A stretch of DNA of 64,000 nucleotides from Isoetes taiwanensis (Eukaryota; Streptophyta; Lycopodiopsida; Isoetales; Isoetaceae). The notes under the pieces were generated by a model. That model ran no database searches. It was given only the letters and a program-made list of their open reading frames with translations, and had not been told where the DNA came from. Location of the stretch: NCBI GenBank assembly GCA_021234155.1, contig JAJEKV010000060.1:4076451-4140450 (forward strand), in the 5' to 3' direction. Below, piece after piece: positions 1 through 64,000 of this stretch. The stretch's first letter is position 1; each line of letters opens with the position of its first letter. Both the position numbers and the translations under genes were made by a program.

Positions 1-504
1 GAAAAAGGATTACCTTGATTTGCTATGTAACTCTTTTTAACTCAATGCAGCAATCTAGCAATCTGATGGTATCAATCCTGTGTGTGCCTAATCGGGGCGG
101 TCCCTATTAAGTATCATACGGCTTCTCGCGCCAACCATAGACCCCATTCCGTACATCAACCAAAATTTCAAAAAAAAAAACCGTTTTTTTTTGGTAGGTA
201 CCTAAACGGAAAGACCTTAAAATTGAACACCTCCCATGTGCATGCGTGGTTTTGGGGGTCTTAAAGTGACACCCCTTGACCACGCATAAGATTTGAGTGG
301 GCTGTCACATTCAACAAGTAGCATTTCTAAGCCCGTGGGTCTTATGCCTTTCATGTGTAACCATCTCCATTCTAGTTTGTTTTTGTCTTCTCCTATGCAT
401 TGCCCCTCTGATTGGACGAGACTATTGTAGAAGAGGTTGTCTCTTAAATTCATCTGGCGAAGATGTTTTAGGCTCTAGAAGTAGTCTAAAGAGTTAAAAT
501 ATTG
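1..504. other. No convincing gene
   Basis: This stretch is AT-rich with poly-A/poly-T runs near 170-190. Short ORFs are present but none shows a recognisable domain. An imperfect inverted repeat built on GCATGCGTGGT and ACCACGCAT lies at about 240-290. A weak resemblance to the N-terminal part of plant methionine synthase can be read at about 450-495, just ahead of the clear homology, but it is too short to call an exon. Confidence 0.5.
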
Positions 505-1345
505 CCACAATCTTACAAGGCCTGCTGAGAAGCCTGATAGATGGTAGTTATGTGTTGATACAAGCGCCTTTGTTGGAGTTGTCCCACCTCGTTATGGTTG
601 GGCGGGTGGAGATGTGGATTTTGATGTCTACTTCTCTATGGCCCTTGGTAATGCAAAGACGACTGCTATGGAAATGACTAAGTGGTTTGACACCAACTAG
701 TAAGTTACATATCCCAAAAGCTCACCAAGTTTCTAGGCTTACTCGAACCTTGTTTCGAATGATTAACCGCTTTTGCAGCCACTATATTGTTCTAGAGCTG
801 GACCCAGATGTGATGTTCGCCCTTTCCTCTCGTAAAGTTGTTCAAGAATACAAGGAAGCTAAGCAGGTGGCTTAATAATTTAAGATGCAAGCATTCCTTT
901 CCTGCGTGCATGTGTATCATGTGCTTATTTATATCATTTTATTACAGCTTGGTATTGAGGCTGCTTTCTCGTTATTGTTGGCCCATTCACGTATCAGTTA
1001 TTTGCAAAGCCAGCAAAAGGTGTCGCTAAAGGATTTGATCTTCTTTCTCTGCTTGACTCCTTGCTGCCAGTCTATGGGTAATCTTAAAGCTGTTATCCTA
1101 GATAGTAGTTCCTATTGTTTCAGGTTATTTAAGCTGGCCTTATATGTGCAGGGAAGTCATAGGTGAGCTGAAAGCAGCAGGTGCAAAATGGATTCGATTT
1201 GATGAACCTGCACTTGTGCTTGACCTTGAAGCATCTAAATTGCAAGCCTTTGAGAAGGCTTATGGTTATCTTGCCACTGAACTGAGTGGTGTGAAGCTTT
1301 TGGTTGAGACATACTTTCTTCGACATTCTGCTTTGAAACATACAA
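505..1345 (+). pseudogene. Cobalamin-independent methionine synthase, decayed 5' exons
   Basis: Plant MetE (5-methyltetrahydropteroyltriglutamate-homocysteine methyltransferase) makes methionine in the cytosol or plastid. Four exon-like blocks follow the N-terminal domain order. Block 1, about 505-699, encodes VPPRYGW and FDVYFSMA followed by [10 protein letters not shown]. It ends at a GTAAGT donor at 700, and splicing to 779 restores a tyrosine codon. Block 2, 779-866, encodes HYIVLELDPDV and EYKEAKQ. Block 3, 948-1077, encodes LGIE and, in another frame, [20 protein letters not shown]. Block 4, 1152-1345, encodes [20 protein letters not shown] and LLVETYF and ends at a GTGAGT donor. Lesions are a frameshift near 965-975 in block 3, a degraded start of block 1, and an out-of-frame TGA near the end of block 4. 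No start exon and no downstream exons with the C-terminal catalytic domain were found. This is therefore a gene remnant, although the splice sites remain usable. Confidence 0.85.
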
Positions 1346-1946
1346 GTGAGTGATTATCTCTGTGTAATTTGCAAATCGTCTTTAAAGCTTTCCATGGAAT
1401 TTACCTCAACTTCTGGTGCAATCCGGGACGTTGACATGATATGATATCTTGGACATAAATTACTAGCTTCTTTATAATGAAGTAAAGCATTAGATCTGCT
1501 GGCAGGGCAATATACGCTAGATATTATCGTATAGAAATGGCTATCATATATTAGACCTTTAATATGGTGGATGTCAAAGGATCGATGCAAGTTCTTTCAT
1601 ACTTGAATGAACCATTCACAAATGTTCAATCGATTAGAAACATATCGAGGTAATGAAAAAAGATTATATTGTGCGCAAGAGTTATTATCTACATATTGAA
1701 CTATTCAATATTCTTGTAACATATGCTTGAAACAGATGCTTGAAATCTTTATTTCCCTCTTGAAGTCTTTATTTTCTTGTTTGCTTTCAAATTTTTTGAT
1801 AACATAAATCATTAATAATCTCCAATTCTAATTATACTCCCCCCCTTAATAATAGAACTCATATTCACGTTTATGGATTTTTAGCTTAAATTGCTTACAT
1901 TCGCAACATCAACTCATCCAAGTGTCATGTAACATTGTTTGTTTTT
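1346..1946. other. No gene seen
   Basis: AT-rich sequence downstream of the methionine synthase remnant. No continuation of that gene is visible, and the short ORFs have no recognisable content. Confidence 0.5.
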
Positions 1947-2355
1947 GGCCCCGAAGGGGCAAATTTTTTTTTTAACCTATAACACACGCATTAAAATTAA
2001 ATTCCCCCCTAAACCCCCTTTTGTTTGGGTGCATATTCACACGGGGGTTTGCGTAGGGCAGCGAGAGCCCTTATAATTACGTTTTGCATGTACAAAATCA
2101 ACACCATATAGTATATTGCTTGAAATCTTATAGTATTTTGTAAATCTTATTATATAGTATAACAAATTCTGTACATCCATACCCCACAAACGAGGAACTT
2201 TGCGTACAGTGTAGATTAAGGAATAAGAGGTGAATATGCCTATCCAACAGCTCTCGTTGCCCGGAGTCACCCCCCGTGTGAATATGCACCCAAACAAAAG
2301 GGGGTTTAAGGGGAAATTTAATTTTAATGCGTGTAATGTAATGGTTTGTGTTATA
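1947..2355 (+). mobile_element. Foldback (MITE-like) element, copy 1
   Basis: Two long inverted arms (about 1976-2066 and 2260-2355) surround a unique loop. Both arms carry the same core: a C-rich run, CCCCCTTTTGTTTGGGTGCA, then TATTCACACGGGGG on the left and its complement on the right. A GC palindrome, GGCCCCGAAGGGGC, sits outside the left arm at 1947-1960. There is no internal coding capacity, as expected for a non-autonomous element. Two relatives in the window (4575-5061 and 27043-27373) share the arms and the palindromic cap. I could not identify a clear target-site duplication or superfamily. Confidence 0.75.
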
Positions 2356-4574
2356 TCTAGCATTATAATAGGGGGTTTTCCTTTCTGTTTTTATACTGTT
2401 TTCTCTAAGGTTTTCATATGATTTGGTGGCCGCATTCATCCAGGTGTACTAAATAGTATTTCTAGAGTGCATCCTTTTGTCAGCCGTTGATTTTAGAAAA
2501 GGGGGCAAATCCTGTGGTGGAGGCTTCTTTATTTTTGGTCCTCCCATTATTTTTAAGGTTTTTAGCCAACACAAGGAACATGGGACCTCCTTTTCCGCAG
2601 GGGGCTGTTAGGAAATCGTACAGAGGGTTTGATCGGCTATGGATGGAAGGACCATCTCCTTTTGTGTGGCCCGCACACTGCCTTTGCTGCCCACCTTCCC
2701 GTTGATTCTTCATTGTGTACTACTCCTTCCTTATATGTATTCTGCTCTGTTTGCAGCTCTAACTTCAAAGCTCTGCATAGGCAATTTATCACCCAATGGC
2801 TGGACATTTTGTTAACTGGTGTGCAGATAGGTGTTGATGCATTTCAGCTTGCAGGAGCTGAAGGTGAGTGAGTTGTGACCAATGCATTAACTGAGGTTTG
2901 AATTGATATGTGAGATAAACATGGTTAAAGCAAATAAATATGTAGCTGTGATGGGATTTCAAACTCTGTGTGCCTAGTTATAACAACAAAACTCTCAACA
3001 TTTTAGCACGATTGGGACATAAACTCTTTTGTAGCTCACGAGTCCACCCATGCAGAATACTCTCATTTTCCTAAACAATCTTAAGTCAGAATATGATTTA
3101 CCAAATAGTTTCCCAAAGAAGTTTTTTTGAGTCTTGTTCTGCTTCATTTTCTGACACATATGTCTGCTTGGTATTATGCTTTTGGCTCCACAGACTGATA
3201 CATTAATTGAGCAATGTGTTGGTAGTTTGTAGGCAGGTTGACTAGCTGAATAAAATGCTAAATATCATGCTAGCATGCATCTACACCTGGAGCTCTTTTA
3301 TTTTCCCATCGTTCAACAATGGATTTCGCATTTGGATGTTATGAGTTGCCACTGGGATCGTTGAGGAATTATGAAAAACTGATATGAACATCTGAAGCAA
3401 CTGCAAAAAGAAGCCTTGTAAGGAGGTCTGGTGTACATGTTATTGCTGCTTGATGCGTTGAGCACGTTGGAGCCTTCTAAAACATTATGACACTTTGGGT
3501 GCAAGTTCTCTGAAAGCTTTATACAATCAGGAGGAAACAGGAATGATAAGGTCGCAAATCTCTGCATTGACCAGCCAATGGAGTCTAAAGTATGGCATTG
3601 GAAGTACAATTGATTAAGAGCCCAGTAATATGGAAATGGAGCTAATAGGACTTTCTGAAGTCCTTCAACCTGATGTCACTAACGAGATGGAATAAAGCCG
3701 CATTAACCAAAGAAGAGGTCAAAAATACAGCTTAGGGAAAAGAAAGAGTGATAAGCTATGAAGGCCTTTCAAACACTGCTATTGAGCACAATCCAATGTT
3801 ACAATAGGTGGATAGTACATGGGCTTGGGTTTTATTTGCTTCTTATCCTGCCCGGTTATTCAGATAGATAATAATTGAACTTAATGGGCTTTAGAAGGGT
3901 ACTAAAGGCCTCTTAATAAATTATTTATGTTAAATATCTATAAACTGCTAAAATCAAATGAGAAAGGGACGTGATTTGACACTCTTGGTTCTGTTTTTAC
4001 AGTAAGCCTTGTTTTTTTGTAATACTATGGCCTGAACTGTTATGACAAGTCTGAATTTTCTTTTTTACGTTCGCAGATACAAATTTTAATGGTAGATCCT
4101 GTAGCTACAAGAATCAGCAAAATATCAAATATATCTGTGGCATCACAATGAAGTTTGCTCTATAGATGTACCAACAACCTCTCTTCGTTTGCTAGTTAAT
4201 TGGAATAGGTTTGCATAATCAACTGTGAGAACTCCTGCCTTCGTTGTTGGTTTTTAAGTCTTGCTTATATTTAGCGCTGGAGGTGGCTGGATATACTGTA
4301 AATATAGAGGTAAAACTCACCGGCATAGCAAGCTCCATGTGCACCAAACAAACCATGGGAGCATTGACTCTGGTCTGAAAAGAAAAATATCATCAATATT
4401 GTTGTTGATAGATTTTGACTTGTTCAATTCCGAGAACGTATACTTGTCTTAATGATTACACAAAATATACTCATAGTTGTTTGCGATAGAAAAAATTTGT
4501 TTGTCTTGATATTATTATGCTTCTTAGTAATTAGTATTTAAACCCATAAAGTTTAGCTATGTTTGCTTTAGTTA
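2356..4574. other. Unassigned; possible isolated exon-like pieces
   Basis: No recognisable gene. At about 2756-2862 two short stretches are bounded by acceptor-like TTTGCAG and GTGTGCAG and by a donor-like GTGAGT, with an open frame across them. They may be exons of an unidentified gene, but the match to splice signals alone is weak evidence. The rest, including the interrupted frames at 3300-3620 and 4260-4450, shows no family signature. Confidence 0.35.
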
Positions 4575-5061
4575 GGGCCCGAAGGGCCCAAAATTTTGTT
4601 CAATATAACAACCAACACACAACAACTACCATTAACATTATTAACACAAACCATTGCATGCAACGCATTTAAATTAAAATCCCCCTGAAACCCCCTTTGG
4701 TTTGGGTGCATATTCACACGGGGGGTTCGTGAGGGGCGATGAGAGCCCCTAAAATTTAAATACATGTACAAAATTAACACCATTAAGTACATTCTCTCAA
4801 ACCTTATAGTATTTTTCAAATCTTAATATACGGTATACAAAAATTTATGCAGGCATACCCCATAAGCGAGGATGCGCTATGTATGGTCCAGATCGAGGAA
4901 TAAAGGGGTTATATGCCCATCAAACGACTCTGATGCCGGGTAACCCCCGTATGAATATGCACCCAAACCAAAGGGGGTTTCAGGGGGATTTTAATTTAAA
5001 TGCATTGCATGCAATGGTTTGTGTTAATAATGTTAATGGTAGTTGTTGTGTGTTGGTTGTT
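4575..5061 (+). mobile_element. Foldback (MITE-like) element, copy 2
   Basis: This is the best preserved copy. The left arm (about 4607-4725, starting AACAACCAACACACAACAAC) is almost perfectly complementary to the right arm (about 4940-5061, ending GTTGTTGTGTGTTGGTTGTT), giving terminal inverted repeats of roughly 115-120 bp around a 215-bp loop. The palindrome GGGCCCGAAGGGCCC lies just outside the left arm at 4575-4589 and is absent on the right, so the element is polar. The only open frames run through the arms and are not genes. Confidence 0.8.
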
Positions 5062-5879
5062 TTAGGGTTGCTATGGCAGACGTTGGCAATAGATGGCAGG
5101 GTAGCGATGGAGCAGCTGTGGAAATAGGGTGCGGAAGGAAGCCGTTTTTCAGCTTCACAGATTTGTAAAATCCTCACCTTATATCCTATGAAGTCTTTTC
5201 CTCCTTTGCAGTGCATGGCTTGGTGGTTAAATTTGCTAACGCTAATTTAGACAACAAAAATAACCCAAATAATCGACCATTTTTGTGCTGATTTGCCTTG
5301 CTTCAGAGGTCCAAATCCAACACCATCCTCCCAGAAGTCCCTAGATTTGATCCGGCGCCCCTCACCTTGTCATTTGGATTATTTTTTATCTTCTTTATAA
5401 CAACTCCAGGCATTGGCACAAAAGCTGCCATTATTTATTATGATATCTGCATGAATGGATTGGAATGAAGACCTATGAGTAAAGAATCATATAGTTCAGA
5501 TACAGAAATATGTGCTCTAGACGTGACATCTTTTCTGGACATTAAGTTTGAGCTCAAATGCTGAAATTCTGCCAATCTATCTTTGAATAAGATTATGTAC
5601 CATAATTATACTATTAATAAAATATAAATATCTTGTCTTGGGGGGGAAAAAAACATGTGCTCTTATTCAATTTGTTATTTGAAATGATACTACAGAAAGC
5701 AATCATGCACATGGCAAAGAGGTCTCTTTGCTTCTAATATGATGTCAAACCAAGCCTAGGGCTCTTACATTTGGGAGGATGGAATCCCTAAAAAACTGCT
5801 TTTGCCTTTTCTTTTACCTTTGTTGTATATGAAATCTGATAGGTTTTAGCATGGATTGCAAGGAATGCTTCTGATAGTA
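5062..5879. other. No gene seen
   Basis: Non-coding between the foldback element and the first BiP stub. A short stretch at about 5300-5360 faintly resembles a tRNA T-arm but has no matching D or anticodon arms, so no tRNA or SINE is called. Confidence 0.45.
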
Positions 5880-6160
5880 GAGTTAAAAGCTTTTAGAAAA
5901 GTTGAAAGCTAAGGTAAGTGATATAAACAAACCATATAATAAGCATAAGGTAATATACATCTCAGATTACTATTTTCATATCTACAGGTTCATGACCAGG
6001 AATTTGGAATGTCTCAAGATATTTACAGCTCAAAGTGATCTTCATCTTCTTCCTCTGAGGCAGCAACACTAGTCTTTTGATAAACTTTGGTTATTATCGG
6101 ATTGCAAACATCCTCAATCTCCTTCAGCTTCTCTTCGAAATCCTCCCCCTCAGCACTTTG
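5880..6160 (-). pseudogene. BiP 3' stub (copy 1)
   Basis: The first stretch, 5880-6022, matches the region 3' of the array BiP copies. The coding part, 6023-6160, encodes the last 45 or so residues of an ER luminal HSP70. These run from the end of the lid helices ([26 protein letters not shown]) to an acidic tail ending in HFEL. Homology stops abruptly at 6160, inside the region that reads [11 protein letters not shown] in other copies. The terminal tetrapeptide differs from HSEL in the array copies and from the usual plant HDEL. The stub is outside the array and probably older. Confidence 0.85.
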
Positions 6161-6346
6161 TTTAGATCCAACAATGAAGAAAACCAGGTATTATACTGAA
6201 TTTTTTGCTAGCTGAAAATCCATCAAGGCGCAGATATTGTGTTTGCAGACTTGTTTTACTCTCTAATTTTAAAGGTTTAAAGCAAGTTAATAGTTTTGCG
6301 TGACTTTTCTTCCTATTCCGTGGACGTTAAAATAAACTTCCTTCCT

Positions 6347-6366
6347 TCCTTCCTTCCTTCCTTCCT
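6347..6366. repeat. (CTTC)n microsatellite
   Basis: Five uninterrupted CTTC units are followed by CTATT. A simple tandem repeat with no gene association. Confidence 0.9.
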
Positions 6367-6599
6367 ATTACACTTTGTCTTCCCTTTAGTATAATCTAAT
6401 TTTATGTATCATTTACATTTACGGTTGTTAATAAAGTAAGGGATTTGCTTGAACCTAATATCACATGAATGCTAAGGCCTGCAGACTTTAATTCATTTTG
6501 AACCCAAGGGTTCGATCATGGAACAATATCTGGATCTTTTTTAAGGCATAAAAGCGATGTTGTCTTCTTACAATGGTACTATTAAGCGGTTTAATTTTG

Positions 6600-8164
6600 T
6601 TTGAATACAGATATGGCCAGTTTATTGATATGTGGACTGGTCAGGGAACTGAATCTGAGTTTTTTCTTAAGTACAAAATAGCCTATCCATCTTAGAATGG
6701 TCTTTTCTTAAAGTGGTTTATACCTAATGCATTGTTATGATTGATACTTGCATTTTGGATGATTTTGTTTGGAAAAGACAGTCTTTTTCACGTAACTCAC
6801 TTAGTCTATGGGCAAAAGATCTACATTTGGCAAACAGTTGATAACCGAGAAGCATAAGGTACCTTTTGGCCCTTGCATCATTACCCAGACTATGGCTAAT
6901 GATGTATTGATTGGCTGCAGGTACGAGCTTCTTTTCATAATGTAATCCTTCTGTCCAATAAGACTTAGGTGAGCTTGGAAAAGAAGAAAGAAAGATGGCC
7001 CGAAGCATGAAATCTTTGGAGGTTTTAATAGCTCTGAGGAACATGAATAATATGATCTTCTTTTCATCTATGTGCATAATTTGCTAGATGCATATTTGCT
7101 CTTATATAAGTATTTGTATTTGTACAATTTGACAGCAAACCTATTCCTGTCACGGTTTTTCCCTCAAACAACCCTTTGGTGAGGGAGGGTGTTTTTTTAC
7201 CCGATAGTAATATGCTTCTTTAGCCTCTTGTTTGGGTCCCATAGGCCAATTGGTCTCAGGTGGGCGATAAAAATTCTATTCTATTTTATTCTTAAATGTT
7301 CTACTAAGATATTTGAGTACTTGATTCAATTTATTACTTTAGCAAAAAGCGATTTTTGCAAGCATCTGAGGGCTAAAAGGTGAATACATCCGAAAACATA
7401 TGGATGTTATTTGATGTGCCTCTTTTGGCCATATACTCATAATGGAACAGCCTAGCTTAGGAGTCATATTTTCTAAGGTTGTTATATGAACCTCGGCCGA
7501 GAACTTTAGAATCTTATGCTTTGCAATATAAAAGAAATCTGATTTACACACTAAGTTTGCTATAGGATATCTTATTTCAGTCAAACTTCCTTATGTAAAA
7601 CCCATCTCTTTGATGTAATCTAAAAATGTAGAAATATGTTGAGAACATGCTCCTTTGCTTTAAAAGGATTATATGCTTTTCAAATAGAACTTGCTGCCGA
7701 TTTCACCGTGGCAGGACCTGTTGTAGGCTTGAACTATGTACCACCTACATGCATTCAACTACAAATGGGAACTTCAATACCTGTGACTAGTCTTGTGGAC
7801 TCAAATAAGGACGTCCCTCTTTAAGTGTTAGGTTTTGCCTTAGAAAATATACATCTACAATTTATGATGATTTGTAAGCTCATTGGAAGAGAAACTCTTC
7901 CTGCATCTTCCATGTCGCTTATTTGCTACAAAATTAGATATGGAAGCAAAGTGTTCTAAATGCATGTCAAAACGCTAGATAAATTTTCGTAAAAAGTGTG
8001 CAGAACGTTTAATTTTTTTTAGCAAAGTTGAAAGCTAAGATAAGCGATATAAACAAACCAAATAATAATAAGCATAAGCTAATATACATCTCAGATTACT
8101 ATTTTCATATCTACAGGTATTTGTGTCATTCCTCGTGATCCGGAAACTGAATGTCTCAAGATAT
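6600..8164. repeat. K/L spacer block, diverged outer copy
   Basis: This block lies 3' of BiP copy 2 and is homologous to the spacers at 17428-18623, 35318-36455, 47060-48190 and 58859-59994. It is longer than those: about 300 bp (roughly 6996-7298, including the stretch after GAAAGATGGCCCG) is missing from the array copies, which join AGATG directly to the CACATTTGCTCTTAAATG continuation. It carries the 62-codon ORF at 7636-7824. No other coding content is recognisable. Confidence 0.8.
7636..7824 (+). CDS. Recurrent 62-codon ORF of unknown function (copy a)
   Basis: ATG to TAA, 62 codons. I do not recognise it. The predicted peptide is moderately hydrophobic in the middle (FTVAGPVVGLNYVPP) with no clear signal peptide. 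Full-length copies at 35928-36116 and 59465-59653 keep the frame with about four substitutions (R3K, D22G, T24I, P49I) and no indels, while the surrounding spacer has indels. It lies directly 3' of a BiP copy on the opposite strand. It may be an exon of a former gene or a chance frame held by recent duplication. Confidence 0.3.
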   Translation: MLRTCSFALKGLYAFQIELAADFTVAGPVVGLNYVPPTCIQLQMGTSIPVTSLVDSNKDVPL

Positions 8165-9821
8165 TTACAGCTCAGAGTGATCTTCATCCTTTTCCTATGA
8201 GGCAACAACACTAGTCTTTTGATAAACCTTGGTTATTATCGGATTGCAAATATCCTCAATCTCCTCCAGTTTCTCTTCGAAATCCTCCCCATCAGCACTT
8301 TGGTTATCGTCCAACCACTCCACGATTTCCTTCAATTCAGCTTCAATCTTTTCTTTGTCATCAGAATCTAGCTTATCCGCTAGCTTGTCCTTGTCACCAA
8401 TTGAACTCTTCATGTTGTACACATATGTCTCCAATCTATTCCTGGCATCAATCTTTTCCTTCACCTTCTTATCTTGCTGCATATTCCTCGACCTCCTTGA
8501 TCATTCTATCAACCTCATCGAAGATAAACGATCTTTGTCGTGATAATGATGATCTTCTACGCCTTATTGGTGTTATCCTCTGCCTTCACTTTTAGAATTC
8601 CATCATCTACTTCAAATGTAACTTCAATCGAGGAATACCTCTTGGGCTGGGGCAATCAAATTTTCAAGTTCCGACAATCTTTTGTCAAGCTTCTTTCTCC
8701 TTCAAAGACACGAGCAGAACCACGGTTGTTTGCTTATCACGGTAGGTGCTAAACATTTGGGATTTTTAGTTGGAATTGTAGTACCCACAGGGAATGAGCT
8801 TTGTCATCACTCCACCAGTTTCAATGCCAAGGGTCAAAGGGTGGCATCAAGGATGAGTGCATCTTTGGTCTCTTTGCCGCCTTCCCCACTTAGAATGCCT
8901 CCTTGAGCAGTTTGCACCATAGGCTATAGCCTCATCGGGGATTGACTCCTTGCTAGGCTCCTTGCCTTCAAAGTAGTCCTTCAACAATTGTTGTACCTTT
9001 GGGATCAGTACTTCCTCCAACAAGAGCGATTTCATCAATGCAGTGACTTCTTAAGGCCGGCATCATCCATGGCCTTCCTAACGAGGGCCTAATGTCTTCT
9101 TGAACAAGTCATTGTTAAGCTCCTCAAACCTTGCTTTGGTAAGTGGTTCGGAGAAATCAACACCATCAAAAGACTCTCAACCTCAATTCTAACTTGGTGC
9201 TTTGTTCTTGAGTGCCCTCTTTGCATGCTTTCACGCCTTCCATGACGGAGTTTTCAATAGCCACCTTTATCCTTGCTAATGTCCTTGTTGTACTTCTTCT
9301 TGATGAGTTTAATGAAGTGCTCCATAATTCTGTGGTCAAAATCCTCTCCTCCAAGATGAGTATCACCACTTGTGGCTAAAACTTCAAATACTCCATTATC
9401 AATTGTTAAGATGCTGACATCAAAGGTACCACCACCAAGGTCAAACACAAGTATGTTTTTCTCGTTTCCCTTCTTATTAAGTCCATAAGCCAATGCTGCT
9501 GCAGTTGGCTCATTCAGAATACGAGCCACGTTAAGTCCAGCAATGATACCAGCATCTTTTGTGGCCTGTCTCTGTGCATCATTGAAATAAGCTGGGACAG
9601 TGATAACAGCATTTTTTACGACCTTTTCTAAGAATGCCTCTGCAGTTTCCTTCATTTTTATCAAAATCATGGCGCTAATCTCCTCTGGGCTGAAAAGCTT
9701 AACTTCGCCATCCTTGATCTTAACTTGTATATAAGGTTTCCCATCTTTGTTGATGATCTTGTAGGGCAATAGTTTCATATCATTTTGGACTTCTTTGTCG
9801 TCAAACTTCCTTCCAATCAAA
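8165..9821 (-). pseudogene. BiP (ER luminal HSP70) copy 2, 5'-truncated
   Basis: This intronless copy starts abruptly at 9821, within the ATPase domain at the conserved [15 protein letters not shown] region, so the signal peptide and first phosphate loop are absent. The next 190 or so codons are open (9254-9821) and contain [36 protein letters not shown] and [17 protein letters not shown]. Frameshifts follow near 9250 and through 8500-9170, where adenosine-loop and substrate-binding pieces ([18 protein letters not shown]-like, TPLTLGIE) are still readable. A 95-codon lid segment is intact at 8195-8482. A premature TAG then precedes the EKDEDHSEL tail. Compared with the array copies it has more ordinary substitutions, so it is probably older. 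Confidence 0.9.
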
Positions 9822-11990
9822 GGAATTGGTGGCAAAGGGAACTAGTGTCTGGCTTTACCCAGTGCATTGACCATTAATGTGAAGGTTCACAATCAAAAGA
9901 GCCTCAATCCTTTATTACATATGCACAGAAGAACCTATAAATAGGCCATTTGACTGGATAGGTCAACAGTGTTGAAGGTCATAAATGAGTAAAAAATGTA
10001 AGGTTATTAATGTTAAGATACTGTGTGAGCGTGATTAACAAAAAAAACAAGGTGCTGCGCACGGAGGGTTGCCCTCCGGTGGTCTGAGGTGTGTTTGCTT
10101 GGTTTTCATTTTGTTGTTTTTATCTTATAAAGCATCAACAACAATTCCAAGACCTAGATATGGCACCTTATATGAGCATTGATGCAGGGGGTACGATGCA
10201 GTTTCGATGGTTTAAGTTTGGTGGCCAAGACCAAGAGTGCTAATCTAGAGTTTCATTGATATGGTGTAAGAATGATATCAATATGATGTAAGAGTGCTTG
10301 AGCCATAACTTATTGTCCATATTCGTCGTTGAATTCCTATAGCTTAAGTTTGAGATGTAATCACTTGCACAAAAATTAGTTGGTGTGATAGTCTAGGCGG
10401 AGGGGCTAGGTCTGTCTCAGAAATACAAGTACGCCTAAGGCTTTATAATATGAAATACAAAGACTTGGACCTCCACCAAAATACCTAAGGTTTTATAATA
10501 TAAAATACGAGGACTCGAACCTCTAGTAAATGATTCAATGTTCTAATAACATTGCTTTAATTAATAAACAATGAGCTAATGTGATTCCTTTTTCTATTGT
10601 ATCTATTTCTCTTATTATATTTTTCCTTACAACCCATTCGATTGTTGTAGGAGTATGCAAATCTTGATAAAAACAATCAAAGAATAACTTATGCTAGCAT
10701 ATTGTTTTTGTTGAACTTGGCTGCTATACTTTGCTCTAGCTTGATGCATTCTTTTTGTGTGTTACACCTTCAAGGGGTTGCTTTTAATTTGGACGTGTGA
10801 TGCTTAGGTTTGAGGTGCCTGGTTTAGACATGTAATTCCTTCATCTAATTTCCAGTCTAGTTTAGAGTTTCATGTTAAACTAGAGTATATGGCAGTATCA
10901 AATCTTTGCAAACATACATGTACATCTAAAACAACACTATATTTCATAATTGGGTTGAGCATGATTTCAAAATCAGAACCAACATCACATGTTAATTATA
11001 ACGTGACCTTGGTTCATATTGTATTCCGTTAGGTCAATTTTAACGACGGACTTAACGGGCCATAATTTTTCCTTTCAAATTTAAGGGTAGGGGGAACCTA
11101 TCCTTTAAGCTCCATTTGCAATTCAATTTCTAACCTAACGGTGTGACAGTCCATAAAGGAGTCTGGCACTCGCAATTATTTATAAGCTTGACAAACACAA
11201 AAAGGCTAGAAAATAGAAATTGGTGATAAGGAAATGAAAAACAGAAAAAAGGTAAGACTCAATGTCCCATGGTGCACATTTATGATTTGAAACATTTGGC
11301 TTTTTCTATCACCTTTAAATCCGCAAACCCAACCATGCAAATTACTTGTAACAGTCTTAATGAAGCCCAAGTTTGTAAGCACAAGAGTTGATTGAGGGAA
11401 TGTAAAGGATACTCCAATGAACATTTAGGAGCGAGGCGGTGTCAATTGGACGACCACTCCAAATGATCACTATAAGTAAGGTAAAAACAAAGAAGAATGT
11501 TAATCCCAACATACATGAAAACATAATAAAGAGACGCTAGGCAGATGAAACATTAGAAAACACCAGCCAAATGAGATACTAGAAGAGGCTAGGCAGATGC
11601 TATGTTAAAGAATTATTCAAAGTGCACTAATTGATCAATGTGCAACAATCATTCAATAGTCCAATGACATTCTGGCGGCCTTCAAATTGGTTGTGGTTCA
11701 CCAAATGGATTAATTTTTTCTTCAGTCAAATGTCATGATAAATTGACATGGGCAAATGTGTTTAAAGCTAAGAATGCTAAGGGAGGAGATAAATTGAAAC
11801 ACAACAAAAAGAAAGCGCTTTCATGGCGATCGTTCTATCAGCATAGCTATAACAGTGCTAACCAAGTGGCAAGAATGCCAACAAAGCAGAAAAATCAATT
11901 GCTGCTGGATTTTGTGTCCAACGGGCTACTTATACTTATTTAACAAACAATCATAATAACGTAAATAAAGAGATGAAGAAATCCTAAATG
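9822..11990. other. No gene seen; unique spacer
   Basis: No recognisable coding sequence. Includes a hairpin-forming CGGAGGGTTGCCCTCCG at about 10058-10074 and the short tandem repeat listed separately. Confidence 0.5.
10434..10540. repeat. Imperfect tandem duplication of about 50 bp
   Basis: Two adjacent copies begin CCTAAGGCTTTATAATATGA (10434) and CCTAAGGTTTTATAATATAA (10491) and continue with ACTTGGACCTCC and ACTCGAACCTCT. The second copy resembles a tRNA T-arm, but no tRNA can be folded. Confidence 0.7.
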
Positions 11991-12660
11991 TTAGGACCAC
12001 AAACAACATAATTCTCCTTGAATTGAGGTGATAAGGCATATTGCGATATTTGATGCATTCCAAACATCAACAAAACCATTCTCATGCCCTGCGAAGTAAA
12101 GACATTGGTTGTCTAGCCCATCTATATAGCTAACCATTGAACATTCCGATAGTGACTGGCTACTTTGTTCCACATGGCAAAGATAATAATTATAAAGCCC
12201 TTGGGAAAATGCCGTAGCCCATAGCTCACATGAAAGCTCCTCAACATTGTTCACAATGGTCATACCTTGGAAAGTATATTCGCAACTTTTCCACCCTTTT
12301 GAATGACAAAAAGTTTGCTAGCACTCATGTGGTTTTGTGAAGGGCAGCCTATAAGGCACCAACTCTGAAACTGTTCTTTCATGTTTTCCATCTAAGACAC
12401 TTTGTTATGTCAACCTCTTCATAAAAATTAAGATTTCCTGGAGATGTAAGTGGAAGGATGGCTGCACCAGACCAGCATTGGTACTGATGCAATGCAGTAC
12501 ATGTACATAAGCAAAGCCACCATCCGAACAAAGAACTAGGCGGCTTTCATTATATGCAGCACATCATCCTGTGTTAGAATGACTGCAATTACCTCCCTGC
12601 ACACCATAAGCACCAAGCCAAAGCTCTGACATATATAGTTTCCACAATTTAAAAAGATCT
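11991..12660 (-). pseudogene. Possible WD40-like protein remnant
   Basis: The lowest part, 11991-12263, is open for 90 codons and contains LDNQCLYFAGHENGFVDVWN. That resembles the end of one WD40 blade (GH followed by a VxVW core). Upstream on the same strand, about 12300-12660, further open pieces (LFKLWKLYMSELWLGAYG; ESRLVLCSDGGFAYVHVLHC; ASKLFVIQKGGKVANILSK, the last ending at a GTATG donor-like site) could be earlier exons. They are broken by stops. The family assignment rests on one blade only, so this could be an unrelated beta-propeller or a false signal. Confidence 0.35.
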
Positions 12661-12740
12661 CTTTGATCAAGCATGTTTCAGACAAGCTAACTCATGCAAA
12701 TGCAAAATATGAAACATAGGCAAATTAAAAAAAAAAAAAA

Positions 12741-13009
12741 GCGTTCGCCTTCATAGTTACCTATCATGGATCTGGTGACCTTAGCATGGGAACCAATAAC
12801 AGCAAGGGTGCCTATTTTGCCTTGGTGAAAGGTAGGGTCCTTGGCACCCAATTAGTCATAAGGTCCAGTTCTTGGGTCCCCATCATACACGCCTAGACGC
12901 ATTTGGATTGTAATTAAGCGGGTGGGTGCATAATCCGGTGTGCTTACGTGAGCTTCCCTTGTTGAATTGCTCCCATTGCATAGCGGCGCAAAAAACTTCC
13001 ACAGTTGAG
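12741..13009 (-). pseudogene. GH3 beta-xylosidase/alpha-arabinofuranosidase-type remnant
   Basis: Plant BXL-type glycoside hydrolase family 3 enzymes act on cell-wall xylan and arabinan. Reading from 13009 downward gives LNCGSFLRRYAMGAIQQGKL, then a frame-disturbed stretch matching ADIDRALHNLF, then IQMRLGVYDGDPRTGPYD followed by an in-frame stop. After that come LGAKDPTFHQGKIGTLAVIG and SHAKVTRSMIGNYEG. The order and spacing match the family, except that about 25 residues between LG..D and the TLAVIG strand are missing. The homology ends at 12741 beside a run of about 14 A. Stop, frameshift and deletion make it a pseudogene fragment. No catalytic nucleophile region (SDW/SDCD) was found. Confidence 0.8.
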
Positions 13010-16000
13010 ATTTAGTCACGGATCAGCAGTTAAGCAACTTCTTTTAAAAACAAATGCACGCAATAAGAACATCTATGCTTGCCCTCTTGTTTCTTTCTCG
13101 CTGTACTTTGCTCTTTAGAGTCCGTTATCACGATAAGCTTAAGTCCTAGCATAAAAATAGTCACCATTTATTCATGTTAAACCAATAAGGCTTACGAATG
13201 AAACTTTACGATGTAGTGCCCATAACTTTGATCTATATCCTTTGAACATATTCCAATAGTTCAATATGACATGTTCTTTAACAGCGAGATAAGCTATGCG
13301 CATTTGGATACTTCTCAAAATTCGGGAAGTGCTCTACACAACCATAATCAAAATATTCATAAGATAATCTGTAATGAATAAAAGACTATGCATTACATCG
13401 GATGACTTAAGCGATAATTTGAAAGTGGGCCCGGGCCTCTGTTTAAGCGGGGGCATTTGAAGCGACGAATAAAAAATGACCCATTCAGCTCTACAACAAA
13501 ATCATAAAGAATAACAGCACACAAGGTCTATCATGTCACCTAAGTTGCTCTATCTATATCAGTTACATTCTAATGCTAGTTGGTTCGGATACATCTGGAT
13601 AAGTTTGCTCACACTCACGGCATCAATGTGCGATCCGGGATCTGCTTGTTCTAAAAAAAATTGCGACTTGTCTAGAGAGTCTACTATAAAGCATTCTCCA
13701 AGCTAGTATACAATGATTTCGTGGCATTGAGCATTCTAATACTAGTACCATATTGTAAAAAAAACCCCTCCAACAAAGAAGATTCTCCATTTCCTTCTCT
13801 CTGAGGAAGAAGCCTCCTCGATACACGGATATATTGATGAAAAGATGTGGGGGATGAACTCCTTTGAGCTTAAAGTTATATTTTTATTGTTATTAGTGCT
13901 TGGGGGCTGAAGTTTTGGCTGTGAGTACCCCAACGCAACGGATCAAAAGCCACTGGCTTTGTAAGTTCTACATCACGGCGAGCGAGAAAACTTTTTAGGT
14001 ACCATACCACAACCGCACCAAACACAAGCTTTAACCTCGAAATAACATTCTGCAGCAGAGAAGCAGATGTATCAGTTCTTGTAGACAAATTCATGGCCTT
14101 CGCTTGTGCCCAGAGACGGGGAAGTGGAGGAGAGCACTCATCTTGAGGTGGGCGCTGTGTTCTTATTCATCAGATTGGAGCTGCCAGTTACCCGGTCCAG
14201 AACATCCTTGATCCACAACGCAACTGACCGTGCATTTACAGGGAACAAAGGGTTTTTAGCAGTCATCAACATATACTGAGTATATTCCAGCATATACTCA
14301 GTATATCCCACAAACCCACATAAACGAGGGTTTGCCCCCCTAGGGGCAACCCAAAAAAATCATAGGGAACAAAGCAAACGCATGCGAAGTGTAAACATCC
14401 AGGTGGATTTGAAAGTTCACAGTGAAGACTGGTAAGTGCAAAAATAAAATTGGCCAAAAAATTTCCAAATCAAGATATACATGCTCTTTTTTAGTTGGCA
14501 TGAATAAGTGAGCATGAATAATTGAAGTGGCAAGGGATTCGAAGATGCACCCCACACATGAGAAATAAAAATGGTAATATTCCATGGCCTCTTAAAAAAA
14601 GAAAATAGGAAAGTAAATGCAAATAAGAAACTTATCATGTAGCAATGTTTGGCTTGGCATCGTTGGGCTTGGGTGAGATAGATTGAATAATAAACCCATG
14701 TGTATTAGAGGTTTATAAGCAGGTTTTTGTGTAGAGGTATAAGGATTCACGTTTTGCTTTTTAACATTGTCCGTGCACATAACACCGACAAATTGCATAA
14801 CACTGACAAATTGCCAGTGAAGTATGATGTTGTAAGCTTATTTATTCTACCTATATCCTGCCAATGCAGGATCAGTAGACACCACTTCTGTTGAATAAAC
14901 CAAGAAGATTTTGGACAATTATTGCGTTGCCCACTATTGTCAGTAATAAGTAGCAGGGTTTTGGTTTGTGGATGTTCCATTATCTCAATTTGGGATGGAG
15001 ACATTTTGCAGGGTGATCAGCAAAACCACTGCATGATCTTTTAACTCCTTTCTCAATACACCCATGTCGCTTTTCTTGGCCTCTTTCTTCTATTCCAGAC
15101 ACAAATCAGTTACTTTTCAACTTCCAATCCGTGCCATGGTCCTACTGCACCGACTTACATTATTCAAATCGCCTACAGATAAATTTCTTTTCTCTGTCAC
15201 CTGAGAATAGACAATGCCATTTACTACAACAAAGTATGATGTTGTAAGTTTGTCTATTCTATCTCATAAATTATCCTGATGTGTGCTCTGTCCTGAGAAT
15301 AGAGAATGTACCCAACATTTATTGCAACATAACGTTTATTAATACCAATGGAGATGATGTTGTGGCTGCACCTTGTGGTCAATAATATGATAATAATATG
15401 TTATCATGCAGTTCTAGTGGCTATAGAGCTGCATACTACAGAAAAACAAATATGGCAGATCAGACATGAGGAAAAAGCATTGAGAACATGCAAGGAAAAA
15501 ATACTGATAGCATTGTTAAACTCTTCACATCGTCTTATGTGCACAACAATGATCTTGGCTTGGCAGAACAAATATAGAAACTCCTAACAATTGTTCTTGT
15601 GTGGCTACATGCAACCATTAAGAATGGAGATATCATTGGACACACATTATCTTGTTGCATTGCTTGGGCATGCTTTCTCTCGCCACAATTCAGATTCAAG
15701 CATAATAGTCCTCCATATTCAAACAATTTGTGAGGAGCAGTTCTGCATCAAGCTTAAAACAATTAAAATGTTTTATGATATTCTAGAGTTCATTATTAAA
15801 AATCAAACTTCTTTTTACCTCTGTAGTACCATGCACACTTTGTAGACAGTAGATTCCAGAAGAATGATTTCCTCCTCCAGACTCTGAAAATGAATGGCTC
15901 TTGAATGTTGTATAAAAAGGTCAAAGTGTAGTCAGCTTAGATCCAACCATGTCTTTCAAGTTTCTGAAAACAGTGACTATGGGCACTATAGTTCATCTAC

Positions 16001-16053
16001 ATGATGGCGAGTACAGTAAAGCCATTGAGTCATTCCTTGATGATTTATCTTGA
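13010..16053. other. Unassigned unique sequence
   Basis: No recognised gene. A minus-strand frame at 13876-14094 opens with an ATG and a plausible helical segment (LKLVFGAVVVWYLKSFLARR) and could be a first exon, but I cannot identify it. Short inverted motifs ATATACTGAGTATAT and ATATACTCAGTATAT lie at about 14270 and 14294. The sequence AGTATGATGTTGTAAG occurs near both 14820 and 15232, with TTTATTCTA or TCTATTCTA following. Confidence 0.4.
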
Positions 16054-16260
16054 ACCGTATACCTTTTGTAGTGGTTTCTAGTACTTATATTAGGAAGTCT
16101 TGTAGAAGAAGATAAGAGGATCTACAACAAATTTATGTTCCATTTTGAATCACTATCCTTTCCCTTCTGCAAACACCATGTTTCCAATAGAAAAAAATTC
16201 TTCCAGGAGTAAAAGCAAATGAGTCAATTCAATCCAAACCTATTAGCATGTGCATCAAAT
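16054..16260 (+). repeat. 207-bp direct repeat, left copy
   Basis: Begins CCGTATACCTTTTGTAGTGG and is about 98% identical to 17221-17427. The two copies flank 960 bp of unique DNA. It lacks TG..CA ends, so it does not look like an LTR pair. Confidence 0.85.
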
Positions 16261-17220
16261 ATTGCCTCGATGGAGGACCATGAAAGGACCACTCTAAATC
16301 TTGGACCAGAAAACCTTTACTCCATCTACATCTCCAGAACCTAAAGTTTTATAGAAATACAACACCACCTGCTTATTGCCTTTCTCATTATCCGCACAAA
16401 GCTATGCTTAGCTTATGTTTTAGATCTTTGGATAAAATTTCTGGGCCCTAAAACAGAATGATCAATCCAAAGTACCAACAAATCCGACCAGATAAAATCA
16501 GGGGGCAGATGGAGCTAGAGCAAATGGTTGAAGATTTGCCCCTTTACAAAATCTAGAGCAGAATAGGCAGTTTTTAGATGCGATAGAAACCTTCAAAGCT
16601 CGCATTTGGGCCTTAGATGGCTTCCGATTACATCCTTTGGTCGATAAAAAAGGAAGAAAATGCCATCCAGCCTTTATGTAGAAGAAATGGACTTGAGTGC
16701 CACGGCCTTGGCTGGCGTGGGTAGAGCAGGGCAGCCAACTCTGAGCGGGGCTTAACCCGATGGGCTAGAGCCTGGCCATCCAATTGCGAGAACAAATCCT
16801 GACAACAACAAATACAGCACTTATGAAATTGTACAAAGTTGAGAATTCAGGGATTTAGCTTTTGCAACATGACCGTCATATCTAAAAAATGAATAACGAT
16901 CAAATATAATATCTATAGATAGAAGAACACCTTGAGAAGCTCTTAAGACCAAACCATAATTCCCTATTTAAATTCAATCAACATTTCAACAAATTCTGCA
17001 GAGATCTCGAATTACCGTGATCTATAAAAATGGTAAGTTAGTTGCTTCAAGACCTAGAGCAAGTTTCTCAATTGTGTTGCAGGGATATAAAAAGTACAAA
17101 ATTTCGAGGTTTTTAATCTAACCATGTTAAACAATCTGCATCTTCTATATTTAATCTGCCTGCACTTAGTCATACCTTCATCAAGTTCGAAGTAGTAAAA
17201 TCCATCTTGTTTAAAATGAT
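16261..17220. other. Unassigned DNA between 207-bp direct repeats
   Basis: No gene seen. It is the spacer between the two repeat copies and occurs once in the window. Confidence 0.5.
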
Positions 17221-17427
17221 CCGTATACCTTTTGTAATGGTTTCTAGTACTTATATTAGGAAGTCTTGTAGAAGAAGATAAGAGGATCTACAACAAATTT
17301 ATGTTCCATTTTGAATCACTATCCTTTCCCTTCTGCAAACACCCTGTTTCCAATAGAAAAAAATTCTTCTAGGAGTAAAAGCAAATGAGTCAATTCAATC
17401 CAAACCTATTAGCATGTGCATCAAATT
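17221..17427 (+). repeat. 207-bp direct repeat, right copy, at array edge
   Basis: Second copy of 16054-16260. It ends (GCATGTGCATCAAATT) exactly where homology to the K/L spacer begins (GGTCTGGTCAG), so it marks the left boundary of the tandem array. Confidence 0.85.
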
Positions 17428-18623
17428 GGTCTGGTCAGAAAACTGAATCTGAGTTTTTTCTTAAGTACAAAATAGCCTATCCATCTTAGAATGGTCTTTT
17501 CTTTAAGTGATTTATTTCTAAAGTGCAGTTATGATTGATACTTGTGTTTTGAATGATTTTGTTTTGAACAGTCAGTCTTTTTCACGTAACTCACTTAGTC
17601 TACGGGCAAAAGATCTACATTAGGCAAACGGTTGATAACCGAAAAGCCTAAGGTACCTTTTGGCCCTTGAATTTTTACCCAGACTATGGCTAATGATGTA
17701 TTGGTTGGCTGCAGGTACGGGCTCCTTTTCCTAATGTAATCCTTCTGTCCAATAAGTCTTAGGTGAGCTTGGAAAAGAAGAAAGAAAGATGAGATGCACA
17801 TTTGCTCTTAAATGTTATGCTAAGATATTTGAGTACTTGATCCATTTTATTACTTTAGCAAATGATTTTTTGCAAGCATACAGGCTAAAAGGTGGATGTT
17901 ATTTGATGTGCCTTCTTCTGGCCATATACTCATGTGGAACAACCTAGCTTAGAAGTCATATTTTTTAAGGTTGTTATATGAACCTCGAAATTGAGTACTT
18001 TAGACTCTTACGCTTCGTAGTATAAAAAAAGTATAGTTTTATGCACTAAGTTTGCTACGGGATATGTAAAACCCATCTCTTTGATGTAATAAAAAAATAT
18101 AGAAATATGTTGAAAACATGCTCTGCTTTAAAAGGATTATATGCTTTTCAAATAGAACTTGCTGCTGGTTTCATCGTGGCAGGACCTGTTGTAGGCTTGA
18201 ACTATACATGCATCCAACTACAAATGGGAACTTCAATAATTGTAACTAGTCTTGTGGACTCAAATAAGGACGTCCCTCTTTAAGTGTTAGGTTTTGCCTT
18301 AGAAAATATCTGACTACAATTTATGATGATTTGTAAGCTCATTGGAAGAAAACTCTTCTGCATCTTCCATGTAAACTTATTTGCTACAAAATTAGATGTG
18401 CAAGCAAAGTGTTCTAAATGCGTGTCAAACTTGCTAGATAAATTTTCATAAAACAAGTGCGCAAAATGTTTAAAAGTTTTTAGAAAAGTTGAAAGCTAAG
18501 ATAAGTGATATAAACAAAGCAGATAATAAGCATAAGCTAATATACATCTCAGATTACTATTTTCATATCTACAGGTATTTGTGTCATTCCTCGTGATCAG
18601 GAATTTTGAATCTCTCAAGATAT
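17428..18623. repeat. Array unit 1: K/L spacer
   Basis: The first spacer of the tandem array. It extends further left (from GGTCTGGTCAG) than the later copies, which begin at TGTGTTTTGAATGATTTTG after a BiP fragment. Its version of the 62-codon ORF (about 18117-18285) is interrupted because the TATGTACCACC stretch is shortened to TATACATG. Confidence 0.8.
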
Positions 18624-20592
18624 TTACAGCTCAGAGTGATCTTCATCCTCTTCCTCTGAGGCAGCAACACCAGTCTTTTGATAAACCTTAGTTAATATCG
18701 GATTGCAAACATCCTCGATCTCCTTCAGCTTCTCTTCGAAATCCTCCCCCTCAGCACTTTGGTTATCGTCCAACCACTCCACAATTTCCTTCAATTCAGC
18801 TTCAATCTTTTCTTTGTCATCAGAATCTAGCTTATCCGCTAGCTTGTCCTTGTCACCAATTGAACTCTTCATGTTGTACACATATGTCTCCAATCTATTC
18901 CTGGCATCAATCTTTTCCTTCACCTTCTTATCTTGCTCTGCATATTCCTCAGCCTCCTTGATCATTCTATCAACCTCATCTGAAGATAAACGATCTTTGT
19001 CGTGATAATGATGATCTTCTACGCCTTATTGGTTAGCCTTATCCTGCCTTCACTTTTAGAATTCCATCATCATCTACTTCAAATGTAACTTCAATCAGGG
19101 GAATACCTCTTGGGCTGGGGCAATACCACTCAAATCAAATTTTCCAAGTTCAGCAATCTTTTGTCAAGCTTCTTTCTCCTTCAAAGACACGAGCAGAACC
19201 ACGGTTGTTTGCTTATCACGATAGGTGCTAAAATTTGGGATTTTTAGTTGGAATTGTAGTACCCACAGGAATGAGCTTTGTCATCACTCCACCAGCGGTT
19301 TCAATGCCAAGGGTCAAAGGAGTGGCATCAAGGATGAGTGCATCTTTAGTCTCTTTGCTTGCCCTTCCCCACTTAGAATGCCTCCTTGAGCAGTGCACCA
19401 TAGGCTCTGACCTCATCGGGATTGACTCCCTTGCTAGGCTCCTTGCCTTCAAAGTAGTCCTTCAACAATTCTTTGTACCTTTGGGATCTGAGTACTTCCT
19501 CCAACAAGAACGATTTCATCAATCTGACTTCTTAAGGCCCGCATCATCATCCATGGCCTTCCTAACGGGGCCTAATGTCTTCTTGAACAAGTCATTGTTA
19601 AGCTCCTCAAACCTAAAGCTCACGGTAAGTGGTTGAGGAGAAATCAACACCATCAAAAAGACTCTCAACCTCAATTCTAACTTGGTCTTTGTTTCTTGAG
19701 TGCCCTCTTTGCACCTTTCTGCCTCATGACGGAGTTTTCCAATAGCCACCCTTATCCTTGCTAATGTCCTTGTTGTTCTTCTTCTTGATGAGTTTAATAA
19801 AGTGCTCCATAATTACGTGGTCAAAATCCTCTCCTCCAAGATGAGTATCACCACTTGTGGCTAAAACTTCAAATACTCCATTATCAATTGTTAAGATCTT
19901 TGACATCAAAGGTACCACCACCAAGGTCAAACACAAGTATGTTCTTCTCGTTTCCCTTCTCATTAAGTCCATAAGCCAATCTTTGCTGCGGTTGGCTCAT
20001 TGAATCTGAGCCACGTTAAGTCCGGCAATGATACCGGCATCTTTTTGTGGCTGTCTCGTGCATCATTGAAATAAAATTTGGGGCGGTGATAACGACATTT
20101 TTACGACCTTTCCTAAGAATGCCTCTGCGGTTTCCTTCATTTTTATCAAAATCATGGCTAATCTCCTCTGGGCTGAAAAGCTTAACCGCCATCCTTGATC
20201 TTAACTTGTATATAAGGTTTCCCATCTTTGTTGATGATCTTGTAGGGCAATAGTTTCATATCATTTTGGACTTCTTTGTCGTCAAACTTCCTTCCAATCA
20301 AACGTTTAGGGTCAAAAATGGTCCTTTCGGGGTTAGAAGCAGCTTGGTTCTTGGCTGCCTCTCCAATAAGTCTTTCAGAATCTGTGAAGGCTACCCATGA
20401 AGGTGTGATTCGATTTCCCTGGTCATTGGCTATGATTTCTACATGCCCATCTTTGTTATAAACCCCACACAAGAATATGTTGTTCGAGATCAATACCAAT
20501 TACTGTATCTAATTTGGGAGCTTCTTCTGCGCCTGCTGCTACAGATACAACCCAAATTGTAAGAAAAATAAGCATAGACCTCCCCTCGACAT
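18624..20592 (-). pseudogene. BiP (ER luminal HSP70) copy 3, apparently frameshifted
   Basis: Full-length and intronless, from the ATG at 20592 to the stop at 18624. The product family is the ER chaperone that binds unfolded proteins and uses ATP. Readable pieces include an N-terminal ATPase stretch ([37 protein letters not shown]), [20 protein letters not shown]-like sequence, substrate-binding pieces ([20 protein letters not shown]) and an intact 113-codon lid ending [10 protein letters not shown]. The signal peptide is frameshifted (TTGGCTTTTC reads TTATTTTTC). The centre, 19000-20200, carries many small indels. Most coincide with CAG/CTG sites that are intact in other copies, for example GCTGCTGCAG reading CTTTGCTGCGG near 19981. 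Whether these are mutations or consensus errors is unresolved. Confidence 0.85.
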
Positions 20593-20665
20593 TCTCTATT
20601 GCCTCTGCTTCTCTCAACACTCTCTTCTGCTTCTGCTTCTGCTTCTCACCGCTCTGCTTCTTTTA
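20593..20665 (-). promoter_or_regulatory. BiP leader with (GCAGAA)-type repeat
   Basis: Immediately upstream of the BiP start, the minus strand carries purine-rich GCAGAAGCAGAAGCAGAAGA and AGAAGCAGAGGCAATAGAG, probably the 5' untranslated leader. The same sequence precedes copies 4 and 5 (38460-38530 and 50178-50250) without change. I saw no TATA box placed convincingly and no ER-stress element (CCAAT-N9/10-CCACG). Confidence 0.4.
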
Positions 20666-20958
20666 AACAAGCAAGGAAAAGGGCAAAGGAAAAAAGAAAC
20701 ATAAAATGGAAAAGGCAAAAAAAAAAGGCAAACATAAAGATACCTATTTTTTTCTTCTTGATGAGTTCTTATTAAAGGCAGTTCGACCTAATTCTTTGCT
20801 GGCCGATCTGGTGGTGCCTTGGCCGATCTGGTGGTGGGGAGGCACCTTGTCAGAAAAGATTGGTTAAATGCTGCTTCCCGTGTACTTATGGCCCAGGAAG
20901 GTAAGAATGCTTTGAGAAATGAAAACGAACTCAGTCTACAGTTTTGTGCCTTTTAACT

Positions 20959-21112
20959 TCTTGCAAACGAAGGCTTTGAGGCAATGCAAGCAACTATGGA
21001 CACATGCATGAAGCAGGAAAATTACTTGAGATTGCACCATGCCCAACTTATGAAGAAGCAGTGGCAGCATTGTTTAGTAGATGAAAAACTTATGGGGTGT
21101 CAGAACAGATTG
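20959..21112 (+). other. Exon-like open stretch, helical, unidentified (copy 1)
   Basis: An open frame reads NEGFEAMQATMDTCMKQENY, LRLHHAQLMKKQWQHCLVDE and KLMGCQ, a glutamine- and lysine-rich helical or coiled-coil composition. It is conserved without indels at about 38820-38972 and 50538-50690. An in-frame stop lies just upstream, so if it is an exon its acceptor must be close to 20970. I cannot name the family. Confidence 0.3.
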
Positions 21113-21449
21113 GTTAAATGCTGCTTCCCATGTACTTATGGCAAGTATTTTTGTAAATAAATAGAATAGAGGGGCTAAGAATACTTGCATCTGGGTAAAG
21201 GGAAAAAGGCTGTAAAAACCCAAGCCAGTAAGCTTGCAAGGTCCAGCAGTAAAGTTCAATGATTGCCATGTGACTGTGATGTCTTTCCACACATGCAATT
21301 TGGGTGGATCTTCTAATCCAGAAATAAGGTGAGTCTTCAGTCTAGATATATTACTCATGTAGTGTTGGATATGTTACTTAGCTGGTACAAAAGGCATTTT
21401 TATTTTAGAACTTATTAAGAAACATGATGATAGTGCGTTTTTGTTTTAG

Positions 21450-21574
21450 GATTTGCTTAGTGGCCAGTCCATTATGAATATTGGTGATTTGGGTGCGACT
21501 TCAAGTACCAGCAAAGAGCGAATTTCAAGACCATATATTAGCCGCTGGTTTGTGGTTGGACAAGAGCCTCAAAG
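21450..21574 (+). other. Putative exon of unidentified gene (copy 1)
   Basis: A 125-nt open stretch is bounded by a pyrimidine-rich TTTTTGTTTTAG acceptor and an AAAG/GTATGA donor. It encodes DLLSGQSIMNIGDLGATSST followed by SKERISRPYISRWFVVGQEP. The frame and both splice sites are preserved in the copies at 39311-39435 and 51030-51154. It may belong with the upstream helical stretch on the same strand. No family is recognised. Confidence 0.35.
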
Positions 21575-22358
21575 GTATGACATTTTGGGGTTTTATACAT
21601 ATCCTAGTAACGTTGCTACTGTTAAGAAAAATTAGTAATTCCTATTGGACAAATCTATTGCTTTAGAACAGGGCTAGATAATTGTTCTATGTTCTGGTTG
21701 CATTTACAGAGCATAAGGAACATGAGAAAACTGCATGAGTCCGAGATATGAAGTTTTGTTGGATAAAAAAGTCTTCATATTTGGCACTGCATGAAGCTGA
21801 CACAGAATAGAGGCTTCATGATTGATAATGCAAATGGCTTACAACACCCTTGGATAATGCACCTTGTGCATGCTCTCTTGCTTAAGATGACAATCTAGAA
21901 GAAAAATAGTATCATCATTAAAACATTAACAATCTCTATCTAGGTCCAAAAGTTCCACGAGCCTTTATGAAAGACCGAGGTGGCTTTTCAGAGACTAGAT
22001 TTAATGGCAGTGCATTTAAATTGATCTTTATTGCAGGTTTATGCTTTTGAATAAATTTGTGTTTGTGGTAAATTAGTAATTGTTTCTTACCCTTCTAGAT
22101 CTGGAAGCCTTTTGTAGTTGTATAAGTCATGATTATGAGAAGCCACTAGAGTTGCATTGTAACACAATATTCATGGGAAAGGAAAGGAATTTCTGACTGT
22201 TAAAATTTTCTCTCTCTACAGAATGCTTTGCATGTTCTAATGTTGATTTGTTGAAGTTGCAAACGTAGATATAGAGTGCATTCTTATTATGTAGTAGCAT
22301 GTTTATTTGATATATTTTGTTATTTGATTTTAAAAATGGCAGTTTTGAAGCATTTAAC

Positions 22359-23149
22359 TTTTCCCTGTACTTTCGTTGTGGGCTCTTGAACTTCAAAAGA
22401 TGCTATAGTAGAAAAGGAAGTTGATGCATAAGGCCCAAAGAAGGTGTGGAATTTTGGGCAATGAATGCTTGGCATCGATGGTTTCTTGAGATTTCTGCAA
22501 CTTTGACAAGGGGCAAAGGGAAAAGTTCTGACCAGGAAGTGTATCTGCACATCACATTTGTGTTCAGAGCACAAAGAACAATAGCAGAAAATTGCACATG
22601 TTAATTAAAGAGACAGTTAACCAGGAAGAAGTGATGGTATGTGCGGATATTGACAAGGTTCTGCTTCATGATTTTTTACATGGGAAATGAACAACTTACA
22701 CCAGAATCCACTTTCCATTGAGCAGTTGCAGTATATCTGTAGGAGCCGGGGTAGGGTTCTTAGCTTCCAGCTCATTTATCAGTTCTATAACTTCTGCACG
22801 GACCTCACTGCTAGTAACAAGGCCGTGCTCAGTACCAAAAGCAGAATCAATCAATCCCTTCTTAAGCCCTAATATTGTATTATCTTCTGCAGGTGTTTCC
22901 ACAGTTGTAACTACATCATGGCTGGATGATTGTTTGTGCTTGGCTCTATGGCTCTCATTTTCCTGACCATTATTTTTGTCTGGCAAAGCTGAAGCCACCA
23001 GACTTCTCTAACCAGGAGTATATAGAGAGGTAGAAACAAATGGAGATTTTTGGAATGGAACTTTACATGCCTTCCCTGGGGAAAGAGGCAATTTATGGTT
23101 TATAAATTAGCAAATGGGGCTTCAATACTGCATCAGAGATTATCGCCAT
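22359..23149 (-). pseudogene. Fibrillin (PAP) 5' exons, copy 1
   Basis: Plastid-lipid-associated proteins bind lipids in plastoglobules and thylakoids. Exon 1 (23149-22700) encodes a transit-peptide-like start and then the PAP domain opening [31 protein letters not shown] and LLNGKWILV, ending at a GTAAGT donor. Exon 2 (22544-about 22359) continues in phase with [10 protein letters not shown]-like sequence, then LVKVAEIS and an [13 protein letters not shown] strand. This copy has stops in the transit peptide (CTAATTTATAAACC replaces the CTTATAAGTCGC version), a 2-bp CT insertion near 23007, and frame loss in exon 2. Later exons are not visible. Confidence 0.8.
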
Positions 23150-25070
23150 AATAAATCTGGTCTGATCAACCAAGCCCTTGAATGCAGATGAAGAAAGTTG
23201 CCAGATCCGTGAGAGAAGTATATCATGTTGAATTCATTTTCACTGTTAAAATATTATTCTTTTCAATTCCATGATCCATCTCATGTGATAATATACGGCA
23301 ACAGAGAGAGAATTCAAATGCAACAACTCGACTTATAAAATTCACCATGAAAATTTAAATTTTAGTATGTACAACTTGGAGGCTGTCACATGTTAATCGT
23401 TCATTATATCAAGAAACTTACTCGTGAACATCATTTCCTCTTTACCATAAGTATTGTTGCCGACGAAATAATTAGAAGGAATAGCCACAAGAAGGGCTAT
23501 GAATATTCCACTACTGGATCACGAACATGTTTTGTATGTAAAGACAAATTGCAAATATCGTTTTATCTTTTTCAATAGATCTCACTAATAGCAAAGACTA
23601 AATGGAAATTTCATATAGATAACTAGAAACACAACAAGCATTGAAGCTTGATATACAACATTGGGATGTTTATGTCCAAGAACACTAACATGATCTCTTG
23701 TACTCAACCTATAAAAAGTCAAAGGTAATAGCAAAAACAACTTAACCCAACCAAACACTATTCCGCAAATCCTCACAAGTAGACCCACAACCATGTCCAC
23801 TGGAAAAAGAATAGTTACTTTGAACGTGTGGCCAGCAATGCCGGGCAATTCTTGAGAGCGTTTGGAATGGGTTTAGGGTATTAGACTTTGTAGCTACATT
23901 AGAATTTATAGAATCTATGTAGGTGAAATGGGCAGGAAGGCATAATGCATGAGTATAGTTGAATAGAAATAGAAAATGTACATCCCTATGAAGGATGAGC
24001 GCAAACCTTGTTTTTAAGTGTAAACATGCTATGAACTAATCTTATACAAAACATGTACGCCTCCCAAAGAAATGATCTTTCAAAGCAACAAAGCTAATGA
24101 AACAGTGGCAAACGTTGATACATGTGAGAGAGATTCATCTTATGTCTATTTGTTGTTAAACGCGAATCTCTAGAAACGTGTGCCCGACAATGCCATGCAT
24201 TAGTCATGTACGTGTGGAATAGGTAGATGTAATGGAATATGTAGAAGACTTGTAAAATATACTCATGATATATAGATGTAATGGAGTACCAACTGTGAAG
24301 GATTTAAGGTTTAGGGACACCAGGAATTAGCCCTAACACATTGAATGGGAGAAGTAATGGAAAGCATAAGATTATACTACCATTCTACTTGCATTGTTGG
24401 GGTGCCTTAATAAAATCATGCATAGTGCTACGAAAAGATTAGTTGTCGCATTCTGCTTGATGATTTGCACCATTTCAATACAGTTCAATTTAATTGGTTT
24501 CATATGCAAATAAACTTACAGAAACGTGATGGTTGCACAACGCCTTTGCATTAGTTGTGGGCACTTATATTGGCCGTCCATTGAATTACAAATAGTTTTT
24601 GACCGTAGACATTTTAGAGAAGGCCATCGCCATAGCCATCGGTGTACGTGGTCGGGCCGGGGTTCAAGCTTCAGATAGCGGGGCTGCAAATGTGGTCGTA
24701 TCCAACGTTTGGTGCTTGATTTTTTTGCTGCAAAAGCCTTACTTATTTGTTTGACTCTGTATTGTAGTGTTCCGGCACAGTTAAGTTCGCCTAATTGCAT
24801 AAATATCAAATTATTCTCTTCTTATTAGGTTTAAAACTTCAATTTGGGTTTACAACTTTCATTATGTATGAAACATCCTCTTCTCATTAGGTTTATATCT
24901 TCAAATTCGGTTTACAACCTTGATTATGTATCTTTCAACTTTTTGCTATTCTAGATTTTATGCCTCAAAAGCTCTAAAAGAATAAGTAGCAGAACGAGTT
25001 TACTGGAAGTCTAGAAAAACATGTGCAGTATATGCGCTTAATAAATGCTATTGAAGATTTCTTAACCAAA

Positions 25071-27042
25071 TGATACCACGGATTGGGAATTTGCAAAAAT
25101 ATCTTTAACTCTAGACATAGTACATTTTCTTGACTAAGCTTTAACCAACAGCATCAAATGTCAATTGTAGACCGTAGAAAATAGAATAGACTAGAAAATG
25201 TAAATATCAGAAGTAGCCGTACGTATCAATTTATTCTTTAAGGCTTAATGCTCACAATCTACTTGAGCAAGCATCAAACGTGTTCCTTATTGAGAGAAAA
25301 CCTTGGTGAAACAACCTGTACCTGTGCTTCCTGCTCAAGCATGTTCCTATAGCAAAGTGCTTCCTGCTCAAGCATGCTCCTATAGCAAAATATTTAGAGA
25401 CCTTTCCTATGCAAGAAGGGAAGAAAAGGGATTAAAAGTCTAAATCATGATCAAGCAACAACAATTATGCACTATAACTGGAGCATTTACAAGTAAACGA
25501 TTTGAAGTGTCCCATATCTATGATGTGGCAGTCCCTGAATTCGGATAAAATTTTGACGGTCTAACAAATGTGATATGTGGCAGTTCTAGGAAAAAGTAGG
25601 CATCAAGAGGCTATGCTAGGGTTTACGGACCATTAAAAATATCAAAGGGTTATCATCATGCTAGTTAATTTCATCTCTGATATACCATAAGCCATGGTCA
25701 TTTTCTATAGTTTTTCAAAAGTTCTATTTGGAAATATGCACTTTGTTGCAACGTGTACCCCACAACCACATCAAAATCAGCAAATAATTAAAAAAAAAAA
25801 ACCTCTAGAATCGCCATGTTGTTGGCATGCAGGTTCTCTTCAGTTGCATCAGCTCAGCAGTATTGGTGTTCTTTCTGATCACTTGGCGATTAATGTCGGT
25901 GTTCTTTCTCTTGTGACACTTTTTCTGGCAGTATTTGCTAAAAAAGGGTATGCTGATTTTGCAGGAAAGATGGGAAAATTGATGGTGTATATTGCAACAT
26001 TGATGGTTGTAGCTGTGGTGGAGATGGGAGCAAGCCAAAGGTAGACTGCGAAAAATCTGAGGCAAAGCTGGCGCCCTGCGCAGGAGCTATGATAGGGCCA
26101 AATCCACTAAGCCCAACACGACCTCCGATCCACCACGCCCCATGAAGTGTGTGCCTGCAAGCTCATGGCCAACGCCACCACCCTTCGCAGTTTCAACCCT
26201 GCTGGTGCCAAAGCCATGCCTCTCAAATGCAACATCTCCTTGCTTGCTGCTCCTCCTTCCAAACGCAAATATTTTTCTCCCTTCTAGCTCTCGACTAGGC
26301 ATCTTATTCTTTGCTTCAGATTGCCTCCCTGCTTTGCATTTCACAGCAACATTTTTTTCAAGAGCGCAAGGACAAATGGAGAAGCCGGAATAGTGTAGCC
26401 GGAACAGAGTAAGCGGGCAAAAATATCAAGGCTTTAGACGCATCGTGGCTGCTAAAACATTCTTATATAACAGGGGTTGTTAAGGAAACCAGTAAATGAA
26501 TCGTTAAAAGAGAAGGCCGCCGCGATAAATTTCTTGTAGATATAATAAAGAGTTATAAATGTAATTTGTGCATAGATGTAACGGAGTTTCAAGTGTGGAA
26601 GGTGCATGGAATGGGTAGGAAATAATGGGATGCATGGAGCGAAAGACATATAGGGATGGCTTGCACGCGTGGATGCCTGAGATGGCTTAAGTTGGGATGT
26701 CCTTTGATTCCTTGTATTTGAATTTTCAAATCCCTAACTTCTCATTGATAAAACAAAATCTTGAAGATAAATGCATTCTTCATGATCAATTGTATGAAGG
26801 AAATTTTATATTTGGGCTTCATAATTGTAATATTAGTCCAACACAATGATGGCTTGGAAGCCAAAGCCAATATTTCTAAGAGCAAACAATAGATTACACT
26901 TTTTACAGGCTGCTACAAACATGTCTGGTATTGCCTACTATGCTTGATCTCTTAACATTAATAAAAGGTGCACTTGAAATCAATTTTCCATGGTCTTTGC
27001 CTTCAATCGAAAATTGTCGAAAATTGCCATTGCAAACATGCT
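25071..27042. repeat. Array unit 1: block R
   Basis: Begins at TGATACCACGGATTGGG and is homologous to 31342-33260, 43067-45007 and 54828-56764, and to the inverted arm near the window end. This copy alone has a 33-bp tandem duplication (25324-25356 and 25357-25389, GTGCTTCCTGCTCAAGCATG...). Contains the 40-codon ORF listed separately. Confidence 0.85.
26165..26287 (+). CDS. 40-codon ORF resembling a chloroplast transit peptide
   Basis: The ATG opens MANATTLRSFNPAGAKAMPL and then KCNISLLAAPPSKRKYFSPF before TAG. It is rich in Ala, Ser, Thr and Lys with no acidic residues, as in plastid-targeting N-termini. Related starts occur at 32406 (+), 44132 (+), 55887 (+) and 63788 (-), some with small indels. 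It may be the first exon of a lost plastid protein gene. No mature domain follows, so the assignment is tentative. Confidence 0.3.
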   Translation: MANATTLRSFNPAGAKAMPLKCNISLLAAPPSKRKYFSPF

Positions 27043-27373
27043 CCGGGCATCGAGAGCTGTTGGATAAGCATATATGCCCTTTATTCCTCGATCTCGACCG
27101 TACATAGAAATCCTCGTTTGTGGGTATAAATGTACAAGTTTTGGTATACTGTATAACACAGTTTGCAAAATACTATAAGATTTGAGGCAATGTACTATAT
27201 GGTGTTGATTTTGTACATGTGTAATATGATTTTAGGGGCTCTCGCTGCCCTACGTCACCCCCCGTGTGAATATGCACCCAAACCAAAGGGGGTTTAAGGG
27301 GGAATTTTATTTTTAAGTGTGGAATGTGATGGTTTGTTTTATACTTAAAAAAAATTTTGGCCCCTTCGGGGCC
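27043..27373 (-). mobile_element. Foldback element, copy 3 (half)
   Basis: Reverse orientation relative to copies 1 and 2. The palindromic cap GGCCCCTTCGGGGCC is at 27359-27373, followed inward by one inverted arm (about 27255-27350) and the loop. It stops at GCCCGGAG, just before the second arm would begin. The truncation coincides with the edge of the 2.46-kb insertion. Confidence 0.75.
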
Positions 27374-27522
27374 TTTAACAAACCAAGGGCCTGAATGTAA
27401 TGAATTGTATTTATTTTTAAAAAAATTGGGTCTTTGTTAAAACAATTTCATTTACAAGAGTGGTATTGTCCACAATGAGATGAGTACAGACATGACTTCA
27501 ATCTTCAAAAGCATATGCTCCT

Positions 27523-27620
27523 AAATTGCCAAAGAAACAAGTTCACAACCTTGCAATAAGAAAAGAGAAATAAATTGCCAAAGAAACAAGTTCATAACCT
27601 TGCAATAAGAAAAGAGAAAC
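27523..27620. repeat. 49-bp tandem duplication
   Basis: Two adjacent copies of a 49-bp unit starting AAATTGCCAAAGAAACAAGT, differing at one or two bases, inside the 2.46-kb insertion. Confidence 0.9.
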
Positions 27621-28153
27621 AAAGTGGCCCGCAAATTGATCTAAACACAAAAGGGAATACACACAGATGCATGTATTTTATTAAGCTCATCATGATGTGG
27701 TAAAGTTTGGGTAGAAATTCTAGTTCAGTTTCCTCACCATATCATACTGGTCGTTTTTTATTTTCTGATCTCTCTATTCCATGTTCTGGTCAACCAGAAG
27801 GCAAGATGGTCGTTAAAAGAATCTCTTTCATTCTTGCACAAGAAACAAAATAGAAGGGGAACATGCTTGAGCCTGCGGGCAGACAAGAGAACAGTTATAA
27901 AGGAATTTGGATAACCATGCTCAAGTCACGGACTATAATGGATGCCTCAACTCATGCCTCAATGGCAAGCAAAATAGCGAAGGAAGCAGAGAGAGGGAAC
28001 AATTTCTTAACATCTACCTTAGACCCGTAGGGTCTGTATGAGACCAAAATGCGCACAACATGGCATAAGCCTTCTAAACATTATTGCAAACTTCTCTTGC
28101 AAGAGAACTTATCAAAAGACGACCTCAAAGGTGTTCAACTTGGTGGCGGTTTC

Positions 28154-28417
28154 CTATTTGCCATTTAAAGCCCTTTGTGCATAGCTTAATATTGCCATTA
28201 GGCCCCTTTGTTCTCTATCAAGCCCTCCTAAGCGGGATACATTACAGTTCCACAGACACTTCTCGTAATGCACATTGAGAAAGGCTGTTGATTGACCTAA
28301 AAACGCCACCGAGGAAGCATAGGGACTCCATATATTAGCGAGAACCGAGATGGCTGTTATGCACATGGTTAGATCCCATATAGCAGCATATGGGTAAATC
28401 TCTTTCATGCCATCCAC
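28154..28417 (-). CDS. Unidentified ORF inside the insertion
   Basis: An 87-codon open frame from ATG with a hydrophobic central part (LTMCITAISVLANIWSPYAS) and a basic end (REQRGLMAILSYAQRALNGK). On the same strand upstream, about 28560-28620, another short open stretch (EALFRAYALAKGRL) could be a further exon. I do not recognise either. They occur once in the window and may be host sequence carried by, or part of, the insertion. Confidence 0.25.
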   Translation of the reverse strand: MDGMKEIYPYAAIWDLTMCITAISVLANIWSPYASSVAFLGQSTAFLNVHYEKCLWNCNVSRLGGLDREQRGLMAILSYAQRALNGK

Positions 28418-29500
28418 TATCCTTGGACATGGAGTGGAGTAAATTGCACTTTATAATCAAATCAGAAGCACCCCAATCACCCTGTCTGGAATAAACTGTC
28501 CACAGATGCCATGCTTAAATTGTTCAAGACAAGCGGAAAGAAGAGCTACCTGAGTCTTCCTTTCGCCAAAGCATAGGCTCTAAACAGTGCCTCCACACTC
28601 TGCTCCAAGCAATGCCACAAGGGTTTTCTCTCTCCTATTTTTAATATGCACGTAGGTCCTAAATCATCAGATTTCCAGCTGGAATGATTATCCACATGTA
28701 CCATTCAGTTCAAACAAGATCATGTCAAATAGCAAAAATATGCATCAAGCCCACCTGTCATCCAGAGCTAGCCTTAAGACTTTAGACATGTGTGAGAATT
28801 CTTCCCCTTTAACTTCGGCAATTGTTCCCTGCATCAGTCAAATGCGCATTCAACTTGATAATTAACTAATGCTCCACCTCGAGGATTATTAGCCAAATGC
28901 TTTGTTGATGGGTTTGAAGAATGAGTTGAGTCCTTGTATGCTGATCCAGAGAGACCACCAAATCGTCTATGCGAGATTAAACCCTGCAGGACATATCCTT
29001 TTTTCTTGGATTGACAACAACCTTAAGCTAGAAGAATTTGAACAGCGGCCATTACCTTAGGGATGGCAACGAAATCAGCTTTTCAAAACAAAAATCGCTT
29101 TCGCCGAATCGAATTCTAGGCGATTCACCCTTCAATCCGACACCTTATAAAGAACCATTTCAAATTCGTTGTCAATCTGCAGACATCACGACTTGTCAAA
29201 CCCGGAATTCTCCCCTAAAAACCTTCATTTTCATTCCCAACACATAACCCTAAAATGGGTTATCTCGAGCCTTGCATGTCGAGCAGAATATTGATACAAT
29301 AAGAAAATACAATATAAATATAAAAAGAAAGAAATATATGATATATGGGTCTCAACCATTGGATATAGGCATCAAAATTAGTTCAAGCGTATGCGCACTC
29401 TAGATATACTAATCAGTATCCCTCATCAAATACATCCATGAAATCATATAAAAACCTTAAGAAAAAAAGTACAAAAATACAAAAGAAACCCCCTGTTATT

Positions 29501-31341
29501 ATGCTACATATTTATATACTTGCGCCATGATGAAACCCTCATTCTAAGATTGACATTCAAGCAAAGAGTGCAATAATTACAACTTATACATCATTCTATA
29601 ATGGTCCTACATATATGGTTGCTTATTGAAATCCCTTTCCAGCTTAGAAATGCATTGATAGCTGGCTAAGAAATCCCATTGTGCTAAACCTCCAATAACT
29701 AATGGAAGCTCTGACGAACGGTTTTTTAATTCTTTAGATTTTCACTCTCAATACAGCTTGTGCTGCCATAAGTTGTACAATGAAGATGTGCTTCATAACA
29801 AAATGGTCATATTGCGGCTTTGATGCAGTGATAAACGTCATACTTTTAAGAACTATAAAAAACAATTGTGATCTGAGAAGGATTGTTAATTTATAAGTTC
29901 TGCATAAAAAAACCTACAATAGCCAATACTACATTTCAAAAGAGAATCAAGTTAGAAAACCATTATAGCTATACAATCTACCCAAATCTAAATATATGCC
30001 ATGGTCCTAACTTGAACACATGAATATCATTAGGTTAAATACTATCACCCATATTGCCACCATGAGGAACAATGCTAGTAAGATATACCAACAATATGTA
30101 TTCATAAAAAAATAAAAAATAAAAAAACTAGCAAAAAGGCAAATTGAAGAGGCTTAGGCAGTATTAAGTTTGGATTCAATTTCTCATTAAGAAAGCATGT
30201 ATCGGACAATCTATTTAAATTGGAAGGCTAGATTGAAATTGTGATTAAATAGATTAATTTCATTTTTGCGAATAAAGTAACTAATAATATTCTCTAAATG
30301 AAATATGAAAAACCCACGTTGCAAATGAGGCGTAGATTTATAAATGCTTTAGCTTTTTATGTTGTTAGATTTTGCTTCTTCTTTTAAGAAACCAGTATTT
30401 GTTTGTTTTAGACGGATTAGCGACTAATTGTTATGGCTCCTAGTGGTGGATTTGCATTGTTGGATTATATTCTTTTTTTTTTAATTGGTTTGCTTTTTGC
30501 TTATCATTGGTTATATGAAGGACTTGGATTTCGAAATGATCATGAAATGGTTTATAGGTGGCAATGTCAAGGAGTTCTTTCTTGCTTGGATGTCTAAATC
30601 TTATGATGTTTAGATTTAGAATATTCATGTGACAGCCTTATTGATATTTGGAGATGGCACTTTTGTGCTTGTAAGGAGTTTGACAATAGGCAAGTGGCAC
30701 AAGTAGCATTTTTGTGTTTTTTTTTATGTCGACAAATTGGTGGCAGTTGGGCATGGTTTCTAACTAGATGGCTATTTCTGTCCCTTGCACATATGAAGAA
30801 GTATTATGCAATGGAAAACTACTTTACGTCTCTTTGCACATTTAACAACTCTAACGTGCCACAATGGAAGGTTTTTTAAGTATAACATAAAGAAATAATG
30901 AAGATTTTTAGGCGGTCTTCTCAGAGCTGTGATAGATCCAGATTGGAGAAAATGGCTTCCATCGTATAGGGCATTTACACGTTAGCAATTATTTAACATG
31001 TGAATTTGAGGTGTTCTTCTGGACCCTCGTGGTTTTTTTACTTTTGATCCCGTGTCTTCCCAAAATCCATCACCACCTTATTCTTTAATATATTTGTCAT
31101 TTATCAATGGAAGGTACGATTCCTCAATTTGATGTAACAGGACTACTTCGTATAATTTTGTGTTGTCATCATGGCGGGCTCTTGTTTGAGAATGGCTTTA
31201 CCTCTATTTATACCTTTATCACATATAAGGAAGTGTCGAGCAATTAGTAGTGTGTCATTGCCCAACGTTTTGGAGCTTTGTGATAAAGCAAGATTGAGCC
31301 TGATGAGCAAGAAGGTATTCTTTTTGCTAATCAATTTTCAG
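29501..31341. repeat. Array unit 1: block S
   Basis: Homologous to 33261-35079, 45008-46818 and 56765-58616. It ends at CAATTTTCAG, where the other copies continue into a plus-strand BiP fragment. Here it instead joins the start of a second R block. No coding gene is recognised. The short open frames around 30690-30880 recur in the other copies but show no family signature. Confidence 0.8.
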
Positions 31342-34300
31342 ATGATACCACGGATTGGGAATTTGCAAAAATATCTTTAACTCTAGACATAGTACATTTT
31401 CTTGACTAAGCTTTAACCAACAGGATCAAGTGTCAATTGTAGACCGTAGAAAATAGAATAGAATAAACTAGAAAATGTAAATATCAGAAGTAGCCCTACG
31501 TACCAGCTTATTCTTTAAGGCTCAATGCTCACAATCTGCTTGAGCAAGCATCAAACGTGTTCCTTGTTGAGAGAAAACCTTGGTGAAACAACCTGTACCT
31601 GTGCTTCCTGCTCAAGCATGTTCCTATAGCAAAATATTTAGAGACCTTTCCTATGCAAGAAGGGAAAGAAAAGGGATTAAAAGTCTAAATCATGATCAAG
31701 CAACAACAATTATGCACTATAACTGGAGCATTTACAAGTAAACGATTTGAAGTGTCCCATATCTATGATGTGGCAGTCCCTGAATTCGGATAAAATTTTG
31801 ACGGTCTAACAAATGTGATATGTGGCAGTTCTAGGATAAAGTAGGCATCAAGAGGCTATGCTAGGGTTTACGGACCATTAAAAATATCAAAGGGTTATCA
31901 TCATGCTAGTTAATTTCATCTCTGATACACCATAAGCCATGGCTGCACTACAGGTTTTTCAAAAGTTCTATTTGGAAATATGCACTTTGTTGCAACTGTG
32001 TACTTACAACCACATCAAAATCAGCAAATAATTAAAAAAAAAAAACCTCTAGAATCGCCATGTTGTTGGCATGCAGGTTCTCTTCTGTTGCATCAGCTCA
32101 GCAGTATTGGTGTTCTTTCTGATCACTTCAGCAGTGTCGGTGTTCTTTCTCTTGTGACACTTTTTCTGGCAGTATTTGCTAAAAAAGGGTATGCTGATTT
32201 TGCAGGAAAGATGGGAAAATTGATGGTGTATATTGCAGCATTGATGGTTGTAGCTGTGGTGGAGATGGGAGCAAGCCAAAGGTAGACTGCGAAAAATCTG
32301 AGGCAAAGCTGGCGCCCTGCACAGGAGCTATGATAGGGCCAAATCCACCAAGCCCAACACGGCCTCCGATCCACCACGCCCCAGGAAGTGTGCGCCTGCA
32401 AGCTCATGGCCAACGCCACCACCCTTCTTAGTTTCAACCCTGCTGGTGCCAAAGCCATGCCTCTCAAATGCAACATCTCCTTGCCTTTGCTCCCTCCTTC
32501 CAAACGCAAATATTTTTTCTCCCTTCTAGCTCTCGACTAGGCATCTTATTCTTTGCTTCAGATTGCCTCCCTGCTTTGCATTTCACAGCAACATTTTTTT
32601 CAAGAGCGCAAGGACAAATGGAGAAGCCGGAATAGTGTAGCCGGAACAGAGTAAGCGGGCAAAAATATCAAGGCTTTAGACGCATCGTGGCTACTAAAAC
32701 ATTCTTATATAACAGGGGTTGTTAAGGAAACCAGTAAATGAATCGTTAAAAGAGAAGGCCGCCGCGATAAATTTCTTGTAGATATAATAAAGAGTTATAA
32801 ATGTAATTTGTGCATAGATGTAACGGAGTTTCAAGTGTGGAAGGTGCATGGAATGGGTAGGAAATAATGGGATGCATGGAGCGAAAGACATATAGGGATG
32901 GCTTGCACGCGTGGATGCCTGAGATGGCTTAAGTTGGGATGTCCTTTGATTCCTTGTGTTTGAATTTTCAAATCCCTAACTTCTCATTGATAAAACAAAA
33001 TCTTGAAGATAAATGCGAAGGAAATTTTATATTTGGGCTTCATAATTGTAATATTCGTCCAACACAATGATGGCTTGGAAGCCAAAGCCAATATTTCTAA
33101 GAGCAAACAATAGATTGCACTTTTTACATGCTGCTACAAACATGTCTGGTATTGCCTACTATGCTTGATCTCTTAACATTAATAAAAGTGCACTTGAAAT
33201 CAATTTTCCATGGTCTTTGCCTTCAATCGAAAATTGTCGAAAATTGCCATTGCAAACATGCTTTTTTATATACTTGCACCATGATGAAACCCTCATTCTA
33301 AGATTGACATTCAAGCAAAGAGTGCAATAATTACAACTTATACATCATTCTATAATGGTTCTACATATATGGTTGCTTATTGAAATCCCTTTCCAACTTA
33401 GAAATGCATTGATAGCTGGCTAAGAAATCCCATTGTGCTAAACCTCCAATAACTAATGGAAGCTCGAAACGGTTTTTAATTCTTTAGATTTTCACTCTCA
33501 ATACAGCTTGTGCTGCCATAAGTTGTACAATGAAGATGTGCTTCATAACAAAATGGTCATATTGCGGCTTTGATGCAGTGATAAACGTCATACTTTTAAG
33601 AACTATAAAAAACAATTGTGATCTGAGAAGGATTGTTAATTTATAAGTTCTGCATAAAAAAACCTACAATAGCCAATACTACATTTCAAAAGAGAATCAA
33701 GTTAGAAAACCATTATAGCTATACAATCTACCCAAATCTAAATATATGCCATGGTCCTAACTTGAACACATGAATATCATTAGGTTAAATACTATCACCC
33801 ATATTGCCACCATGAGGAACAATGCTAGTAAGATATACCAACAATATGTATTCATAAAAAAATAAAAAATAAAAACTAGCAAAAAGGCAAATGAAGAGGG
33901 CTTAGGCAATTATTAAGTTTGGATTCAATTTCTCATTAAGAAAGCATGTATCGGACAATCTATTTAAATTGGAAGGCTAGATTGAAATTGTGATTAAATA
34001 GATTAATTTCATTTTTGCGAATGAAGTAACTAATAATATTCTCTAAATGAAATATGAAAAACCCACGTTGCAAATGAGGCGTAGATTTATAAATGCTTTA
34101 GCTTTTTATGTTGTTAGATTTTGCTTCTTCTTTTAAGAAACCAGTATTTGTTTGTTTTAGACGGATTGGCGACTAATTGTTATGGCTCCTAGTGGTGGAT
34201 TTGCATTGTTGGATTATATTCTTTTTTTTAATTGGTTTGCTTTGTGCTTATCATTGGTTATATGAAGGACTTGGATTTCGAAATGATCATGAAATGGTTT

Positions 34301-35079
34301 ATAGGTGGCAATGTCAAGGAGTTCTTTCTTGCTTGGATGTCTAAATCTTATGATGTTTAGATTTAGAATATTCCCGTGACAGCCTTATTGATATTTGGAG
34401 ATGGCACTTTTGTGCTTGTTGGAAGTGCAAGGAGTTTGACAATAGGCAAGTGGCACAAGTAGCATTTTTGTGTTTTTTTTTTATGTCGACAAATTGGTGG
34501 CAGTTGGGCATGGTTTCTAACTACATGGCTATTTCTGTCCCTTGCACATATGAAGAAGTATTATGCAATGGAAAACTACTTTACGTCTCTTTGCACATTT
34601 AACAACTCTAACGTGCCACAATGGAAGGTTTTTTAAGTATAACATAAAGAAATAATGAAGATTTTTAGGCGATCTTCTCAGAGCTGTGATAGGCTTCCAT
34701 CGTATAGGGCATTTACACGTTAGCAATTATTTAACATGTGAATTTGAGGTGTTCTTCTGGACCCTCGTGGTTTTTTTACTTTTGATCCCGTGTCTTCCCA
34801 AAATCCATCACCACCTTATTCTTTAATATATTTGTCATTTATCAATGGAAGGTACGATTCCTCAATTTGATGTAACAGGACTACTTCGTATAATTTTGTG
34901 TTGTCATCATGGCGGGCTCTTGTTTGAGAATGGCTTTACCTCTATTTATACCTTTATCACATATAAGGAAGTGTCGAGCAATTAGTAGTGTGTCATTGCC
35001 CAACATTTTGGAGCTTTGTGATAAAGCAAGATTGAGCCTGATGAGCAAGAAGGTATTCTTTTTGCTAATCAATTTTCAG
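31342..35079. repeat. Extra R-S block (partial unit duplication)
   Basis: A second R (31342-33260) and S (33261-35079) lie in the same orientation directly after unit 1, without the 2.46-kb insertion and without a BiP-Q portion between. The left junction joins the end of S (CAATTTTCAG) to ATGATACCACGG, the start of R. Together with the insertion this explains why the first BiP-to-BiP distance is about 17.8 kb instead of 11.75 kb. Confidence 0.85.
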
Positions 35080-35317
35080 GTCTTTGAAGGAGAAAGAAGC
35101 TTGACAAAAGATTGTTGGGAACTTGGAAAATTTGATTTGAGTGGTATTGCCCCAGCTCCAAGAGGTATTCCCAGTTGAACTTACTTTTGAAGTAGATGCA
35201 TGGAATACTAAAAGTGAGGCAGAGGATAAGGCGACCAATAAGGTAGATAAGATCATCAATACTGTTGACGAAGATCGTTTATCTTCAGATGAGGTTGATA
35301 GAATGATCAAGGAGGCT
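35080..35317 (+). pseudogene. BiP internal fragment in reverse orientation (copy 1)
   Basis: Encodes about 80 residues of the BiP substrate-binding domain, roughly residues 478-560 of a 667-residue protein. It runs from [12 protein letters not shown] through [14 protein letters not shown] to [12 protein letters not shown]. It lies on the strand opposite to the main BiP copies and is preceded by an acceptor-like CAATTTTCAG. It is truncated at both ends and frameshifted (GTGAGGCAGAGG lacks one A relative to GTGAAGGCAGAGG; a further loss after GGTATTCCC). Substitutions such as DRLSSDEV preceded by NTVDE mark it as distinct from its neighbours. Confidence 0.85.
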
Positions 35318-36455
35318 TGTGTTTTGAATGATTTTGTTTTGAACAAATCCGGTCTTTTTCACGTAACTCACTTAGTCTACGGGCAAAAGATCTACATTAG
35401 GCAAACGGTTGATAACCGAAAAGCCTAAGGTACCTTTTGGCCCTTGAATTTTTACCGAGACTATGGCTAATGATGTATTGGTTGGCTGCAGGTGCGTGCT
35501 CTCCTTTTCCTAATGTAATCCTTCTGTCCAATAAGTCTTAGGTGAGCTTGGAAAAGAAGAAAGAAAGATGAGATGCACATTTGCTCTTAAATGTTATGCT
35601 AAGATATTTGAGTACTTGATCCATTTTATTACTTTAGCAAATGATTTTTGCAAGCATACAGGCTAAAAGGTGAATGTATCTGAAACCTATGGATGTTATT
35701 TGATGTGCCTTCTTCTGGCCATATACTCATGTGGAACAACCTAGCTTAGGAGTCATATTTTTTAAGGTTGTTATATGAACCTCGAAATTGAGTACTTTAG
35801 ACCCTTACGCTTCGTAGTATAAAAAAAGTACAGTTTTATGCACTAAGTTTGCTACGGATATCTTATTTCAAATTTAACTTCCTTATGTAAAACCCATCTC
35901 TTTGATGTAATAAAAAAATATAGAAATATGTTGAAAACATGCTCCTTTGCTTTAAAAGGATTATATGCTTTTCAAATAGAACTTGCTGCTGGTTTCATCG
36001 TGGCAGGACCTGTTGTAGGCTTGAACTATGTACCACCTACATGCATCCAACTACAAATGGGAACTTCAATAATTGTAACTAGTCTTGTGGACTCAAATAA
36101 GGACGTCCCTCTTTAAGTGTTAGGTTTTGCCTTAGAAAATATACAGCTACAATTTATGATGATTTGTAAGCTCATTGGAAGAGAAACTCTTCCCCATCTT
36201 CCATGTCGCTTATTTGCTACAAAATTAGATGTGCAAGCAAAGTTTTCTAAATGCGTGTCAAACTTGCTAGATAAATTTTCATAAAACAAGTGCGCAAAAT
36301 GTTTAAAAGTTTTTAGAAAAGTTGAAAGCTAAGATAAGTGATATAAACAAAGCAGATAATAAGCATAAGCTAATATACATCTCAGATTACTATTTTCATA
36401 TCTACAGGTATTTGTGTCATTCCTCGTGATCGAATTTTTGAATGTCTCAAGATAT
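35318..36455. repeat. Array unit 2: K/L spacer
   Basis: Begins TGTGTTTTGAATGATTTTG directly after the reversed BiP fragment and runs to the BiP stop codon. It carries an intact 62-codon ORF. Confidence 0.85.
35928..36116 (+). CDS. Recurrent 62-codon ORF (copy b)
   Basis: Full-length copy with the central sequence FIVAGPVVGLNYVPP. Same frame and length as 7636-7824 and 59465-59653. Unknown function; may simply be carried along by duplication. Confidence 0.3.
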   Translation: MLKTCSFALKGLYAFQIELAAGFIVAGPVVGLNYVPPTCIQLQMGTSIIVTSLVDSNKDVPL

Positions 36456-38459
36456 TTACAAACTTCGTGAGTGATCTTCATCCTCTTCCTCCGAGGCGGC
36501 AAACACCGCCTTTTGATAAACCTTGGTTATTATCGGATTGCAAACATCCTCAATCTCCTTCACTTCTCTTCAAATCCTCCCCTCAAAGACTTTGGTTATC
36601 GTCCAACCACTCCACAATTTCCTTCAATTCAGCTTCAATCTTTTCTTTGTCATCAGAATCTAGCTTATCCGCTAGCTTGTCCTTGTCACCAATTGAACTC
36701 TTCATGTTGTACACATATGTCTCCAATCTATTCCTGGCATCAATCTTTTCCTTCACCTTCTTATCTTGCTCTGCATATTCCTCAGCCTCCTTGATCATTC
36801 TATCAACCTCATCTGAAGATAAACGATCTTTGTCAGCAGTAATGATGATCTTCTCTGCCTTATTGGTCGCCTTATCCTCTGCCTTCACTTTTAGAATTCC
36901 ATCTGCATCTACTTCAAATGTAACTTCAATCTGGGGAATACCTCTTGGAGCTGGGGCAATACCACTCAAATCAAATTTTCCAAGTTCCCACAATCTTTTG
37001 TCAAGCTTCTTTCTCCTTCAAAGACACGATGCAGAACCACGGTTGTTTGCTTATCCTGATAGGTGCTAAAAATTTGGGATTTTTTAGTTGGAATTGTAGT
37101 ACCCCTGGGAATGAGCTTTGTCATCACTCCACCAACAGTTTCAATGCCAAGGGTCAAAGGAGTGGCATCAAGGATGAGTGCATCTTTAGTCTCTTTGCCG
37201 CCTTCCCCACTTAGAATGCCTCCTTGAACAAATTTGCACCATAGGCTACAAAACCTCATCGGGATTGACTCCCTTGCTAGGCTCCTTGCCTTCAAAGTAG
37301 TCCTTCAACAATTGCTGTACCTTTGGGATACGAGTACTTCCTCCAACAAGAACGATTTCATCAATCTGTGACTTCTTAAGGCCAGCATCATCCATGGCCT
37401 TCCTAACAGGGCCTAATGTCTTCTTGAACAAGTCATTGTTAAGCTCCTCAAACCTCGCTCTGGTAAGTGGTTCAGAGAAATCAACACCATCAAAAAGACT
37501 CTCAACCTCAATTCTAACTTGGTGCTGGTTCTTGAGTGCCCTCTTTGCACGCCTCGCCTCAAGGACGGAGTTTTCCAATAGCCCTGCTATCCTTGCTAAT
37601 GTCCTTGTTGTACTTCTTCTTGATGAGTTTAATAAAGTGCTCCATAATTCTGTGGTCAAAATCCTCTCCTCCAAGATGAGTATCACCACTTGTGGCTAAA
37701 ACTTCAAATACTCCATTATCAATTGTTAAGATGCTGACATCAAAGGTACCACCACCAAGGTCAAACACAAGTATGTTCTTCTCGTTTCCCTTCTCATTAA
37801 GTCCATAAGCCAATGTTGCTGCAGTTGGCTCATTCAGAATACGAGCCACGTTAAGTCCAGCAATGATACCAGCATCTTTTGTGGCCTGTCTCTGTGCATC
37901 ATTGAAATAAGCTGGGACAGTGATAACAGCATTTTTTACGACCTTTCCTAAGAATGCCTCTGCAGTTTCCTTCATTTTTATCAAAATCAGTTTCCTTCAT
38001 TTTTATCAAAATCATGGCGCTAATCTCCTCTGGGCTGAAAAGCTTAACTTCGCCATCCTTGATCTTAACTTGTATATAAGGTTTCCCATCTTTGTTGATG
38101 ATCTTGTAGGGCAATAGTTTCATATCATTTTGGACTTCTTTGTCGTCAAACTTCCTTCCAATCAAACGTTTAGGGTCAAAAATGGTCCTTTCGGGGTTAG
38201 AAGCAGCTTGGTTCTTGGCTGCCTCTCCAATAAGTCTTTCAGAATCTGTGAAGGCTACCCATGAAGGTGTGATTCGATTTCCCTGGTCATTGGCTATGAT
38301 TTCTACATGCCCATCTTTGTTATAAACCCCCACACAAGAATATGTTGTTCCGAGATCAATACCAATTACTGTATCTAATTTGGGAGCTTCTTCTGCGCCT
38401 GCTGCTACAGATACAACCCAAATTGTAAGAAAAGCCAAGCATAGACCTCCCCTCGACAT
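36456..38459 (-). CDS. BiP (ER luminal HSP70) copy 4, near-complete, frame interrupted
   Basis: Start ATG at 38459, stop at 36456. The 2,004 bp equal 667 codons with no introns, matching plant BiP length. The order is signal peptide [20 protein letters not shown]; phosphate loop 1 [15 protein letters not shown]; the [16 protein letters not shown] stretch; phosphate loop 2 [28 protein letters not shown]; adenosine loop [20 protein letters not shown]; substrate-binding [20 protein letters not shown]; lid helices; C-terminal tail. Frame breaks are a 25-bp tandem duplication (AGTTTCCTTCATTTTTATCA..., about 37963-38012) and small changes near 36470-36600, 37020-37060, 37230-37260 and 37570-37590. 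Except for the duplication, most fall at CAG/CTG sites. With those corrected the copy would be open, so it may be a real gene in an imperfect assembly. Confidence 0.85.
37963..38012. repeat. 25-bp tandem duplication within BiP copy 4
   Basis: AGTTTCCTTCATTTTTATCA plus AAATC occurs twice in succession; copies 2, 3, 5 and 6 have it once. It shifts the reading frame in the ATPase domain (LIKMKET region). Confidence 0.9.
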
Positions 38460-39310
38460 TCTCTATTGCCTCTGCTTCTCTCAACACTCTCTTCTGCTTC
38501 TGCTTCTGCTTCTCACCGCTCTGCTTCTTTTAAACAAGCAAGGAAAAGGGCAAAGGAAAAGAAACGCAAAATGGAAAAGGCAAAAAAAAAGGCAAGCATA
38601 AAGATACCTATTTTTTTCTTCTTGATGAGTTCTTATTAAAGGCAGTTCGACCTAATTCTTTGCTGGCCGATCTGGTGGTGCCTTGGCCGATCTGGTGGTG
38701 GGGAGGCACCTTGTCAGAAAGATTGGTTAAATGCTGCTTCCCGTGTACTTATGGCCCAGGAAGGTAAGAATGCTTTGAGAAATGAAAACGAACTCAGTCT
38801 ACAGTTTTGTGCCTTTTAACTTCTTGCAAACGAAGGCTTTGAGGCAATGCAAGCAACTATGGACACATGCATGAAGCAGGAAAATTACTTGAGATTGCAC
38901 CATGCCCAACTTATGAAGAAGCAGTGGCAGCATTGTTTAGTAGATGAAAAACTTATGGGGTGTCAGAACAGATTGGTTAAATGCTGCTTCCCATGTACTT
39001 ATGGCAAGTATTTTTGTAAATAAATAGAATAGAGGGGCTAAGAATACTTGCATCTGGGTAAAGGGAAAAAGGCTGTAAAACCCAAGCCAGTAAGCTTGCA
39101 AGGTCCAGCAGTAAAGTTCAATGATTGCCATGTGACTGTGATGTCTTTCCACACATGCAATTTGGGTGGATCTTCTAATCCAGAAATAAGGTGAGTCTTC
39201 AGTCTAGATATATTACTCATGTAGTGTTGGATATGTTACTTAGCTGGTACAAAAGGCATTTTATTTTAGAACTTATTAAGAAACATGATGATAGTGCGTT
39301 TTTGTTTTAG

Positions 39311-39435
39311 GATTTGCTTAGTGGCCAGTCCATTATGAATATTGGTGATTTGGGTGCGACTTCAAGTACCAGCAAAGAGCTAATTTCAAGACCATATATT
39401 AGCCGCTGGTTTGTGGTTGGACAAGAGCCTCAAAG
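39311..39435 (+). other. Putative exon of unidentified gene (copy 2)
   Basis: Same open stretch and splice-like borders as 21450-21574, with one substitution (SKELISRP for SKERISRP). Confidence 0.35.
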
Positions 39436-40233
39436 GTATGACATTTTGGGGTTTTATACATATCCTAGTAACGTTGCTACTGTTAAGAAAAATTAGTAAT
39501 TCCTATTGGACAAATCTATTGCTTTAGAACAGGGCTAGATAATTGTTCTATGTTCTGGTTGCATTTACAGAGCATAAGGAACATGAGAAAACTGCATGAG
39601 TCCGAGATATGAAGTTTTGTTGGATAAAAAAGTCTTCATATTTGGCACTGCATGAAGCTAATCTAGTGATTTTTCATGACAAAGAATAGAGGCTTCATGA
39701 TTGATAATGCAAATGGCTTACAACACCCTTGGATAATGCACCTTGTGCATGCTCTCTTGCTTAAGATGACAATCTAGAAGAAAAATAGTATCATCATTAA
39801 AACATTAACAATCTCTATCTAGGTCCAAAAAGTTCACGAGCCTTTATGAAAGACTGAGGTGGCTTTTCAGAGACTAGATTTAATGGCAGTGCATTTAAAT
39901 TGATCTTTATTGCAGGTTTATGCTTTTGAATAAATTTGTGTTTGTGGTAAATTAGGAATTGTTTCTTACCCTTCTAGATCTGGAAGCCTTTTGTAGTTGT
40001 ATAAGTCATGATTATGAGAAGCCACTAGAGTTGCATTGTAACACAATATTCATGGGAAAGGAAAGGAATTTCTGACTGTTAAAATTTTCTCTCTACAGAA
40101 TGCTTTGCATGTTCTAATGTTGATTTGTTGAAGTTGCAAACGTAGATATAGAGTGCATTCTTATTATGTAGTAGCATGTTTATTTGATATATTTTGTTAT
40201 TTGATTTTAAAAATGGCAGTTTTGAAGCATTTA

Positions 40234-41021
40234 ACTTTTCCCTGTACTCGTTGTGGGCTGCGAACTTCAAAAGGTGCTATAGTAGAAAAGGAAGTTGATG
40301 CATAAGGCCCAAAGAAGGTGACGGAATTTTGGGCACTGAATGCTTCGGCATCGATGGTTTGCGAGATTTCTGCAACTTTGACAAGGGGCAAAGGGAAAAG
40401 TTCTGACCAGGAAGTGTATCTGCACATCACATTTGTGTTCAGAGCACAAAGAACAATAGCAGAAAATTGCACATGTTAATTAAAGAGACAGTTAACCAGG
40501 AAGAAGTGATGGTATGTGCGGATATTGACAAGGTTCTGCTTCATGATTTTTTACATGGGAAATGAACAACTTACACCAGAATCCACTTTCCATTGAGCAG
40601 TTGCAGTGTATCTGTAGGAGCCGGGTAGGGTTCTTAGCTTCCAGCTCATTTATCAGTTCTATAACTTCTGCACGGACCTCACTGCTAGCAACAAGGCCGT
40701 GTTTCAGTACCAAAAGCAGAATCAATCAATCCCTTCTTAAGCCCTAATATTGTATTATCTTCTGCAGGTGTTTCCACAGTTGTAACTACATCATGGCTGG
40801 ATGATTGTTCGTGCTTGGCTCTATGGCTCTCATTTTCCTGACCATTATTTTTGTCTGGCAAAGCTGAAGCCACCAGACTTCTCTAACCAGGAGTATATAG
40901 AGAGGTAGAAACAAATGGAGATTTTGAATGGAACTTTACATGCCTTCCCCGGGGAAAGAGGCAATTTGTCGCTTATAAGTCGCAAATGGGGCTTCAATAC
41001 TGCATCAGAGATTATCGCCAT
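40234..41021 (-). pseudogene. Fibrillin (PAP) 5' exons, copy 2
   Basis: Exon 1 runs from the ATG at 41021 (MAIISDAVLKPHLRLISDKL) to the donor at 40575; exon 2 runs from 40419 to about 40234. The transit-peptide region is better preserved than in copy 1, but the same 2-bp CT insertion breaks the frame before ALPDKNNG. A further change at the SAFGTE region (GTGTTTCAG for GTGCTCAG) shifts the frame again. Exon 2 reads [20 protein letters not shown] and [20 protein letters not shown] cleanly. Confidence 0.8.
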
Positions 41022-43066
41022 AATAAATCTGGTCTGATCAACCAAGCCCTTGAATGCAGATGAAGAAAGTTGCCAGATCCGTGAGAGAAGTATATCATGT
41101 TGAATTCATTTTTACTGTTAAAATATTATTCTTTTCAATTCCATGATCCATCTCATGTGATAATGTACGGCAACAGAAAGAGAATTCAAATGCAACAACT
41201 CGACTTATAAAATTCACCATGAAAATTTATATTAGCAAAGAATTTTAGTATGTACAACTTGGAGGCTGTCACATGTTAATCGTTCATTATATCAAGAAAC
41301 TTACTTGTGAACATCATTTCCTCTTTACCATAAGTATTCATAGCCACAAGAAGGGCTATGAATATTCCACTACTGGATCGCGAACAGGTATTGCAAATAT
41401 CGTTTTATTTTTTCCAATAGATCTCACTAATAGCAAAGACTAAATGGAAATTTCATATAGAAACACAACAAGCATTGAAGCTTGATATACAACATTGTGT
41501 TTCACTTGGATGTTTATGTCCAAGAACACTAACATGATCTCTTGTACTCAACCTACAAAAAGTCAAAGGTAATAGCAAAAACAACTTAACCCAACCAAAC
41601 ATTATTGTGCAAATCCTCACAAGTAGACCCAGACAACCATGTCCACTGGAAAAAGAATAGTTACTAGGAACGTGTGGCCAGCGATGCCGGGCAATTCTTG
41701 AGAGCGTTTGGAATGGGTTTAGGGTATTAGACTTTGTAGCTACATTAGAATTTATAGAATCTATGTAGGTGAAATGGGCAGGAAGGCATAATGCATGAGT
41801 ATAGTTGAATAGAAATAGAAAATGTACATCCCTATGAAGGATGAGCGCAAACCTTGTTTTTAAGTGTAAACATGCTATGAACTAATTTTATACAAAACAT
41901 GTACGCCTCCCAAAGAAATGATCTTTCAAAGCAACAAAGCTAATGAAACAGTGGCAAACGTTGATACATGTGAGAGAGATTCATCTTATGTCTATTTGTT
42001 GTTAAACGCGAATCTCTAGAAACGCAGTGCCCAAATGCCGTGCATTAGTCATGTAATGCGTGTGGGAATAGGTAGATGTAATGGAATATGTAGAAAACTT
42101 GTAAAATGTACTCATGATATATAGATGTAATGGAGTACCAACTGTGAAGGATTTAAGGTTTAGGGACGAATTAGCCCTAACACATCGAATGGATAGAAGT
42201 AATGGAAAGCATATGTTGCAAATATGTTGGCGCATAAGGTTTTTGTGGAATACACAATTGCAATTTTGTTACCCTCAGGTATTTGCAAGCTAAGATTATA
42301 CTACCATTCTACTTGCATTGTTGGGGTGCCTTAATAAAATCATGCATAGTGCTACTTAAAAGATTAGTTGTCGATTCTCGCTTGATGATTTGCACCATTT
42401 CAATACAGTTCAATTTAATTGGTTTCATATGCAAATAAACTTACAGAAACGTGATGGTTGCACAACGCCTTTGCATTAGTTGTGGGCACACGAAATGGAA
42501 TTTATCTGAACATATATAATTATTATTGGGTCGATTCTTTGGCATATTCTTCGACGTCGAGGCACTTATCTTGGCCGTCCATTGAATTACAAATAATTTT
42601 TTACCGTAGACATTTTAGAGAAGGCCACCGCCATAGCCATCGGTGTACGTGGTCGGGCCGGGGTTCAAGCTTCAGATAGCGGGGCTGCAAATGTGGTCGT
42701 ATCCAACGTTTGGTGCTTGATTTTTTTGCTGCAAAAGCCTTACTTATTTGTTTGACTCTGTATTGTAGTGTTCCGGCACAGTTAAGTTCGCCTAATTGCA
42801 TAAATATCAAATTATTCTCTTCTTATTAGGTTTAAAACTTCAATTTGGGTTTACAACTTTCATTATGTATGAAACATCCTCTTCTCATTAGGTTTATATC
42901 TTCAAATTCGGTTTACAACCTTGATTATGTATCTTTCAACTTTTTTCTATTCTAGATTTTATGCCTCAAAAGCTCTAAAAGAATAAGTAGCAGAACGAGT
43001 TTATGGAAGTCTGAAAAACATGTGCAGTATATGCGCTTAATAAATGCTATTGAAGATTTCTTAACC

Positions 43067-45007
43067 AAATGATACCACGGATTGGGAATTTGCAAAAATA
43101 TCTTTAACTCTAGACATAGTACATTTTCTTGACTAAGCTTTAACCAACAGGATCAAGTGTCAATTGTAGACCGTAGAAAATAGAATAGAATAAACTAGAA
43201 AATGTAAATATCGGCAGCCGACGTGACGCCTTTATTCTTTAAGGCTTAATGCTCACAATCTGCTTGAGCAAGCATAAACGTGTTCCTTGTTGAGAGAAAA
43301 CCTTGGTGAAACAACCTGTACCTGTGCTTCCTGCTCAAGCATGTTCCTATAGCAAAATATTTAGAGACCTTTCCTATGCAAGAAGGGAAGAAAAGGGATT
43401 AAAAGTCTAAATCATGATCAAGCAACAACAATTATGCACTATAACTGGAGCATTTACAAGTAAACGATTTGAAGTGTCCCATATCTATGATGTGGCAGTC
43501 CCTGAATTCGGATAAAATTTTGACGGTCTAACAAATGTGATATGTGGCAGTTCTAGGATAAAGTAGGCATCAAGAGGCTATGCTAGGGTTTACGGACCAT
43601 TAAAAATATCAAAGGGTTATCATCATGCTAGTTAATTTCATCTCTGATACACCATAAGCCATGGCTGCACTACAGGTTTTTCAAAAGTTCTATTTGGAAA
43701 TATGCACTTTGTTGCAACTGTACTTACAAACCACATCAAAATCAACAAATAATTAAAAAAAAAACCTCTAGAATCGCCATGTTGTTGGCATGCGTGTTCT
43801 CTTCTCATGCATCACCAAAGAAGATATTGGTGTTCTTTCCGATCACTTCCAAGAAGGTTCGGTGTTCTTTCTCTTGTGACACTTTTTCGGCGGGCAAGAT
43901 TTGCTAAAAAAAGGGTATGCTGATTTTGCAGAAAGATGGGAAAATTGATGGTGTATATTGCAAAGATTGATGGTTGTAGCCGTGGGGAGATGGGAGCAAG
44001 CCAAAGGTAGATCATGAAAAATCTGAGGCAAAGTCATGGCGCCTGCGGCAGAGCTATGATAGGGCCAAATCCACTAAGCCCAACACGGCCTCCGATCCAC
44101 CACGCCCCAGGAAGTGTGCGCCTGCAAGCTCATGGCCAACGCCACCACCCTTCGCAGTTTCAACCCTGCTGGTGCCAAAGCCATGCCTCTCAAATGCAAC
44201 ATCTCCTTGCCTGCTGCTCCTCCTTCCAAACGCAAATATTTTTCTCCCTTCTAGCTCTCGACTAGGCATCTTATTCTTTGCTTCAGATTGCCTCCCCGCT
44301 TTGCATTTCACAAAGAACATTTTTTCAAGAGCGCAAGGACAAATGGAGAAGCCGGAATAGTGTAGCCGAAACAGTAAGTAAGGCAAAAATATCAAGGCTT
44401 TAGACGATCGTGGGTCGCTAAAACATTCTTATATAACAGGGGGTTGTTAAGGAAACTTGTAAATGAATCGTTAAAAGAGAAGGTCACCACGATAAATTTC
44501 TTTGTAGATATAATAAAGAGTTATAAATGTAATTTGTGCATAGATGTAACGGAGTTTCAAGTGTGGAAGGTGGATGGAATGGGTAGGAAATAATGGGATG
44601 CATGGAGCGAAAGACATATAGGGATGGCTTGCACGCGTGGATGCCTGAGATGGCTTAAGTTGGGATGTCCTTTGATTCCTTGTGTTTGAATTTTCAAATC
44701 CCTAACTTCTCATTGATAAAACAAAATCTTGAAGATAAATGCATTCTTCATGATCAATTGTATGAAGGAAATTTTATATTTGGGCTTCATAATTGTAATA
44801 TTCGTCCAACACAATGATGGCTTGGAAGCCAAAGCCAATATTTCTAAGAGCAAACAATAGATTGCACTTTTTACAGGCTGCTACAAACATGTCTGGTATT
44901 GCCTACTATGCTTGATCTCTTAACATTAATAAAAGGTGCACTTGAAATCAATTTTCCATGGTCTTTGCCTTCAATCGAAAATTGTCGAAAATTGCCATTG
45001 CAAACAT
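43067..45007. repeat. Array unit 2: block R
   Basis: Homologous to the other R blocks. Between about 43200 and 44500 it carries dense CAG/CTG-centred differences, for example CTTTTTCGGCGGGCAAGATT where other copies read CTTTTTCTGGCAGTATT. A 40-codon transit-peptide-like start lies at 44132. Confidence 0.8.
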
Positions 45008-46818
45008 GTGATGAAACCCTCATTCTAAGATTGACATTCAAGCAAAGAGTGCAATAATTACAACTTATACATCATTCTATAATGGTCCTACATATATGGT
45101 TGCTTATTGAAATCCCTTTCCAGCTTAGAAATGCATTGATAGCTGGCTAAGAAATCCCATTGTGCTAAACCTCCAATAACTAATGGAAGCTCTGACGAAC
45201 GGTTTTTTAATTCTTTAGATTTTCACTCTCAATACAGCTTGTGCTGCCATAAGTTGTACAATGAAGATGTGCTTCATAACAAAATGGTCATATTGCGGCT
45301 TTGATGCAGTGATAAACGTCATACTTTTAAGAACTATAAAAAACAATTGTGATCTGAGAAGGATTGTTAATTTATAAGTTCTGCATAAAAAAACCTACAA
45401 TAGCCAATACTACATTTCAAAAGAGAATCAAGTTAGAAAACCATTATAGCTATACAATCTACCCAAATCTAAATATATGCCATGGTCCTAACATGAACAC
45501 ATGAATATCATTAGGTTAAATACTATCACCCATATTGCCACCATGAGGAACAATGCTAGTAAGATATACCAACAATATGTATTCATAAAAAAATAAAAAA
45601 TAAAAACTAGAAAAAAGGCTAAAAAAGAGGGCTTAGGCAAGATTAAGTTTGATTCAATTTCTCATTAAGAAAGCATGTATCGGACAATCTATTTAAATTG
45701 GAAGGCTAGATTGAAATTGTGATTAAATAGATTAATTTCATTTTTATGAATGAAGTAACTAATAATATTCTCTAAATGAAATATGAAAACCCACGCTTGC
45801 AAATGAGGCGTAGATTTATAAATGCTTTAGCTTTTATGTTGTTAGATTTTGCTTCTTCTTTAAGAAACCAAGATTTGTTTGTTTTAGACGGATTAGCTTA
45901 CTAATTGTTATGGCTCCTAGTGGTGGATTTGCATTGTTGGATTATATTCCCTTTTTTTTTAATTGGTTTGCTTTTTGCTTATCATTGGTTATATGAAGGA
46001 CTTGGATTTCGAAATGATCATGAAATGGTTTATAGGTGGCAATGTCAAGGAGTTCTTTCTTGCTTGGATGTCTAAATCTTATGATGTTTAGATTTAGAAT
46101 ATTCCTATGACAGCCTTATTGATATTTGGAGATGGCACTTTTGTGCTTGTTGGAAGTGCAAGGAGTTTGACAATAGGCAAGTGGCACAAGTAGCATTTTT
46201 GTGTTTTTTTTTATGTCGACAAATTGGTGGCAGTTGGGCATGGTTTCTAACTAGATGGCTACTTCTGTCCCTTGCACATATGAAGAAGTATTATGCAATG
46301 GAAAACTACTTTACGTCTCTTTGCACATTTAACAACTCTAACGTGCCACAATGGAAGGTTTTTTAAGTATAACATAAAGAAATAATGAAGATTTTTAGGC
46401 GGTCTTCTCGTGAGTCGTGATAGATCCGATTGGAGAAAATGGCTTCCATCGTGATAGGGCATTTACACGCTAGCAATTATTTAACATGTGAATTTGAGGT
46501 GTTCTTCCGACCCTCGTGGTTTTTTTACTTTTGATCCCGTGTCTTCCCAAAATCCATCACCACCTTATTCTTTAATATATTTGTCATTTATCAATGGAAG
46601 GTACGATTCCTCAATTTGATGTAACAGACTACTTCAGATATGTGTTGTCATCATGGCTCTTGTTTGAGAATGGCTTTACCTCTATTTATACCTTTATCAC
46701 ATATAAGGAAGTGTCGAGCAATTAGTAGTGTGTCATTGCCCAACATTTTGGAGCTTTGTGATAAAGCAAGATTGAGCCCGATGAGCAAGAAGGTATTCTT
46801 TTGCTAATCAATTTTCGT
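45008..46818. repeat. Array unit 2: block S
   Basis: Homologous to the other S blocks. The R/S junction is shortened (AAACATGTGATGAAACCC), lacking about 20 bp of the TTTTTTATATACTTGC stretch. No recognised gene. Confidence 0.8.
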
Positions 46819-47059
46819 GTCTTTGAAGGAGAAAGAAGCTTGACAAAAGATTGTTGGGAACTTGGAAAATTTGATTTGAGTGGTATTGCCCCAGCTCAAG
46901 AGGTATTCCCCAGATTGAACTTACTTTTGAAGTAGATGCGTATGGAATACTAAAAGTGAGGCAGAGGATAAGGCGACCAATAAGGTAGATAAGATCATCA
47001 ATATCGCTGATCTAAGATCGCTTATCTTCGATGAGGTTGATAGAATGATCAAGGAGGCT
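46819..47059 (+). pseudogene. BiP internal fragment in reverse orientation (copy 2)
   Basis: Same boundaries and the same one-base loss as 35080-35317. The acceptor-like TTTTCAGGTC reads TTTTCGTGTC here, and GTTGACGAAGATCGTTTATC reads GCTGATCTAAGATCGCTTATC, so it is the most altered of the three fragments. Confidence 0.8.
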
Positions 47060-48190
47060 TGTGTTTTGAATGATTTTGTTTTGAACAAATGGTTTTTTTC
47101 ACGTAACTCACTTAGTCTACGGGCAAAAGATCTACATTAGGCAAACGGTTGATAACCGAAAAGCCTAAGGTACCTTTTTGGCCCTTGAATTTTACCCGCA
47201 CTATGGCTAATGATGTATTGGTTGGTCAGCAGTAATGCGTTCCTTTTCCTAATGTAATCCTTCCGTCCAATAAGTCTTAGGTGAGCTTGGAAAAGAAGAA
47301 AGAAAGATGAGATGCACATTTGCTCTTAAATGTTATGCTAAGATATTTGAGTACTTGATCCATTTTATTACTTTAGCAAATGATTTTTGCAAGCATACAA
47401 AGCAAAAGGTGAATGTATCCAAAACCTATGGATGTTATTTGATGTGCCTTCTTCCGCCATATACCATAACCTAGCTTAGTAGTCATATTTTTTTTAAGAT
47501 TGTTATATGAACCTCTCGAAATTGAGTACTTTAGACCCTTACGCTTCAGTAGTATAAAAAAAAGTACGCTTTTATGCACTAAGTTTGCTACGGATATCTT
47601 ATTTCAAATCGAACTTCCTTATGTAAAACCCATCTCTTTGATGTAATAAAAAATATAGAAATATGTTGAAAACATGCTCCTTTGCTTTAAAAAAGGATTA
47701 TATGCTTTTCAAATAGAACTTGTCACTGGTTTCATCGTATAGACCTCGGTTGTAGGCTTGAACTATGTACCACCTACATGCATCCAACTACAAATGGGAA
47801 CTTCAATAATTGTAACTAGTCTTGTGGACTCAAATAAGGACGCCCCTCTTTTAAGTGTTAGGTTTTGCCTTAGAAAATATACAAATACAATTTATGATGA
47901 TTTGTAAGCTCATTGGAAGAGAAACTCTTCCTGCATCTTCCATGTCGCTTATTTGCTACAAAATTAGATGTGCAAGCAAAGTGTTCTAAATGCGTGTCAA
48001 ACTTGCTAGATAAATTTTCATAAAACAAGTGCGCAAAATGTTTAAAAGTTTTTAGAAAAGTTGAAAGCTAAGATAAGTGATATAAACAAAGCAGATAATA
48101 AGCATAAGCTAATATACATCTCGACACTATTTTCATATCTACAGTATTTGTGTCATTCCTCGTGATCGAATTTTGAATGTCTCAAGATAT
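47060..48190. repeat. Array unit 3: K/L spacer
   Basis: Homologous to the other spacers. The 62-codon ORF (about 47668-47852) is broken by CAG/CTG-centred changes (CTTGCTGCTGGTTTC reads CTTGTCACTGGTTTC; GGCAGGACCTG reads ATAGACCTCG). Confidence 0.8.
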
Positions 48191-50177
<1,987 letters not shown>

Positions 50178-51029
50178 TCTCTATTGCCTCTGCTTCTCTC
50201 AACACTCTCTTCTGCTTCTGCTTCTGCTTCTCACCGCTCTGCTTCTTTTAAACAAGCAAGGAAAAGGGCAAAGGAAAAGAAACGCAAAATGGAAAAGGCA
50301 AAAAAAAAGGCAAGCATAAAGATACCTATTTTTTTCTTCTTGATGAGTTCTTATTAAAGGCAGTTCGACCTAATTCTTTGCTGGCCGATCTGGTGGTGCC
50401 TTGGCCGATCTGGTGGTGGGGAGGCACCTTGTCAGAAAGATTGGTTAAATGCTGCTTCCCGTGTACTTATGGCCCAGGAAGGTAAGAATGCTTTGAGAAA
50501 TGAAAACGAACTCAGTCTACAGTTTTGTGCCTTTTAACTTCTTGCAAACGAAGGCTTTGAGGCAATGCAAGCAACTATGGACACATGCATGAAGCAGGAA
50601 AATTACTTGAGATTGCACCATGCCCAACTTATGAAGAAGCAGTGGCAGCATTGTTTAGTAGATGAAAAACTTATGGGGTGTCAGAACAGATTGGTTAAAT
50701 GCTGCTTCCCATGTACTTATGGCAAGTATTTTTGTAAATAAATAGAATAGAGGGGCTAAGAATACTTGCATCTGGGTAAAGGGAAAAAGGCTGTAAAACC
50801 CAAGCCAGTAAGCTTGCAAGGTCCAGCAGTAAAGTTCAATGATTGCCATGTGACTGTGATGTCTTTCCACACATGCAATTTGGGTGGATCTTCTAATCCA
50901 GAAATAAGGTGAGTCTTCAGTCTAGATATATTACTCATGTAGTGTTGGATATGTTACTTAGCTGGTACAAAAGGCATTTTATTTTAGAACTTATTAAGAA
51001 ACATGATGATAGTGCTTTTTTTGTTTTAG

Positions 51030-51154
51030 GATTTGCTTAGTGGCCAGTCCATTATGAATATTGGTGATTTGGGTGCGACTTCAAGTACCAGCAAAGAGCG
51101 AATTTCAAGACCATATATTAGCCGCTGGTTTGTGGTTGGACAAGAGCCTCAAAG
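51030..51154 (+). other. Putative exon of unidentified gene (copy 3)
   Basis: Open stretch and splice-like borders identical to 21450-21574, with an extra T in the pyrimidine tract. Confidence 0.35.
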
Positions 51155-51945
51155 GTATGACATTTTGGGGTTTTATACATATCCTAGTAACGCTGCTACT
51201 GTTAAGAAAAATTAGTAATTCCTATTGGACAAATCTATTGCTTTAGAACAGGGCTAGATAATTGTTCTATGTTCTGGTTGCATTTACAGAGCATAAGGAA
51301 CATGAGAAAACTGCATGAGTCCTAGATATGAAGTTTTGTTGGATAAAAAAAGTCTTCATATTTGGCACTGCATGAAGCTAATCTAGTGATTTTTCATGAC
51401 AAAGAATAGAGGCTTCATGATTGATAATGCAAATGGCTTACAACACCCTTTGGATAATGCACCTTGTGCATGCTCTCTTGCTTAAGATGACAATCTAGAA
51501 GAAAAATAGTATCATCATTAAAACATTAACAATCTCTATCTAGGTCCAAAAGTTCACGAGCCTTTTATGAAAGACTGAGGTGGCTTTTCAGAGACTAGAT
51601 TTAATGGCAGTGCATTTAAATTGATCTTTATTGCAGGTTTATGCTTTTGAATAAATTTGTGTTTGTGGTAAATTAGGAATTGTTTCTTACCCTTCTAGAT
51701 CTGGAAGCCTTTTGTAGTTGTATAAGTCATGATTATGAGAAGCCACTAGAGTTGCATTGTAACACAATATTCATGGGAAGGGAAAGGAATTTCTGACTGT
51801 TAAAATTTTCTCTCTACAGAATGCTTTGCATGTTCTAATGTTGATTTGTTGAAGTTGCAAACGAGATATAGAGTGCATTCTTATTATGTAGTAGCATGTT
51901 TATTTGATATATTTTGTTATTTGATTTTAAAATGGCAGTTTTGAA

Positions 51946-52734
51946 GCATTTAACTTTTCCCTGTACTCGTTGTGGGCTGCGAACTTCAAAAGGTGCTATA
52001 GTAGAAAAGGAAGTTGATGCATAAGGCCCAAAGAAGGTGACGGAATTTTGGGCACTGAATGCTTCGATGGTTTGCGAGATTTCTGCAACTTTGACAAGGG
52101 GCAAAGGGAAAAGTTCTGACCAGGAAGTGTATCTGCACATCACATTTGTGTTCAGAGCACAAAGAACAATAGCAGAAAATTGCACATGTTAATTAAAGAG
52201 ACAGTTAACCAGGAAGAAGTGATGGTATGTGCGGATATTGACAAGGTTCTGCTTCATGATTTTTTACATGGGAAATGAACAACTTACACCAGAATCCACT
52301 TTCCATTGAGCAGTTGCAGTGTATCTGTAGGAGCCGGGGTAGGGTTCTTAGCTTCCAGCTCATTTATCAGTTCTATAACTTCTGCACGGACCTCACTGCT
52401 AGCAACAAGGCCGCTTTTCAGTACCAAAAGCAGAATCAATCAATCCCTTCTTAAGCCCTAATATTGTATTATCTTCTGCAGGTGTTTCCACAGTTGTAAC
52501 TACATCATGGCTGGATGATTGTTCGTGCTTGGCTCTATGGCTCTCATTTTCCTGACCATTATTTTTGTCTGGCAAAGCTGAAGCCACCAGACTTCTAACC
52601 AGGAGTATATAGAGAGGTAGAAACAAATGGAGATTTTTGAATGGAACTTTACATGCCTTCCCCGGGGAAAGAGGCAATTTGTCGCTTATAAGTCGCAAAT
52701 GGGGCTTCAATACTGCATCAGAGATTATCGCCAT
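51946..52734 (-). pseudogene. Fibrillin (PAP) 5' exons, copy 3 (best preserved exon 1)
   Basis: Exon 1 starts at the ATG at 52734 and stays open through the transit peptide (LISDKLPLSPGKACKVPF), VASALPDKNNGQENESHRAK and [20 protein letters not shown]. It lacks the CT insertion of copies 1 and 2. The frame is lost only at GCCGCTTTTCAG, where copy 1 reads GCCGTGCTCAG. The exon ends at the GTAAGT donor at 52287, and exon 2 begins at 52132 in matching phase ([12 protein letters not shown]). Only two exons of the PAP domain are present. A functional protein would need the remaining exons, which are not in the unit. Confidence 0.8.
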
Positions 52735-54827
52735 AATAAATCTGGTCTGATCAACCAAGCCCTTGAATGCAGATGAAGAAAGTTGCCAGATCCGTGAGAG
52801 AAGTATATCATGTTGAATTCATTTTTACTGTTAAAATATTATTCTTTTCAATTCCATGATCCATCTCATGTGATAATGTACGGCAACAGAAAGAGAATTC
52901 AAATGCAACAACTCGACTTATAAAATTCACCATGAAAATTTATATTAGCAAAGAATTTTAGTATGTACAACTTGAGGTCAGTCACATGTTAATCGTTCAT
53001 TATATCAAGAAACTTACTCGTGAACATCATTTCCTCTTTACCATAAGTATTGTTGCCGACGAAATAATTAGAAGGAATAGCCACAAGAAGGGCTATGAAT
53101 ATTCCACTACTGGATCGCGAACAGGTTTTGTATGTAAAGACAAATTGCAAATATCGTTTTATTTTTTCCAATAGATCTCACTAATAGCAAAGACTAAATG
53201 GAAATTTCATATAGAAACACAACAAGCATTGAAGCTTGATATACAACATTGTGTTTCACTTGGATGTTTATGTCCAAGAACACTAACATGATCTCTTGTA
53301 CTCAACCTACAAAAAGTCAAAGGTAATAGCAAAAACAACTTAACCCAACCAAACATTATTGTGCAAATCCTCACAAGTAGACCCAGACAACCATGTCCAC
53401 TGGAAAAAGAATAGTTACTAGAACGTGTGGCTAGCGATGCCTGCAATTCTTGAGAGCCGCTTGGAATGGGTTTAGGGTATTAGACTTTGTAGCTACATTA
53501 GAATTTATAGAATCTATGTAGGTGAAATGGGCAGGAAGGCATAATGCATGAGTATAGTTGAATAGAAATAGAAAATGTACATCCCTATGAAGGATGAGCG
53601 CAAACCTTGTTTTTAAGTGTAAACATGCTATGAACTAATTTTATACAAAACATGTACGCCTCCCAAAGAAATGATCTTTCAAAGCAACAAAGCTAATGAA
53701 ACAAAGGGCAAACGTTGATACATGTGAGAGAGATTCATCTTATGTCTATTTGTTGTTAAACGCGAATCTCTAGAAACGCAGTGCCCGCAAATGCCGCATT
53801 AGTCATGTAATGCGGTGGAATAGGTAGATGTAATGGAATATGTAGAAAACTTGTAAAATGTACTCATGATATATAGATGTAATGGAGTACCAACCGGTGA
53901 AGGATTTAAGGTTTAGGGACGCCGAAATTAGCCCTAACACATCGAATGGATAGAAGTAATGGAAAGCATATGTTGCAAATATGTTGGCGCATAAGGTTTT
54001 TGAGGAATACACAATTGCAATTTTGTTACCCTCGTGTTTTTGCAAGCTAAGATTATACTACCATTCTACTTGCATTGTTGGGGTGCCTTAATAAAATCAT
54101 GCATAGTGCTACTTAAAAGATTAGTTGTCGATTCTCGCTTGATGATTTGCACCATTTCAATACAGCTCAATTTAATTGGTTTCATATGCAAATAAACTTA
54201 CAGAAACGGATGGTTGCACAACGCCTTTGCATTAGTTGTGGGCACACCTAAAATGGAATTTATCCAACATATATAATTATTATTGGGTCGATTCTTTGGC
54301 ATATTCTTCGACGCCGAGGCACTTATCTTGGCCGCCCATTGAATTACAAATAATTTTTTACCGTAGACATTTTAGAGAAGGCCACCGCCATAGCCATCGC
54401 GGTAATGCGGGTCGGGCGGGGTTCAAGCTTCGATAGCGGGGCTGCAAATGTGGTCGTATCCAACGCTTGGTGCTTGATTTTTTTTCGCAAAAAGCCTTAC
54501 TTATTTGTTTGACTCATTGTTGTAGTGTTCCTAAGACGCTTAAGTTCGCCTAATTGCATAAATATCAAATTATTCTCTTCTTATTAGGTTTAAAACTTCA
54601 ATTTGGGTTTACAACTTTCATTATGTATGAAACATCCCTTCTCATTAGGTTTATATCTTCAAATTCGGTTTTACAACCTTGATTATGTATCTTTCAACTT
54701 TTTGCTATTCTAGATTTTATGCCTCAAAAGCTCTAAAAGAATAAGTAGCGAACGAGTTTATCGGAAGTCCGAAAACATGTGTGCAAGATATGCGCTTAAT
54801 AAATGCTATTGAAGATTTCTTAACCAA

Positions 54828-56764
54828 ATGATACCAATGGATTGGGAATTTGCAAAAATATCTTTAACTCTAGACATAGTACATTTTCTTGACTAAGCTT
54901 TAACCAACAGATCAAGTGTCAATTGTAGACCGTAGAAAATAGAATAGAATAAACTAGAAAATGTAAATATCGGCAGTAGCCGCATCGACGCCTTATTCTT
55001 TAAGGCTCAATGCTCACAATCCGCTTGAGCAAGCATAAACGTGTTCCTTGTTGAGAGAAAACCTTGGTGAAACAACCTCACACTGCTTCCCGCCAAGCAT
55101 GTTCCTATAGCAAAATATTTAGAGACCTTTCCTATGCAAGAAGGGAAGAAAAGGGATTAAAAGTCTAAATCATGATTAAGCAACAACAATTATGCACTAT
55201 AACTGGAGCATTTACAAGTAAACGATTTGAAGTGTCCCATATCTATGATGTGGCAGTCCCTGAATTCGGATAAAATTTTGACGGTCTAACAAATGTGATA
55301 TGTGGCAGTTCTAGGATAAAGTAGGCATCAAGAGGCTATGCTAGGGTTTACGGACCATTAAAAATATCAAAGGGTTATCATCATGCTAGTTAATTTCATC
55401 TCTGATACACCATAAGCCATGGCTGCACTACAGGTTTTTCAAAAGTTCTATTTGGAAATATGCACTTTGTTGCAACTATGTACTTACAACCACATCAAAA
55501 TCAGCAAATAATTAAAAAAAAAAAAACCTCTAGAATCGCCATGTTGTTGGCATGCAGGTTCTCTTCTGTTGCATCAGCTCAGCAGTATTGGTGTTCTTTC
55601 TGATCACTTCAGCAGTGTCGGTGTTCTTTCTCTTGTGACACTTTTTCTGGCAGTATTTGCTAAAAAAGGGTATGCTGATTTTGCAGGAAAGATGGGAAAA
55701 TTGATGGTGTATATTGCAGCATTGATGGTTGTAGCTGTGGTGGAGATGGGAGCAAGCCAAAGGTAGACTGCGAAAAATCTGAGGCAAAGCTGGCGCCCTG
55801 CACAGGAGCTATGATAGGGCCAAATCCACTAAGCCCAACACGGCCTCCGATCCACCACGCCCCAGGAAGTGTGCGCCTGCAAGCTCATGGCCAACGCCAC
55901 CACCCTTTCAAGTAGCTTCAACCTCGCCGTGCCAAAGCCATGCCTCTCAAATGCAACATCTCCTTGCCTCACGCTCCTCCTTCCAAACGCAAATATTTTT
56001 CTCCCTTCTAGCTCTCGACTAGGCATCTTATTCTTTGCTTCAGATTGCCTCCCTGCTTTGCATTTCACAGCAACATTTTTTTCAAGAGCGCAAGGACAAA
56101 TGGAGAAGCCGGAATAGTGTAGCCGGAACAGAGTAAGCGGGCAAAAATATCAAGGCTTTAGACGCATCGTGGCTGCTAAAACATTCTTATATAACAGGGG
56201 TTGTTAAGGAAACTTGTAAATGAATCGTTAAAAGAGAAGGCCGCCGCGATAAATTTCTTGTAGATATAATAAAGAGTTATAAATGTAATTTGTGCATAGA
56301 TGTAACGGAGTTTCAAGTGTGGAAGGTGGATGGAATGGGTAGGAAATAATGGGATGCATGGAGCGAAAGACATATAGGGATGGCTTGCACGCGTGGATGC
56401 CTGAGATGGCTTAAGTTGGGATGTCCTTTGATTCCTTGTGTTTGAATTTTCAAATCCCTAACTTCTCATTGATAAAACAAAATCTTGAAGATAAATGGAT
56501 TCTTCATGATCAATTGTATGAAGGAAATTTTATATTTGGGCTTCATAATTGTAATATTCGTCCAACACAATGATGGCTTGGAAGCCAAAGCCAATATTTC
56601 TAAGAGCAAACAATAGATTGCACTTTTTACAGGCTGCTACAAACATGTCTGGTATTGCCTACTATGCTTGATCTCTTAACATTAATAAAAGGTGCACTTG
56701 AAATCAATTTTCCATGGTCTTTGCCTTCAATCGAAAATTGTCGAAAATTGCCATTGCAAACATG
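54828..56764. repeat. Array unit 3: block R
   Basis: Homologous to the other R blocks; the segment from 55667 onward is also present as the inverted arm at the window end. A transit-peptide-like start lies at 55887, frameshifted after MANATT. Confidence 0.85.
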
Positions 56765-58616
56765 CTTTTTTATATATATACTGCGCCATGATGAAACCCT
56801 CATTCTAAGATTGACATTCAAGCAAAGAGTGCAATAATTACAACTTATACATCATTCTATAATGGTCCTACATATATGGTTGCTTATTGAAATCCCTTTC
56901 CAGCTTAGAAATGCATTGATAGCTGGCTAAGAAATCCCATTGTGCTAAACCTCCAATAACTAATGGAAGCTCGATTTAACGGTTTTTAATTCTTTAGATT
57001 TTCACTCTCAATACAAATTTTGTGCTGCCATAAGTTGTACAATGAAGATGTGCTTCATAACAAAATGGTCATATTGCGGCTTTGATGCAGTGATAAACGT
57101 CATACTTTTAAGAACTATAAAAAACAATTGTGATCTGAGAAGGATTGTTAATTTATAAGTTCTGCATAAAAAAACCTACAATAGCCAATACTACATTTCA
57201 AAAGAGAATCAAGTTAGAAAACCATTATAGCTATACAATCTACCCAAATCTAAATATATGCCATGGTCCTAACTTGAACACATGAATATCATTAGGTTAA
57301 ATACTATCACCCATATTGCCACCATGAGGAACAATGCTAGTAAGATATACCAACAATATGTATTCATAAAAAAATAAAAAATAAAAACTAGCAAAAAGGC
57401 GCAACAGTAGGCTTAGGCAGTATTAAGTTTGGATTCAATTTCTCATTAAGAAAGCATGTATCGGACAATCTATTTAAATTGGAAGGCTAGATTGAAATTG
57501 TGATTAAATAGATTAATTTCATTTTTGCGAATGAAGTAACTAATAATATTCTCTAAATGAAATATGAAAAACCCACGTTGCAAATGAGGCTTAGATTTAT
57601 AAATGCTTTAGCTTTTATGTTGTTAGATTTTGCTTCTTCTTTTAAGAAACCAAAGATTTGTTTGTTTTAGACGGATTAGCTTAACTAATTGTTATGGCTC
57701 CTAGTGGTGGATTTGCATTGTTGGATTATATTCCCTTTTTTTTTAATTGGTTTGCTTTTTGCTTATCATTGGTTATATGAAGGACTTGGATTTCGAAATG
57801 ATCATGAAATGGTTTATAGGTGGCAATGTCAAGGAGTTCTTTCTTGCTTGGATGTCTAAATCTTATGATGTTTAGATTTAGAATATTCCCCGTGACAGCC
57901 TTTATTGATATTTGGAGATGGCACTTTTGTGCTTGTTGGAAGTGCAAGGAGTTTGACAATAGGCAAGTGGCACAAGTAGCATTTTTGTGTTTTTTTTTTT
58001 ATGTCGACAAATTGGTGGCAGTTGGGCATGGTTTCTAACTACATGGCTATTTCTGTCCCTTGCACATATGAAGAAGTATTATGCAATGGAAAACTACTTT
58101 ACGTCTCTTTGCACATTTAACAACTCTAACGTGCCACAATGGAAGGTTTTTTAAGTATAACATAAAGAAATAATGAAGATTTTTAGGCGGTCTTCTCAGA
58201 GCTGTGATAGATCCAGATTGGAGAAAATGGCTTCCATCGTATAGGGCATTTACACGTTAGCAATTATTTAACATGTGAATTTGAGGTGTTCTTCTGGACC
58301 CTCGTGGTTTTTTTACTTTTGATCCCGTGTCTTCCCAAAATCCATCACCACCTTATTCTTTAATATATTTGTCATTTATCAATGGAAGGTACGATTCCTC
58401 AATTTGATGTAACAGGACTACTTCGTATAATTTTGTGTTGTCATCATGGCGGGCTCTTGTTTGAGAATGGCTTTACCTCTATTTATACCTTTATCACATA
58501 TAAGGAAGTGTCGAGCAATTAGTAGTGTGTCATTGCCCAACATTTTGGAGCTTTGTGATAAAGCAAGATTGAGCCTGATGAGCAAGAAGGTATTCTTTTT
58601 GCTAATCAATTTTCAG
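56765..58616. repeat. Array unit 3: block S
   Basis: Homologous to the other S blocks. Two private variants (GGCGCAACAGTAGG near 57398 and GCTCGATTTAACGG near 56970) recur, one base changed in the second, in the inverted arm at 61753-64000 and not in the other S copies. Confidence 0.85.
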
Positions 58617-58858
58617 GTCTTTGGAGGAGAAAGAAGCTTGACAAAAGATTGTTGGGAACTTGGAAAATTTGATTTGAGTGGTATTGCCCCAGCTCCAAGA
58701 GGTATTCCCCAGATTGAACTTACTTTTGAAGTAGATGCAGATGGAATACTAAAAGTGAGGCAGAGGATAAGGCGACCAATAAGGTAGATAAGATCATCAA
58801 TACTGTTGACGAAGATCGTTTATCTTCAGATGAGGTTGATAGAATGATCAAGGAGGCT
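58617..58858 (+). pseudogene. BiP internal fragment in reverse orientation (copy 3)
   Basis: The cleanest copy. It runs from [18 protein letters not shown] through [20 protein letters not shown] and GILKV, where a one-base loss shifts the frame, then in the other frame to [12 protein letters not shown]. The acceptor-like TTTTCAG is intact. It faces BiP copy 6, whose homologous segment is at about 60322-60567 on the minus strand, 1.46 kb away. Confidence 0.85.
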
Positions 58859-59994
58859 TGTGTTTTGAATGATTTTGTTTTGAACAGTCAGTCTTTTTCA
58901 CGTAACTCACTTAGTCTACGGGCAAAAGATCTACATTAGGCAAACGGTTGATAACCGAAAAGCCTAAGGTACCTTTTGGCCCTTGAATTTTTACCCAGAC
59001 TATGGCTAATGATGTATTGGTTGGCTGCAGGTACGTGCTCCTTTTCCTAATGTAATCCTTCTGTCCAATAAGTCTTAGGTGAGGTTGGAAAAGAAGAAAG
59101 AAAGATGAGATGCACATTTGCTCTTAAATGTTATGCTAAGATATTTGAGTACTTGATCCATTTTATTACTTTAGCAAATGATTTTTGCAAGCATACAGGC
59201 TAAAAGGTGAATGTATCTGAAACCTATGGATGTTATTTGATGTGCCTTCTTCTGGCCATATACTCATGTGGAACAACCTAGCTTAGGAGTCATATTTTTT
59301 AAGGTTGTTATATGAACCTCGAAATTGAGTACTTTAGACCCTTACGCTTCGTAGTATAAAAAAAGTACAGTTTTATGCACTAAGTTTGCTACGGGATATC
59401 TTATTTCAGTCGAACTTCCTTATGTAAAACCCATCTCTTTGATGTAATAAAAAAATATAGAAATATGTTGAAAACATGCTCCTTTGCTTTAAAAGGATTA
59501 TGTGCTTTTCAAATAGAACTTGCTGCTGGTTTCATCGTGGCAGGACCTGTTGTAGGCTTGAACTATGTACCACCTACATGCATCCAACTACAAATGGGAA
59601 CTTCAATAATTGTAACTAGTCTTGTGGACTCAAATAAGGACGTCCCTCTTTAAGTGTTAGGTTTTGCCTTAGAAAATATACAGCTACAATTTATGATGAT
59701 TTGTAAGCTCATTGGAAGAGAAACTCTTCCTGCATCTTCCATGTCGCTTATTTGCTACAAAATTAGATGTGCAAGCAAAGTGTTCTAAATGCGTGTCAAA
59801 CTTGCTAGATAAATTTTCATAAAACAAGTGCGCAAAATGTTTAAAAGTTTTTAGAAAAGTTGAAAGCTAAGATAAGTGATATAAACAAAGCAGATAATAA
59901 GCATAAGCTAATATACATCTCAGATTACTATTTTCATATCTACAGGTATTTGTGTCATTCCTCGTGATCAGGAATTTTGAATGTCTCAAGATAT
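58859..59994. repeat. Array unit 4: K/L spacer
   Basis: Homologous to the other spacers, with CAG/CTG sites intact (GAACAGTCAGTCTTTTTCAC). Contains the 62-codon ORF. Confidence 0.85.
59465..59653 (+). CDS. Recurrent 62-codon ORF (copy c)
   Basis: Full-length copy, one substitution from copy b (Y13C). Function unknown. Confidence 0.3.
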   Translation: MLKTCSFALKGLCAFQIELAAGFIVAGPVVGLNYVPPTCIQLQMGTSIIVTSLVDSNKDVPL

Positions 59995-61750
59995 TTACAG
60001 CTCAGAGTGATCTTCATCCTCTTCCTCTGAGGTAACAACACCAGTCTTTTGATAAACCTTGGTTATTATCGGATTGCAAACATCCTCAATCTCCTTCAGC
60101 TTCTCTTCGAAATCCTCCCCCTCAGCACTTTGGTTATCGTCCAACCACTCCACAATTTCCTTCAATTCAGCTTCAATCTTTTCTTTGTCATCAGAATCTA
60201 GCTTATCCGCTAGCTTGTCCTTGTCACCAATTGAACTCTTCATGTTGTACACATATGTCTCCAATCTATTCCTGGCATCAATCTTTTCCTTCACCTTCTT
60301 ATCTTGCTCTGCATATTCCTCAGCCTCCTTGATCATTCTATCAACCTCATCTGAAGATAAACGATCTTTGTCAGCAGTAATGATGATCTTCTCTGCCTTA
60401 TTGGTCGCCTTATCCTCTGCCTTCACTTTTAGAATTCCATCTGCATCTACTTCAAACGTAACTTCAATCTGGGGAATACCTCTTGGAGCTGGGGCAATAC
60501 CACTCAAATCAAATTTTCCAAGTTCCCGACAATCTTTTGTCAAGCTTCTTTCTCCTTCAAAGACCCGAATCGCATTACGGTTGTTTGCTTATCCCGATAG
60601 GTGCTAAAATTTGGGATTTTTTAGTTGGAATTGTAGTACCCCTGGGAATGAGCTTTGTCATCACTCCACCAACAGTTTCAATGCCAAGGGTCAAAGGAGT
60701 GGCATCAAGGATGAGTGCATCTTTAGTCTCTTTGCCGCCTTCCCCACTTAGAATGCCTCCTTGAACAATTGCACCATAGGCTCTGACCTCATCGTGGTTG
60801 ACTCCTTGCTAGGCTCCTTGCCTTCAAAGTAGTCCTTCAACAATTGCTTTGTACCTTTGGGATACGCAGTACTTCCTCCAACAAGAACGATTTCATCAAT
60901 GCGTGACTTCTTAAGGCCAAGATCATCCATGGCCTTCCTTAATACAGGGGCCTAATGTCTTCTTGAACAAGTCATTGTTAAGCTCCTCAAACCTCGCCTC
61001 GGTAAGTGGTTCGGAGAAATCAACACCATCAAAAAGACTCTCAACCTCAATTCTAACTTGGTGTCAAGTTATCGAAAGTGCCCTCTTTGCCTTTCTGCTT
61101 TCTCACGGAGTTTTCCAATAGCCCCGCTATCCTTGCTAATGTTCTTGTTGTACTTCTTCTTGATGAGTTTAATAAAGTGCTCCATAATTCGTGGTCAAAA
61201 TCCTCTCCTCCAAGATGAGTATCACCACTTGTGGCTAAAACTTCAAATACTCCATTATCAATTGTTAAGATGTCGACATCAAAGGTACCACCACCAAGGT
61301 CAAACACAAGTATGTTCTTCGTTTCCCTTCTCATTAAATCCATAAGCCAATCTTTGCTGCAGCTTGGCTCATTCGTATCTGTGAGCCACGTTAAGTCCAA
61401 AGAATGATACCAAAGATCTTTTGTGGCCCTGCTCACGTGCATCATTGAAATAAGCCGGGGCGGTGATAACAAAGATTTTTACGACCTTTCCTAAGAATGC
61501 CTCTGCAGCTTCCTTCATTTTTATCAAAATCATGGCGCTAATCTCCTCTGGGCTGAAAAGCTTAACTTCGCCATCCTTGATCTTAACTTGTATATAAGGT
61601 TTCCCATCTTTGTTGATGATCTTGTAGGGCAATAGTTTCATATCATTTTGGACTTCTTTGTCGTCAAACTTCCTTCCAATCAAACGTTTAGGGTCAAAAA
61701 TGGTCCTTTCGGGGTTAGAAGCAGCTTGGTTCTTGGCTGCCTCTCCAATA
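59995..61750 (-). pseudogene. BiP (ER luminal HSP70) copy 6, 5'-truncated at an inversion
   Basis: The 3' part is the best in the window: 182 codons are open (59995-60543), from the substrate-binding domain ([20 protein letters not shown]) through the lid ([20 protein letters not shown]) to [10 protein letters not shown]. Upstream the frame is lost in 60550-61490 by CAG/CTG-centred changes, then reopens ([17 protein letters not shown] to [18 protein letters not shown]). Homology ends at 61750, at CTCTCCAATA, in the [16 protein letters not shown] region. The first 80 or so residues, with the signal peptide and phosphate loop 1, are replaced by inverted S-block DNA, so this copy cannot encode a secreted, complete BiP. 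Confidence 0.9.
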
Positions 61751-61752
61751 AT

Positions 61753-64000
61753 AAAAGTGCCATCTCCAAATATCAATAAGGCTGTCACAGGAATATTCTA
61801 AATCTAAACATCATAAGATTTAGACATCCAAGCAAGAAAGAACTCCTTGACATTGCCACCTATAAACCATTTCATGATCATTTCGAAATCCAAGTCCTTC
61901 ATATAACCAATGATAAGCAAAAAGCAAACCAATTAAAAAAAAGAATATAATCCAACAATGCAAATCCACCACTAGGAGCCATAACAATTAGTCGCTAATC
62001 CGTCTAAAACAAACAAATACTGGTTTCTTAAAAGAAGAAGCAAAATCTAACAACATAAAAAGCTAAAGCATTTATAAATCTATGCCTCATTTGCAACGTG
62101 GGTTTTTCATATTTCATTTAGAGAATATTATTAGTTACTTCATTCGCAAAAATGAAATTAATCTATTTAATCACAATTTCAATCTAGCCTTCCAATTTAA
62201 ATAGATTGTCCGATACATGCTTTCTTAATGAGAAATTGAATCCAAACTTAATACTGCCTAATCCTACTGTTGCGCCTTTTTGCTAGTTTTTATTTTTTAT
62301 TTTTTTATGAATACATATTGTTGGTATATCTTACTAGCATTGTTCCTCATGGTGGCAATATGGGTGATAGTATTTAACCTAATGATATTCATGTGTTCAA
62401 GTTAGGACCATGGCATATATTTAGATTTGGGTAGATTGTATAGCTATAATGGTTTTCTAACTTGATTCTCTTTTTGAAATGTAGTATTGGCTATTGTAGG
62501 TTTTTTTTGCAGAACTTATAAATTAACAATCCTTCTCGTGATCACAATTGTTTTTTATAGTTCTTAAAAGTATGACGTTTATCACTGCATCAAAGCCGCA
62601 ATATAACCATTTTGTTATGAAGCACATCTTCATTGTACAACTTATGGCAGCACAAGCTGTATTGAGAGTGAAAATCTAAAGAATTAAAAACCGTCAAATC
62701 GAGCTTCCATTAGTTATTGGAGGTTTAGCACAATGGGATTTCTTAGCCAGCTATCAATGCATTTCTAAGCTGGAAAGGGATTTCAATAAGCAACCATATA
62801 TGTAGGACCATTATAGAATGATGTATAAGTTGTAATTATTGCACTCTTTGCTTGAATGTCAATCTTAGAATGAGGGTTTCATCATGGCGCAAGTATATAA
62901 AAAAGCATGTTTGTAATGGCAATTTTCGACAATTTTCGATTGAAGGCAAAGACCATGGAAAATTGATTTCAAGTGCACCTTTATTAATGTTAAGAGATCA
63001 AGCATAGTAGGCAATACCGGACATGTTTGTAGCAAAGATGTAAAAAGTGCAATCTATTGTTTGCTCTTAGAAATATTGGCTTTGGCTTCCAAGCCATCAT
63101 TGTGTTGGACGAATATTACAATTATGAAGCCCAAATATAAAATTTCCTTCATACAATTGATCATGAAGAATGCATTTATCTTCAAGATTTTGTTTTATCA
63201 ATGAGAAGTTAGGGATTTGAAAATTCAAACACAAGGAATCAAAGGACATCCCAACTTAAGCCATCTCAGGCATCCACGCGTGCAAGCCATCCCTATATGT
63301 CTTTCGCCCCATGCATCCCATTATTTCCTACCCATTCCATCCACCTTCCACACTTGAAACTCCGCTACATCTATGCACAAATTACATTTATAACTCTTTA
63401 TTATATCTACAAGAAATTTATCGCGGCGGCCTTCTCTTTTAACGATTCATTTACAAGTTTCCTTAACAACCCCTGTTATATAAGAATGTTTTAGCAGCCA
63501 CGATGCGTCTAAAGCCTTGATATTTTTGCCCGCTTTTACTGTTCCGCTACACTATTCCCGGCTTCCATTTGTCCTTGCGCCTTGAAAAAATGTTGCTGTG
63601 GAAATGCAAAGCGTGGAGGCAATCTGAAGCAAAGAATAAGATGCCTAGTCGAGAGCTAGAAGGGAGAAAAATATTTTTGGCGCTTTGGAAGGAGGGAGCA
63701 AAGCAGGCAAGGAGATGTTGCATTTGAGAGGCATGGCTTTGGCACCAGCCGCTAGGTTGAAACCGCTAAGGGTGGTGGCGTTGGCCATGAGCTTGCAGCG
63801 CACACTTCCCGGGCATGGTGGATCGGAGGTCCGGTTGGGCTTAGTGGATTTGGCCCCTATCATAGCTCCCCTCATTTTGCCTCGCATTTTTTCAAGTAGC
63901 CTACCTTTGGCTTGCTCCCATCTCCACCACAGCTACAACCATCAATGCTGCAATATACACCATCAATTTTCCCATCTTTCCTGCAAAATCAGCATACCCT
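61753..64000 (-). repeat. Inverted arm: reverse complement of S and R blocks
   Basis: This segment is the reverse complement of 55667-57928 and continues beyond the window. The arm length is 2,248 bp and the spacer to its partner is 3.8 kb. It shares private variants with the unit 3 S block but is not identical to it: the R/S junction reads like the unit 1 and extra S copies (TTTTTTATATACTTGCGCC) rather than TATATATACTGCGCC. It also has its own CAG/CTG-centred changes. Open frames within it are complements of those in R. Confidence 0.9.

Follow-up and report, generated by a model that had tools for sequence, protein, structure and literature searches.

The copies of a tandem gene array in a 64,000-nucleotide window of the Isoetes taiwanensis assembly, the whole stretch of DNA analysed here, almost certainly differ mostly through errors of the assembly rather than changes of the plant's own. 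Systematic nanopore consensus error at CAG/CTG (CWG), triggered most likely by 5-methylcytosine in CHG context and left behind by short-read polishing in multicopy DNA, is very probably the explanation. The array contains tandem BiP-type HSP70 genes; the Pfam HSP70 family (PF00012) was recovered in two open reading frames of the window and in matches elsewhere in the genome. An intact BiP paralogue of 665 amino acids (L026), which we take to be of the ER type from its N-terminal leader, served as yardstick, and the five window copies reach up to 97% amino acid identity with it in clean stretches. Four block families of the window (P, Q, R and S) were aligned in 18 copy rows, of which block S is 4.2 kb long with three copies; a pair of frames in P and a single frame in Q had no match in Pfam. 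The layout is as follows.

17541 to 20154, plus strand: R block copy with much of a BiP gene inside; CWG altered at 9/33 sites.
20130 to 24368, plus strand: S block copy, comprising a BiP 5' end and upstream DNA; CWG altered at 7/103 sites, no excess (p 0.35).
25357 to 27042, plus strand: P block copy; CWG altered at 8/37 sites.
29511 to 31341, plus strand: Q block copy; CWG altered at 0/16 sites.
31339 to 43065, plus strand: array unit of about 11.73 kb, altered near 32.35, 35.3 and 36.4-36.6 kb; CWG altered at 0/98 sites in its S part.
40200 to 40725, minus strand: parts of exons from a PAP/fibrillin-type gene, within a clean S block; Pfam match above cut-off at 40200-40475 and just below it at 40495-40725.
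43066 to 54824, plus strand: array unit of about 11.76 kb, heavily altered at 43.3-49.7 kb and cleaner near 44.5-45.5 kb; CWG altered at 21/40 (P), 8/18 (Q), 30/40 (R) and 5/103 (S part) sites.
54825 to 61751, plus strand: third array unit, partial, altered near 55.0-55.9 and 61.0-61.5 kb.
61753 to 64000, minus strand: inverted P and Q copy; CWG altered at 11/22 (P part) and 1/8 (Q part) sites.

The majority of the two to four other copies was taken as reference in the triplet ranking, the 500-base map, the homopolymer comparison and the edit counts, which cover the sites where such a majority exists; in the ranking, altered sites were expressed over the average of all 32 strand-symmetric triplets. 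The unanimous letter of the other copies was used for some comparisons (edits in block S and changes in the R copy at 47058). Since the reference copies are themselves altered in places, above all in R, the rates in such places are lower bounds. A preliminary description of this DNA had held that the copies differ mainly at CAG/CTG; all ten strings it quoted were found within 8 bases of their places, and tabulation by trinucleotide bears it out, with 150 of 725 CWG sites altered, 3.7 times the average triplet and the highest of the non-CG classes. The CG-containing triplets CGC (4.5), CCG (4.0), CGA (3.1) and ACG (2.7) are enriched too, which amends that description, all remaining classes lying at or below 1.73. 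The CG enrichment comes partly from ordinary deamination, as CG is also high in control HSP70 genes (0.18-0.21 substitutions per base). Tested against circular shifts, a CWG excess was present at p ≤0.01 in 12 of the 18 rows (P 5/5, Q 2/5, R 5/5), and in none of the three copies of block S. Pairwise divergence amounts to 2-21% within 4 bases of CG or CWG and 0.2-4% elsewhere; away from these motifs the S copies differ by 0.3-0.7% and the P and Q copies by 0.2-1.7%.

The patchiness reported earlier is visible in a 500-base map, which adds altered zones near 7.3-9.3, 25.5-26.2, 35.0-35.3 and 62.9-64.0 kb; the zone given as 53.4-55.1 kb was seen at its edges only (2/3 and 3/9 altered), 53.97-55.08 kb being outside the alignments. 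Homopolymer length was tried as a separate indicator of missing polishing and discarded, clean and altered zones being alike: runs of at least 4 bases were altered in 24/301 cases in clean and 7/75 in altered segments, a comparison of low power. On that comparison the altered zones give no sign of a general lack of polishing. At a distance of over 3 bases from any CG or CWG, substitutions were 6.6 times commoner in altered segments (62/2779 vs 41/11908). This excess was not retained as a separate signal, since in the R copy at 47058, the one copy inspected by eye, 18 such changes were mostly offset alignments or multi-base spill-over.

The replacements themselves are stereotyped in part. Recurring multi-base forms are CAGC>CAAAG, CAGT>CAAG, CAG>CG and CAG>CGT, and they return in 5S and 5.8S rRNA genes; the literature search, covering titles and abstract openings among the matches listed, found no description of CAG>CAAAG. 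CAG>CGG, also named before, is not specific to the array, as A>G accounts for 8/103 altered CWG sites in three control HSP70 genes. Edit classes were counted at those sites where the four bases to the left and to the right were settled (375 sites in P/Q/R), each control gene pair being taken in both directions. The edits 'A deleted', 'AG>GT' and 'G[CT]>A(A)G' together make up 19/118 altered CWG sites in P/Q/R, 9/27 in the 5.8S-bearing repeat and 91/164 in 5S units, and 0/103 in the controls. The proposal of consensus error at CWG is thereby strongly supported, the multi-base forms appearing at 5S and 5.8S loci of known sequence as well. Most altered sites in P/Q/R (85/118) are not reducible to a named simple edit; looser classes fit 68/118, yet also 22/103 in controls. 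The cosine of whole edit spectra between P/Q/R and the 5.8S repeat (0.60), 5S (0.34) and controls (0.40) was not decisive, and the named multi-base edits separate better. In the controls CWG substitution (0.039-0.048) shows no excess over other bases (0.039-0.049).

Compared with L026, the five window copies of the BiP-type gene carry 0.08-0.21 CWG substitutions per base, vs 0.018-0.024 outside CG and CWG.

8168 to 9829, minus strand: copy c7, 5' truncated; CWG 0.211, outside CG/CWG 0.022.
18660 to 20595, minus strand: copy c18; CWG 0.161, outside CG/CWG 0.024.
36468 to 38462, minus strand: copy c36, the least altered of these copies; CWG 0.080, outside CG/CWG 0.018.
48235 to 50180, minus strand: copy c48, with 34/58 CWG altered; CWG 0.189, outside CG/CWG 0.023.
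60040 to 61797, minus strand: copy c60, lacking its 5' part close to the inverted join; CWG 0.163, outside CG/CWG 0.022.

Within copy c36, 25 bases are perfectly duplicated at 37963-38014. The 175 frameshifting indels of these copies comprise 84 at CWG, 35 at CG and 56 elsewhere, with expected shares of 0.174, 0.077 and 0.749; 119/175 are therefore at CAG/CTG or CG vs 25% expected. Much of the apparent pseudogenisation is likely false, as had been suggested. Not all of it is, because 56 indels lie off these motifs and c7 and c60 align to L026 only from bases 315 and 248, respectively. Some of the 56 sit in CDS 518-600, a stretch common to several copies. L029 and L030, BiP copies from elsewhere in the assembly, show a weaker bias (CWG 0.073 and 0.063 vs 0.016 and 0.020), and their 47 frameshifts divide into 22 at CWG, 5 at CG and 20 elsewhere. 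The 5' end is covered by five of these seven copies, plus one more in part; in the first 400 bases of the CDS each of the five covering copies has one altered CWG of 14-15, at the same site each time.

Genes of known sequence were examined across the assembly (1,658,258,908 bases, 1110 contigs), in which the altered string at 43811 of the window has a single exact match in 1.66 Gb. The 5S loci were the best-scoring copies from the search; 13 of 21 fetched stretches were used (L002 and L014-L020 left out) and 2 units at locus ends dropped. Of the 77 complete units, 11 are identical to the reference copy, itself included. At the first CWG site CCCAGTA stands in 22 units, CCCAAGA in 23 and CCCAAAGA in 20; at the second TTCTGAT in 30 and TTCGAT in 39; at the third TGCAGCA in 44 and TGCAAAGA in 6; at the fourth CGCTGGT in 33 and CGCCGGT in 8. 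Clean at all four sites are 14 units, altered at all four 18, altered at the last three 20 and otherwise constituted 25, and clean and altered units alternate within one array at a spacing of about 345 bases. As bases 220-260, in the spacer of the reference period, match none of the 19 other units set against it, no patch length was drawn beyond clean stretches of about 200 bases. In a hand tally of the 100 matches listed out of 128 (Fisher test run), 59/85 tandem copies are of the CAA(A)GA type, 20 read CAGTAC and 6 otherwise, vs 0/15 of CAA(A)GA type among dispersed copies, three of which have a deamination-type G>A at the same CAG. One of these 15, on contig C930, is hardly a 5S.

A stretch of 5.8S rRNA tallied by hand in 44 copies of the assembly reads CAGCA in 13, CAAAGA in 15, CAAGA in 6, CAACA in 4 and otherwise in 6. 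Between two neighbouring units of the 5.8S-bearing repeat, CWG heads the list of altered triplets (27/78). The CAAAGA copies lie partly in arrays and could be of common descent; altered forms also occur on contigs with only one or two pattern matches (C970, C1029, C1077 and C1081). The 4.39-kb repeat on contig C964, presumed to be 45S rDNA, yielded 5.8S matches only, so that 18S and 26S were not usable as yardsticks.

These observations can be accommodated as follows. Native DNA would have been read on R9.4.1 pores with a basecaller untrained on cytosine methylated in symmetric CHG, so that mCAG and mCTG may have been called as a wrong, context-bound string (CAGC>CAAAG, CAGT>CAAG or CAAAG, CAG>CG, CGT or CGG). 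An error identical from read to read would be retained by long-read consensus (racon), and Illumina polishing (pilon) would have cleared it wherever short reads could be placed. Patches would then survive in multicopy DNA, namely the BiP array, the 5S arrays and the 5.8S-bearing repeat. A patch would thus require both methylation and failed polishing, to which the patchiness is probably due. The CWG error is weaker or absent in the control HSP70 genes, the dispersed 5S copies listed and the S block, where the methylation state and the placement of reads are assumed. The published methods fit: for I. taiwanensis v1, R9.4.1 cells, a ligation kit, Guppy 3.1 flip-flop, racon, pilon and LR_Gapcloser are given, and words in 'methylat-' occur 0 times in the main text (Wickell et al., 2021, PMC8566536).

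Errors of this type are already documented. In Klebsiella, it is reported that about 70% of the consensus errors of the then-current default ONT basecallers fell in CCWGG and that models trained on methylated DNA nearly abolished them (Wick et al., 2019, PMC6591954). As with those Dcm errors at CCAGG/CCTGG, a methylated C followed by W and G would here be misread by default models, the error surviving consensus; unlike them, the present case would concern plant CHG rather than bacterial Dcm and a broader CWG motif, and it alone shows the replacement forms listed and damage to multicopy genes in a reference assembly. Ferguson et al. (2022, PMC9749173) likewise dealt with native plant DNA and a general basecaller and named methylation as a likely cause of accuracy loss; the term CHG is absent from the main text of that paper, and its passages drawn on here hold no motif-level error table.

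A variant of the explanation, not exclusive of it, is that the altered zones mark methylated DNA faithfully and polishing is minor, which is rather unlikely. The absence of CWG excess, in the copies examined, from the S block with its fibrillin-type gene and from the 5' ends of BiP, as expected of unmethylated gene 5' ends, and the equal homopolymer error between zones agree with it. The alternation of 5S units at about 345 bases in one array and the dispersed 5S copies, among the matches listed, with deamination-type changes and no artefact form argue against it. The earlier idea that the errors mark methylated DNA is supported only in part, and polishing seems to shape the 5S pattern also. 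Much less probable is an error of sequence context alone, methylation being unneeded and the patches reflecting only where pilon worked. The sharp differences between neighbouring 5S units and between tandem and listed dispersed copies would suit it; such an error, however, should also strike the S block and the opening 400 bases of the BiP coding sequence, the S copies are as alike away from CG and CWG as P and Q, and the bacterial error follows Dcm methylation and nearly vanishes with trained models (PMC6591954). Decay of the copies as methylated pseudogenes by C>T deamination at CG and CHG is hardly credible, despite the CG enrichment and the many C>T/G>A changes seen by eye in the S copy at 20130, because CAAAG, CG and CGT, which alter the A or insert bases and are met again in rRNA genes, are unobtainable in this way, the control genes lack a CWG excess, and C>T/G>A changes do not dominate at CWG (5/118 in P/Q/R, 0/9 in S, 2/27 in the 5.8S repeat and 3/164 in 5S, with 10/103 in controls); the edit spectrum speaks against deamination as main cause, and a minor layer remains.

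Several genes look broken in the published assembly, and their broken state is not to be trusted. In this assembly false frameshifts and false divergence affect copies of 5S genes, of tandem gene families and of repeats bearing 5.8S, which biases any count of pseudogenes, dating of gene families, choice of primers or repeat consensus derived from such regions. With the replacement table, other plant assemblies made from nanopore reads at that time can be screened simply, and the table may also serve as a rough proxy of CHG methylation. The CWG errors left in multicopy DNA of early plant assemblies from nanopore reads might even be a frozen, partial record of CHG methylation, a suggestion somewhat more doubtful than probable; here the clean BiP 5' end and S block vs the altered middle and 3' part would be a methylation boundary readable from FASTA.

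Methylase loci of the genome were examined as well. L033 and L037 are DRM2-like, L034 has a Pfam methylase match only and L035 is an exon without one, and all four were set aside. A methylase exon of 90 amino acids, which counts in favour of the methylation-linked explanation, is nearer to 4fsx (117 bits) than to animal DNMT1 chains (54 bits); 4fsx, labelled DNA (cytosine-5)-methyltransferase 1 in the PDB table, is presumably the maize chromomethylase ZMET2.

The array has a unit length of about 11.7 kb in the window, where self-comparison matches 31339-49951 to 43066-61751 at 95.0%; additional partial copies start at 7290. Array copies had been described preliminarily as differing mainly at CAG or CTG (CWG), and all ten strings quoted in that description were found, each within 8 bases of the position given. 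The copies were aligned as block families P, Q and R (five rows each) and S (three rows), with 53.97-55.08 kb lying outside the alignments. Triplets of the majority reference were then scored as altered in each copy, with circular shifts as the null. CAG/CTG was indeed enriched among the differences (150/725 altered, pooled rows), and the classes above two-fold were CGC, CCG, CAG/CTG, CGA and ACG. The CWG excess reached p <= 0.01 in 12 of 18 rows; the S rows (7/103, 0/98 and 5/103 altered) and three Q rows did not reach that level. The most damaged copy lies at 43.3-49.7 kb, with altered CWG at 21/40 in P, 8/18 in Q and 30/40 in R.

Three HSP70 genes outside the array, with 91-96% mutual likeness, served as controls and showed no CWG excess (0.039-0.048 at CWG vs 0.039-0.049). 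Among 118 altered CWG sites with settled flanks in P, Q and R, 49 fell into the loose class CG, CGG, CGT or CCG and 19 into CAAG/CAAAG, the remainder being 42 'other', 5 deamination-type and 3 other single changes. Since the loose classes also caught 22/103 control sites, and A>G alone was present in 8/103, the multi-base forms (A deleted, AG>GT, G[CT]>A(A)G) are the discriminating ones: they made up 19/118 in P/Q/R and 1/9 in S, and were absent from the control HSP70 sites (0/103). Of the recurring replacements proposed, CAG to CGG is thus not specific. By eye, CAG tends to turn into CAAAG before C and into CAAG or CAAAG before T, and CAGG and CAGA become CGTG, CGGG, CGTA or CGA.

The same strings recur in rRNA genes, whose sequence is known. 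Among 77 complete 5S units from 13 fetched stretches, 11 were identical to the reference copy (itself counted). The four CWG per unit were all clean in 14, all altered in 18, altered at the last three in 20 and otherwise arranged in 25. Mean altered fractions were 0.21 at CWG, 0.22 at CG and 0.08 at other bases, falling to 0.05 where the nearest CG or CWG is over 2 bases distant. Array-like changes included CCCAGTA to CCCAAGA or CCCAAAGA, TGCAGCA to TGCAAAGA, TTCTGAT to TTCGAT and CGCTGGT to CGCCGGT. Of two adjacent 5.8S copies on contig C964, one is clean (151.4 bits) and one altered at CAG/CTG sites (103.7 bits), including CTCAGCA to CTCAAAGA. Across the assembly, in a hand tally detecting only copies with exact flanks, the 5.8S stretch carried CAAAGA or CAAGA in 21/44 copies and CAGCA in 13/44. 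Such changes in rRNA genes, in contexts shared with an unrelated array, point to a fault in reading and not in the DNA; together with the unbiased controls, they strongly support the earlier suggestion of consensus error at CWG. The C964 tandem repeat of about 4.39 kb (locus L032, 1-9901) bears the 5.8S gene, and no 18S or 26S match was obtained in it with Rfam at gathering scores.

The genome contains a chromomethylase-like exon scoring 117 bits to 4fsx, which we take to be ZMET2, and two further chains; the next-best chain, of animal DNMT1 type, scored 54 bits. The assembly analysed (1,658,258,908 bases, 1110 contigs) was taken, from its size and record count, as Isoetes taiwanensis v1, whose published description lists 204 scaffolds and 909 contigs totalling 1658.30 Mb, built with ONT R9.4.1, Guppy 3.1 flip-flop, miniasm, racon, pilon, Bionano and LR_Gapcloser (PMC8566536). 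A closely related error source is already in print: in the basecalling results for Klebsiella, Dcm sites (CCAGG/CCTGG) hold about 70% of consensus errors with the then-current default ONT basecallers (PMC6591954).

On the contig that contains the window, HSP70 matches span C1068:3.97 to 4.41 Mb, and the window holds five BiP-type copies (c7, c18, c36, c48 and c60), all on the minus strand. Against the intact paralogue L026 (C1055:7230466; open frame of 665 aa), their CWG substitution was 0.211, 0.161, 0.080, 0.189 and 0.163, respectively, vs 0.018-0.024 outside CG/CWG. Their 175 frameshifting indels fell at CWG (84), CG (35) and other positions (56). L029 and L030, copies outside the window, were less biased (CWG 0.073 and 0.063 vs 0.016 and 0.020 outside CG/CWG; 47 frameshifting indels, 22 CWG, 5 CG and 20 other). 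Because most frame breaks fall in artefact contexts, this assembly does not allow the window copies to be classed as pseudogenes. The earlier view that much of the pseudogenisation is false is likely to that extent, but a share of the breaks is found outside these contexts, and two copies, c7 and c60, are truncated.

Altered CWG are clustered along the BiP copies (neighbour agreement 0.56-0.81 vs 0.50-0.62 expected). In CDS bases 1-400, covered by c18, c36, c48, L029 and L030, each has one altered CWG, always at the same position, and the deviating sequence there may be that of L026. Over CDS 400-1700, by sums from the table, the five window copies have 29, 29, 10, 30 and 21 altered, each of 41; L029 has 12/39 and L030 14/41.

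Observations on this patchiness pull apart. That the errors mark methylated DNA is only partly supported: among the copies seen, neither block S nor the 5' end of BiP has the CWG excess, and divergence of S copies away from CG/CWG (0.3-0.7%) is comparable to that of P and Q (0.2-1.7%); R copies reach 0.6-4.2%. Polishing nevertheless seems to shape the pattern, as neighbouring 5S units contrast sharply and, among the matches listed, CAA(A)GA occurs in 0/15 dispersed vs 59/85 tandem 5S copies (p 2.5e-7). Yet 3 of those 15 dispersed copies show G>A, a sign of past methylation, at the CAG that bears CAA(A)GA in tandem copies. Some altered 5.8S copies, on contigs with just one or two pattern-found copies, speak against a simple tandem-only rule, and a whole-zone unpolished state is unsupported, 7/75 homopolymers (>=4 bases) being altered in altered segments vs 24/301 in clean ones, a comparison of low power. 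The simplest reading is a joint requirement, in which an error would arise only where CWG is methylated and short-read correction fails.

Other features of the array are as follows.
35068-35317, 46807-47059 and 58605-58858, plus strand: short HSP70 fragments (L026 residues ~473-557), one per unit in three array units, opposite in orientation to the BiP genes.
37963-38014: 25-base perfect tandem duplication in the c36 CDS, precisely at a break of the block alignments, with one unit in the array counterpart near 49.7 kb; gap filling may have left a join unmerged here.
61753-64000: inverted copy of blocks P and Q, adjoining a truncated BiP copy; the inversion may be genuine or the product of a join made in assembly.
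40200-40725: pieces of a PAP/fibrillin-type gene within block S, upstream of BiP and co-duplicated with it in the array unit.
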